Below, piece after piece: positions 1 through 33,694 of a stretch of 33,694 nucleotides of DNA. The stretch is from the IMG/VR virus record IMGVR_UViG_3300042567_001187, positions 1 through 33,694 of that record; one strand, given 5' to 3'. The position numbers and the translations under genes are program-made. This stretch comes from a virus. Under the pieces are notes generated by a model that saw only the letters and a list, made by a program, of their open reading frames with translations, was not told the origin of the DNA and ran no database searches. Position 1 is the first letter of the stretch, and the number at the start of each line of letters is the position of its first letter.

Positions 1-1116
1 GGAACTGCTAATGCCACACCTTCCACTGTTCCAGGTACGCCGACCAATGTTCAAGGAACACCAAATGGAGTTACATCATCAACTGTTACATGGACTGCTC
101 CGGCCGCTGCAAACACTGGACCAAACTTTACTGACATAACTGGTTATAAGGTTGAGTACGCTCTATCGCCTTATTCAAGTTATACAGAGTTCACTGCGGA
201 CACAGGAAATGCCAATACCTCAATATCTGTAACTGGATTAACTAACGGAGAGTCTTATAGGTTTAAAGTTACGGCAAGGAACATACCAAATGGTTTAGGC
301 ACTACATCAGCACCATCTGCAGTTGTAGTTACGAACATCGTTCCTGCCGCACCAACGATAGGAACCATGACCCGTGGTACGGCTGCTAGCACTACGGATA
401 CGTTGGCTTGGACCGCGCCCACCGCAAATGGTGGAAGTGCGATTACTGGGTACGTCTATCAGACAACAACTAACGATGGTTCCACTTTTGCAACTGCAGT
501 AGCAACAACCAACGGCCTTACTACTTCTCAACCTTTCAACCCCGGCTACACGACAACCGTAACAAAAGTAAGAGTAGCAGCAGTTAACAGTCTTAACATT
601 CCTGGTCCATACAGCGAAATCTCCGCGGTTGGGTATGGTGGTTGGGTGTTGGGTGCAGCACCCGACAACACTGCCTCGTGTCCTTCGGTGTCATGTTCTT
701 GTGCGGCATGTGATTGCGGCCCAAGTACTGGTACAAATAGCACTCAAACAAAGACTAGAGACTGCTATACCTGGACAAGAAGTGGTAACGATGAGTCAAC
801 TATTTACAACTCAAATGGAACAACCGCCTGCACCTCTGCTTATTCTGCATGTTCTGGCGGAAGTTGCGTAAGTTGCTCTAGTTGCGCTTCTTATACAACA
901 ACAAACGATACTGCAGACTTTGTGTACAATGGTGACCAGTATTTCTACACTGGCACTCCTGGAAACTTTACAACGGCTCTCAGACAAGCGGCTGTTGACA
1001 CCTGTTCAGCATGTCCACCTGCGACATATGCGGCTGGTAACTTCATTGTAACTACATGCAATGGGGTACGTACAATTACTGCAACATTCTGTGGTACCTG
1101 CGAAGGAGTGTTTTAA
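1..1116 (+). CDS. FN3-domain tail/adsorption protein, 3' part (5' truncated)
   Basis: The frame is open from the first base, so the start lies outside the window; 371 residues are visible. Residues about 11-108 and 118-210 are two fibronectin type III modules (TWTAPAA...TGYKVEY...GLTNGESYRFKVTA; LAWTAPTANGG...ITGYVYQ). They are followed by a Cys-rich C-terminal part (about 222-371) with repeated CxxC and CSSC motifs, likely disulphide- or metal-stabilised. FN3 repeats are common on surface-exposed phage tail fibres and baseplate proteins and bind carbohydrate or cell surface. Position just before small tail-end genes and the lysis cassette supports a virion surface protein. A host-like secreted protein is possible. 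The Cys-rich tail is unusual for a tail fibre. Confidence 0.75.
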   Translation, partial: GTANATPSTVPGTPTNVQGTPNGVTSSTVTWTAPAAANTGPNFTDITGYKVEYALSPYSSYTEFTADTGNANTSISVTGLTNGESYRFKVTARNIPNGLGTTSAPSAVVVTNIVPAAPTIGTMTRGTAASTTDTLAWTAPTANGGSAITGYVYQTTTNDGSTFATAVATTNGLTTSQPFNPGYTTTVTKVRVAAVNSLNIPGPYSEISAVGYGGWVLGAAPDNTASCPSVSCSCAACDCGPSTGTNSTQTKTRDCYTWTRSGNDESTIYNSNGTTACTSAYSACSGGSCVSCSSCASYTTTNDTADFVYNGDQYFYTGTPGNFTTALRQAAVDTCSACPPATYAAGNFIVTTCNGVRTITATFCGTCEGVF

Positions 1117-1125
1117 GGAAAATTT

Positions 1126-1329
1126 ATGGATAATGTAACAATAAAATTTTTAGTTATTGAAGTGGAGGGCGAAGCCGTACTTAGGTATCCTTTTGCCGTT
1201 TTCCAGGATGGCGACAATCTTCAGATGATGGAAGCAGTTCTTGCATCCAATCCAGTTCTTCGTATTGTTGATGACGCCCAAATTGGCGACATCTGGGATG
1301 GACAGAACTTCGTAACTCCTGTAGAGTAA
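1126..1329 (+). CDS. Small hypothetical protein downstream of the FN3 protein
   Basis: 67 aa, family not recognised. The start has an AAGGAA Shine-Dalgarno sequence 5-6 nt upstream and begins 9 nt after the preceding stop, so it is co-transcribed with the FN3 protein. It has a mixed alpha/beta composition, no membrane segment and an acidic C-terminal half (VDDAQIGDIWDGQNF). Its position suggests a minor tail or tail-chaperone role, which is inference only. Confidence 0.6.
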   Translation: MDNVTIKFLVIEVEGEAVLRYPFAVFQDGDNLQMMEAVLASNPVLRIVDDAQIGDIWDGQNFVTPVE

Positions 1330-1333
1330 CTAC

Positions 1334-1579
1334 ATGGAAACTCCGTGGCAACAATGGAAGCGCAAGAACGCTGAAAGACAAGAATCAGGCAAAGTATCCC
1401 CTTTGGACTTTGTGAATCCAGATACCGAATACGCACCCATTGACGAAATACAGCGCAGGATGTCGCTCTGTGAAGGTTGCGAACACTACCTAATAAGCAA
1501 ACAATGCTCTCAATGTGGCTGTTTTATGCCACTCAAGACTCGTCTTGCTCACGCAGTATGCCCAGTAGATAAATGGTAG
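1334..1579 (+). CDS. Zinc-ribbon protein, DUF6171-like
   Basis: 81 aa. The C-terminal half has the pattern CEGCEHY-x6-CSQCGCFMPLKTRLAHAVCPVDKW: two CxxC knuckles, a further Cys and a terminal CPxxKW. This resembles the small DUF6171-type zinc-binding proteins found near tail genes in many phages. The basic N-terminus (WQQWKRKNAERQ) could contact nucleic acid. It starts 4 nt after the previous stop, so it is in the same operon. Zinc binding is inferred from the cysteines; the biological role is unknown. Confidence 0.65.
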   Translation: METPWQQWKRKNAERQESGKVSPLDFVNPDTEYAPIDEIQRRMSLCEGCEHYLISKQCSQCGCFMPLKTRLAHAVCPVDKW

Positions 1580-1591
1580 AAACCTCCCTCG

Positions 1592-1600
1592 TGCTAAAAT
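1592..1600 (+). promoter_or_regulatory. Extended -10 promoter candidate
   Basis: TGCTAAAAT is a good extended -10 element, 22 nt before the GTG start of the large secreted protein. No convincing -35 was found. Unlike the 30-copy promoter module further right, it lacks the conserved spacer. Confidence 0.35.
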
Positions 1601-1621
1601 AGATTACGCACGGGGGTGTAT

Positions 1622-3736
1622 GTGAAGAAATTTTTACAGTTGACAAGACTAATGATTTTTGTCCCTGTTGTATTTCTGGCAGTATTTGCACCAATCGCTA
1701 AAACTCTTGCTTCTGGCGAACAGGGTCCCACGACCTTTACCGCTACTGGACCAAACGATTATTACTTTGAACTCGCCGCCGGAACCACCTTTACCCTAAG
1801 AACCTACGCTCAGCAGTATGGAATTGATAGCCAACTGTGGCTGTACGACAGTAACGACACGCTTCTCGCCGTAAACGATGACTACTACGGCTTGGATTCC
1901 TACATTTCCTACAATGTTCAGGCAACTGGAACCTATCGTCTTCGTACAAGCATTTGCTGCGGAAACCCCAATAGTTGGACCGGAACTTCGTATGTAGTGG
2001 AATCGGGTTCTGCTCCGACAAACGCTCCACCCACTACTACAAGCACTACGACGACTAGTACCACGACAACCACGACCAGTACAACTACTAGCACTACAAC
2101 CAGCACTACTACAACTACTTTGCCGCCATTAGCCATGAGGACCCCAACAAACCTCCGTGCAATCCCATATGAAGGGAGCGTTGCTCTTTCATGGGACGCA
2201 CCAGAAGAAGGCGAAGGCTACGCACACCCAGAGCGCTATGCGGTTTTCTTCTCCGATGACAACTGGGAAACTTCCTATGCAATTTCAACTGGAAATACAT
2301 GGGCTGTTGTTTACAACCTGACAAACGGAACCGAGTATCAATTTAGGGTTCGTGCAGACAACGACACACTTGGTGTCTATTCGTCAATGGTTGAAACTTA
2401 TACCGTTAGTGCAACTCCTGTTACGACCACGACAACTACTAGTACCACAAGTACATCAATAGTGCCCACAACGACCACAAGCACAACAATAGTTTCACCA
2501 CCTAATAATACAACAACGACTGAACCAGATGTTGTGCCCCCACCCATTGAAATGCCTCCAACAGAAAACACCACTGTCTCGGTTCCAGAACTAGAAACAC
2601 CAATTTCCCCAACTACAACAACAATATTGATTGAAACAATATTTGATACACCAGTGGAGGTAACCCCAGTTGAGACACCCACGAGCGAAAGTTACCCCGA
2701 AGGCGATGGACCCGCCGCCTCGGTACCACAATATGCCCCAGAACAAGAGACAACAACACAAACGGACGAACCGGCGATAGTTGTTCCTGTAGACACTCAA
2801 GAAGCAGCCGACGCTGCTGTTGCAGATATTTTTGACGGCCCTATGTCTAATGCAGGACTTGCCAACGCAGTTGATGACTTAGTGGCAGACGCCGAAACAC
2901 CAACACAACTAACCGCTGTTGTTAACTCGCTTCTTGACCAAGAACTATCAGACACTCAGTTTGCCACCGTAATTGAATCGGTCTTTGATGGTCCCATGTC
3001 AAACGAGAACTTTGCCGCTGCAGTAGATGCAGTATTTGAAGACCCAACCAAGTTGTCAGACGCGCAATTTGAAGACGCAGTTGTGGCGGTCTTTGATGGT
3101 CCATTGTCTGATGCTCAGTTTGAAGACGCAGTAGCCGCGGTCTTTGAAGACACCAAGACTCTTAGCGACGAGCAGTTTGACGCCGCAGTGCAGGCGGTCT
3201 TTGACGAGCCGCTAACTACTGAACAATTCACCGAAGCCCTTGGCGCGGTGTTTGACGAGCCAATCACTGACGAGAAGTTTGATGCAATTATTGATGCTGT
3301 TTTAGATGAGCCACTTACTGAAGAGCAGTTTGAAGAACTGGTCAATGTCTTGGAATCAGAAACAGTTACGGAAGAACAGGTCGCTGCTGCAGTTGACTCA
3401 GTTATTGAAAACGGAGTTACCGAAGACCAAGCAACAGACCTTGCTACTAGTGCAAAAGTCTTGGAGAGCATTGATGGGGACCAAGCAACAGAAATCTTTG
3501 ACGCTGTTGAAATAACTAACGTCACTCCAGAAGAAGCAACACAACTTGTTGAGGCTGTTCAGAACGCCCCAACCGAAGTCAGAGAATCAATGGAATCTGA
3601 AATTAACGTCTTTTCGGGTCCGATTGACACATATGTGCCTCTCGGTTCTTCAATTCCAGTTAGTGGTCGCCGTGTCATAATTGGTATAGGTGTTGCTGTT
3701 TTGTTTTCTGCCCCACCAACAACCAGGAGAATATAA
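1622..3736 (+). CDS. Large secreted/anchored Thr-rich FN3 protein with acidic helical repeats
   Basis: About 704 aa. A GGGGGTG ribosome site favours GTG 1622 over GTG 1616; the same CGGGGGTGT leader precedes the holin-like gene at 4941. Residues 1-31 form a signal peptide or TM. Residues about 35-130 resemble a pre-peptidase C-terminal (PPC) beta domain. Thr-rich linkers (about 138-166 and 268-300) flank one FN3 domain (about 170-265). Residues about 395-600 hold at least seven units of about 20 residues with the pattern LSDxQFxxAVxAVFD. A hydrophobic segment near 680 followed by TTRRI could anchor the C-terminus. The architecture resembles host surface proteins of aquatic Actinobacteria. It could be a decoration/adsorption protein or an acquired host surface gene. 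Function unknown. Confidence 0.7.
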   Translation: MKKFLQLTRLMIFVPVVFLAVFAPIAKTLASGEQGPTTFTATGPNDYYFELAAGTTFTLRTYAQQYGIDSQLWLYDSNDTLLAVNDDYYGLDSYISYNVQATGTYRLRTSICCGNPNSWTGTSYVVESGSAPTNAPPTTTSTTTTSTTTTTTSTTTSTTTSTTTTTLPPLAMRTPTNLRAIPYEGSVALSWDAPEEGEGYAHPERYAVFFSDDNWETSYAISTGNTWAVVYNLTNGTEYQFRVRADNDTLGVYSSMVETYTVSATPVTTTTTTSTTSTSIVPTTTTSTTIVSPPNNTTTTEPDVVPPPIEMPPTENTTVSVPELETPISPTTTTILIETIFDTPVEVTPVETPTSESYPEGDGPAASVPQYAPEQETTTQTDEPAIVVPVDTQEAADAAVADIFDGPMSNAGLANAVDDLVADAETPTQLTAVVNSLLDQELSDTQFATVIESVFDGPMSNENFAAAVDAVFEDPTKLSDAQFEDAVVAVFDGPLSDAQFEDAVAAVFEDTKTLSDEQFDAAVQAVFDEPLTTEQFTEALGAVFDEPITDEKFDAIIDAVLDEPLTEEQFEELVNVLESETVTEEQVAAAVDSVIENGVTEDQATDLATSAKVLESIDGDQATEIFDAVEITNVTPEEATQLVEAVQNAPTEVRESMESEINVFSGPIDTYVPLGSSIPVSGRRVIIGIGVAVLFSAPPTTRRI

Positions 3737-3903
3737 TGTTTAAGAACTTTAAAGACGGTATAAGTGACCTTGCTTGGACTTTAGGCGGTACTGGTCTTGT
3801 GTTAATTACATTAAGTGGAGACACTCAAAAATGGGGACTCTGGATATCTGGCGTATCTTTATTCGTTTACGGCCTGGGTCTTGCATTAAAAAAAGAAGAT
3901 TAA
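3736..3903 (+). CDS. Two-TM small membrane protein, holin candidate
   Basis: 55 aa, starting MFKNFKDGIS and ending LALKKED. Its ATG overlaps the upstream TAA (TAATG), with AGGAGA 6 nt upstream. Two hydrophobic helices (about residues 11-26 and 33-51) are joined by a short polar turn, with a charged C-terminus. Its place directly before an endolysin fits a class II-type holin. It could instead be an anchor partner of the upstream surface protein. Confidence 0.6.
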   Translation: MFKNFKDGISDLAWTLGGTGLVLITLSGDTQKWGLWISGVSLFVYGLGLALKKED

Positions 3904-3943
3904 AGTGTAAAATTGGTGAGTTCGTAAATTCCACGGAGGCCAA

Positions 3944-4474
3944 ATGCCAAGAAAATATTCTTATTACCCCAGTTTTGACGGAAAAGGCGCACAGCCAGGT
4001 ACGGAAAAATTAAATGCGCTTTGTGCGGCACGTTGGAAAACCCGCAATCTGGGGATTTATTCCGCACGTTTGATGAGAAATTCTCACACAGAGGGTAAAA
4101 AAATTGGTGACCCAGGAATGGAAAAGTGGCTATCAGTTCACGCAACTGGAGCCGCAATTGATATTGGTTACGAAGACCGCAAGGTTGGAGTTGCTATGTG
4201 GGATTGGTTTATTAAGTACACCAAAGAACTTGGAATTGAAGAGATTCACGACTATGCATTTGACAAAGACGTTAAAGACAAAGTTCAGGGCTACGGAAGA
4301 GGCTTCAGGTGCTCAAGAGGCGAAAACGAAGCAGGTGTGAAATTGTTCACAAAGGACGATAATGCTGGAAGTTTCGGCGGCAAGTGGTTGCACATAGAAC
4401 TTTCTCCAGAGATGGCTAAAGACGCTGCAAAGTTTGAAGCAGCATGGCGTGCCCTTCCTAAGCCTGGTGCATGA
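3944..4474 (+). CDS. Endolysin, peptidase M15 (D-Ala-D-Ala / L-Ala-D-Glu type)
   Basis: 176 aa. It carries the M15 zinc-peptidase signature S64-x-H66-x2-G-x-A-x-D73 and the late W148-x-H150-x-E152. H66, D73 and H150 are the expected zinc ligands and E152 is near the catalytic position. M15 peptidases cleave peptidoglycan stem peptides. There is no separate wall-binding domain, and its length is typical of single-domain phage M15 endolysins. The CGGAGG ribosome site is 6 nt upstream. It is flanked by small membrane proteins, forming a lysis cassette. No signal peptide, so release would need a holin. Confidence 0.85.
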   Translation: MPRKYSYYPSFDGKGAQPGTEKLNALCAARWKTRNLGIYSARLMRNSHTEGKKIGDPGMEKWLSVHATGAAIDIGYEDRKVGVAMWDWFIKYTKELGIEEIHDYAFDKDVKDKVQGYGRGFRCSRGENEAGVKLFTKDDNAGSFGGKWLHIELSPEMAKDAAKFEAAWRALPKPGA

Positions 4475-4480
4475 TTCAGA

Positions 4481-4708
4481 ATGGAAGCAATCACAGTTGC
4501 TCTCATCACGGTTGTTGGTGCCGTACTAGTTGCCCTTGTTGAAAAAGGACGACGCGAAAACAAAACCGACCACGGAGTTGTTTCCGAAAAACTTGACATC
4601 ATTGGCAAAAACTTGGGTCGCTCAATTGACCGCGTAGAGGCAACCGTTGTACGCAACGAAACAAAACTGGACGAACACATTCGCGACCATGCAAAGGGAG
4701 ACGTCTGA
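4481..4708 (+). CDS. Holin-like TM/coiled-coil protein (DUF2746-like)
   Basis: 75 aa. One N-terminal TM helix (residues about 3-19, ITVALITVVGAVLVALV) is followed by a basic patch (EKGRRENK) and an amphipathic helix ending in a His/Asp-rich tail. This layout resembles DUF2746/XhlA-type small proteins of actinobacteriophage lysis cassettes. It begins 6 nt after the endolysin stop and its stop overlaps the next start (TGATG). The role in membrane permeabilisation is inferred from architecture and context. Confidence 0.6.
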   Translation: MEAITVALITVVGAVLVALVEKGRRENKTDHGVVSEKLDIIGKNLGRSIDRVEATVVRNETKLDEHIRDHAKGDV

Positions 4709-4920
4709 TGGCAGCAAAGAAACCAGCAAAGCCAATGGCTAATCAGGTAGTCAAGCAAGCAGTTCTTGACCCTGCTATCTATGGTTCGTCAATGATGTAT
4801 ATCGGTTCAAAGAATGCGCCAAACAAATGCCCCAAGTGCGGTAAGCACACTGTCAGGGGAATGGTCAGATACAAGGAGAATGCGCTTTTCTGTTCAGAAA
4901 CGTGCGCCAAGTCTTCTTAA
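4708..4920 (+). CDS. Small zinc-ribbon protein in the lysis operon
   Basis: 70 aa. A basic N-terminus rich in Ala and Lys is followed by a treble-clef-like knuckle pair: CPKCGK (about residues 42-47) and LFCSETC (about 60-66). TGATG overlap with the upstream gene implies translational coupling. A DNA- or RNA-binding role is plausible, but nothing ties it directly to lysis. Confidence 0.6.
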   Translation: MAAKKPAKPMANQVVKQAVLDPAIYGSSMMYIGSKNAPNKCPKCGKHTVRGMVRYKENALFCSETCAKSS

Positions 4921-4940
4921 AAATACACGGGGGTGTGTGA

Positions 4941-5174
4941 GTGAAAACTATATTATTAAGAATTCTTGCGGTCTTTGCCGCTAACGGTCTAGGCGTCATC
5001 GGTGCTGGTGCTATCGCCGGCATTCCTTTATGGAAAGCATGCTTCATGGCTGGTATTGCTGGAGTTGCAACAGTTGTTGAAGGATTGTCAAGAGCCTTCC
5101 TGGATGACGGAAAATTAACCCTTGACGAAATTAATGATGTTTTTAACAAGGTTGACAAAAAGACCAAAGAGTAA
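4941..5174 (+). CDS. Holin-like protein with C-terminal EF-hand-like tail
   Basis: 77 aa, GTG start preceded by GGGGGTG (same leader as at 1612). Two hydrophobic helices (about residues 5-25 and 31-48) are followed by DDGKLTLDEINDVFNKVD, a tail like those of several actinobacteriophage holins and resembling an EF-hand loop. It is the third small membrane protein around the endolysin. It could be the holin itself, or the antiholin of the pair with 3736-3903. Confidence 0.65.
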   Translation: MKTILLRILAVFAANGLGVIGAGAIAGIPLWKACFMAGIAGVATVVEGLSRAFLDDGKLTLDEINDVFNKVDKKTKE

Positions 5175-5247
5175 GTAGTACTATTTGGTTGTGGCGCGAA
5201 ACGTCTGAAGCCGAGTCATATTTTTTGGATTTAACTAAAGGTAAAAA

Positions 5248-5565
5248 ATGACTACTGAAATGGTATGGCACAACGATGGCCACAACATTCACTTACGTCT
5301 CAACCGCTCGGAGGTGGAAATTGTCAGTGTTGATTGCCCTAATAAAGAAACCGGTTCATGCCTCATTGAGGACAGTGAATGCCTCGTATCAATGTTTATT
5401 GACCGCTACGGGTTTGACTGTAATGCTGGTTCGTGTCCTGCGGCTGAATCCATACAAATCTGCTGGACAATCGCCGGAAACACCAAAGATATAGATTCTT
5501 GCCAGTTGTGGTTTATGCCAGTAACTGACGAAACATTCCAAGCATGGGTTCTGACTAAGGCTTGA
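5248..5565 (+). CDS. Hypothetical Cys-containing protein
   Basis: 105 aa, family not recognised. Cysteines are scattered (DCPNKETGSC, SECLV, FDCNAGSCPA, ICW, SCQ) without a clear zinc-ribbon spacing. The N-terminus is beta-rich (WHNDGHNIHLRLNRSEVEIVSVDC). An AAAGGT ribosome site lies upstream. Its 3' end overlaps the convergent regulator gene by 11 bp, marking the end of the left + strand transcription unit. Confidence 0.6.
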   Translation: MTTEMVWHNDGHNIHLRLNRSEVEIVSVDCPNKETGSCLIEDSECLVSMFIDRYGFDCNAGSCPAAESIQICWTIAGNTKDIDSCQLWFMPVTDETFQAWVLTKA

Positions 5566-5884
5566 GATTATCGTTTGGCTTGCGTCGCATGACGAAGTCG
5601 TAAATGTGCTGAATGCCCTTGGGTGTTATCTGCCAAGTTGTTTCGTTGCATTTTGCAACTGACCCATTCTTTTCCAGAACCTCCAAAGACCTGACTACGT
5701 CACGGTCGTTTGTATATCTAGCCGTAAAGTTCCTCACGTCCTGCACGGAAAATGGGCGTTTTACGGATTTTGCAAAGCCAAGTATGACGTGAGTGCTAGA
5801 TGCATCCTTGAATGTTGGAGCAGGTAAGACGGGTTTTCCGGTATGTTGGCGAAACGAATGACCTATTTTATGGTTTTGGGACAT
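5555..5884 (-). CDS. Winged-helix DNA-binding protein
   Basis: 109 aa. The region FSVQDVRNFTARYTNDRDVVRSLEVLEKNGSVAKC followed by TWQITPKGIQHIYDFV reads as a helix-turn-helix with a wing, typical of PadR/MarR-like small regulators. The N-terminus is basic. It lies 17 nt downstream of a second winged-helix gene on the same strand, so the two form a regulator pair between the lysis block and the metallophosphoesterase operon. The target is unknown. Confidence 0.6.
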   Translation of the reverse strand: MSQNHKIGHSFRQHTGKPVLPAPTFKDASSTHVILGFAKSVKRPFSVQDVRNFTARYTNDRDVVRSLEVLEKNGSVAKCNETTWQITPKGIQHIYDFVMRRKPNDNLKP

Positions 5885-5901
5885 GATGCATATGAATATA
5901 C

Positions 5902-6333
5902 CTAGAAGGGTGCCTCTTCATCAACCTTCTGTGACTCACGACCTATGTTTAAAATGCTCTTAAAAACAAGTGGAAGCCTCTGTATATCAGGGTTTTTTCC
6001 CATGACATTAGTATTAAAACTGTAGACATTTTTGCGATTGACTTTTGTCTTTGTAATTAACCCTTGCTCCGTAAGGGTTTTAATCGTTTTTTCTACCATT
6101 GTTTCGCTTATCCCCAAATACACAGCCAATGCTCTTTGTGTCATTGTCGGCTCCATGATGATGGAAAAAAGCACTCTCCCATTTGTGGACAGAAGACTCA
6201 GTTCATTAGGAAGTGAATAACTAACTATCCTGTGCGAATCAAGAGAGGAAATTACCTTGCTTATCAATTGCTCGTCATTGGACAGAATTGAGCGTAAATC
6301 CGCTATGAATTTTTCGTTCTGATTGTTCTCCAT
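5902..6333 (-). CDS. MarR/winged-helix transcriptional regulator
   Basis: 143 aa from ATG 6333, chosen because GAAGGG lies 7-8 nt upstream; a longer frame reaches 6369 without a ribosome site. Residues about 60-115 contain RVLFSIIMEPTMTQRALAVYLGISETMVEKTIKTLTEQGLITK, a textbook winged HTH with recognition helix SETMVEKTIKTL. The protein is probably a dimeric repressor or activator. It is divergent from the gene at 6420, so the 87-bp gap may be its operator. Confidence 0.7.
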   Translation of the reverse strand: MENNQNEKFIADLRSILSNDEQLISKVISSLDSHRIVSYSLPNELSLLSTNGRVLFSIIMEPTMTQRALAVYLGISETMVEKTIKTLTEQGLITKTKVNRKNVYSFNTNVMGKNPDIQRLPLVFKSILNIGRESQKVDEEAPF

Positions 6334-6371
6334 TTGGCAACCCTTCGGTGTCATAATGGAGGTTAGCATGC

Positions 6372-6400
6372 TTGCGTGCGTTCGTCGTTTGTTCTACTGT
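6372..6400 (+). promoter_or_regulatory. Sigma70-like promoter candidate
   Basis: TTGCGT (6372-6377), 17 bp, TACTGT (6395-6400), in the divergent gap between the winged-helix gene and the gene at 6420. A leader with GGAGGT follows. It lacks the conserved spacer of the right-hand promoter module. Confidence 0.35.
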
Positions 6401-6419
6401 GTTGTTTGGAGGTAACCCT

Positions 6420-6692
6420 ATGTTGAAGAATAAACTCGCCGACATCGCCCTAATGCAAGGAAAGTCACAAAACGACTGCCTGCTTGGTAAAGAGATGGCC
6501 CGCATGGACAAAGAAACACTTGATGCGTTCACTAACGCAATGATGAGTAATGCTTCTGCTTTTCAGATACTTCAGGTACTGAACGAAGAAGGCATTGACT
6601 CTTTCAAAATAACCCACCTACGTGATAAGCGTAGACTCTGTTTTAAATCAAACAAAGAATGCCCATGTATTAAGGAAGCCAGAAATGACTGA
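6420..6692 (+). CDS. Small hypothetical protein with Cys-rich C-terminus
   Basis: 90 aa from ATG 6420, chosen for the strong GGAGGT at 6408-6413; an in-frame ATG at 6372 has no ribosome site. It is mostly helical (MARMDKETLDAFTNAMM...AFQILQVLNEEGIDSF) and ends ITHLRDKRRLCFKSNKECPC. This helix-plus-basic/Cys pattern recurs in small actinophage proteins of unknown function. It overlaps the metallophosphoesterase start by 8 nt. Confidence 0.6.
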   Translation: MLKNKLADIALMQGKSQNDCLLGKEMARMDKETLDAFTNAMMSNASAFQILQVLNEEGIDSFKITHLRDKRRLCFKSNKECPCIKEARND

Positions 6693-7866
6693 AAAGAAAA
6701 CAATCGCCTCAAAACTTGACAATGTCGCTGACAGGGTTGAGTCTTCCGAAATGAAGAAGAAACTTCTTGGCACTCTTGCTGACATGTTGGAGCGCAAGAA
6801 CATTGACATTAATGAGATTGGAGACATCAAGCGAGTCTCCCTGTATCAGTCAATGCTTAAAGACGACCAAGGTGAAGCCCAAATCCACGACCTTGCGGCT
6901 ATTCAATTTAGCCCTAAATGGGAAACAGGACCAGAATGGCCAGTTATCCAACAAGGCAAGCCTGTACAACTACAAAAGTCAACCACAAAACCGAAGCCTC
7001 CTGCAACCTTCAAAACATGCGTTGTACCCCCTGATATACAGATTGGTTACTTCCGAAACCAAGAGGGAGTACTGGAGCCAACCCATGACGAAAAGGCTAT
7101 TTCTATCTTCCTTGGGCTGATTAAAGAGTTGCAACCTGAACTAATTGTGATGGTTGGAGACAATCTTGACCTTCCAGAGATGGGTAAGTACCTCACATAC
7201 CCATCCTACGCCCAAACAACACAGGCGGCGATTGATAGAGCCACCATGTTGTGTGCTCAAATGCGAGCAGCATGCCCACATTCTAAGATTATCTGGCTTG
7301 CTGGAAACCACGAAGAGCGCATGCCTAAGTATTTGCTTACAAATGCAGGCGCTGCTTATGGGTTGCGTAAAGGAATGACTCCGACTTCTTGGCCAGTTCT
7401 TTCAGTTCCGTATCTTTGCCGTATGGAAGAATACGGTGTGGAGTACAAGCCTGGATATCCAGCCGCCGACTTCTGGATTAACAAGAAACTGAAGATTATT
7501 CACGGTGACCGAGTTAAGTCTTCTGGCTCAACTGCCCACGTATATCTCAATAACGAAAAGGTATCAATTATCTATGGACACATTCACAGGATTGAAACGG
7601 CTTACAAAACGCGTGAAGACTACGATGGTCCTCGCACCATTATGGCTGCATCTCCTGGGTGTCTTGCTCGTATTGATGGCGCTATTCCTTCTACCCGAGG
7701 TGGAGTAGACCTAGACGGACGTCCTTTGACTAGGCACGAAAACTGGCAACAGGGTATTGGTGTCGTAATGTATGAAGACGATGGAGACCACAAGTTCTCT
7801 TATGAATGCATGACTATCTATGATGGTTGGGGCATGTACCGAGGCAAAGAGTACAAAGCAGATTAG
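6685..7866 (+). CDS. Calcineurin-like metallophosphoesterase
   Basis: 393 aa from ATG 6685 (AAGGAA 7 nt upstream); a longer frame to 6622 overlaps the previous gene heavily. Metallophosphatase motifs are visible in order: D117-I-Q119, GDN at 158-160, GNHE at 207-210, HGD at 273-275 and GHIH at 298-301. These residues bind two metal ions in phosphodiesterases and nucleases. The usual first motif DxH reads DxQ here, which may alter one metal site. Residues 1-110 form a helical, basic N-terminal extension that could bind DNA or a partner. Such proteins in phages may act on DNA, RNA or nucleotides; the substrate is not evident. Confidence 0.8.
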   Translation: MTEKKTIASKLDNVADRVESSEMKKKLLGTLADMLERKNIDINEIGDIKRVSLYQSMLKDDQGEAQIHDLAAIQFSPKWETGPEWPVIQQGKPVQLQKSTTKPKPPATFKTCVVPPDIQIGYFRNQEGVLEPTHDEKAISIFLGLIKELQPELIVMVGDNLDLPEMGKYLTYPSYAQTTQAAIDRATMLCAQMRAACPHSKIIWLAGNHEERMPKYLLTNAGAAYGLRKGMTPTSWPVLSVPYLCRMEEYGVEYKPGYPAADFWINKKLKIIHGDRVKSSGSTAHVYLNNEKVSIIYGHIHRIETAYKTREDYDGPRTIMAASPGCLARIDGAIPSTRGGVDLDGRPLTRHENWQQGIGVVMYEDDGDHKFSYECMTIYDGWGMYRGKEYKAD

Positions 7867-7874
7867 ATAAATCT

Positions 7875-8105
7875 ATGAGCGAATTAACTTGGACTTGGCT
7901 CCTATTCGCTATGGAACTTATAGGAGTATCTGGCAGTTATCTGGTAGGTAACAAGAAATGGTACGGGCACATGATTGTCGCCCTGCATTCTTTTCCTTGG
8001 TTTATGTACGCAATCATCTTTAATAAACCTGGATTTATCGCTATGTGGGTACTGTGGCAATGGGTCCACTGGCGAAATATGTTCAAGTGGATGAAGCGTG
8101 CTTGA
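7875..8105 (+). CDS. Small three-TM membrane protein (weakly PnuC-like)
   Basis: 76 aa from ATG 7875, 9 nt after the phosphoesterase stop. It has three hydrophobic helices (about 3-24, 30-46 and 50-66) with many Trp residues, ending WQWVHWRNMFKWMKRA. The Trp- and Gly-rich pattern is reminiscent of one half of PnuC nicotinamide riboside transporters, but too short for a transporter. A membrane anchor or holin-like role is equally possible. Confidence 0.55.
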   Translation: MSELTWTWLLFAMELIGVSGSYLVGNKKWYGHMIVALHSFPWFMYAIIFNKPGFIAMWVLWQWVHWRNMFKWMKRA

Positions 8106-8130
8106 CAGTTAGTCGTAAATAATACATATT
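8102..8130 (+). promoter_or_regulatory. Sigma70-like promoter for the proteasome-like gene
   Basis: A perfect TTGACA -35 (8102-8107), 17 bp, CATATT (8125-8130), about 26 nt before the start at 8157. This host-type promoter suggests expression by unmodified host RNA polymerase. Confidence 0.45.
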
Positions 8131-8156
8131 TGGTGCACAACAAAGAGGTGTACTAA

Positions 8157-8771
8157 ATGACGACAATTGCAGGAATACAGGGTGATGGATATGTCGTCGT
8201 CGCTGCCGACACAAGGATATCCTCACTTGACGACTCTGGAAATGCGTACCAGATATCCACACTTGGGTCTGGTTCAGCCAAGATTGCCATAAACGGCAAA
8301 TACCTCCTAGGCGCTGCGGGCGACATGAGGGCCATAAACCTTCTTCACCATGCCTTCCAACCTCCTGCTCCTACAGTAGGGCTAAAGGGGAAGAGACTAG
8401 ACTCCTTTATGACGACCAAGTTTATCCCGGCACTAAGGTCTTGTTTTGAAACCCACGGGTATTCGGCTGGGAACAATAACAACAACACTATTGCTGAGCA
8501 GGATTCATCAATAATGGTTGTCATCAATTCCACGATTTATATCGTTGAGAACGACTACTCATGGACACCGGAAGCGTCTGGTCTGTATGCGACTGGCACT
8601 GGAGCGCCTTACGCACTAGGAGCGCTACAAGTATTGGTCGCCGGCAAGAAGTTATCGCCGGCTCAAGCAAAGAGCGCATTACTCAAAGCACTGCAGGTTT
8701 CTGCCAAGTTTGACCCTTATACGGGTAGCCCATTTAACACTTACGTACAGGAATCGGAGAAGACGAAGTGA
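8157..8771 (+). CDS. Proteasome beta / HslV-like Ntn hydrolase
   Basis: 204 aa with a GAGGTG ribosome site. After Met removal the N-terminus is Thr-Thr-Ile-Ala-Gly, matching the catalytic Thr1 of 20S beta and HslV subunits. Asp falls at mature position 17 (VVVAADTR), the classical Asp17. GSAKIAINGKYLLGAAGD matches the KKI...AGxxGD strand-turn, and ATGTGAPYALGA (146-157) matches the HslV-type SGxxYALGA region. No propeptide is seen. The Lys33 equivalent is unclear: the nearest Lys is mature K41, after a longer loop. The protein could assemble as a phage peptidase ring, or be a catalytically altered relative that interacts with the host proteasome. The gene is monocistronic, with its own promoter, before a WhiB gene. 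Confidence 0.75.
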   Translation: MTTIAGIQGDGYVVVAADTRISSLDDSGNAYQISTLGSGSAKIAINGKYLLGAAGDMRAINLLHHAFQPPAPTVGLKGKRLDSFMTTKFIPALRSCFETHGYSAGNNNNNTIAEQDSSIMVVINSTIYIVENDYSWTPEASGLYATGTGAPYALGALQVLVAGKKLSPAQAKSALLKALQVSAKFDPYTGSPFNTYVQESEKTK

Positions 8772-8858
8772 CGCCCATTAATACCTACCATGTTTCTGAA
8801 TTCAGGGATATCCCTAAGGAGAGAGAGAACAATCTATATAGGGAGAGAAGAAGATTTT

Positions 8859-9191
8859 ATGCCCAATAAAGATAGCCCTAATATAATTGCCCAATCAGAT
8901 AAATCTGTGGATATACAGGATTTAGACCTGTTTGAGTATGCAGGTTGCAAAGGCAAAACTCATTTGATGTTCCCCAAAGAACATAAGGATATTACCTATA
9001 TTGCAGAAGCAAGAGCCATATGCAAATCGTGTCCGGTTCAAAGCAAGTGCTTAGAGTACGCACTAGAGTTTCCGGCTGCCGATATGCACGGAGTATGGGC
9101 AGGACTTACCAGTAGACAACTAGCCGCTGAGCAAAGAAGAAGAGGGGTCAAACCTATTAGACCGACCCTTAGTCAAATGTGGGGAAACTAG
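8859..9191 (+). CDS. WhiB-family Fe-S transcription factor
   Basis: 110 aa from ATG 8859 (GGGAGAG upstream; a longer frame to 8790 is less supported). Four cysteines C30, C55, C58 and C64 (C-x24-C-x2-C-x5-C) are the WhiB [4Fe-4S] ligands, followed by the GVWAG turn (78-82) and a basic tail (QRRRGVKP) that contacts DNA. WhiB proteins are restricted to Actinobacteria and their phages and bind sigma factor region 4 in the primary holoenzyme. That makes this a candidate regulator of the repeated promoter family further right. Its stop overlaps the convergent gene by 4 bp. Confidence 0.9.
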   Translation: MPNKDSPNIIAQSDKSVDIQDLDLFEYAGCKGKTHLMFPKEHKDITYIAEARAICKSCPVQSKCLEYALEFPAADMHGVWAGLTSRQLAAEQRRRGVKPIRPTLSQMWGN

Positions 9192-9529
9192 CCCACCCTG
9201 AAAGAACAGGTGTTGCAGTACTCGGCTTTATCAAAGGTAACTATCTGCATGTTGCATTCTTCTTTACCGCAAGGCATAAGGATTTTCTCACCCTCTAGAT
9301 AGGAACGTAAGTAATCCGCAGGGGTTGGTTTCGGATTGGGGGCAGGAGCAGGGGGAATACTCTTTTCCGACTGGCAGAACTCCCAGATGGTGTAGTTCAT
9401 GAATCCTGATAGAGACATACCGGCTTCTTCGGCGGCTTTTATCAGAAGGTTCTTTTGAGCACCAGTTACCTTTACGGTCACAACATGCTCACTCTTGGGA
9501 TGTCTTGATTGCTTGGGTTTACGACCCAT
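9188..9529 (-). CDS. Ribbon-helix-helix plus zinc-knuckle protein
   Basis: 113 aa. The N-terminal basic part (MGRKPKQSRHPKSEH) leads into VVTVKVTGAQKNLLIKAAEEAGMSLSGFMNYTIWEF, a ribbon-helix-helix fold. A Pro-rich linker follows, then PCGKEECNMQIVTFDKAEYCNTCSF, a four-Cys zinc knuckle. It is probably a dimeric DNA-binding regulator. GGTGGAAC lies upstream and the start overlaps the preceding gene by 11 nt. It is the last gene of the replication operon. Confidence 0.65.
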   Translation of the reverse strand: MGRKPKQSRHPKSEHVVTVKVTGAQKNLLIKAAEEAGMSLSGFMNYTIWEFCQSEKSIPPAPAPNPKPTPADYLRSYLEGEKILMPCGKEECNMQIVTFDKAEYCNTCSFRVG

Positions 9530-9716
9530 CTCGTTCCACCAACATCGTTAGGTATTCGGTAAGCGTCATATCAAACGCCCGTGCCTTAGACATTAGCAGA
9601 AGTTTCAGTTCGGCTGGAATCCGTAGAGTCAGGGTAACGAAAGGAGTTTCAGGGTCTTTTGGGGGACGGCCTGGGTTGCGCTTCACTTCGTGAACATTCC
9701 GTGGAGAGAGGTCCAT
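9519..9716 (-). CDS. Small ribbon-helix-helix protein with AT-hook-like arm
   Basis: 65 aa. The basic arm VKRNPGRPPKDP contains GRP, an AT-hook-like minor-groove motif. It is followed by FVTLTLRIPAELKLLLMSKARAFDMTLTEYLTMLVERDGS, an Arc/CopG-type ribbon-helix-helix. It overlaps both neighbours, indicating translational coupling. Two adjacent RHH genes in one operon suggest duplication followed by divergence. Likely an operon autoregulator. Confidence 0.6.
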   Translation of the reverse strand: MDLSPRNVHEVKRNPGRPPKDPETPFVTLTLRIPAELKLLLMSKARAFDMTLTEYLTMLVERDGS

Positions 9717-9913
9717 TCACCACACCAGTATTCAGTAGCAACTGTCTCTGACTTCGGATATCGGTGACAGGTGCCGTAGTTCGTATGCTGAATGTCGGAA
9801 AAGTACCTACAGGTGGAACAGCCCTTAGATGGGAAGTCTGATGTGATGGATACGGTTATGGCTTCATATCCAGGACTTGAAGTTGTTTGACTAGGGAAAT
9901 TGTCTGTATTCAC
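9683..9913 (-). CDS. Cys-rich zinc-binding protein
   Basis: 76 aa, GTG start overlapping the upstream stop (GTGA). CSTCRYFSD-x10-CHRYP-x10-WCGEW gives four Cys in a small module common in phages and plasmids and usually left unannotated. The N-terminal 30 residues are polar and probably disordered. Metal binding is inferred from the cysteines; function unknown. Confidence 0.6.
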   Translation of the reverse strand: MNTDNFPSQTTSSPGYEAITVSITSDFPSKGCSTCRYFSDIQHTNYGTCHRYPKSETVATEYWCGEWTSLHGMFTK

Positions 9914-10389
9914 AACGAATGCGTCTCCTTTTCGGAAATTTTGAATTTTTGTTGTTGGTAATCGGCTACGACTTGTTCGTAGGTCTTGAGGAATTGAATC
10001 TGGTCAGTAGTGCTATGCAACTGATGAGCGGTCTCGCCAAGCATGTCAACCACTTTGGCGATGCACGGGTGAAGCCCCATATTAATTGGCAAACCAGAAT
10101 TGGCCAATTTTATTTGGCTAATTAAAGTGGCCCATGCAACTAGAGGTGTAGGCGCATCCCCCACTTTAGTTTGGGAATTAATGTACGCCCTTCGTAAGTC
10201 TCCAGGCTTAGGCATGAACGGACTGACCGCAGCGTAGTCAAGGAGAGATATCTTGCAGCCGAGGAAGGGGAGGTCTTCCAGCATCTCGTACCAAGCGCGA
10301 AGGATTGTCTTGCGGTCTATATCCAAAAGAGTTTGGTTGTACAGTGCAAATACTTGAGTTACTAGTTCTTCTAGTTCTTGCTTAGTCAC
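9910..10389 (-). CDS. Replicative helicase loader/inhibitor-like protein (G39P-type)
   Basis: 159 aa, GTG start with AAGGAAG upstream and GTGA overlap with the preceding gene. The N-terminal 60 residues (TKQELEELVTQVFALY...RAWYEMLEDLPFLGCKISLLDYAAVSPFMPKPGDLRRAY) have the W-x3-L-x-D...PxPGDLR pattern of phage helicase loader/inhibitor domains such as G39P. These load DnaB-type helicase at the phage origin. A helical C-terminus would contact the helicase. Coupling to a replisome-organizer gene just upstream is the usual arrangement. Confidence 0.65.
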   Translation of the reverse strand: MTKQELEELVTQVFALYNQTLLDIDRKTILRAWYEMLEDLPFLGCKISLLDYAAVSPFMPKPGDLRRAYINSQTKVGDAPTPLVAWATLISQIKLANSGLPINMGLHPCIAKVVDMLGETAHQLHSTTDQIQFLKTYEQVVADYQQQKFKISEKETHSL

Positions 10390-10829
10390 CAGTCTTCCTT
10401 CTCTTCTGTTGATTTATCCAGAATGTCGTGGAACTTCTCAATATGTTCTGCGTCTCTGAAAATCAACTCAATGGAATCATATCGCTTGTTCATCTTATTC
10501 CTCCCCATATGGAACTCAGAGAGAGCGCATCCATCTATGGCTTCCATACATCCCTCTAGGGTGTGGTCAAAGATTGCAGCGCCTAAGTATTGTCTACGTG
10601 TCTCATCTAAGACTGGCTTGCGTTTGGAGCCAGAGCGCATGACTGTTGTCCAGTACTCCCAAAGTTGTTCTATCTGACTGGAAGGAACAGACATTGCTTT
10701 TCTGGAACGAGAAAGTTTTTGCGCTGACACTGGTCTACCGCGCTTAGAAGACTCTGACATGGTAATACCATAATCCTTTCCACCACCGATAGTCAAATCG
10801 TTAAACAATGTTTGAATTGAATTTGACAT
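10386..10829 (-). CDS. Phage replisome organizer / replication initiation protein
   Basis: 147 aa. The C-terminal block GCMEAIDGCALSEFHMGRNKMNKRYDSIELIFRDAEHIEKF is a hallmark of phage replication initiators that sit before helicase loaders. The N-terminal 50 residues are basic and low-complexity (SSKRGRPVSAQKLSRSRK), likely DNA-binding. The start is uncertain: ATG 10829 lacks a clear ribosome site, and ATG 10760 gives a shorter protein. Codons near the N-terminus overlap a degenerate copy of the dispersed TTCCGCCACCGT repeat (10776-10790). The adjacent AT-rich gap is a plausible origin. Confidence 0.65.
   Translation of the reverse strand: MSNSIQTLFNDLTIGGGKDYGITMSESSKRGRPVSAQKLSRSRKAMSVPSSQIEQLWEYWTTVMRSGSKRKPVLDETRRQYLGAAIFDHTLEGCMEAIDGCALSEFHMGRNKMNKRYDSIELIFRDAEHIEKFHDILDKSTEEKEDW
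10776..10790 (+). repeat. Dispersed TTCCGCCACCGT-type repeat, copy 1 (degenerate)
   Basis: CTTTCCACCACCGAT; differs from the consensus at two core positions. It lies inside the N-terminal codons of the replisome-organizer gene. Confidence 0.5.
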
Positions 10830-11171
10830 ATCTACTAACTAACCCCCATTTTGGAAGGGGTCCGGGGAAACCTTTACAAAATTAATTTTTTATTTTTCTG
10901 CAGCGCAAATAGAATTTCTTTTTTCAGAAATGTTTTTTTTACGATGAGGAGGGCGCGCCATCTGTTGTGAAGTACACCATAGCAGTAAGAGCGGAGAACC
11001 GCAACGCACCTATCAAAGTTTTTTTCAAAATGCGTGAAGCCGGCGAATATGGTAATGTTGAGATACCAAAGGAGAGTTTCCTCCTTTCGCTCCTTTGGTT
11101 CCCCCGGGGCTTCGTAGACGGCACAGTTGCTAGCGCGCCTATGTCGCTCGGCTTCGGGGGATTGGGGAGGC
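10830..11171. other. AT-rich then structured intergenic region, candidate origin
   Basis: 342 bases with no supported gene. 10872-10940 is very AT-rich with long T tracts, next to the replication initiator genes. 10946-10953 is a purine-rich GAGGAGGG block. 11065-11161 holds two strong inverted repeats. A GTG-initiated frame from 10967 runs through the region, but it crosses both hairpins and the following gene, so I do not call it. A replication origin or a regulatory RNA is the best guess. Confidence 0.4.
11065..11099. repeat. 10-bp inverted repeat hairpin
   Basis: ACCAAAGGAG (11065-11074) and CTCCTTTGGT (11090-11099) are perfect complements around a 15-nt loop. A second pair, TCCCCCG (11100-11106) and CGGGGGA (11155-11161), follows directly. 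No U-tract, so an operator, origin or structured RNA is more likely than a simple terminator. Confidence 0.5.
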
Positions 11172-11669
11172 TTACTGTGAGTTGCTTTCCGCCACCGTCA
11201 ATGGAAGCAAGAACTCTCCGGACTCCCACATGACACCAACGGTGCAGTATCCGATTACGTCTAGGTAATTGTCGGATACTGATTCGTTCATTGGGGGCTC
11301 ACCTTTCGCGGTGAGGTTTTCTAACCGTGCGATTTTGTCGTGCAGCCTGACCAGGATGCCATCACGTCCGAAGCGTGCGATGTTCTCTGGACCGTAGTCG
11401 TTTTGTTTACGTATCAGGGTCTCAACTAAATTTTCTTCGTTTATTTGAACTCCCGCCGCGCCGGCCGCACGTACTGCAGCGGCCCCGACATTAAAGAATG
11501 CTGCTTCGCCACTGAATTCTGGACTAGTGCTCAGCATGGCCCAGACCTCGTCGTACATGCGGCGGATGTCCTGGAGGTTGATGCTGATGTCTACGTACTC
11601 CGCATTTAGGATTTGAAAAATGATTTTTACAACGCGCGCGGCCGCAGCGTCCCAGGTATTAGATTCCAT
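11172..11669 (-). CDS. DUF1599 / nucleotide-modification-associated-domain-1-like protein
   Basis: 165 aa from ATG 11669 (GGAGAAA upstream; ATG 11681 has none). The C-terminal half, LIRKQNDYGPENIARFGRDGILVRLHDKIARLENL...MNESVSDNYLDVIGYC, matches the DUF1599/Nmad1 pattern (DYG, FG..G...R..DK..RL, D..D..GY). This family is distantly related to MazG-like helical proteins and associated with nucleotide modification or house-cleaning. The last residues (LTVAESNSQ) are encoded by a copy of the dispersed repeat, so the repeat has become part of the reading frame. Confidence 0.7.
   Translation of the reverse strand: MESNTWDAAAARVVKIIFQILNAEYVDISINLQDIRRMYDEVWAMLSTSPEFSGEAAFFNVGAAAVRAAGAAGVQINEENLVETLIRKQNDYGPENIARFGRDGILVRLHDKIARLENLTAKGEPPMNESVSDNYLDVIGYCTVGVMWESGEFLLPLTVAESNSQ
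11184..11198 (+). repeat. Dispersed TTCCGCCACCGT repeat, copy 2
   Basis: GCTTTCCGCCACCGT, followed by CAATGG rather than the GACGATTAG tail. It is read on the opposite strand as the last codons of the DUF1599-like gene. Confidence 0.7.
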
Positions 11670-12051
11670 TGATTTCTCCATTTTTGATTTTGACGAGCGC
11701 TTCTTCTAGAAGACCGTTGAGAATAAGTTCCCAGCCTTTTTCGTGTTTTGATTTATCAAAGTTATTAACAAGTGTTTCCATTAATATTTTTACAATTGAG
11801 CGCGGCCAGGCAGCGATAACAACTCCATCATCAAACGTTTGGAATACTATCGGGTAATCGTCATTTTCAAACGCGCCATCTGGATAATGCATCCCGCGGA
11901 CAATCATCCCTTCACCGGCCGCGACAAATAGAAAGTTTTCGTGATTTTCTTTTTCCGACTCTTCAATATACTTTTCAAGTTCCGGAAATTTTGATGTCAC
12001 TGAACGTACATCCTTGATGAACTTTTTCCATTTTTCGTTTTTCTTACTCAC
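11659..12051 (-). CDS. Hypothetical protein upstream of the DUF1599-like gene
   Basis: 130 aa from GTG 12051, preceded by GGAAAGG 9 nt upstream; this ribosome site lies inside the dispersed repeat copy at 12061-12075. An alternative GTG at 12072 lies within the repeat itself. The sequence is charged and alpha/beta (EKWKKFIKDVRSVTSKFPELEKYIEE...WPRSIVKILMETLVNNF), family not recognised. It overlaps the DUF1599-like gene by 11 nt, suggesting joint expression. Confidence 0.6.
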   Translation of the reverse strand: MSKKNEKWKKFIKDVRSVTSKFPELEKYIEESEKENHENFLFVAAGEGMIVRGMHYPDGAFENDDYPIVFQTFDDGVVIAAWPRSIVKILMETLVNNFDKSKHEKGWELILNGLLEEALVKIKNGEINGI

Positions 12052-12060
12052 GTAGACCGG

Positions 12061-12075
12061 CCTTTCCGCCACCGT
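12061..12075 (+). repeat. Dispersed TTCCGCCACCGT repeat, copy 3
   Basis: CCTTTCCGCCACCGT. Read on the minus strand it contains the GGAAAGG that serves as ribosome site for the gene starting at 12051. Confidence 0.65.
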
Positions 12076-12102
12076 AACAACTTGTAAAGAGTTGTCTTCA
12101 TT

Positions 12103-12131
12103 AATTTATCAGAACCATTCGCGCATTGCAA
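12103..12131 (-). promoter_or_regulatory. Minus-strand sigma70-like promoter candidate
   Basis: On the minus strand: TTGCAA (12131-12126), 17 bp, TAAATT (12108-12103), about 50 nt upstream of GTG 12051. TTGCAA is a palindrome in the divergent gap. It lacks the conserved spacer of the 30-copy module. Confidence 0.35.
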
Positions 12132-12156
12132 TTCTAAATGTTCTATATTTCTATAC

Positions 12157-12528
12157 ATGGACAACAACACTAGATTTAATCTTTATGTCAGAGCCCTTCG
12201 CCAATTCATTGAACGTGCCGGACACTCTCGGGTCCCGGCTGTTTACATTGAGATTGTTGATGGGGCAGAAGTAAACATCGGGGCTTGGGTGGGCTACATC
12301 CGGCAGCGCCGCAAAAAGAACCAGATGGCGGCAGACAAGATTGAAATTCTTGAAAATCTTGCCGGTTGGTCGTGGGGCCCCCTGAAGCCAGGGCCGGCGA
12401 CGAATCATAATAGAAATTCGGAAATTCTGCAGATGCGCAGCCAGGGAATGACCCTCCGCCAAATTGCAGACTCTTACGACCTGAGCCGTCAACGCGTTCA
12501 TCAGATTGTGAAGAAGATTGATGCCTGA
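12157..12528 (+). CDS. Helicase-associated (HA) domain plus sigma-r4-like HTH protein
   Basis: 123 aa. Residues about 5-75 read as one helicase-associated domain (FIERAGHSRVPAVY...VNIGAWVGYIRQRRKKNQMAADKIEILENLAGWSWGP), a DNA-binding helical module normally repeated at the C-termini of bacterial helicases. Residues about 92-121 (RSQGMTLRQIADSYDLSRQRVHQIVKKI) form a helix-turn-helix like sigma-70 region 4. A free-standing HA-HTH fusion is probably a phage transcription regulator. It is a lone + strand pair in a minus-strand block, overlapping the next gene. Confidence 0.7.
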   Translation: MDNNTRFNLYVRALRQFIERAGHSRVPAVYIEIVDGAEVNIGAWVGYIRQRRKKNQMAADKIEILENLAGWSWGPLKPGPATNHNRNSEILQMRSQGMTLRQIADSYDLSRQRVHQIVKKIDA

Positions 12529-12772
12529 CCAGTGGCCGGAGCCCGACTTCGTTAGCCCCGAAGAAGAGCGCCAGTATGCTTTAGATATTGTGAAGCAAGG
12601 AATTCGTTTCATAATTTTTAGTGTCCTAGCGACGACTGTCTTCCTGTGGGTTGTAACAAACATACTTGCTAACGCTAACGTTATTAGTTCAAGCATCTCT
12701 TGGGTGAATTGCGGAATACTTTCTTTGTTTTACGTAATACTCCGCGTTTGGAATTCAACTTTTTTTAAATAA
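12521..12772 (+). CDS. Two-TM membrane protein
   Basis: 83 aa from ATG 12521, overlapping the HA-HTH stop by 8 nt. The N-terminal 25 residues are acidic and cytoplasmic-looking (PDQWPEPDFVSPEEERQY). Two hydrophobic helices follow (about 30-50 and 58-78). Function unknown. Its 3' end overlaps the convergent zinc-ribbon gene by 8 bp. Confidence 0.6.
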   Translation: MPDQWPEPDFVSPEEERQYALDIVKQGIRFIIFSVLATTVFLWVVTNILANANVISSSISWVNCGILSLFYVILRVWNSTFFK

Positions 12773-12971
12773 CGCGGTTACGTACGGGCCAATCACTGAT
12801 TGGTTCACAGGCCCCAGTTGCGTATTGGGTTATTGCTTCTTCAGTCCCACAACCAGAACAGATTTCTGTTTTATCGTCGGCTCTGGAGATTGCTCCAGGG
12901 TATTCGCCTGGTTGCAGGTTAGTAGGGATAAAACTGTCGTTGCAACGTGGGCAGATTCTGGGAACTTTCAT
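12765..12971 (-). CDS. Zinc-ribbon protein of a common phage family
   Basis: 68 aa. CPRCNDSFIPTNLQPGEYPGAISRADDKTEICSGCGTEEAI has two CxxC knuckles around a PGxYPGAxSRxDxxTEIC segment that recurs in many actinophage proteins of unknown function. It ends near SDWPV. A purine-rich stretch upstream (AAGAAAAAGAG) provides the ribosome site. Confidence 0.7.
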   Translation of the reverse strand: MKVPRICPRCNDSFIPTNLQPGEYPGAISRADDKTEICSGCGTEEAITQYATGACEPISDWPVRNRVI

Positions 12972-13030
12972 TTTTTTCTCTTTTTCTTACGGCCGCAGCC
13001 GGCAAGTAGTATTGTACAGATTTAACGGAG

Positions 13031-13045
13031 GCTTTCCACCACCGT
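13031..13045 (+). repeat. Dispersed TTCCGCCACCGT repeat, copy 4 (one core change)
   Basis: GCTTTCCACCACCGT followed by CAGTGCTAA. It lies 6 bp beyond the stop of the minus-strand gene ending at 13051. Confidence 0.6.
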
Positions 13046-13050
13046 CAGTG

Positions 13051-13197
13051 CTAAAGACTAATAATATTCCGGTCAATGGCGCACTCTATGCAGCATGCAA
13101 CTCGGCAACCGTGTTTGATTTCCCAGACTGGCTCGTCATCAACGAACTCGTCGCAGTAATGGCAGTAGCCCCGACGCGAGCCCCAGAACTCTACCAT
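13051..13197 (-). CDS. Zinc-ribbon microprotein
   Basis: 48 aa, starting MVEFWGSRRGYCHYCDEF and ending DRNIISL. CHYC and CRVACCIEC supply two knuckles. GGGGAAAG lies 5-6 nt upstream and the ATG overlaps the preceding stop by 7 nt (ATGGTAG). It follows another Cys-rich gene, so the two may act together. Confidence 0.6.
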   Translation of the reverse strand: MVEFWGSRRGYCHYCDEFVDDEPVWEIKHGCRVACCIECAIDRNIISL

Positions 13198-13460
13198 TGT
13201 CTTTCCCCGTGTTTGAGGAATGAGTAGCAGTCTTCGTGGTAGTTGCCGTAGTAAGACACTCCGTCTTTCTCGTAATCAACTCGGACTTCAGTGTCAAGGT
13301 AGATAGTTTGTTCGCACTCGTCACATTCAAAGCCTGCACACTCAGCGCAAGCCCACCCGTCATCGGTTGGTAGACGGTTCACAAAGAGACCAAAGCCTGA
13401 GTTGAACGCTGTTGAGCGTCCACAGTGCACACATTCGTCAGTTTCAATCTTGTGTTGCAT
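13191..13460 (-). CDS. LIM-like multi-Cys zinc-binding protein
   Basis: 89 aa from ATG 13460 (AAGGAG upstream; the longer open frame to 13616 has no such site). CVHCGRS, CAECAGFECDEC and HEDCY give seven Cys and a His, enough for two zinc sites in LIM or treble-clef style. The rest is beta-rich (IYLDTEVRVDYEKDGVSYYGNY). It is translationally coupled on both sides in a four-gene small-protein operon. Confidence 0.65.
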   Translation of the reverse strand: MQHKIETDECVHCGRSTAFNSGFGLFVNRLPTDDGWACAECAGFECDECEQTIYLDTEVRVDYEKDGVSYYGNYHEDCYSFLKHGERQW

Positions 13461-13650
13461 TGTTTTCTCCTTGTAGGTAGACCATGTATCCGTTGTCGTC
13501 TTGGGCGATGCCAGTAACCCACAGGTCGTCTGCACCATCTTGGTCGTCTCCGACAGCGCTACGCACCTTGTGGAGAGCCATAGAAAAAGCCTCTTTTTCG
13601 TCGTTCGTCTCCACATCAGTGGTGACCATCACGGTTACTCGGTAAGTCAT
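13444..13650 (-). CDS. Small hypothetical beta/alpha protein
   Basis: 68 aa, AAAGGGG upstream. It starts TYRVTVMVTTDVETNDEKEAFSMALHKVRSAVG, a beta-strand then helix pattern seen in many tiny phage proteins, with an acidic middle (GDDQDGADD). It overlaps the downstream Cys-rich gene by 17 nt and the upstream Api92-like gene by 4 nt. Function not recognised. Confidence 0.6.
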   Translation of the reverse strand: MTYRVTVMVTTDVETNDEKEAFSMALHKVRSAVGDDQDGADDLWVTGIAQDDNGYMVYLQGENNATQD

Positions 13651-14264
13651 ACTGATATCCCCTTTCGGAACTGGGCGTACTCAGAAAAGATAGCGTCAGT
13701 TTTTTCTTCTTTCCATGCTTCGTACTTCTGCATTGAAACTTCATCGTCCCAATCAACTTCGCCTTCGTATGAGCAAGGCTCGTACATGGACTCAAATACG
13801 GTTGCTCCGTCTTGCATCACCTGAGTGCCTGCAAAGAAACCAGCCTCTTCGTCATAATCAAATATGAAGAACAGTGTAGGGAACATTGCAGAGACCTTGA
13901 GGAACCCAGCATCTGCTGGTCCCCATGCAGTCTGATAGTGAACTAGAACTTCCCATGAGCCGTCACTGAACTCCATGGGGTTACCGATGTCGGTATCGCA
14001 GTCGCCCCACTTGGTTCCCCAAATGTCGTACTGCCAGTTGTACCAGTCTTGGTGACCGTACTTAGCAATGTTCAATTCTTGTTGCTTGCGCAGTTCTGCC
14101 ATTTTCTCTTCGTCCTGAAAGGAACCCGAGACAGTGTCTCGCAGTTCTGCAGGGCAGGGAATGTATGACTCAAGGATACTGTTGTCCTTGATTCCGTCTG
14201 CGAATCTTTTTATTTCTTCTTCTGAGCCTTTGACGGTCAGTGTGGTTGATACCCAGTTAGGCAT
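13647..14264 (-). CDS. Api92-like protein with ferredoxin-like fold (DUF1281 type)
   Basis: 205 aa. MPNWVSTTLTVKG opens the protein, followed by an IPCPAEL block, then QDWYNWQYDIWGTKWGDCDTDI. This is the signature order (MPNW, PxPxEL, W..NWGTKWD) of the phage/plasmid Api92-like family, whose role is not established. AAGGAG lies 5 nt upstream. A module promoter at 14287-14315 leaves a leader of about 16 nt, so this gene is leadered rather than leaderless. Confidence 0.75.
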   Translation of the reverse strand: MPNWVSTTLTVKGSEEEIKRFADGIKDNSILESYIPCPAELRDTVSGSFQDEEKMAELRKQQELNIAKYGHQDWYNWQYDIWGTKWGDCDTDIGNPMEFSDGSWEVLVHYQTAWGPADAGFLKVSAMFPTLFFIFDYDEEAGFFAGTQVMQDGATVFESMYEPCSYEGEVDWDDEVSMQKYEAWKEEKTDAIFSEYAQFRKGISV

Positions 14265-14286
14265 AATAACTCCTTAGTAGAACTTC

Positions 14287-14315
14287 ATTTTACGGGTAGT
14301 AAGGGCTAGCCACAA
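14287..14315 (-). promoter_or_regulatory. Module promoter 1 (leadered, Api92-like operon)
   Basis: Minus strand: TTGTGG, 17-bp spacer CTAGCCCTTACTACCCG, TAAAAT, then GAAGTT. A short 5' UTR with AAGGAG follows. It shows that the module is a promoter and not a translation signal. Confidence 0.75.
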
Positions 14316-14350
14316 CCCCACAACCAACAAAGGAGCAAGTGGTTGTGGGG
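14316..14350 (-). terminator. 11-bp hairpin ending the MoxR-VWA operon
   Basis: CCCCACAACCA (14316-14326) and TGGTTGTGGGG (14340-14350) pair perfectly around 13 nt, just after the VWA stop and directly against the next promoter's -35. It lacks a U-tract, so termination is uncertain; it may insulate the two units. Confidence 0.45.
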
Positions 14351-14358
14351 CGTAGCGG

Positions 14359-15813
14359 TCAGTAAGGAAGTTTCCCACCTCGTGCTTCCCACGCATGCTT
14401 CAACATGTATGGGAAAGGTGCCTTCGGTACCGTCATTCCTTTTGAGAGCGCTCCGAGAAGAGCGATGGTGGCTTCGGCGTTTTCGGTCAGGTGAATCTTC
14501 TTCTCCAAACAGAACGCAGTGCATTGGTTCGCAAGTAGTTCAGAGAATCCTTGGTGAGGACCACAGACTCCACCGTCAGTCATCCAAATGACTGGAGCAG
14601 TTGAGTGCTGGCGACGCTTCACTGCCCATTCAAGCGCAGGGAAGTCAACGCCGTTGCCTTGACCCATCTCGGGCATTTCGTCAACCATACGACCCTTGTC
14701 AGCAAGAATCCAAGCGTTCGGATGACCATCACGAATATCGGAGTACGCAATGACGGTAGCCCCCGGACTTGCTTCAAGAATTCTGCGAACATCATCTTGA
14801 GATAGAGACATTGAACCCGATGCATCAACGCACACGACTCCACCCATTCCTCGTCTCTTGTTGTCAAAGATTCGCTTCTGTGGGTCAGTCATGTATCGGT
14901 GGATACGGCGTGGTGAGCGACCAACATTGGATGCTGTTTTCTTCTTTCCCAAATTACCTTTAGCAATAATAGGAAGTGGCAACTTCTCAATCATTAGTTC
15001 TCCCCAATAAGGAACACTGTTGTCCATTCTGTCGGGAGTAATTGTTTTTAGTTTTTCACGAAACTCAGTTTCTTTTACTTTTACACTTCCGATGTTTGAG
15101 TGTTCACGCTTGCTTTCTTTGTCATCACCTTCGGTACTCATTGAAGAGTCGTCACTTGATTCTGATTCATCTTCCGACGGTGGTTCCATACCAGCGAGAC
15201 GGTCAACCCATTCAGCAAGTTTCTCTGTGTAGATGAATCCAAATGGAGCGAGACCAGTAGAGGCATGCACTTCGGTGCTTGATAAGCGGTGACCAGCCTT
15301 GTTCATTTCTTTCACTGCTCGCTTAGAGATATCAGCAAGCGCAGTACCCCATAAGCGGTTATGTCGGCGTATGCCGTTCAGGAACAACTTGTTACTTGCG
15401 GTACCAGCAGTGGCGACAGCCATGTGTACTGCACCCTTCCAGTCTTCGGTGCAAGCAAGGCGTTCTCCGTCTGCGGTCTCTCCACCGTCAGACAGTTGGT
15501 TCTTCACATCAAAGCCAGCCCTATCGCACAGTAAGTTCACACGCAATTCTTCACACGCCATCATTGCTGGAAGAGTGGCAATCTTTCTGTTCTGCCACTT
15601 CTCCCAATCATTAGCAGGAGAAACTTTTGCATGCATCATTTCGTGCGCTCGGATTACTCTTGCTTGTTCAGTGTCGTGTGCAGGTGCAAGCATCTTGCGT
15701 TCCACGATAGAAGTAGCAGGGATGCCACGGCGAGGTTCGCAATCTTCAACTTGCCAAGCGCCATGCTCGGCGTCGTTACGCCCAAGCCATTCGGGTTCGG
15801 CAATGTGTCTCAT
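14359..15813 (-). CDS. VWA-domain protein with N-terminal metallopeptidase-like HExxH (DUF2201-like)
   Basis: 484 aa. The N-terminal domain (about 1-200) contains H57-E-M-M-H61, an HExxH zinc motif as in the DUF2201_N putative metallopeptidase domain. An acidic Ser-rich linker (about 212-240) follows. The C-terminal VWA domain has the MIDAS motif D330-A-S-G-S334 and WMTDGG (410-415); the usual GGGTD segment reads GNGVD, so one MIDAS Thr is lost. Its start overlaps the stop of the MoxR gene (TAATG). MoxR-VWA pairs act as metal-dependent chaperone or insertase systems; here the pair is phage-borne. The target protein is unknown. Confidence 0.8.
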   Translation of the reverse strand: MRHIAEPEWLGRNDAEHGAWQVEDCEPRRGIPATSIVERKMLAPAHDTEQARVIRAHEMMHAKVSPANDWEKWQNRKIATLPAMMACEELRVNLLCDRAGFDVKNQLSDGGETADGERLACTEDWKGAVHMAVATAGTASNKLFLNGIRRHNRLWGTALADISKRAVKEMNKAGHRLSSTEVHASTGLAPFGFIYTEKLAEWVDRLAGMEPPSEDESESSDDSSMSTEGDDKESKREHSNIGSVKVKETEFREKLKTITPDRMDNSVPYWGELMIEKLPLPIIAKGNLGKKKTASNVGRSPRRIHRYMTDPQKRIFDNKRRGMGGVVCVDASGSMSLSQDDVRRILEASPGATVIAYSDIRDGHPNAWILADKGRMVDEMPEMGQGNGVDFPALEWAVKRRQHSTAPVIWMTDGGVCGPHQGFSELLANQCTAFCLEKKIHLTENAEATIALLGALSKGMTVPKAPFPYMLKHAWEARGGKLPY

Positions 15814-16532
15814 TAGTGAACCTTGTCAATCGCAATGGCGTCCAGTACAGAAGTTGCTCGGTCACCAAAGATAATCTTTGCAGACTTCTCGTCACCTAGT
15901 TGCTTACGCAGTTTGTCAAATGCGTAGAAAGTACGCAATGAGATTCGGCGCTTGCCAGCATCAGCCATACGGACTGCGTACTCACGCAACTCGTACGACA
16001 ACTTCTCAAGCGCACTCGGGTGAGGGGCGTTGATTCGGATACGAACAGGGAATCGGTCAGCGAGCGCCATTGGCAACTCTTCCATATTCTCAATGTTCGT
16101 GGTCATGACTGCAGAGAACCCGTCTTTCGGACGATGGATACGACCAGTCTCGGGATGCTCCCAAGTTGCTGATTCAGGTGAGTCAAGCATCGCAAGCAGA
16201 AGTGCGAACACATCTCCCGACGCCTTGTCAATCTCATCCACGATGAGACGACCACCATTGAGTCCGTTGCCTTCCCAAGCCTTGAGACCAGCACCAGCGA
16301 CCCATGAGAATCTGCCGTTACCGTCAGGCATGAATGCTCCAGTCACATCCATTGAAGTCATGTCTTCTGTGCAGACCAAACGGTGTGCGCCAGCGCCGAC
16401 ATTTCCAAATGTGAGACCAGCAAAGGTCTTGCCAGTTCCAGCAGGTCCAAACAGGATGACTCGGTCAATCCCTGAGTCCATGCAGTCTTTGAGTGTTTGC
16501 CAGCACTCGGGTAGTGTTATTTCTTTTTCCAT
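15813..16532 (-). CDS. MoxR-type AAA+ ATPase
   Basis: 239 aa from ATG 16532 (AAAGGAG upstream). Walker A GPAGTGKT (29-36), Walker B LIVDEI (96-101), sensor-1 TTN (144-146) and LADRF with R160 as arginine-finger candidate are all present. The GAFMPDGNGRFSWVAGAGLKAW insert (about 66-86) is typical of the MoxR/helix-2-insert clade. MoxR ATPases remodel or activate clients together with VWA proteins. It is coupled to the VWA gene and driven by module promoter 2 with a 5' UTR of about 26 nt. Confidence 0.85.
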   Translation of the reverse strand: MEKEITLPECWQTLKDCMDSGIDRVILFGPAGTGKTFAGLTFGNVGAGAHRLVCTEDMTSMDVTGAFMPDGNGRFSWVAGAGLKAWEGNGLNGGRLIVDEIDKASGDVFALLLAMLDSPESATWEHPETGRIHRPKDGFSAVMTTNIENMEELPMALADRFPVRIRINAPHPSALEKLSYELREYAVRMADAGKRRISLRTFYAFDKLRKQLGDEKSAKIIFGDRATSVLDAIAIDKVH

Positions 16533-16564
16533 TTTATTGCTCCTTTGCAATTGGTTATGACTCC

Positions 16565-16593
16565 ATGTTACGGGTAGTAAGCCCTAATCACAA
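16565..16593 (-). promoter_or_regulatory. Module promoter 2 (leadered, MoxR-VWA operon)
   Basis: Minus strand: TTGTGA, spacer TTAGGGCTTACTACCCG, TAACAT, GGAGTC, then a leader of about 26 nt containing AAAGGAG. Puts the ATPase/VWA pair in the same regulon as the small accessory genes. Confidence 0.7.
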
Positions 16594-16600
16594 CATCTCT

Positions 16601-17086
16601 TTACAGATTCTTTTCGGCTTTCTTATCAGCCTCAGCGTCACGCACTTCCCATAGACCCTTCTTGACTTTGCGGAAAGTCGGAGACTCCTGCAAGAACTTC
16701 AAGGTGGTGGGATAAGAGAAGCCTGATACTTCAACCAACTGCTCGGTAGTGAACTGTTCAAATAGGTGGTCTTTTGACCAAGTCAGTAGGGCATCGTACT
16801 TGTCGGCTCGGCGGGGCCTCGGGGTAAGTAGTTCCTCGGGGTCAACGACTTCGTCACAGTATTCAGCGACCACATCAGCGATTACCTCTGTCGGTACGGA
16901 GTAAGTAGATAGGTAGCGAGCAGGATTGCCCGACCCGTTCCAACCCATCAGCGCATAGAGCGCACGAGTATGAGTGGATATCTTGTGTATCTCCTCAAAG
17001 GGCACCTTGAACTTGTCGCCATGTCTTTCTATGGCGTCGTCCCATAGGGAACGATGGACGTCGTTTATCTGTTCTATGGTAATCAT
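16601..17086 (-). CDS. Hypothetical protein with C-terminal winged-helix-like region
   Basis: 161 aa, GAGGAG upstream, ATGA overlap with the previous gene. The N-terminal part is helical (EQINDVHRSLWDDAIERHG). Residues about 112-150 (FTTEQLVEVSGFSYPTTLKFLQESPTFRKVKKGLWEVR) have HTH-wing character, suggesting DNA binding. A Lys-rich tail follows. Family not recognised. Confidence 0.6.
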   Translation of the reverse strand: MITIEQINDVHRSLWDDAIERHGDKFKVPFEEIHKISTHTRALYALMGWNGSGNPARYLSTYSVPTEVIADVVAEYCDEVVDPEELLTPRPRRADKYDALLTWSKDHLFEQFTTEQLVEVSGFSYPTTLKFLQESPTFRKVKKGLWEVRDAEADKKAEKNL

Positions 17087-17253
17087 CTAAATAACTCCTC
17101 TTTGCATCCTATGCACACCCAATGCCCTGGCTCAAAGTCGTAGGGCTTGATGAATGTGAACTCCTGACCATCATCATGAGGTACGCCACATTCGTCGCAC
17201 TCAAGTTCTAAGTCAGATTCAGTAATTGTTTCTAGGTCTTTGTATTCCTTCAT
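17083..17253 (-). CDS. Zinc-ribbon microprotein, leaderless
   Basis: 56 aa, starting MKEYKDLETITESD, with CDECGVPHDD (about 19-28) and CIGCKEE (about 47-53) as knuckles. The ATG is exactly 6 nt after the -10 of module promoter 3, so the transcript should begin at the start codon. The gene is coupled to the winged-helix-like gene by an ATGA overlap. Confidence 0.65.
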   Translation of the reverse strand: MKEYKDLETITESDLELECDECGVPHDDGQEFTFIKPYDFEPGHWVCIGCKEELFR

Positions 17254-17259
17254 GCCTCC

Positions 17260-17288
17260 ATCTTATGGATAGTAAGGGGTACTTCCAA
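17260..17288 (-). promoter_or_regulatory. Module promoter 3 (leaderless)
   Basis: Minus strand: TTGGAA, spacer GTACCCCTTACTATCCA, TAAGAT, GGAGGC, ATG (17253). The GGAGGC looks like a ribosome site but would lie upstream of +1. Confidence 0.75.
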
Positions 17289-17382
17289 CATTCTTAGAAA
17301 AATTTATAAGAAATTTGCGTCGTGACTGGGTGCCCCGGTGTTGTATTATTGTTTCACGAGATTTATTCAGAAGGAAAATATC

Positions 17383-17619
17383 ATGAGAAAACTTACTCCA
17401 GAAGAAGCATTGGCAAAAGTAGAAGCATTTGAGAAAGCATCCGGGGCTACCGTTGCAGCGCCAGTAAGGGCAGCAGATGTTGAGCCGAAGGGTATTGGTT
17501 CAGACTCCTTCGTAATGCCAGCCGCTAAAGTAGTTGAAGTTGCTGAGGTAGTTGAAGTCGCCGAAGTTGTTCTGGCCCCAGAGGCCGCTGTAAAAAGTAA
17601 GAAAAAAGAAGAAAATTAA
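17383..17619 (+). CDS. Small low-complexity protein with VVEVAE repeat
   Basis: 78 aa from ATG 17383, chosen for AAGGAAAA upstream; an in-frame start at 17338 lacks one. Residues 1-20 are helical (RKLTPEEALAKVEAFEKAS), an Ala/Pro linker follows, then a tandem VVEVAEVVEVAEVV repeat and a KSKKKEE tail. It is a lone + strand gene inside the minus block. TATTAT at 17344-17349 may be its -10. Function unknown. Confidence 0.55.
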   Translation: MRKLTPEEALAKVEAFEKASGATVAAPVRAADVEPKGIGSDSFVMPAAKVVEVAEVVEVAEVVLAPEAAVKSKKKEEN

Positions 17620-17629
17620 AAAAGGCTAG

Positions 17630-17646
17630 GGGTAAGTCATTTACCC
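17630..17646 (-). terminator. Hairpin between convergent genes
   Basis: GGGTAA (17630-17635) and TTACCC (17641-17646) form a 6-bp stem. On the minus strand it is followed a few nt later by a T-run, so it could end minus transcription from the 17.7-18.2 kb genes. Confidence 0.35.
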
Positions 17647-17680
17647 AAAAGTTTGATTTCTGAATAAACGCGCAGCGTGG

Positions 17681-17695
17681 TTCTTCCGCCACCGT
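17681..17695 (+). repeat. Dispersed TTCCGCCACCGT repeat, copy 5
   Basis: TTCTTCCGCCACCGT followed by CAGTGCTACTAAAA, close to copy 4 in its tail. It lies just beyond the 3' end of the minus-strand gene ending at 17704. Confidence 0.65.
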
Positions 17696-17703
17696 CAGTG
17701 CTA

Positions 17704-17979
17704 CTAAAAGGGGTTGATGAAATCCACTACTATTGCTGTTTCTGTTTGGGAACCCTCTGCTTGATTGTCTTCAATCCAAGTCTCGTGGTCCCGAGTAATC
17801 TCTTGCCAGCCTTTATTCCAGTGTCCGCCTTCGTTTAAAAAGTCGTAAAAATCTTCTGGTTTGAATTCTTTCCAGGTATCTGGAAGGTCTTCGTCTTTTA
17901 TAAGGAAGTAGTCATACTTGTCGTATGCTGGTCCACCATTTGGGTAGACCACTTCAGTTCTGATGCGAATCTGATGCAT
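17704..17979 (-). CDS. Hypothetical acidic protein
   Basis: 91 aa from ATG 17979, which overlaps the upstream stop (TAATG); a longer frame to 18003 would run into the upstream gene. Aromatic and acidic (YDKYDYFLIKDEDLPDTWKEFKPEDFYDFLNEGGHWNKGW), with no recognised domain. Possibly a small interaction protein or host-takeover factor. Confidence 0.6.
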   Translation of the reverse strand: MHQIRIRTEVVYPNGGPAYDKYDYFLIKDEDLPDTWKEFKPEDFYDFLNEGGHWNKGWQEITRDHETWIEDNQAEGSQTETAIVVDFINPF

Positions 17980-18158
17980 TAGATGACTTCCGTGACGTCC
18001 CATGGTCGGTCCCAGCCACTGTCACCGTCTAGGTCTCGTGTCTTGAGTTGTGTATCAGTGAGACGGTCATAGGCTTCTAGTGCACCATCTTCGTCCTCCG
18101 CTTCAACCTCGTATTGGTGATTGATGCTTTCGGTTACCTGAATAATGTATTTCTTCAT
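17979..18158 (-). CDS. Small hypothetical protein, leaderless
   Basis: 59 aa, starting MKKYIIQVTESINHQYEVEA. The strand-turn-strand then helix pattern (AEDEDGALEAYDRL) resembles many tiny phage beta-alpha proteins. The ATG lies exactly 6 nt after the -10 of module promoter 4. TAATG overlap couples it to the next gene. Confidence 0.65.
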   Translation of the reverse strand: MKKYIIQVTESINHQYEVEAEDEDGALEAYDRLTDTQLKTRDLDGDSGWDRPWDVTEVI

Positions 18159-18164
18159 GGCTTC

Positions 18165-18193
18165 ACTCTATAGGTAGTAAGGGTTAAACACAA
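18165..18193 (-). promoter_or_regulatory. Module promoter 4 (leaderless)
   Basis: Minus strand: TTGTGT, spacer TTAACCCTTACTACCTA, TAGAGT, GAAGCC, ATG (18158). Its -35 half overlaps the last codons of the upstream gene. Confidence 0.75.
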
Positions 18194-18441
18194 CCTGCAG
18201 GGTCGTTATTGAGGACGATGTTTTTGCGCTCAACCCAGCGACGCCCAGTTCCGAGCACTGGAGTTACTTCCAAGTCAAGGTGACCGTATCGTCGGCGAGC
18301 CCCGAGAACCATCACATTGACAGTGAGACCCTCTTGCTCAATCGTTCCGTGACAGTTGAGATATGCGTTTAGGTCTAACTTGCCATCTGTGGTGCGGGCT
18401 ACCGCTGTGTCGTTAGTTGAGGGTGTGTCTACAATGTTCAT
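18184..18441 (-). CDS. Hypothetical protein
   Basis: 85 aa with AAAAGGAA upstream. The central part is beta-rich (GTIEQEGLTVNVMVLGARRRYGHLDLEVTPVLGTGRRWVERKNIVL), compatible with a small barrel. It is driven by the most divergent copy of the module promoter, with a 5' UTR of about 22 nt. Family not recognised. Confidence 0.6.
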   Translation of the reverse strand: MNIVDTPSTNDTAVARTTDGKLDLNAYLNCHGTIEQEGLTVNVMVLGARRRYGHLDLEVTPVLGTGRRWVERKNIVLNNDPAGCV

Positions 18442-18469
18442 TTTTTCCTTTTAGTTGATTGTGGTTTGT

Positions 18470-18498
18470 AGGGTACTGGTAGAAAGCCCCCGTAACAA
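18470..18498 (-). promoter_or_regulatory. Module promoter 5 (divergent copy, leadered)
   Basis: Minus strand: TTGTTA, 17-bp spacer ending CTTTCTACCAG, TACCCT. The spacing is kept, but the -10 and spacer core are degraded. It may be weak or differently regulated. Confidence 0.45.
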
Positions 18499-18545
18499 CC
18501 TGTTGCCAGATGTCACGAGGGCTCCCGGGGCTTCGCCCTGAGTCT

Positions 18546-19028
18546 CTACCAAGAACTCTGGTAAGAGAAGTCCCATTCAGGGGGCATGGCGAGGCAAGCC
18601 GTGGCGATGTCAATCGTGTCACGCAAGTCCGAGTAGTAATACTCGTCATACTCGGTGCCACCGAAAAAGAAACCTGACTGCGTTGGGAGCATTGTCTGTG
18701 CTGACTCGTCTGTATCTAGCAAGCCTTTGTCCATGAGAACAATCTCACAGACCTTTTTCAGTTCCTCTAACTTTTCACGGTCTACTGACACCTCACGACA
18801 GTCGTCTACGCCACCTTGACAGTTGTCCACAAACCATTGGTGGATAGCGTTAGCCTTGCGCCAGTATCCAACGCTGATAGAAACTTCGGCACTAGGGAAC
18901 TCTTTGCGTACAAAGGTCTCTGCTCCGATAGTTTTCAGAACTCCGTCAAACTGCTCTTTGCTTTTTTCGCCACGCCATTCGGCTGGTGATAGATATTTCT
19001 TTGCTGATAGGTATTGGTCTAGTCCCAT
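18546..19028 (-). CDS. MGLD-family phage protein
   Basis: 160 aa. It opens with MGLDQYLSAKKYLS and contains VGYWRKANAIHQWFVDNCQGGVDDC, the diagnostic stretch of a widespread phage family of unknown function (YWRKANxIHxWFV, DDC). LPTQSGFFFGGTEYDEYYYSDL (about 117-138) is also conserved in the family. The start lies 1 nt after the previous stop. A GC-rich stem (18519-18539) follows its 3' end. Confidence 0.75.
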   Translation of the reverse strand: MGLDQYLSAKKYLSPAEWRGEKSKEQFDGVLKTIGAETFVRKEFPSAEVSISVGYWRKANAIHQWFVDNCQGGVDDCREVSVDREKLEELKKVCEIVLMDKGLLDTDESAQTMLPTQSGFFFGGTEYDEYYYSDLRDTIDIATACLAMPPEWDFSYQSSW

Positions 19029-19029
19029 T

Positions 19030-19176
19030 TCAGTTTCTTTCTGTGTGTTGTGTGATTAGTAATGACAGAACGGCAACACGCTGTTGCTGATAATCATCTT
19101 CGTCAATGGCGTTAGTGCCTCTTAGGTATTCCAAGTGGTCAAGTTCCATGATTGCTTGTTCCATGTATTCGTTCAT
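19030..19176 (-). CDS. Small helical protein, leaderless
   Basis: 48 aa, starting MNEYMEQAIMELDHLEYLRG and ending ITQHTERN; it looks fully helical. The ATG lies 6 nt after the -10 of module promoter 6. It is the first gene of a two-gene operon with the MGLD-family gene. Confidence 0.65.
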   Translation of the reverse strand: MNEYMEQAIMELDHLEYLRGTNAIDEDDYQQQRVAVLSLLITQHTERN

Positions 19177-19182
19177 GATTAC

Positions 19183-19211
19183 ATACTATGGGTAGTAAGG
19201 CACAAACACAA
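19183..19211 (-). promoter_or_regulatory. Module promoter 6 (leaderless)
   Basis: Minus strand: TTGTGT, spacer TTGTGCCTTACTACCCA, TAGTAT, GTAATC, ATG (19176). Confidence 0.7.
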
Positions 19212-19314
19212 CCTGACGCAAAACTTATCCTGCGAGTCCCGGCGCACACCCCAAAAGGGGGCGGGGTCGCTACCTGTCGGTGCGTGTCCCACCCCCCAAT
19301 TCGCGGGGAGGCGA

Positions 19315-19734
19315 TTATTTGATGAAGCGAGCCACACCCTTGTAGGTGCTGGTGTTGATTGTTTCTTCGTCAGTCATTCTTAGAACGGCAACAGCGTTTT
19401 CCAATTCTTCAATTTCGGACTTCATTACCCAATCGTTTAGGTTTTCAGGCTCTTTCGGTGCTTTTACGGAAGCAGGGAACTCAATGGTGAGTTCGTACTT
19501 GTTCTGTTCCTCGTTGTAGCGGAAGTTGTGAGACTTGCTGACGCTAGTGACCTTTCCCTTGCCTGCTCGGAACATCTCGGCAAGACTGTCTTGGAAGTCC
19601 TTGACAGCCTTTTCGTATTCTTTTTTCGCCTTTTCGTTGTCGGCGACAGTTTTGTTACGCTCTGCGAGAGCCTTTTCTAATGCGTCAATCACCTTCTTGG
19701 TGCTGACCTTTACGCTAATTGGTTTTTGTGCCAC
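19315..19734 (-). CDS. Coiled-coil protein of unknown function
   Basis: 139 aa, GTG start with AAAGGAG 6-7 nt upstream. Residues about 12-55 (KKVIDALEKALAERNKTVADNEKAKKEYEKAVKDFQDSLAEMF) form a long coiled coil. A beta-rich segment follows (NKYELTIEFPASVKAP), then a helix. It may oligomerise. It is monocistronic, facing away from the + block, with a leader of about 24 nt from module promoter 7. Confidence 0.6.
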   Translation of the reverse strand: MAQKPISVKVSTKKVIDALEKALAERNKTVADNEKAKKEYEKAVKDFQDSLAEMFRAGKGKVTSVSKSHNFRYNEEQNKYELTIEFPASVKAPKEPENLNDWVMKSEIEELENAVAVLRMTDEETINTSTYKGVARFIK

Positions 19735-19764
19735 TTCGTTTCTCCTTTGTTGTGGTGTAACTCC

Positions 19765-19793
19765 ACTCTAGGGGTAGTAAGGGACACTTCCAA
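19765..19793 (-). promoter_or_regulatory. Module promoter 7 (leadered; divergent pair, left arm)
   Basis: Minus strand: TTGGAA, spacer GTGTCCCTTACTACCCC, TAGAGT, GGAGTT, then a leader with AAAGGAG. It stands back to back with module promoter 8, 24 bp between the -35s. Confidence 0.75.
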
Positions 19794-19817
19794 CCTTTAG
19801 ATAGATTTGTTTAGAGG

Positions 19818-19846
19818 TTGGTATTGGGGGTTACTAACCGTAATAT
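19818..19846 (+). promoter_or_regulatory. Module promoter 8 (leaderless; divergent pair, right arm)
   Basis: TTGGTA, spacer TTGGGGGTTACTAACCG, TAATAT, GGAGTT, ATG (19853). With promoter 7 it forms an inverted repeat (CCAACCT ... AGGTTGG) at the point where gene direction switches. Confidence 0.75.
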
Positions 19847-19852
19847 GGAGTT

Positions 19853-20278
19853 ATGAATATCTCACAGTTAGAACTAATAAGCATGGTCAAAGAACTGGAC
19901 AACCTCTTACCCGTTCCAGACAACCCAGAGGACTACTCAACGCCTGTGGATTTTGGAACTACTGGCGTTGTTGTCATGTGCGATAGCGGAACTCCGCTGG
20001 TCATTAGCACATTTGACGAACCAACAGAGATGTTTGGTAATCAGGAAATATCTATTTTTGCTAATGGCTTTGGTCATGTTTTTGTAGTCGCCTACGGTGG
20101 TGCTATGAATGTTGATTCAGAAGAAGCCCATGTCGCTCGTGTTATCTTCGGCTTAACCTGTGACGGACTACAAACTTCGCTCATGCGTTTCTTGGACACA
20201 GACGAAGTTATGTGTGATGAGAACGGTGAGGCTGGAGATGGAAGTATCCAAACAGAACTCCGAAAGTTGTTCGGCTAG
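19853..20278 (+). CDS. Hypothetical protein, leaderless
   Basis: 141 aa. Beta-rich core (GTTGVVVMCDSGTPLVISTFDEPTEMFGNQEISIFANGFGHVFVVAYGG) followed by a helix (EEAHVARVIFGLTCDGLQTSLMRFL) and an acidic tail. No domain recognised. Start codon at the predicted +1 of module promoter 8. A copy of the dispersed repeat begins 2 nt after its stop. Confidence 0.65.
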   Translation: MNISQLELISMVKELDNLLPVPDNPEDYSTPVDFGTTGVVVMCDSGTPLVISTFDEPTEMFGNQEISIFANGFGHVFVVAYGGAMNVDSEEAHVARVIFGLTCDGLQTSLMRFLDTDEVMCDENGEAGDGSIQTELRKLFG

Positions 20279-20279
20279 G

Positions 20280-20305
20280 GCTTTCCGCCACCGTTAGACG
20301 ATTAG
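20280..20305 (+). repeat. Dispersed TTCCGCCACCGT repeat, copy 6 (full length)
   Basis: GCTTTCCGCCACCGT followed by TAGACGATTAG. Directly after a stop codon. A full 26-bp copy. Confidence 0.8.
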
Positions 20306-20326
20306 TAACACAGAAAAGACGAACCC

Positions 20327-20479
20327 ATGCCGCAGTCCCGAATGTTGAAATACTTGTTTATGATGCTCGTGTTCGCTTACCCCGTGCTGTTCGTGCACCC
20401 GGGGCTTGCGCTCATCTGCGCTGGCGTGAGCATTTGGGCTTGGTCGGTTGCAAAAGATGAGTTTCATAAAGAAATGTAA
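20327..20479 (+). CDS. Small membrane protein
   Basis: 50 aa, starting MPQSRMLKYLFMML and ending AKDEFHKEM. Two short hydrophobic stretches (about 8-23 and 27-41), or one long re-entrant segment. It has a weak ribosome site and no module promoter of its own; it is probably a second gene after 19853-20278, separated by the dispersed repeat. Confidence 0.45.
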   Translation: MPQSRMLKYLFMMLVFAYPVLFVHPGLALICAGVSIWAWSVAKDEFHKEM

Positions 20480-20487
20480 ACCACAGG

Positions 20488-20516
20488 TTGTTGTTACCCC
20501 TTACTACCCGTAGAGT
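20488..20516 (+). promoter_or_regulatory. Module promoter 9 (leaderless)
   Basis: TTGTTG, spacer TTACCCCTTACTACCCG, TAGAGT, GAAGGC, ATG (20523). Consensus spacer. Confidence 0.8.
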
Positions 20517-20522
20517 GAAGGC

Positions 20523-20696
20523 ATGAGTGATTACGAAACCTACATAACACAAACCCACCTAGACATTCGCACGGCAATCATTGCCTACAAGGCGTTGCCT
20601 GACACAATTCCCAACCAAGTCAAGAAGGACATCTGGCAAGCCCTCGTGGAAGCCCTGAACTTGGTTCAGAACGAAATGGCAAAGATTCCCTCGTAA
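20523..20696 (+). CDS. Small helical protein, leaderless
   Basis: 57 aa, starting MSDYETYITQTHLDIRTAII and ending QNEMAKIPS. Predominantly helical, no cysteines, no TM. It is a single-gene unit between two module promoters. Function unknown. Confidence 0.65.
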   Translation: MSDYETYITQTHLDIRTAIIAYKALPDTIPNQVKKDIWQALVEALNLVQNEMAKIPS

Positions 20697-20700
20697 GAGG

Positions 20701-20729
20701 TTGTCTTTACCCCCTACTATCCATAGAAT
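20701..20729 (+). promoter_or_regulatory. Module promoter 10 (leaderless)
   Basis: TTGTCT, spacer TTACCCCCTACTATCCA, TAGAAT, GAAGTT, ATG (20736). Confidence 0.8.
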
Positions 20730-20735
20730 GAAGTT

Positions 20736-21032
20736 ATGAGCAATACAATTACTTACGAAAACACATCAATCGGACAATGCCTGACCTACGCCAACGACGA
20801 GTGGGCATGGGTTATCGGAGACGCAATAGCGTGTACTGTCAAGAACAGCACCGCCATTGAGTACTGGTCGTACGACACCGTGCGTAACGAACTACTGGTG
20901 AAGTACAAGTCGTCACCAACTGGCTACACCTACTACGGCGTTCCTTTCTCAACCATGTTTGCACTTATGTCTGCTGACAGTCTCGGTGCCTTTATTGCAA
21001 AAGAAATCAAGCCCAACTTCTCCATTGCGTGA
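20736..21032 (+). CDS. KTSC-domain protein, leaderless
   Basis: 98 aa. Residues about 45-95 (YDTVRNELLVKYKSSPTGYTYYGVPFSTMFALMSADSLGAFIAKEIKPNF) match the KTSC domain: a short beta meander, YxYxGVP, then xxADSxGxF and IKPNF. KTSC domains are small modules of unknown function found alone or next to nucleic-acid enzymes in phages and bacteria. The N-terminal 40 residues are unique. Single-gene unit under module promoter 10. Confidence 0.75.
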   Translation: MSNTITYENTSIGQCLTYANDEWAWVIGDAIACTVKNSTAIEYWSYDTVRNELLVKYKSSPTGYTYYGVPFSTMFALMSADSLGAFIAKEIKPNFSIA

Positions 21033-21034
21033 AG

Positions 21035-21063
21035 TTGGCATTACTGCTTACTACCGATAGGAT
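21035..21063 (+). promoter_or_regulatory. Module promoter 11 (leaderless)
   Basis: TTGGCA, spacer TTACTGCTTACTACCGA, TAGGAT, AAGAGT, ATG (21070). Confidence 0.75.
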
Positions 21064-21069
21064 AAGAGT

Positions 21070-21477
21070 ATGAATGTAACACCAATCTCGGTTGCCGAGA
21101 AAATAATCAAGGACACAGAACACCAAATGAATAACGCCGTACTGTACGGAGTTACCGAAGATGGTTCCAACTTTGAGTTGGGTCGTGCGCCCGATATCTA
21201 CGACCTGCTTGACAGCGAGTACCCAAGCAAGGGAATTGTCGGATTAGCCGTACACACAACTGGCTGGGCTGCGCCACTCAACGAAAACGGCGAAGTAGAT
21301 GGGCAACCAAGCAAACACCCTGAACGCAGACGAGTCGCCATTGTGACCGTCATGACAGCCGAAGGCATGGGTTCCGCCCTTTCGTTCGCTGACGAGCCTG
21401 ACGATATCATCACAGACTCAAGCGGAACAGGGCAACTCTCCGACGCACTCAAAGAGTGTCTATTGAGACTGTCGTGA
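21070..21477 (+). CDS. Hypothetical protein, leaderless
   Basis: 135 aa. LDSEYPSKGIVGLAVHTTGWAAPLNENGEVDGQPSKHPERRRVAIVTVM shows a conserved-looking HTTGWAAP segment followed by a basic PERRR turn and a beta strand; the tail is acidic then helical. The pattern recurs in actinophage hypothetical proteins as far as I recall, without known role. GTGA overlap with the next gene. Confidence 0.6.
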   Translation: MNVTPISVAEKIIKDTEHQMNNAVLYGVTEDGSNFELGRAPDIYDLLDSEYPSKGIVGLAVHTTGWAAPLNENGEVDGQPSKHPERRRVAIVTVMTAEGMGSALSFADEPDDIITDSSGTGQLSDALKECLLRLS

Positions 21478-21767
21478 ACAACTGGCAAGGTGGTTGGGCT
21501 ATCGTCAAAGACGACGACGGCACCACGCCTCGCTACATATCTTTCGGTGAACGCCTTGAAGGCCCCGGCACGGATAGTTTCGGAGTTGCGGAAGACAAAA
21601 TCTTTTGCTATTCCAACTTTGACGAAGTGATGCAATTTTATAATGGTCACGCTGATGGTTGGCGCATGGTTGCATGGTTGCCCGTAGAAGTCGGGGCTCA
21701 TGTCGCATCGCCCTCACTAACTATCCCAATGCAACTAATAGACACTCAAGGAATTATTAACACCTAG
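21474..21767 (+). CDS. Hypothetical protein
   Basis: 97 aa from GTG 21474 (GTGA overlap); GTG 21456 would add six residues. Alpha/beta, acidic, with paired aromatic residues (WQGGWAIVKDDDG, RYISFGERLEGPG, MQFYNGHADGWRMVAWLPVEVG). No domain recognised. Confidence 0.6.
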   Translation: MNNWQGGWAIVKDDDGTTPRYISFGERLEGPGTDSFGVAEDKIFCYSNFDEVMQFYNGHADGWRMVAWLPVEVGAHVASPSLTIPMQLIDTQGIINT

Positions 21768-21768
21768 G

Positions 21769-21797
21769 TTGTTTCTACCCTTTACTATCCGTAGAAT
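21769..21797 (+). promoter_or_regulatory. Module promoter 12 (leaderless)
   Basis: TTGTTT, spacer CTACCCTTTACTATCCG, TAGAAT, GAAGTT, ATG (21804). Confidence 0.8.
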
Positions 21798-21803
21798 GAA
21801 GTT

Positions 21804-22004
21804 ATGAATACAGACATAACAAAGACCCCCTTTTCAGAACTAGACCACGAAGTGCAGGACGCTTATGTCCTAGATGCGTTCAATGCCCTAGTAAATAGTG
21901 GTGGAGAAGTGCCGTACGGATTAGTGACAGGTGACGATGGTGACCATTGGGATTACCAGCCAGCGTGTGACTTGGCAGAGCAGAACTACAACGACGAAGA
22001 TTAA
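21804..22004 (+). CDS. Small acidic protein, leaderless
   Basis: 66 aa, very acidic (LDHEVQDAYVLDAF, TGDDGDHWDY, EQNYNDED). Net negative charge and size are like phage DNA-mimic or host-interaction proteins, but this is only suggestive. Single-gene unit. Confidence 0.6.
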   Translation: MNTDITKTPFSELDHEVQDAYVLDAFNALVNSGGEVPYGLVTGDDGDHWDYQPACDLAEQNYNDED

Positions 22005-22005
22005 G

Positions 22006-22034
22006 TTGTGTCTGTCCCTTACTACCGATAAGAT
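22006..22034 (+). promoter_or_regulatory. Module promoter 13 (leaderless)
   Basis: TTGTGT, spacer CTGTCCCTTACTACCGA, TAAGAT, GAAGTT, ATG (22041). Confidence 0.8.
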
Positions 22035-22040
22035 GAAGTT

Positions 22041-22466
22041 ATGAATGAAACAATTATCGCTACTGGCGAAATAACCAATTCCTGCAACTGTCTTACCTTT
22101 GAGGAAGATGGTGAAACAAAGTCGGTAGATACCGATTACGGCTCAACTTGCTACGGCGATTGTTGGCAATTTGCGGTTGAGGACTTTGCAATGATTACGG
22201 AAGAACTCCGTAACTCTAACGAAACTGACTGGTGGAAAGTGTCTAACTTGCGCCTATGGAGTGGCGAAGTATCAGGATACTTCCATGCTAAGACGGTTGC
22301 AGACCTGATTGAGGGCATGACAGTCCGTAGCGACTGGCGCATGACTTACGAAATACACGCCGACAGAATTGAGTATTCTCTCTCGCACCATGACGCCCCA
22401 ATGGGTAGCACAAGCACCTTGACAGCCGTATCGGAAGAACAGCGTGAAGAATTGGGCTTGTACTAA
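22041..22466 (+). CDS. Hypothetical protein heading a four-gene operon
   Basis: 141 aa. The N-terminus has clustered Cys (SCNCLTF, STCYGDCW). The middle is mixed (FAMITEELRNSNETDWWKVSNLRLWSGEVSGYFHAKTVADLIEGMTV) and the C-terminus beta-rich. It starts at +1 of module promoter 13. Its stop overlaps the next start, opening a chain of overlapping genes to 23141. Confidence 0.6.
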   Translation: MNETIIATGEITNSCNCLTFEEDGETKSVDTDYGSTCYGDCWQFAVEDFAMITEELRNSNETDWWKVSNLRLWSGEVSGYFHAKTVADLIEGMTVRSDWRMTYEIHADRIEYSLSHHDAPMGSTSTLTAVSEEQREELGLY

Positions 22467-22606
22467 TGAAGCCCCAACAACCCCGTGAGGAAGACGGACA
22501 ACTCCATTACGGCAAGTGTCCCTGCAACGAGTGTGAAACTTGGGCTTGGGCATTGCTTGACTGGGAAGACCAAGAACGAAAAGAAGGAAGAGACCCACAC
22601 TCATGA
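22466..22606 (+). CDS. Cys-containing microprotein
   Basis: 46 aa, starting MKPQQPREEDGQLHYGKCPCNECETWAW and ending GRDPHS. CPCNEC is a compact Cys cluster, followed by a Trp-rich acidic helix (WALLDWEDQERKEG). TAATG overlap upstream and ATGA overlap downstream. Known role: none recognised. Confidence 0.6.
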   Translation: MKPQQPREEDGQLHYGKCPCNECETWAWALLDWEDQERKEGRDPHS

Positions 22607-22833
22607 AAGTAAAGACACTCTTAGAGATGCTCAGTCGCCACAGCCCCGAAGAAGAACTCTGCGTTCTGTATTGGGACAAAGAACAGTTTGACTACCGTGA
22701 CGACGAACACGAAGTCCTCACCACGGAAGCGTGGGCAGAAGTATGCAAAGAGTTTGACGAATGGGAAGACGCGGGGCACCAGGTCTCGGAGTGGATTGCA
22801 GATGCAGTCATAGAAAAAGTAGAACTGAAATGA
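22603..22833 (+). CDS. Hypothetical acidic helical protein
   Basis: 76 aa. KVKTLLEMLSRHSPEEELCVLYWDKEQFD begins like short phage proteins in which a helix (LLxxLxxxxPEEEL) is followed by a beta strand. The rest is an acidic helix. It is coupled by ATGA overlaps to both neighbours. Confidence 0.6.
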   Translation: MKVKTLLEMLSRHSPEEELCVLYWDKEQFDYRDDEHEVLTTEAWAEVCKEFDEWEDAGHQVSEWIADAVIEKVELK

Positions 22834-23141
22834 GTCAAGGCAAAAGACTCACCGACGAACACTTGCGTGAAGTAGCCCGTGTATACAACGAGGCACTTGA
22901 GTCCCGTTCGGCGACTCAAGCGTATGGTCACGTGCAGAGTACGGTAGCAAAACACTTTGACTTGCCGAAATCAACTGCGCAAAAACAAATCATGGCGTGC
23001 CGTGACCGGGGCTATATTCTGACGGCTGAAGAACTTAGGTTGCGACAAAGAGTAGAAAAGTTGCAGAGAGAATATGACAAGGCAAAAGAAACGATAGAAA
23101 GGTTGTCGTTAGTCCTTACTACCGATAAAGTGAAACTATGA
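22830..23141 (+). CDS. Helix-turn-helix protein of an actinobacterial/phage type
   Basis: 103 aa from ATG 22830 (ATGA overlap). LTDEHLREVARVYNEALESRSATQAYGHVQSTVAKHFDLPKSTAQKQIMACRDRGYIL is an HTH of the kind common in actinobacterial small DNA-binding proteins (AVAxHFxxxxSTAxxxVxxARxRG). A coiled coil follows (RQRVEKLQREYDKAKETIERL). Its final 12 codons are embedded in module promoter 14, so this DNA is both coding and promoter. A candidate regulator of the module. Confidence 0.7.
   Translation: MSQGKRLTDEHLREVARVYNEALESRSATQAYGHVQSTVAKHFDLPKSTAQKQIMACRDRGYILTAEELRLRQRVEKLQREYDKAKETIERLSLVLTTDKVKL
23103..23131 (+). promoter_or_regulatory. Module promoter 14 (leaderless, inside upstream CDS)
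   Basis: TTGTCG, spacer TTAGTCCTTACTACCGA, TAAAGT, GAAACT, ATG (23138). The module is kept even though it must also encode the end of the HTH protein. Confidence 0.75.
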
Positions 23142-23503
23142 AACTTACTAGAGCACTTATTATCCCCGCCGAAGGTATGCCGACTACAACCATGGTCGCA
23201 TCACCCGCAGGTGACTTCATCAACGCCACAGTCGGCGGTTGGTTTGACTGCGTTCGTAGTGAGCGTTTCCATGGCTATGTCAATGACACGGGTCTGATTG
23301 ACGGACTTCCGTTCAACCCGATTGCAAGCATTGTCTTTGGTCAAGTCATTTGTGGCAACGCCATTGCGTTCGGTTCTTTCAACTTGGAGAACGAGTACGA
23401 TGGCGATGAACACCATATCGGTGAAGACATCATTGAGGCTGTGAAGCGCCAGTGGTTCTTGTGGAAGCACAACGCTGACGAACGAGAAATGAGAACTGTC
23501 TAA
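23138..23503 (+). CDS. DUF3846-like protein, leaderless
   Basis: 121 aa. VGGWFDCVRSERFHGYVNDTGLIDGLPFNPIASIVFGQVICGNAIAFGSFN fits DUF3846: a conserved VGG, an N-x-x-G turn, LPxNxxAS and a final hydrophobic GNAxxxG. DUF3846 proteins are frequent on phages and conjugative elements; function unknown. Leaderless under module promoter 14; TAATG overlap with the next gene. Confidence 0.75.
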   Translation: MKLTRALIIPAEGMPTTTMVASPAGDFINATVGGWFDCVRSERFHGYVNDTGLIDGLPFNPIASIVFGQVICGNAIAFGSFNLENEYDGDEHHIGEDIIEAVKRQWFLWKHNADEREMRTV

Positions 23504-23643
23504 TGGGTTGGTACATTTACTGTTTCATTTTGGGTTTTGCTATTGCTAAGGCAGACTGGTCGGGAATGTTCTCAGATGCCCCGATGGATTGCACTCACGC
23601 ATGGCAGAACAACCATTGTTATGTGTGTGGAGATGAACGATGA
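23503..23643 (+). CDS. Microprotein with signal/TM segment and zinc-knuckle tail
   Basis: 46 aa, starting MGWYIYCFILGFAIAKADW and ending CYVCGDER. The hydrophobic N-terminus is followed by MDCTHAWQNNHCYVCGDE, a CxH...CxxC metal-site candidate. Coupled to the DUF3846 gene. A copy of the dispersed repeat starts at its stop. Confidence 0.55.
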   Translation: MGWYIYCFILGFAIAKADWSGMFSDAPMDCTHAWQNNHCYVCGDER

Positions 23644-23645
23644 GA

Positions 23646-23671
23646 CTCTTCCGCCACCGTAAGACGATTAG
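23646..23671 (+). repeat. Dispersed TTCCGCCACCGT repeat, copy 7 (full length)
   Basis: CTCTTCCGCCACCGT followed by AAGACGATTAG, immediately after a stop codon. A long open frame from 23640 passes through it, but the leaderless start at 23859 makes that frame unlikely to be used. Confidence 0.75.
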
Positions 23672-23785
23672 AAAAGTGATAATCCCCCCGAACGGCACTA
23701 AATCGTTCACGAACAAGGGCTCATACTCGGGCTCGGGTCTCGGGGCTGTGCGTGTGAGCGCAGGCTTGCCGAACGCAGGAATGTT

Positions 23786-23806
23786 TGTGGATAAATCTGT
23801 GGATAA
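23786..23806 (+). promoter_or_regulatory. Tandem DnaA-box pair, 12 bp apart
   Basis: TGTGGATAA at 23786-23794 and 23798-23806 are perfect DnaA boxes (complement TTATCCACA) in the same orientation with 12-bp spacing. They end 17 bp upstream of the -35 of module promoter 15. Identical geometry recurs at 29680-29700. Confidence 0.7.
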
Positions 23807-23823
23807 GTTTCTGAACGAAAAAG

Positions 23824-23852
23824 TTGTTTTTACCCCCTACTACCCCCATAAT
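23824..23852 (+). promoter_or_regulatory. Module promoter 15 (leaderless)
   Basis: TTGTTT, spacer TTACCCCCTACTACCCC, CATAAT, GGAGAC, ATG (23859). Confidence 0.75.
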
Positions 23853-23858
23853 GGAGAC

Positions 23859-24023
23859 ATGAAGGGGAAGGAGGAAAAATTGAACAAGTCACATCGTGTG
23901 GCAATGGCGCAGGCTCTCTTGGCAGAGTTGTCTGAGGCTACTGCCCGTTACGGTGCTGGCAACAAAGGCGTAAAGCGTCTCCACCGCATGGTGCGAGCGA
24001 TGGTCGCCGAGTTGCTCGCCTAG
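23859..24023 (+). CDS. Small basic helical protein, leaderless
   Basis: 54 aa, starting MKGKEEKLNKSHRVAMAQAL and ending VRAMVAELLA. The start is set by module promoter 15; upstream in-frame codons contain the dispersed repeat and the DnaA boxes. Helical and basic (GNKGVKRLHRMVRAMV), a candidate nucleic-acid binder. The structured RNA region follows its stop directly. Confidence 0.6.
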   Translation: MKGKEEKLNKSHRVAMAQALLAELSEATARYGAGNKGVKRLHRMVRAMVAELLA

Positions 24024-24270
24024 TAGCGCAACAGCACACCGAGTGAGACTCGGCGCACGGGGGAGCGTGGCAACAGAATCCCCCTACCACCCCCACAGGC
24101 GTTGCCGTGGGCGTTCACGGAGCATGGCTCTGAGGCGCAGGGTTGGTGTCCCCCACACGGGGGCCCCGCTACCAGCCTGCCTTGCGTTGGAACTCAGAGT
24201 GCCGTGAATACCTACGGGAGCGTCGGGCGGGACCCCTTCCCTCATTCATTCCCGTCCGACCCCATTTTTT
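24024..24270 (+). ncRNA. Structured GC-rich RNA candidate with intrinsic terminator
   Basis: No gene is seen in this 290-base gap; instead there are nested stems. CCGAGT/ACTCGG form an early hairpin. TTCACGG (24114-24120) pairs with CCGTGAA (24202-24208). Inside it CTCTGAG (24128-24134) pairs with CTCAGAG (24193-24199), GCAGG with CCTGC and TGGT with ACCA, capped by CCCCC-ACAC-GGGGG (24150-24163). A terminator closes the unit. GC is well above the neighbours. It may be a trailing sRNA processed from the 23859 transcript or an independent RNA; no known Rfam class was recognised. Confidence 0.55.
24222..24270 (+). terminator. Intrinsic terminator
   Basis: GTCGGGCGGGA (24222-24232) and TCCCGTCCGAC (24250-24260) form an 11-bp stem with one G-U pair, followed by a U-tract at 24265-24270. 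Confidence 0.75.
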
Positions 24271-24278
24271 ATTGAGGG

Positions 24279-24307
24279 TTGTTATTGCCCTTTACTACCC
24301 GTAAGAT
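24279..24307 (+). promoter_or_regulatory. Module promoter 16 (leaderless)
   Basis: TTGTTA, spacer TTGCCCTTTACTACCCG, TAAGAT, GAATGT, ATG (24314). Only 8 bp after the terminator U-tract. Confidence 0.8.
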
Positions 24308-24313
24308 GAATGT

Positions 24314-24484
24314 ATGCCTAAAAGAACAGCAGTAATACAAGAAGTGACTCAAAAGGAACTGGATAAAATAATCCAATGGGCTGACAGGCTCGGAGCACAC
24401 TACGGGTACAACGCTTCCAAGCGTGGGTACCAAATCAATGGTGTCGTTTACCGAACGCCAGCGTTCTCGCTAGGGGACGAGTGA
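24314..24484 (+). CDS. Small hypothetical protein, leaderless
   Basis: 56 aa, starting MPKRTAVIQEVTQKELDKII and ending TPAFSLGDE. A helix (ELDKIIQWADRLGAHY) followed by a two-stranded turn (GYQINGVVYRTP). No recognised family. TGATG overlap with the next gene. Confidence 0.6.
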   Translation: MPKRTAVIQEVTQKELDKIIQWADRLGAHYGYNASKRGYQINGVVYRTPAFSLGDE

Positions 24485-24651
24485 TGAGCGAGCCCCGACT
24501 TCTGTCTGACCTCATTCGTGAAGTGACTGGTTACTCCAAATGCTGGAACTGTGGAACTGTTGCGAAGGTGTCCGGGACTCCGCCAGTGTGCGCTAACTGT
24601 GAAAACGACCCAACAAAAAGTTGTGATTACCCCTTACTACCCGTAGAATGA
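24484..24651 (+). CDS. Zinc-ribbon microprotein whose end is encoded by a promoter
   Basis: 55 aa, starting MSEPRLLSDLIREVTGYSK. CWNCGT and CANCEN form a classic zinc ribbon. The last residues (SCDYPLLPVE) are encoded by the spacer and -10 of module promoter 17. The stop TGA overlaps the -10. Coding and promoter functions share the DNA. Confidence 0.6.
   Translation: MSEPRLLSDLIREVTGYSKCWNCGTVAKVSGTPPVCANCENDPTKSCDYPLLPVE
24621..24649 (+). promoter_or_regulatory. Module promoter 17 (leaderless, inside upstream CDS)
   Basis: TTGTGA, spacer TTACCCCTTACTACCCG, TAGAAT, GAAGTC, ATG (24656). Consensus spacer. Confidence 0.8.
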
Positions 24652-24655
24652 AGTC

Positions 24656-24904
24656 ATGGATATAAAAGAAATAAGACCCGAACTACTGGCGTACTACAAA
24701 ACCTATGTAGGTAAGCGAGTACAACTAATCAGTTGCTCTGACCCGTACACGAAACTTGTTCGTGGCGATGAGGGCATTGTTACTTCCGTAGATTCGTTCG
24801 GAACTGTTCATGTGAACTGGGACAACGGCTCTAGTCTCGGACTTGTGTACCGAGAAGATAACTTCTCTTTGGTTGAGCCTCTTCCGCCACCGTCTGACGA
24901 TTAG
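24656..24904 (+). CDS. DUF4314-like protein, leaderless
   Basis: 82 aa. VGKRVQLISCSDPYTKLVRGDEGIVTSVDSFGTVHVNWDNGSSLGLVYREDNF matches DUF4314: GKRV, DPYT, L..G..G.V, GT.HV.WDNG.SLGL, D.F. This small beta-barrel family is common on actinobacterial mobile elements and phages and its role is unknown. The last codons (EPLPPPSDD) are made from a copy of the dispersed repeat. Confidence 0.85.
   Translation: MDIKEIRPELLAYYKTYVGKRVQLISCSDPYTKLVRGDEGIVTSVDSFGTVHVNWDNGSSLGLVYREDNFSLVEPLPPPSDD
24879..24904 (+). repeat. Dispersed TTCCGCCACCGT repeat, copy 8 (full length, in-frame)
   Basis: CTCTTCCGCCACCGT followed by CTGACGATTAG. It encodes LPPPSDD and supplies the stop codon TAG of the DUF4314-like gene. 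Confidence 0.75.
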
Positions 24905-24973
24905 AAAACACAAAAACCCCTCACCCCGCTGCGAGCAGGGTCGGGGCTGCGCCCACGACGAAAACTGTCGCAC

Positions 24974-24995
24974 TTTTCCACAACCCTGTGGATAA
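24974..24995. promoter_or_regulatory. Inverted DnaA-box pair
   Basis: TTTTCCACA (24974-24982, near-consensus) and TGTGGATAA (24987-24995, perfect) face each other across 4 bp. They end 18 bp upstream of the -35 of module promoter 18. Confidence 0.6.
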
Positions 24996-25013
24996 GTTTA
25001 TTTGTGCATGAGG

Positions 25014-25042
25014 TTGTCTTTACCCTTTACTACCCATAAAGT
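25014..25042 (+). promoter_or_regulatory. Module promoter 18 (leadered)
   Basis: TTGTCT, spacer TTACCCTTTACTACCCA, TAAAGT, GAAGTA, then a 25-nt leader with AGAGGAAAG before ATG 25074. Confidence 0.75.
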
Positions 25043-25073
25043 GAAGTATCAAACAACACAGAAAGAGGAAAGT

Positions 25074-25259
25074 ATGAGTGACTGCACACAGACACAACCT
25101 AATTGCGAAGAACCACCCGAATACGAGTTCTCAAAAAACGAGACCGTAGATACGGATTGCGGCGATTGCGGCGAGACATTTAGTTTTACGCCTGACGGTG
25201 GCTGGCTCATATGGTACGCCTACGAAGTTGAGTGCCCAAATTGCTACGGGGAGTGGTAA
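25074..25259 (+). CDS. Zinc-ribbon protein
   Basis: 61 aa from ATG 25074, with AGAGGAAAG upstream. CGDCGETFSF (about 29-38) and CPNC (about 54-57) make a two-knuckle ribbon; the N-terminal QTQPNCEEPPEYEF is acidic. It has a normal leader, unlike most neighbours. TAATG overlap with the next gene. Confidence 0.65.
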   Translation: MSDCTQTQPNCEEPPEYEFSKNETVDTDCGDCGETFSFTPDGGWLIWYAYEVECPNCYGEW

Positions 25260-25489
25260 TGATTACGGAAACTGAAATAACGGTGGCACTTCCGAAAGGA
25301 GACCCTGAATGGGTGGACAAGTTCCTCATCGCTTGGGGCGCACTTGCCGAGTCGTTAGACTCGTTCTACGAACTCGCCGAGCAGACGCCACTTGGCTTCA
25401 TGGGACTCGTGAACTCGGGGCTCAAAATCACGGAGAAAGCACTCATTGACATTGAGAAGGCAGTTGTGAAGCACAACATGGTGAACTGA
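25259..25489 (+). CDS. Hypothetical helical protein
   Basis: 76 aa from ATG 25259 (TAATG overlap). A short beta start (ITETEITVALPKG) then helices (DPEWVDKFLIAWGALAESLDSFYELAEQ, GLKITEKALIDIEKAVVKH). No domain recognised. Coupled to both neighbours. Confidence 0.6.
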   Translation: MITETEITVALPKGDPEWVDKFLIAWGALAESLDSFYELAEQTPLGFMGLVNSGLKITEKALIDIEKAVVKHNMVN

Positions 25490-25665
25490 TGGGACTGATT
25501 ACGAACTACATTGCGTACAGAGTTGGCAAGCGAGTTGCGACACGCAGTCGCCCTTCGGGAGCCCAGCATTACGCCGTTCAGGGCGACCCTGAGTGTTTGA
25601 ACTACGAGTCGTTCTGCAAGAACTACGGAAGTTGCGATGACATGGAATGTGAGTACGAGCAATGA
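25489..25665 (+). CDS. Small Cys-containing protein
   Basis: 58 aa, starting MGLITNYIAYRVGKRVATRS and ending CEYEQ. The basic N-terminal helix suggests membrane-surface or nucleic-acid contact. ECLNYESFCKNYGSCDDMECEYEQ has four Cys. The GKR-x7-acidic/Cys layout resembles tiny actinophage proteins of unknown role. TGATG overlap upstream. Confidence 0.6.
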   Translation: MGLITNYIAYRVGKRVATRSRPSGAQHYAVQGDPECLNYESFCKNYGSCDDMECEYEQ

Positions 25666-25728
25666 ACCCGGGGCACCCACGTGCGACGCCCCTAATGCGA
25701 GAACTTCTGAAATAATCCGCAATAAAAG

Positions 25729-25757
25729 TTGTGATTACCCCTTACTACCCATATCAT
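25729..25757 (+). promoter_or_regulatory. Module promoter 19 (leaderless)
   Basis: TTGTGA, spacer TTACCCCTTACTACCCA, TATCAT, GGAGTT, ATG (25764). Confidence 0.8.
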
Positions 25758-25763
25758 GGAGTT

Positions 25764-25997
25764 ATGAAAGAAAAATACACAGACACTTTTCAGGGCTTAC
25801 TTGACATGGAGTACTACTCCATCGGCGTAACTGGCGCTGAGGCGCTATGCAATATGCTTGGCGACTTCAACGATGGTAGCCTCACCGAGTTTCTTGCCGA
25901 GCAGGAAGTCGCTGAAGCCGAGTTCCTGATGACCGTGAACCGTCTCGCTGTGAAGTGGGCTAGCGAGAACGTACTGAACGTGATGGTGAAAGGGTGA
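25764..25997 (+). CDS. Hypothetical helical protein, leaderless
   Basis: 77 aa from ATG 25764, set by module promoter 19; a longer frame from 25731 would begin inside the promoter. Acidic and helical (FLAEQEVAEAEFLMTVNRLAVKWASENVLNVMV). No recognised family. GTGA overlap with the next gene. Confidence 0.6.
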   Translation: MKEKYTDTFQGLLDMEYYSIGVTGAEALCNMLGDFNDGSLTEFLAEQEVAEAEFLMTVNRLAVKWASENVLNVMVKG

Positions 25998-26455
25998 CGC
26001 TCATCTGCACTAACTGCGGTGTGGGGGCCCCGGCTACTCAGCAACAAGGCAACTTTATTGACTACGGCTGGTCGCTAAACAACTGCTCTCTAGGTCACTA
26101 CGGTGGCTTCTCTGACAACTTCCCATGTGATGAGAGAAATCTGTCTACTGACAAACAGTACGCACACTTATGCCATGACTGCTGCGTGAAGATGCTTGAA
26201 GCACTTCCGGGGCTGGCTAAGTACCTGTTTCCCAACGGCGGTGGTCACCCGAACGTAAATGGCTTTCCAAACAGCGGTAGGAACACAAGTGTTGACGGCA
26301 CTGGCATAGACATTCCCTCGTGCTGTGAGTACGCATGGACTTGGAGTGGAGAGTGCGAGGGTTGCAATGACCCAATCACTTACTTCGGAGCCCCGAATGG
26401 CGGATGGCGCAAACGAGAGTGCCTTAGATGCAAGGTGAAACAAATTCCAGAATGA
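25994..26455 (+). CDS. Multi-Cys zinc-binding protein
   Basis: 153 aa, GTG start (GTGA overlap). Cys pairs occur throughout: CTNCG at the N-terminus, CHDCC (about 60-64), SCCEY, CEGCND (about 119-124) and CLRC (about 143-146). Two or three zinc sites are likely. A Gly/Asn-rich middle (FPNGGGHPNVNGFPNSGRN) is probably flexible. Function not recognised; nucleic-acid binding is plausible. Confidence 0.6.
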   Translation: MTLICTNCGVGAPATQQQGNFIDYGWSLNNCSLGHYGGFSDNFPCDERNLSTDKQYAHLCHDCCVKMLEALPGLAKYLFPNGGGHPNVNGFPNSGRNTSVDGTGIDIPSCCEYAWTWSGECEGCNDPITYFGAPNGGWRKRECLRCKVKQIPE

Positions 26456-26457
26456 GG

Positions 26458-26486
26458 TTGTTATTACCCGTTACTACCCGTAAGAT
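26458..26486 (+). promoter_or_regulatory. Module promoter 20 (leaderless mini-ORF)
   Basis: TTGTTA, spacer TTACCCGTTACTACCCG, TAAGAT, AGAAGT, ATG (26493). The ATG opens only a 3-codon frame. Confidence 0.75.
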
Positions 26487-26492
26487 AGAAGT

Positions 26493-26504
26493 ATGAAGTT
26501 GTGA
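26493..26504 (+). CDS. Leaderless 3-codon mini-ORF (Met-Lys-Leu-stop)
   Basis: ATG AAG TTG TGA placed exactly at the predicted +1 of module promoter 20. 52 nt later a 24-residue membrane microprotein starts with its own ribosome site. It may be a relic of a deleted leaderless gene or a regulatory leader peptide. Confidence 0.35.
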   Translation: MKL

Positions 26505-26556
26505 AACTGGCGGACACGCGAAGACACAACCTCTACCTACAACAAGAGAGTAAACA

Positions 26557-26631
26557 ATGGAATATTTAGGCTTTCTTGCAACAGTATGTTTTTTATTCGT
26601 ACTGGTTGCTTACACAATCAAGCACTATTAG
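26557..26631 (+). CDS. 24-residue single-TM microprotein
   Basis: Starts MEYLGFLATVCFLFVLVAY and ends TIKHY. One TM helix covers most of the protein, with a short basic C-terminus. AAGAGAG lies about 6 nt upstream. Its size and layout match small regulatory membrane peptides, but nothing more specific can be said. Confidence 0.5.
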   Translation: MEYLGFLATVCFLFVLVAYTIKHY

Positions 26632-26643
26632 ACTCGGGGCTAC

Positions 26644-26835
26644 ATGGCTCAGTACAAATGCGACTTTTGCGACCACGAAGTAGACCCTAGGTCAGCAAGC
26701 GTTTATCACTTAATTACAGGGTGGGCTAAAGGCGCAACACAGAATGTGAAGTATGTGGACACAAACCACCACAAGTACGCACATGAGTTCTGCATGCCCC
26801 GCAATGCCGGTGACGACCAACCATCTTTGTTCTGA
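26644..26835 (+). CDS. Zinc-binding small protein
   Basis: 63 aa. YKCDFCDHEVDPRSASVYHLITGWAKGA opens with a CxxC knuckle; HHKYAHEFCMP supplies His/Cys later. Resembles short zinc-finger proteins in actinophages with a conserved GWxxxR/K segment. It starts 12 nt after the microprotein stop, so co-transcribed. Confidence 0.6.
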   Translation: MAQYKCDFCDHEVDPRSASVYHLITGWAKGATQNVKYVDTNHHKYAHEFCMPRNAGDDQPSLF

Positions 26836-26852
26836 TAAATCTCAACGAGAGG

Positions 26853-26881
26853 TTGTTGTTTTGACTTCTTATCGGTATTAT
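26853..26881 (+). promoter_or_regulatory. Module promoter 21 (leaderless, altered spacer)
   Basis: TTGTTG, 17-bp spacer TTTTGACTTCTTATCGG, TATTAT, GGACTT, ATG (26888). The CCCC/ACTACC core is changed while geometry is retained. Confidence 0.65.
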
Positions 26882-26887
26882 GGACTT

Positions 26888-27199
26888 ATGAACAACATTA
26901 CTATGACAGGAACAAACCTCATGGTTGATGGAAAGGTTGTTGCATCTATCAGCAACTTCCCATCTCTCCGTGATGCTTTGTTTGACAAATTGACTCGTAC
27001 CGAAGCCGTGTATCTAGCAGTAGCCCTAATGGGTGAGGCTCGCACAGTTGCCGTAGCAGAACTGCTTGACATGGACAAGGCTAACGCAACCAAGCGTCTG
27101 CTGTCTTTGGAAGAAGAAGGCAGAGTGGAAGTCATTGACGACTGCAACACACTCGGTAAGCCGGGGCGTCCTTCACGAGTCTGGGCAATCGCCGACTAA
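26888..27199 (+). CDS. Winged-helix regulator, leaderless
   Basis: 103 aa from ATG 26888, set by the promoter. LTRTEAVYLAVALMGEARTVAVAELLDMDKANATKRLLSLEEEGRVEVIDDCNTLGKPGRPSRVWAI is a MarR/ArsR-like winged helix with recognition helix KANATKRLLSLEEEG and a basic wing. It is a candidate repressor or activator for the module and is itself driven by an altered copy. Confidence 0.7.
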   Translation: MNNITMTGTNLMVDGKVVASISNFPSLRDALFDKLTRTEAVYLAVALMGEARTVAVAELLDMDKANATKRLLSLEEEGRVEVIDDCNTLGKPGRPSRVWAIAD

Positions 27200-27201
27200 A
27201 T

Positions 27202-27227
27202 GCTTTCCGCCACCGTTAAAGGATTAG
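27202..27227 (+). repeat. Dispersed TTCCGCCACCGT repeat, copy 9 (full length)
   Basis: GCTTTCCGCCACCGT followed by TAAAGGATTAG, 2 nt after the winged-helix stop. Identical over 26 bp to copy 10. Confidence 0.8.
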
Positions 27228-27290
27228 AAACACTTAATTCTTGTGACGCAAGGAAACAAAAACCACTAAAACCGTCGGAATAATCCGATG

Positions 27291-27319
27291 TTGCTTTTAC
27301 CCTTTACTACCGATAGACT
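27291..27319 (+). promoter_or_regulatory. Module promoter 22 (leaderless)
   Basis: TTGCTT, spacer TTACCCTTTACTACCGA, TAGACT, GGAATT, ATG (27326). Confidence 0.75.
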
Positions 27320-27325
27320 GGAATT

Positions 27326-27493
27326 ATGAAAGATGAACTAACAGGAAACCCCTATGTCTGCGAACACGCCAGATATGTCCGCCTCTACGACCTCACCGGG
27401 GCTCAAGCCGCAGGCGTACTGCTGTGCGAAGACGAGTCTGAGCGTGACCAAGCCTGCTTCCGCTTCATTGACATCAACGCCCGTGCTCGGTAG
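27326..27493 (+). CDS. Small hypothetical protein, leaderless
   Basis: 55 aa, starting MKDELTGNPYVCEHARYVRL and ending FIDINARAR. Three Cys (VCEHA, LLCED, ACFRF). A short alpha/beta fold is likely. Single-gene unit under module promoter 22; no recognised family. Confidence 0.6.
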   Translation: MKDELTGNPYVCEHARYVRLYDLTGAQAAGVLLCEDESERDQACFRFIDINARAR

Positions 27494-27501
27494 CCCAGCA
27501 T

Positions 27502-27530
27502 TTGTGTTTGCGACAATGTAGGGATAATGT
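27502..27530 (+). promoter_or_regulatory. Leaderless-type promoter without the conserved spacer
   Basis: TTGTGT, 17 bp (TTGCGACAATGTAGGGA), TAATGT, 7 nt, ATG (27538). Same -35/-10/ATG geometry within one base, but the spacer core is absent. Confidence 0.45.
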
Positions 27531-27537
27531 TTAGACT

Positions 27538-27888
27538 ATGAAGTACAGACACGACAGACCAATGAAAAACATGAGCAACAGCGAGTTTATTACTTTTGTG
27601 CTTGAACTACCAGACGAGAAGGTGGATGCTGGGCTCATGGACGAGTGTTTTCATCGCTTGGTTGAGTTGGAGGGTCAGCGTTTTGATTTTCATCAGGCAT
27701 TACATTTTGTTATAGATTGCGTAGAGGATAAGTCCCGACTGGACGGACTTGACCTAGTTGAGTTGTGTGTCATTGCAGGGTCAGACGGAAAGCCTCGTGA
27801 TAACAGCGAAAGTAACCCAGACCTTGAACTTGAAGAATGTGAGCCGTTCCTTCGTTCTTGTGGGGCTTACGAAGATGACGAAGATTAG
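27538..27888 (+). CDS. Hypothetical acidic protein
   Basis: 116 aa. Helical (NMSNSEFITFVLELPDEKVDAGLMDECFHRLVELEGQRFDFHQALHFVIDCVED) with an acidic C-terminus (LELEECEPFLRSCGAYEDDED). The N-terminus is basic. The start sits about 7 nt after a -10-like TAATGT, consistent with leaderless expression. A downstream ATG at 27562 is also possible. Function unknown. Confidence 0.55.
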   Translation: MKYRHDRPMKNMSNSEFITFVLELPDEKVDAGLMDECFHRLVELEGQRFDFHQALHFVIDCVEDKSRLDGLDLVELCVIAGSDGKPRDNSESNPDLELEECEPFLRSCGAYEDDED

Positions 27889-27889
27889 G

Positions 27890-27918
27890 TTGTTTTTTTG
27901 ACCTCTTATGGATAGATT
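27890..27918 (+). promoter_or_regulatory. Module promoter 23 (leaderless, altered spacer)
   Basis: TTGTTT, 17-bp spacer TTTTGACCTCTTATGGA, TAGATT, GGTGTT, ATG (27925). Its TTTTGACxTCTTAT spacer matches promoter 21, so these two form a sub-family. Confidence 0.65.
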
Positions 27919-27924
27919 GGTGTT

Positions 27925-28128
27925 ATGAGTAATCCTCCACTTCCATCCCGTCTGTCTTGCCTGCGCTTTGCGTTGGCTTCCGTCCTTGTGCGCTACGCCT
28001 TCCGTGTGTGCCCTCTCATCTTCGCTCCTCGCTTCATTGAGGAGACGGATGAAATAAGTCAGTACAAAGGCGAACTGTGGGCTGACAACGACTACATCAG
28101 TAACGACGACTGGAGTTTCCACAACTGA
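27925..28128 (+). CDS. Hypothetical protein, leaderless
   Basis: 67 aa. A basic/hydrophobic N-terminal half (PPLPSRLSCLRFALASVLVRYAFRVCPLIFAPRF), possibly membrane-associated, and an acidic C-terminal half (EETDEISQYKGELWADNDYISNDDW). A terminator follows 15 nt after the stop. Confidence 0.55.
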   Translation: MSNPPLPSRLSCLRFALASVLVRYAFRVCPLIFAPRFIEETDEISQYKGELWADNDYISNDDWSFHN

Positions 28129-28143
28129 GAGTTTTCTCAAACG

Positions 28144-28176
28144 AAAGCCATCTGCCTTCGGGTGGGTGGCTTTTTT
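28144..28176 (+). terminator. Intrinsic terminator between convergent genes
   Basis: AAAGCCA (28144-28150) pairs with TGGCTTT (28167-28173), with an inner CC-TTCG-GG loop and a T-run to 28176. A short A-run on the other side may let it act for the opposing gene too. Confidence 0.75.
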
Positions 28177-28441
28177 AGTTTTCCTCGGGGCTGAGAAGAC
28201 GCATCTGTTTTTTCACTTCTGTGTAACAGGAGTTGAACGCATCTCCGAGTGACTCAAACTTCTTTGATACAGCCCACACATCGTCTTCACCGCGAGTCCA
28301 CGCCAGAACGTCCCAGAGCCCCGAGACGCGTCGCATCTCAAAGTCCATGTCATGCAAGTCAAAGAACTTCGTGTATTGAGGAATATCGTTCCCTGCGTAT
28401 GAGTTGTCTTCTTCGGGGCTACTCCCCCACGTGCTTGGCAT
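28175..28441 (-). CDS. Hypothetical protein, lone minus-strand gene in the + block
   Basis: 88 aa from ATG 28441; a TTG at 28459 would add six residues. Sequence FFDLHDMDFEMRRVSGLWDVLAWTRGEDDVWAVSKKFESLGDAFNSCY is alpha/beta with no recognised domain. Upstream on the minus strand TTGCAG, 18 bp, TATTCT, 6 nt, ATG suggests leaderless expression too, though without the conserved spacer. It faces the + operon and could be expressed at a different time. Confidence 0.55.
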   Translation of the reverse strand: MPSTWGSSPEEDNSYAGNDIPQYTKFFDLHDMDFEMRRVSGLWDVLAWTRGEDDVWAVSKKFESLGDAFNSCYTEVKKQMRLLSPEEN

Positions 28442-28479
28442 AAACGCAGAATACCACAAACTTTATTTTTGCTGCAAGG

Positions 28480-28508
28480 TTGTTTTTACCTTTTATTACC
28501 GCTATGAT
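28480..28508 (+). promoter_or_regulatory. Module promoter 24 (leaderless mini-ORF)
   Basis: TTGTTT, spacer TTACCTTTTATTACCGC, TATGAT, GAAGTT, ATG (28515). The ATG opens a 5-codon frame containing the next gene's ribosome site. Confidence 0.7.
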
Positions 28509-28514
28509 GAAGTT

Positions 28515-28532
28515 ATGAATGGGGGGAGGTGA
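28515..28532 (+). CDS. Leaderless 5-codon mini-ORF (Met-Asn-Gly-Gly-Arg-stop)
   Basis: ATG AAT GGG GGG AGG TGA at the predicted +1. Its GGGGGGAGGTGA is the Shine-Dalgarno sequence of the next gene (ATG 28535), 2 nt after the mini-ORF stop. Translation of the mini-ORF would cover or hand over to that site, a neat coupling arrangement. Confidence 0.4.
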   Translation: MNGGR

Positions 28533-28534
28533 AA

Positions 28535-28657
28535 ATGATTACAACCACGACTTGCTGGTTTTGCGGTGTGCTATGCCCAATCCAAGGCTTTGTGGAACTG
28601 CCCAACGGCGGTACCGAGCCTGCAGGGACTTGCCCTGACTGCGAAGCAGAACAATAA
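28535..28657 (+). CDS. Zinc-ribbon microprotein
   Basis: 40 aa, starting MITTTTCWFCGVLCPIQGF and ending CPDCEAEQ. CWFCGxxC and CPDC form a zinc ribbon. An unusually strong Shine-Dalgarno sequence (GGAGGTGA) is set 4-8 nt upstream, inside the mini-ORF. Terminator after the stop. Confidence 0.6.
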   Translation: MITTTTCWFCGVLCPIQGFVELPNGGTEPAGTCPDCEAEQ

Positions 28658-28663
28658 CCACAC

Positions 28664-28704
28664 AGCCCCCGAAGCCCTCCGACAGGACAGGCTAGGGGGC
28701 TTTT
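28664..28704 (+). terminator. Terminator-like hairpin
   Basis: AGCCCCC (28664-28670) pairs with GGGGGCT (28695-28701), followed by TTTT. The loop is long (24 nt) and may fold further. Confidence 0.6.
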
Positions 28705-28861
28705 CGCTGTCCCCTTTTATGCGCCTTCGTTGTTCTGCCCGCAGCCCCGGAGCCAGCACCAGAACGTTCTGTAACCAGATGCGAGAGTCGGGGCTCGCCG
28801 GCCGCCGGGCCGTAATTTAGAAAGTAGCGTCACGCAATTTTCTAGTTGCTTCACGAAACCT

Positions 28862-28918
28862 AGTCAGTTTCATTATCTAACCCAGTCAGTTTCGTAACGC
28901 TAGTAGGTTGCGTAATGC
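28862..28918 (+). repeat. Iteron-like short direct repeats upstream of parS
   Basis: AGTCAGTTTC occurs at 28862-28871 and 28884-28893, 22 bp apart (two helical turns). GTTTCGTAACGC (28889-28900) and GTTGCGTAATGC (28907-28918) repeat 18 bp apart. No gene lies between 28658 and 29011, so this looks like a protein-binding array. Confidence 0.5.
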
Positions 28919-28921
28919 TTG

Positions 28922-28935
28922 TTAGGCATGCCTAA
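28922..28935. repeat. 14-bp perfect palindrome abutting parS
   Basis: TTAGGCATGCCTAA is self-complementary and ends where the parS core begins. A second operator, for a different protein, is likely. Confidence 0.6.
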
Positions 28936-28953
28936 TGTTTCACGTGAAACATT
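28934..28953. promoter_or_regulatory. Canonical chromosomal-type parS (ParB-binding) site
   Basis: AATGTTTCACGTGAAACATT is a perfect 20-bp palindrome. Its core TGTTTCACGTGAAACA is the conserved bacterial parS, and GTTTCACGTGAAAC is the form described for Actinobacteria. No parA or parB is present in the window, so it probably binds the host ParB. It lies 23 bp upstream of the -35 of module promoter 25. Confidence 0.85.
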
Positions 28954-28976
28954 CTGAAAAAAAGTTTGGGGTGAGG

Positions 28977-29005
28977 TTGTTTCTACCCTTTACTATCTAT
29001 ATATT
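28977..29005 (+). promoter_or_regulatory. Module promoter 25 (leaderless, next to parS)
   Basis: TTGTTT, spacer CTACCCTTTACTATCTA, TATATT, GGAGTT, ATG (29012). ParB spreading from parS could repress it. Confidence 0.75.
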
Positions 29006-29011
29006 GGAGTT

Positions 29012-29224
29012 ATGGATAAGCAACAAGTAGCGGAAATCGCAAGACTGGCAGAAGAACTAAGAGGAGCCCTCAAGGCCCTGACTGGTCCGAGTGGAAAGAT
29101 GACATCATGGTGGTTCGGAAAACCAGAGGACTGGCCCGAGGGTCTGCCGTGGACCGACGAGCAAATCGCAGCAGCAAGTAACGCTCTCGGGTCGCTGACC
29201 CTAGACGAAGAATACGGGGACTGA
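29012..29224 (+). CDS. Small hypothetical protein, leaderless, downstream of parS
   Basis: 70 aa. A helix (DKQQVAEIARLAEELRGALKAL) followed by a Trp-rich middle (SWWFGKPEDWPEGLPWTDEQIAAASNAL) and an acidic end. No ParB or CTPase motif, so it is not a partition protein. Single-gene unit; +1 predicted at the ATG. Confidence 0.65.
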   Translation: MDKQQVAEIARLAEELRGALKALTGPSGKMTSWWFGKPEDWPEGLPWTDEQIAAASNALGSLTLDEEYGD

Positions 29225-29226
29225 GG

Positions 29227-29255
29227 TTGTTATTACCTCTTACTACCGATAGGTT
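29227..29255 (+). promoter_or_regulatory. Module promoter 26 (leaderless)
   Basis: TTGTTA, spacer TTACCTCTTACTACCGA, TAGGTT, GGAGTT, ATG (29262). It starts 2 nt after the previous stop. Confidence 0.75.
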
Positions 29256-29261
29256 GGAGTT

Positions 29262-29558
29262 ATGAAGAAAATAGCCAAAGACATCAAGAAACTTGCCGAG
29301 GCTCTGGGCATCACGACAGACGAACTGTTGAAGGAGATGGAAGTCGGTTCGCCGACGAAACCCTTCACGGTCTCAATCTCGTTCGGTCGCCTGAGCCAGA
29401 TGGAGAGTTTCGCCGAGGAATACCTAGCCAAGACGGGGCTTGCCCTGTACCACGCCGACGCACTTGACTACGAGTACAAGGGTCGTGCGCCAGGAAATAC
29501 ATTCGTGGTTCGTAACCCGAACGACACGCACAAGCCTGAGGACATGAGAGTTTTCTGA
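29262..29558 (+). CDS. Hypothetical protein, leaderless
   Basis: 98 aa. KKIAKDIKKLAEALGITTDELLKEMEVGSP resembles a short HTH-like N-terminus (LAEALGITTDELL). The rest is alpha/beta (FTVSISFGRLSQMESFAEEYLAKTGLALYHADALDYEYKG). Possibly DNA-binding, but the similarity is weak. Confidence 0.6.
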   Translation: MKKIAKDIKKLAEALGITTDELLKEMEVGSPTKPFTVSISFGRLSQMESFAEEYLAKTGLALYHADALDYEYKGRAPGNTFVVRNPNDTHKPEDMRVF

Positions 29559-29589
29559 CTCTCAGTCTTCTGGTGGGGCCCCGAGAATT

Positions 29590-29615
29590 GCTTTCCGCCA
29601 CCGTTAAAGGATTAG
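29590..29615 (+). repeat. Dispersed TTCCGCCACCGT repeat, copy 10 (full length)
   Basis: GCTTTCCGCCACCGT followed by TAAAGGATTAG, identical to copy 9. It lies between a stop codon and a terminator hairpin. Confidence 0.8.
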
Positions 29616-29626
29616 AAACCCTGACA

Positions 29627-29653
29627 CACCCCCTGGGGTGCGGGATTTTTTTT
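29627..29653 (+). terminator. Intrinsic terminator
   Basis: CACCCC (29627-29632) and GGGGTG (29635-29640) form a tight stem, followed by CGGGA and eight T residues. Confidence 0.55.
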
Positions 29654-29679
29654 GATTTTTTCGTCGGTTCAGAACGGTA

Positions 29680-29700
29680 TGTGGATAAACCTGTGGATAA
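29680..29700 (+). promoter_or_regulatory. Tandem DnaA-box pair, 12 bp apart
   Basis: TGTGGATAA at 29680-29688 and 29692-29700. Same orientation and 12-bp spacing as the pair at 23786-23806, and 16 bp before the -35 of module promoter 27. Confidence 0.7.
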
Positions 29701-29716
29701 CTTTTTTGGTTGCAGG

Positions 29717-29745
29717 TTGGAACTACCCCTTACTACCGATAGAGT
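29717..29745 (+). promoter_or_regulatory. Module promoter 27 (leaderless)
   Basis: TTGGAA, spacer CTACCCCTTACTACCGA, TAGAGT, GAAGGT, ATG (29752). Confidence 0.8.
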
Positions 29746-29751
29746 GAAGGT

Positions 29752-29844
29752 ATGAATGAATACACAGTCCCCGAGATGCCCGACCATTGCCATTGCAGTA
29801 GCAACGGCGAGTGCAATTACTGTCTCAAACTGATAGAGGAATGA
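29752..29844 (+). CDS. 30-residue Cys/His microprotein, leaderless
   Basis: Starts MNEYTVPEMPDHCHCSSNGE and ends CNYCLKLIEE. HCHC and CNYC make a complete four-ligand zinc site in 30 residues. The start lies at the predicted +1. It overlaps the next gene and is probably a metal-binding microprotein. Confidence 0.6.
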   Translation: MNEYTVPEMPDHCHCSSNGECNYCLKLIEE

Positions 29845-30134
29845 TGGAGAGAATTAGTCCCGCTCAGCGTAGAGCGCAACGACAAGCCGAGTACAAGCGT
29901 CTCTCACGAAACAGTAAGCGCAGACGGGCGTACTACCTCAAATTCGTAGCCGACAGACCAGCCCACTGTAACGCATGCGGGGCCACGAAGACCGCAAAAG
30001 AGATGGTTGATTACGCACGACGAGAAGTAAGCGTCAAGAACAAGTGTCGTCCGTGCTTTGATAAAGAACTAGAAGAGGAATACGGGTACGAAGACGAGTA
30101 CGAAGACGACCGAATTTGGTGGAAGACGGGATGA
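29841..30134 (+). CDS. Basic zinc-finger protein (HNH-like knuckles, not a clear nuclease)
   Basis: 97 aa from ATG 29841 (ATGA overlap; ATG 29844 equally possible). A strongly basic N-terminus (AQRRAQRQAEYKRLSRNSKRRRAYYLKF) is followed by CNACGATKTAKEM and NKCRPCFDKELEEEYG, two CxxC knuckles as in phage zinc-finger and HNH-adjacent proteins. No HNH catalytic His was found. Likely nucleic-acid binding; acidic C-terminal tail. Confidence 0.65.
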   Translation: MMERISPAQRRAQRQAEYKRLSRNSKRRRAYYLKFVADRPAHCNACGATKTAKEMVDYARREVSVKNKCRPCFDKELEEEYGYEDEYEDDRIWWKTG

Positions 30135-30286
30135 TGTGTTATTGTGACACGATGAGACGACCAGCCGAAACCGAAGAAGAAATAGCAATCTCTAAAAAGA
30201 AGTTGCTAGATGCTTGGGAAAAGGCGAAGATGAATTCTCCATTCTTTACTCCAAAAGTTCCCGACGAGAAGCCCCGAGAAGACTAA
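30131..30286 (+). CDS. Small charged protein
   Basis: 51 aa from ATG 30131 (ATGA overlap, GGAAG upstream). An alternative is ATG 30152, which sits 6 nt after TATTGT and would be leaderless (44 aa). Charged helix (ETEEEIAISKKKLLDAWEKAK) followed by a Pro-rich tail (SPFFTPKVPDEKPRED). No known family. Confidence 0.5.
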   Translation: MMCYCDTMRRPAETEEEIAISKKKLLDAWEKAKMNSPFFTPKVPDEKPRED

Positions 30287-30330
30287 GTTTTACAAAAGAC
30301 CTCACACACCCCCATTCATTGAGGCGCAAG

Positions 30331-30371
30331 TGCCCCCACCCTGTTTTTGTTCAAACTTTTAGGTGGGGGCA
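30331..30371. terminator. Strong 10-bp inverted repeat, terminator candidate
   Basis: TGCCCCCACC (30331-30340) and GGTGGGGGCA (30362-30371) are perfect complements, extended by a G-U pair. The 21-nt loop is T-rich and no T-run follows, so it may be a terminator of another type or a structured operator. Confidence 0.5.
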
Positions 30372-30390
30372 TTTGACGTATTATGGGTAC

Positions 30391-30510
30391 ATGACAAATG
30401 AACCAGACGACGGGGCTCCGAAAGAGCCGGAAGAGCCGAAGGAAGAACCGCAACCACGCCCTCGCTTTCTTCAGAGAAAACGACGCACGGGTTGTCGTAC
30501 CTGCTTCTAA
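30391..30510 (+). CDS. 39-residue Pro/Glu-rich microprotein
   Basis: Starts MTNEPDDGAPKEPEEPKEEP and ends with a basic, Cys-containing tail (RKRRTGCRTCF). TATTAT lies exactly 6 nt before the ATG, consistent with leaderless expression, but there is no -35 or module spacer. Disordered acidic N-terminus plus basic Cys tail; function unknown. Confidence 0.5.
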   Translation: MTNEPDDGAPKEPEEPKEEPQPRPRFLQRKRRTGCRTCF

Positions 30511-30527
30511 CCTGTAACCTGCAAGGC

Positions 30528-30857
30528 ATGGTAGGAAAAGACGCAAAAAACTTTGACCCGACTGATGTCATGATGAGAACCAAGAGACCCCCGACACCCG
30601 CTCAGGTGCAAGAGCATCTTGAAGCGATGGGCGAGACGACCCTTCTGATGGACGGCTTTGGGGACGCACTCATTGGTTTCTCACAACGCATAAACGAACC
30701 GTTCCTTGCTGTGTACTCATGGGAGAAGATGATGGAAGTCTGTATGGTTCGTGACGGTATGGACGAAGAAGAAGCAGAAGAGTACATCAGTTACAACTGC
30801 ACCGGGGCTTGGGTGGGCGAGCAAACTCCAATTATTGTTATGCCCGTGTTGTACTGA
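30528..30857 (+). CDS. Widespread small phage protein of unknown function
   Basis: 109 aa from ATG 30528; the start is uncertain (TTG 30492 and ATG 30570 are in frame). EHLEAMGETTLLMDGFGDALIGFSQRINEPFLAVYSWEKMMEVCMVRDGMDEEEAEEYISYNCTGAWVGEQTPIIV is a highly recognisable stretch shared by many phage hypothetical proteins (DGFxDALIG, AVYxxExMM, RDGMxxEEAxEYxxYNxxGAxxG). Its role is not known. TGATG overlap with the next gene. Confidence 0.75.
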   Translation: MVGKDAKNFDPTDVMMRTKRPPTPAQVQEHLEAMGETTLLMDGFGDALIGFSQRINEPFLAVYSWEKMMEVCMVRDGMDEEEAEEYISYNCTGAWVGEQTPIIVMPVLY

Positions 30858-31030
30858 TGAGCAAAGAAGTGTCTCCCGAAGGCAATGTCAATGTCACCAT
30901 CGCCAATGTCCTCAAATGGTTTGAGGAGTCAGAGAGTTGTTTGTTTCACAACCATGCTGAGCGAATCCCGATAACGAAGACACAGAGCCCCGACTTGGTT
31001 CAGTCAATAATAGACAGTCACTTCTGCTAG
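30857..31030 (+). CDS. Small hypothetical protein
   Basis: 57 aa from ATG 30857 (TGATG overlap). IANVLKWFEESESCLFHNHAERIPITKTQSPDLVQSIID is helical. No recognised domain. Followed by a partial TTCCGCC match (31032) too short to call a repeat copy. Confidence 0.55.
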   Translation: MSKEVSPEGNVNVTIANVLKWFEESESCLFHNHAERIPITKTQSPDLVQSIIDSHFC

Positions 31031-31062
31031 TTCCGCCGACTAGATAAATCTTTCTCACCATG

Positions 31063-31091
31063 TTGGTATTAGTGTTTACTACCTGTAAAGT
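31063..31091 (+). promoter_or_regulatory. Module promoter 28 (leaderless)
   Basis: TTGGTA, spacer TTAGTGTTTACTACCTG, TAAAGT, GTAACT, ATG (31098). Confidence 0.7.
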
Positions 31092-31097
31092 GTAACT

Positions 31098-31265
31098 ATG
31101 GAAGTACAAGAAACACGTAAACCAAAAGCATGGCGTAACGGCAGATACATTTACTGCATGACTCATAGTCAGACACAGTGCTACGACATTGAACTCCTCT
31201 ATGGAGACGACCCTGCGATAGACGGTGGACGTAAGTGCGATTGGTGCAAGGGGAGACTCAAGTGA
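31098..31265 (+). CDS. Zinc-binding small protein, leaderless
   Basis: 55 aa, starting MEVQETRKPKAWRNGRYIYC and ending CDWCKGRLK. CMTHSQTQC and CDWCKG form a zinc-finger pattern; the N-terminus is basic. GTGA overlap with the next gene. Start placed at the predicted +1. Confidence 0.6.
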   Translation: MEVQETRKPKAWRNGRYIYCMTHSQTQCYDIELLYGDDPAIDGGRKCDWCKGRLK

Positions 31266-31375
31266 AGGACTGGACATGGGAAGATATGCAGGCGTATGAC
31301 GACTTCATGGAGTCATGGGCTAACGCTTACCTGTGCGAAACAGCGAACGAAGACGGGGCCGCCGAATGCGCATAA
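31262..31375 (+). CDS. 37-residue acidic microprotein
   Basis: GTG start overlapping the previous stop (GTGA). Starts MKDWTWEDMQAYDDFMESWA and ends GAAECA. An acidic, Trp-rich amphipathic helix. Function unknown. Confidence 0.5.
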   Translation: MKDWTWEDMQAYDDFMESWANAYLCETANEDGAAECA

Positions 31376-31752
31376 GTATGCGTTCATTAAGTATTGGATT
31401 CATTTCTTTAGTCGCATTGACGGGAGTTGTGAAACTGTCGCATCTTTCCACTGAGTTTTTTCTACCTACGCATTGGGCTTACAATGACGCATACAACCCT
31501 AATGCTGAACCGGTGTATGGTGATGAGTGTGGATACTCTTACGCAGAAGGAGAACAGTGCGATTCCGTGTTGCTCAACAACACCGACTACGAGCAGTATA
31601 TTCCATACCATACATACATCGGCAGTGATGAATATGTTTACTGGGACGAGGAAACGCCTCTCGGGCCATTGGTAACGTTCCTTGTGATATATGGAGTCGG
31701 CACTTACTTCGCAGTAAAGAAACTATACGACGAAGATGGGGTTAGCGAATGA
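31366..31752 (+). CDS. Two-TM membrane protein with extracytoplasmic acidic/aromatic loop
   Basis: 128 aa from ATG 31366 (overlaps the previous gene by 10 nt; ATG 31378 is an alternative). N-terminal TM (SLSIGFISLVALTGVVKL), a loop of about 70 residues rich in Tyr and Asp with two Cys (DECGYSYAEGEQC), then a C-terminal TM (LGPLVTFLVIYGVGTYFAV) and short acidic tail. The loop Cys pair could be disulphide-bonded outside the cell; superinfection exclusion is one possibility, not shown. Confidence 0.6.
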   Translation: MRISMRSLSIGFISLVALTGVVKLSHLSTEFFLPTHWAYNDAYNPNAEPVYGDECGYSYAEGEQCDSVLLNNTDYEQYIPYHTYIGSDEYVYWDEETPLGPLVTFLVIYGVGTYFAVKKLYDEDGVSE

Positions 31753-32000
31753 CGTTTGACGACCACTACGAAGACGGTACCTACGAAGAGTTCGTGGATA
31801 GAGTGTACGCCTCTTGGGAGCATCCAGCGAATCAGAAGCGTCTAGGTCAGGTGTTCTTCAACAAACTCCACAAGGAGCGCCCCGCAATAGCGGCTCACAT
31901 TCAAGGCACCATGTTTGACCCATTCCACCAAGACTACATCCACATCAAGGTGGCTGAAGTGGTGAAGACGTTGTGGTACGAAGAGAACAACAAGGACTGA
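31749..32000 (+). CDS. Hypothetical protein
   Basis: 83 aa, ATGA overlap. DDHYEDGTYEEFVDRVYASWEHPANQKRLGQVFFNKLHKERPAIAAHIQGTMFDPFHQD is helical and His-rich; the segment QRxGQxFFNxLxxxRPxLAxxIxGTxxDPF recurs in small phage proteins. Role unknown. Last gene of the 31.1 kb operon. Confidence 0.65.
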   Translation: MTFDDHYEDGTYEEFVDRVYASWEHPANQKRLGQVFFNKLHKERPAIAAHIQGTMFDPFHQDYIHIKVAEVVKTLWYEENNKD

Positions 32001-32003
32001 AGG

Positions 32004-32032
32004 TTGCAGTCGCCTTCTACTATCCGTATAAT
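32004..32032 (+). promoter_or_regulatory. Module promoter 29 (drives a noncoding RNA)
   Basis: TTGCAG, spacer TCGCCTTCTACTATCCG, a perfect TATAAT, GGAAGT. No ATG follows; the predicted +1 (32039) opens a hairpin. The best -10 of all copies. Confidence 0.75.
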
Positions 32033-32038
32033 GGAAGT

Positions 32039-32142
32039 AGCCAGCCAACTGGCGGTGGTTAATCGGATTCGGTAAGACCACACAATTAGTTTCGCTAACG
32101 GGAAATGGGAAATAAACCTCAGCCTTCGGGTTGGGGTTTTTT
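32039..32142 (+). ncRNA. Small structured RNA, about 104 nt
   Basis: It begins at the predicted +1 of module promoter 29 and ends at a UUCG-capped intrinsic terminator (32115-32142). Hairpins: GCCAG-CCAA-CTGGC near the 5' end, GTGGT pairing with ACCAC, TTAG-TTTCG-CTAA, then the terminator stem AACCTCAGCC / GGTTGGGGTT (two G-U pairs) with six U. The only frame (ATG 32106) runs through the terminator. Likely a regulatory RNA; class unrecognised. Confidence 0.65.
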
Positions 32143-32212
32143 CTTGTTTTATCGCACGTTCCCGCTGCAGCCCCGTCGTTGTCCTCTTGCGTCTAGACGG
32201 TTACTCCGAATT

Positions 32213-32238
32213 CCTTTCCGCCACCGTTAGTAGATTAG
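32213..32238 (+). repeat. Dispersed TTCCGCCACCGT repeat, copy 11 (full length)
   Basis: CCTTTCCGCCACCGT followed by TAGTAGATTAG, in the gap between the small RNA and the LysM gene. Confidence 0.75.
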
Positions 32239-32299
32239 GGATGATATTTTCTGGCTGCCGTAATCCGGGACTTCGGCTGATAAGAATCTACAAAAAGGC

Positions 32300-32308
32300 T
32301 GTGGATAA
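32300..32308 (+). promoter_or_regulatory. Single DnaA box
   Basis: A perfect TGTGGATAA, 17 bp upstream of the -35 of module promoter 30. Same orientation and distance as the tandem pairs at 23.8 and 29.7 kb. Confidence 0.6.
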
Positions 32309-32325
32309 CTTTCTTTTGTTTGGGG

Positions 32326-32354
32326 TTGCTTTTACCTTTTATTACAGATAGAGT
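32326..32354 (+). promoter_or_regulatory. Module promoter 30 (leaderless)
   Basis: TTGCTT, spacer TTACCTTTTATTACAGA, TAGAGT, GAAGAT, ATG (32361). Confidence 0.75.
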
Positions 32355-32360
32355 GAAGAT

Positions 32361-32624
32361 ATGAGTAAATACATCAAAAGACGCATAGCCGTTGGCATTA
32401 TCGTATTGGTGCCAGTAGCCCTGCTATTCAGCAACGTTATTGACAGCAAGTACAACTACTCGTGTCCCACTGCAAGCGTGACAGTAGAGCGAGGCGACAC
32501 ACTCTCAGGCATTACCGAAAGACACTGTAAGGGGCACACACTTCAAGCAAGTTGGGACATAGCCAATGAGCGTGGTACTAGCACGCTTGATACAGGCGAC
32601 ATCATTCAATTGAGCGATAAGTAA
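32361..32624 (+). CDS. Membrane-anchored LysM-domain protein, leaderless
   Basis: 87 aa. A basic N-terminus and one TM helix (about 8-25, AVGIIVLVPVALLFSNVI) lead into an extracytoplasmic LysM domain (about 40-85: VTVERGDTLSGITERHCKG...ASWDIANERGTSTLDTGDIIQL). LysM binds N-acetylglucosamine in peptidoglycan. Two Cys (SC, HC) may form a disulphide. A wall-associated function such as superinfection exclusion or lysis control is plausible. Start at the predicted +1. Confidence 0.8.
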   Translation: MSKYIKRRIAVGIIVLVPVALLFSNVIDSKYNYSCPTASVTVERGDTLSGITERHCKGHTLQASWDIANERGTSTLDTGDIIQLSDK

Positions 32625-32657
32625 GGTGAAGCGCAAACGCTGGGCTATGATGCGGGT

Positions 32658-33694
32658 GTGAAAAAACTCAGCCTTGATGATGACCACCTAGTCCTTGACT
32701 TTCCTTACGACCCCGAGCAGGTTGTAAAGGTTAAACAGATAAAGGGAGCCAAGTGGGACAAGGTCGCACGTGTGTGGCGAGCCCCGATGGTGAGTCTCAG
32801 CGAAGCAAGGCAGTTCGCACAGGACAACGACTTTGACATTGACCCCGAAGTCCTGTTATTCACGTTGCCTACTCACAAGAACGAGGCGAAGGGCATTAAC
32901 TACGACGGCAAATGGCTTACCATGTCTTTTGGTTATGACAGAGTAATGATTCAGTCAGTCAAACAAGTGGCAGGAGTTACTTGGGACAAGAAGACGATGG
33001 CATGGCGAGCCCCGGTTACCAGTATTGCCGACGTTGTGAAGTGGGGAGACACCTTCAAGCAACAGGTTCCTGACGAAGTTCGTGAAATGCTCAAAGAAGT
33101 AGACACATCGCTGTCGGAACTTAGAGAAGCATCACGGCTGACTGACGCCGAGATTGAAGTGTCGGGACTGACGGGAACGTTATTGCCGTATCAAAGGGCA
33201 GGGGTTGCTTACGCAAGTAACGCACGGCGCACTTTCATCGCAGACGAGATGGGCTTGGGGAAAACATTGCAAGCAATTGCGACATTGGAACATGTAGGTA
33301 ATTCGTACCCAGCGGTCGTCGTTTGCCCCGCAACACTCGTGCTGAACTGGAAAGCGGAATATAACAGGTGGCTTCCACACATCAGGGTTGCAGTCGTAAA
33401 AGACCGTAAAGAGTTTCCATCTGATTATGATGTGGTTGTTATTAGTTATTCTAACCTTAATAAGTGGGAAAAGCAACTCTCAAACCACAAGTCTTACGTT
33501 TTTGATGAGAGTCATTACTGCAAGACGCCAACAGCACAGCGAACAAAGAGTGCGGTGAAGATTGCACGTTCAGCCCCGAAGAACGGAATTGTTCTGTGTT
33601 TGACGGGAACTCCAGTTACCAACCGACCTGCCGAGTACGCAAGCCAACTAAACATTCTTGGAAAGTTAGATAAGTTCGGAGGAGAGTGGGGTTT
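32658..33694 (+). CDS. SNF2-family (SMARCAL1/HARP-like) DNA helicase, 3' truncated
   Basis: 345 residues are visible and the frame runs off the window. Two repeated N-terminal units (AKWDKVARVWRAP at 31-43 and VTWDKKTMAWRAP at 107-119) resemble HARP-like annealing-helicase modules. Helicase motifs follow: LLPYQRAG (175-182), motif I DEMGLGKT (196-203), PATLVLNWKAE (224-234), motif II DESH (283-286) and motif III LTGTP (315-319). SNF2 phage helicases remodel or anneal DNA at forks. The GTG start is 6 nt after TATGAT, consistent with leaderless expression but without a module spacer. Confidence 0.85.
   Translation, partial: MKKLSLDDDHLVLDFPYDPEQVVKVKQIKGAKWDKVARVWRAPMVSLSEARQFAQDNDFDIDPEVLLFTLPTHKNEAKGINYDGKWLTMSFGYDRVMIQSVKQVAGVTWDKKTMAWRAPVTSIADVVKWGDTFKQQVPDEVREMLKEVDTSLSELREASRLTDAEIEVSGLTGTLLPYQRAGVAYASNARRTFIADEMGLGKTLQAIATLEHVGNSYPAVVVCPATLVLNWKAEYNRWLPHIRVAVVKDRKEFPSDYDVVVISYSNLNKWEKQLSNHKSYVFDESHYCKTPTAQRTKSAVKIARSAPKNGIVLCLTGTPVTNRPAEYASQLNILGKLDKFGGEWG

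Follow-up and report, generated by a model that had tools for sequence, protein, structure and literature searches.

In the middle promoters of phage T4, a phage factor acts together with the host sigma factor (the MotA/AsiA system) at many promoters whose -35 is weak or absent, and the MotA box takes the place of the -35 region. In cluster K mycobacteriophages, repeated elements lie at the starts of non-structural genes (PMC3203893, PMC11373665): the ESAS, a 17-bp imperfect inverted repeat with a SigA-like -35 and -10 at 17-18 bp spacing as well as a conserved element whose reader is unknown, occurs in about 7 copies in Adephagia and stands upstream of the SAS, a GGGATAGGAGCCC-like word with an SD 3-9 nt ahead of the start (a leadered arrangement). 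Cluster A mycobacteriophages carry stoperators, 20-30 asymmetric sites per genome which are oriented with transcription, lie mostly away from promoters, also in transcribed regions, and block elongation, and their sequence, which correlates with that phage's repressor, varies by subcluster (PMC6550527, PMC9283540). In Alphaproteobacteria, the promoters of phages concentrate many sites for a single regulator, the known host protein CtrA with its one motif (PMC9437464). Translation of leaderless mRNAs is an established process in mycobacteria (PMC4633059), and in leaderless promoters the -10 puts +1 on the start codon (PMC12340547, PMC4633059); the accessible text of these two reports describes no shared spacer core.

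Here, we analysed a repeated module in a 33,694-nt stretch of viral DNA (the window; IMG/VR record IMGVR_UViG_3300042567_001187). A PWM scan of the whole window detected 29 copies between 14278 and 32363 on both strands with scores of 29.5-57.5 bits, whereas the next-best site scored -3.5 bits; 100 dinucleotide-model shuffles gave a mean of 0.01 matches above 11 bits, and no copy was found left of 14.28 kb. A 30th copy at 30490..30530 (+) is shifted, with 7 nt instead of 6 between the -10 and the ATG, and its counterpart in the sister phage G001 has the exact 6-nt spacing. A degenerate leadered 31st copy at about 18461..18500 (-), ahead of 18184-18441, has a low PWM score and was read by eye. 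Thus, the module of about 30 copies put forward by the sequence-only reading, running rightward from 14.3 kb on both strands, is real, and the checks suggested with it (shuffles, the left half and relatives) came out in its favour, the relatives having the same frame with other cores in the spacer. All PWM matches within the window carry the complete promoter frame. The -35, originally given as TTGnnn, had to be corrected to a strongly conserved AGGTTG(T), and a generic promoter scan gave no enrichment because this -35 is non-consensus. The GRAGTT proposed as a promoter element was retained in part: the G at -6 and usually the A at -4 are kept in relatives, but the rest is not shared.

The copies given here were located by the PWM scan unless stated otherwise. 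As had been claimed, 22 copies have the ATG at the expected +1 and open full-length ORFs of 30-141 codons. Three of them are on the minus strand, at 17251..17290 (56 codons), 18156..18195 (59) and 19174..19213 (48). Those on the plus strand are at 19816..19855 (141 codons), 20486..20525 (57), 20699..20738 (98), 21033..21072 (135), 21767..21806 (66), 22004..22043 (141; module with other cores in types 1-6, see below), 23101..23140 (DUF3846 gene, 121 codons; a different core in each of 8 types), 23822..23861 (54), 24277..24316 (56), 24619..24658 (82), 25727..25766 (77; module retained in 8 core types), 26851..26890 (divergent core, winged-helix gene 26888-27199), 27289..27328 (55), 27888..27927 (divergent core, 67 codons), 28975..29014 (70), 29225..29264 (98), 29715..29754 (30), 31061..31100 (55) and 32324..32363 (87). 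Two more copies open the mini-ORFs already recognised from the letters, one of 3 codons at 26493 (26456..26495, +) and one of 5 codons at 28515 (28478..28517, +), the latter followed by GGGGAGGTGAAAATG in a re-initiation layout. Four copies are leadered: 14278..14317 (-; slot 14280; SD AAGGAG ahead of the ATG of 13647-14264), 16556..16595 (-; slot 16558; AAA ATPase gene, SD AAAGGAG), 19756..19795 (-; slot 19758; SD AAAGGAG, forming a divergent pair with 19816..19855) and 25012..25051 (+; slot 25049; SD AGAGGA). Five copies with a short 5' UTR had been counted before; four leadered copies stand here, and the shifted copy at 30490..30530 is classed apart. The single RNA-driving copy at 32002..32041 (+; slot 32039) was also correctly described, and it starts a predicted small non-coding RNA at 32039..32143 (+) with an intrinsic terminator (stem 32114-32139), which matched no Rfam family at its cut-off. 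DnaA-box words (TGTGGATAA) were also observed beside some modules on the plus strand: two at 23786..23806 (73 and 61 nt upstream of the module ATG 23859), one at 24987..24995 (62 nt upstream of slot 25049), two at 29680..29700 (72 and 60 nt upstream of ATG 29752) and one at 32300..32308 (61 nt upstream of ATG 32361).

The register of the start codon was examined across non-redundant contigs, where 248 of 357 modules have their ATG precisely in the slot and neighbouring offsets account for at most 17. SD-like words precede 6 of 326 leaderless starts versus 62 of 106 leadered starts, a depletion that the motif itself partly forces at the leaderless copies; all four leadered copies of the window have an SD-like word ahead of the start. 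Types 9 and 10 have the ATG in the slot for only 6-9 of 13-19 copies. Judged from sequence features, the modules resemble leaderless sigma-A-type promoters, with a -10 about 6-7 nt ahead of the ATG, the start codon at +1 and no SD. This comparison supports the earlier proposal of a promoter with +1 on the ATG, and transcription of the module genes probably starts at their ATG.

When related metagenomic phages were compared, about 10 core types were found within one constant frame (AGGTTG, 17-bp spacer, -10, G at -6, ATG). The 9-11-bp core is specific to each type and lies within the spacer, where it adjoins the -10 at roughly -23 to -13; the cores include CTTACTACC, CTTACAAGG, CTTACAAGC, CTAGTAAT, CTAATAAC and others. 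The 18 contigs scored have 13-38 copies each, except G013 (an 8.5-kb fragment) with 5 copies, and their shuffles gave 0-0.05 matches; a database scan that placed no constraint on the spacer turned up further lineages. At three orthologous genes in eight core types, the module at the ATG is retained and the core is type-specific. In G011 and G043, the bases upstream of the core can hold as little as 0.1-0.5 bit, against mostly 1.5-2 bits in core and frame, and repeat homogenisation fails as an explanation because the positions beside the core vary freely. TTGACA is present in none of the 326 ATG modules of the module phages. More distant relatives have core-less leaderless promoters with the canonical TTGACA, which stands in 38 of 59 in the relatives G028 and G030. 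A plain sigma-A reading fits some types less well because of aberrant -10 sequences: type 10 has TTCaCT at this position and lacks the expected A at -11, and the -10 of types 4-5 begins with C. One trans-acting reader per core type would explain the concerted core replacement across orthologous promoters, which supports the dedicated spacer reader that had been suggested.

The phages themselves are actinobacteriophages: a WhiB-like gene is found together with actinophage structural relatives, WhiB is present in 9 of 10 contigs, and the capsid of G001 is about 47% identical to those of Gordonia/Brevibacterium phages. Among isolated phages, positions 8001-30000 of the window had no DNA match, the 41-nt module consensus had no convincing match, and the HA-HTH protein had no tblastn match. 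No module array was present in the examined stretches of the structural relatives Cantare, Gray and GMA6, in a register scan that detects only fixed-register elements and that likewise failed to pick up Anaya's known SAS, whose distance to the ATG varies. In bacterial genomes, the module pattern matched four unrelated single sites.

On balance, we lean towards the view that the modules are leaderless sigma-A promoters dependent on a trans-acting, most likely phage-encoded core reader. Each module would be a complete promoter for a single gene, read by host sigma-A RNA polymerase, in which AGGTTG at -35, the 17-bp spacer, the -10 and the G at -6 place +1 at the A that begins the ATG, and the mRNA would therefore be leaderless. 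Loss of the ACA of the -35 would make the promoter dependent on a factor that reads the core against the -10 and, at about 30 promoters simultaneously, recruits polymerase or stabilises it. Reader and target sites would change in step, as one unit. A phage gene is the most likely source of this factor, given that the core is particular to each phage lineage and changes at all of that lineage's promoters at once; both this origin and positive control by the reader are inferred. A more specific formulation, which we offer tentatively, is that a small phage-encoded sigma-A cofactor reads a word upstream of the -10 and controls tens of single-gene leaderless promoters, distinct from MotA-like, sigma-factor and repressor systems, and that word and reader were switched together many times, giving mutually orthogonal promoter codes in one family.

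The candidates named for this role by the sequence-only reading did not hold. The DNA-contact helices of WhiB and HA-HTH are invariant across core types; the HTH at 22830 is confined to core type 2 and to type 1 except G001, apart from weak and incomplete matches elsewhere; and type 9 yielded no match to the winged helix at 26888, whose helix is nearly unchanged among types 1-5. A restriction of HA-HTH to module phages was also rejected, since tblastn detected this protein, its recognition helix invariant, in almost every relative, and the winged helix at 16601, MarR at 5902 and WhiB at 8790 likewise have invariant helices. The best outlier is a fast-evolving Cys-rich protein (25994..26455, +), which is found only in core types 1-9 and, between types 4 and 5, is 88% identical within a type and 48% across. 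It is a weak candidate: AF2 gave a low-confidence model (pLDDT 67) with no fold match, and types 1 and 3 have largely the same core but share only 36% of this protein. In a partial-correlation screen of all orthologous groups against the core, the best r was 0.62 versus 0.83 for the permutation 95% of maxima, and co-variation of any group with the core is not beyond chance after multiple testing. A phage sigma factor (region 2, PF04542) was not found in 10 incomplete contigs (10 of 14 control genomes positive), nor was a multisubunit RNA polymerase (PF00562) in 7 contigs (all controls positive), and the search for a single-subunit RNAP gave no match in the control genomes.

The site between -35 and -10 is equally compatible with an operator, at which a phage repressor would silence the roughly 30 promoters and the lineage cores would be immunity-type specificities. 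Like the 20-30 cluster A sites that co-vary with their repressor, the cores are mostly asymmetric, present in 20-30 copies, lineage-specific and arranged along the direction of transcription, and the Adephagia authors suggest repression at ESAS promoters. However, a repressor leaves the loss of the -35 ACA unexplained, whereas core-less relatives keep TTGACA; no gene resembling a repressor was seen to have a variable recognition helix; and no integrase, resolvase or serine recombinase was found in seven incomplete contigs of up to 132 kb, with control genomes positive. We regard this explanation as rather unlikely. Less probable again is a host regulator or alternative host sigma whose versions differ among hosts, as types 4 and 5 are close relatives with many proteins 70-90% identical, yet have different cores, even though CtrA sites cluster in phage promoters and host-type DnaA boxes stand at fixed distances from some modules. 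An activator or sigma-A cofactor encoded by the phage is our preferred reading, ahead of both a repressor and a host reader.

A role of the repeats in translation, as start-associated sequences similar to cluster K SAS rather than as promoters, is very improbable: they do lie at start codons and contain GRAG, but GRAG is unsuited as a ribosome site because it is only 2-3 nt from the ATG, other lineages do not conserve it, in the four leadered copies there is a separate SD, with the start 16-26 nt downstream, and the conserved bases are mostly at -38 to -7. Duplicated or gene-converted repeats with no shared function, as one region with high copy number might suggest, have the smallest chance of all, since variable bases are interspersed among conserved ones in each copy and in every lineage the core changes fall on the same orthologous promoters; this position-specific pattern has already refuted them.

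Regulatory evolution has yet to explain how a regulator and dozens of its sites shift specificity jointly, and one phage family here offers about 10 outcomes on the same orthologous promoters with the rest constant, which makes the path directly comparable. The modules can also be a ready promoter set for leaderless expression in Actinobacteria, and independent promotion of every gene of the region would aid gene shuffling among phages.

Compared with T4 middle promoters, the module keeps a conserved AGGTTG on the -35 side, and its extra element abuts the -10. It shares with CtrA sites a concentration of many sites in phage promoters, but its motif changes among close phage relatives, and it adds a regulon-wide recognition word to the -10 register of known leaderless promoters. 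As with ESAS, an actinobacteriophage element is repeated at non-structural gene starts with hexamers at 17-bp spacing; in contrast, the module has about 30 copies, a mostly asymmetric spacer core (asymmetric in type 1), +1 on the ATG and cores swapped among lineages, its consensus differs from the SAS, and no SAS follows downstream. The number, asymmetry, orientation and lineage-specific sequence of the sites recall cluster A stoperators, but the core has a fixed register in a promoter spacer, every PWM match having the full frame, and the seven incomplete contigs yielded no integrase. The module system sits between start-associated sequences and co-evolving phage operators.

With a 40-bp weight matrix made from the spacer word of the sequence-only reading, 29 copies of the promoter-like module were found on both strands of the 33,694-bp IMG/VR virus record, between 14,278 and 32,363. 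All of them score at least 29 bits, the next best site scores below 0, and the shuffled sequence, proposed earlier as a check, gave no matches. The claimed total of 30 copies is reached with a copy at 30,490, which has one additional base ahead of ATG and is exactly spaced in the sister phage. Among the window copies, GTTG is invariant and preceded by A or G, and information is also high in the spacer word up to the -10 (TAnnnT), G at -6, A at -4 and ATG. ATG occupies the slot in 24 copies, 22 of which open ORFs of 30-141 codons; in four further copies the start lies 16-26 nt downstream, with its own Shine-Dalgarno (SD) word, and one copy opens a predicted RNA, about 105 nt long, that ends in a strong terminator.

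Judged by its WhiB genes and by the capsid of the related contig G001, about 47% identical to those of Gordonia and Brevibacterium phages, the window phage is an actinobacteriophage. Over 22.5 kb, contig G003 matches the window at 99.9% and represents the same phage; the sister phages G001 (118 kb) and G002 match it at 86-88%. The G001 modules occupy about 85.0-106.5 kb, with a single weak reverse match outside, at 82.8 kb; scanning this contig revealed none in the structural genes.

Relatives located via the AAA ATPase were examined for repeats at a constant distance from start codons, and a scan of the virus collection used the module pattern with the spacer unconstrained. Using one matrix per contig, a common frame was found in 18 contigs: AGGTTG at -38 to -33, G at -6 and ATG at +1. 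The contigs are fragments and include near-duplicates (G003 with the window; G007 with G008, whose module statistics are identical); 17 of the 18 hold 13-38 copies, and G013, an 8.5-kb fragment, holds five. Within this frame, the core, the spacer word adjoining the -10, is of ten types: TTACCCCTTACTACCCG (type 1; window, G001-G003), TTnGTACCTACTACCGA (type 2; G007/G008), TTnGTCCTTACTACCGA (type 3; G042), CTTACAAGG+CATAAT (type 4; G009/G011), CTTACAAGC+CATAAT (type 5; G013/G043), CCTAGTAATnGA (type 6; G012), CCTAATAACGGA (type 7; G044), CCTAATAAGCC (type 8; G047), TTATAACCGA (type 9; G045/G046) and a further distinct core (type 10; G039/G040). An exception in types 4 and 5 is the module of the gene orthologous to window 18184-18441, whose core is TTATnCCTrATA (L189 ~7802-7842 in G011, L185 ~16546-16586 in G009, L199 ~4181-4221 in G043), different from the other modules of those phages; this gene is perhaps separately regulated.

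Of the orthologous genes among the 311 ORFs opened by a module, three, including the DUF3846 gene at 23,138, keep it at their start codon in eight core types, with the local core every time; others keep it in five or six. In G043 and G011, the stretch from AGGTTG to the core is free to vary among the copies of one genome (its weakest positions carry 0.1-0.5 bit), whereas frame and core mostly hold 1.5-2 bits. Gene conversion would make core and variable bases alike uniform. We infer from this pattern that selection acts at each site through one common trans-acting reader. The readers suggested earlier fit poorly: the recognition helices of WhiB and HA-HTH hardly change from one core type to another, the HTH at 22,830 occurs in type 2 and in part of type 1, with weak partial matches elsewhere, and the winged helix at 26,888 was not found in the type 9 contigs searched. 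Two other proteins considered, a winged helix (16,601) and a MarR-like protein, likewise have almost unchanged recognition helices. A Cys-rich protein (25,994-26,455; no family or fold match found), present only in types 1-9, differs strongly between type 4 and type 5 but overall does not agree with core similarity. Screening all orthologous groups against the core gave nothing beyond chance, and neither a sigma factor gene nor a multisubunit polymerase gene was found in the contig fragments searched. The reader could also be a host protein.

In non-redundant contigs (without G002, G003, G007 and G013), ATG falls at the exact slot in 248 of 357 modules, and no neighbouring offset accounts for more than 17. 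With those four contigs included, SD-like words precede 6/326 predicted leaderless starts versus 62/106 leadered starts, a contrast partly forced by the motif, and TTGACA is absent from the ATG modules (0/326). The more distant G028 and G030 of the same family have leaderless promoters with canonical TTGACA in 38 of 59 and no spacer conservation; G030 (L228-L230) carries about 46 of the form TTGACA-17-TAnnnT-6/7 nt-ATG in one contig. By this sequence comparison, one promoter per gene is a general strategy of the family, including G030. On sequence evidence, the loss of a consensus -35 together with the gain of a core, as expected of an activator-dependent promoter, and the negative search of the contigs for integrase and resolvase favour positive control of the modules, short of proof. 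The simple sigma-A reading may fail for some lineages, since ATG occupies the slot less often in types 9 and 10, and the -10 of type 10 is poor.

Further sequence elements occur in the window and its relatives. Each of the six window copies of the DnaA-box word TGTGGATAA (23786, 23798, 24987, 29680, 29692, 32300) precedes a module start by 60-62 or 72-73 nt, and the word is found nowhere else in the window; the copies have a single orientation and are about one helical turn apart. It also occurs in G039/G040, which hold another family tied to start codons, with over 20 copies (L192-L194 and L215-L216, respectively), usually TGTGGATAA at -50, CAACTAA (G039) or GAACTAA (G040) at -33, ACCGATA and ATG; with just 9 nt between its -10-like TA and ATG, this family does not fit leaderless sigma-A geometry. 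The repeat CTTTCCGCCACCGT (10777, 11186, 12063, 13033, 17683, 20282, 23648, 24881, 27204, 29592, 32215), in many copies followed by GATTAG, keeps one orientation throughout the window despite gene strand changes, precedes the next module by 120-260 nt in the right arm, and is present in relatives; it may act at the DNA level, as an element oriented with replication. At window 28515-28540 and at the module starts of G039, leaderless mini-ORFs that are 5-8 codons long contain an SD and overlap or abut the next ATG (ATGAATGGGGGGAGGTGAAAATG), which suggests translational coupling. Modules also drive predicted RNA loci of at least two types, ending in an intrinsic terminator, in several lineages (window 32039-32143; L103 ~7982-8183; L182, L189, L198 and L199); none reached the cut-off of any Rfam family, and one RNA of about 190 nt is near-identical in core types 1 and 3 despite their different promoter cores.

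In the limited set of literature searched, no description of a module of this kind was found. The cluster K ESAS, which like the module are repeated promoters linked to starts, pair a SigA-like promoter with a conserved inverted repeat and lie upstream of the SD-bearing SAS (PMC3203893, PMC11373665). Cluster A stoperators, 20-30 asymmetric sites whose sequence tracks the repressor (PMC6550527, PMC9283540), share with it a word specific to the lineage. Unlike either system, the module brings both traits together in a single 40-bp unit whose layout is fixed and whose geometry is leaderless.
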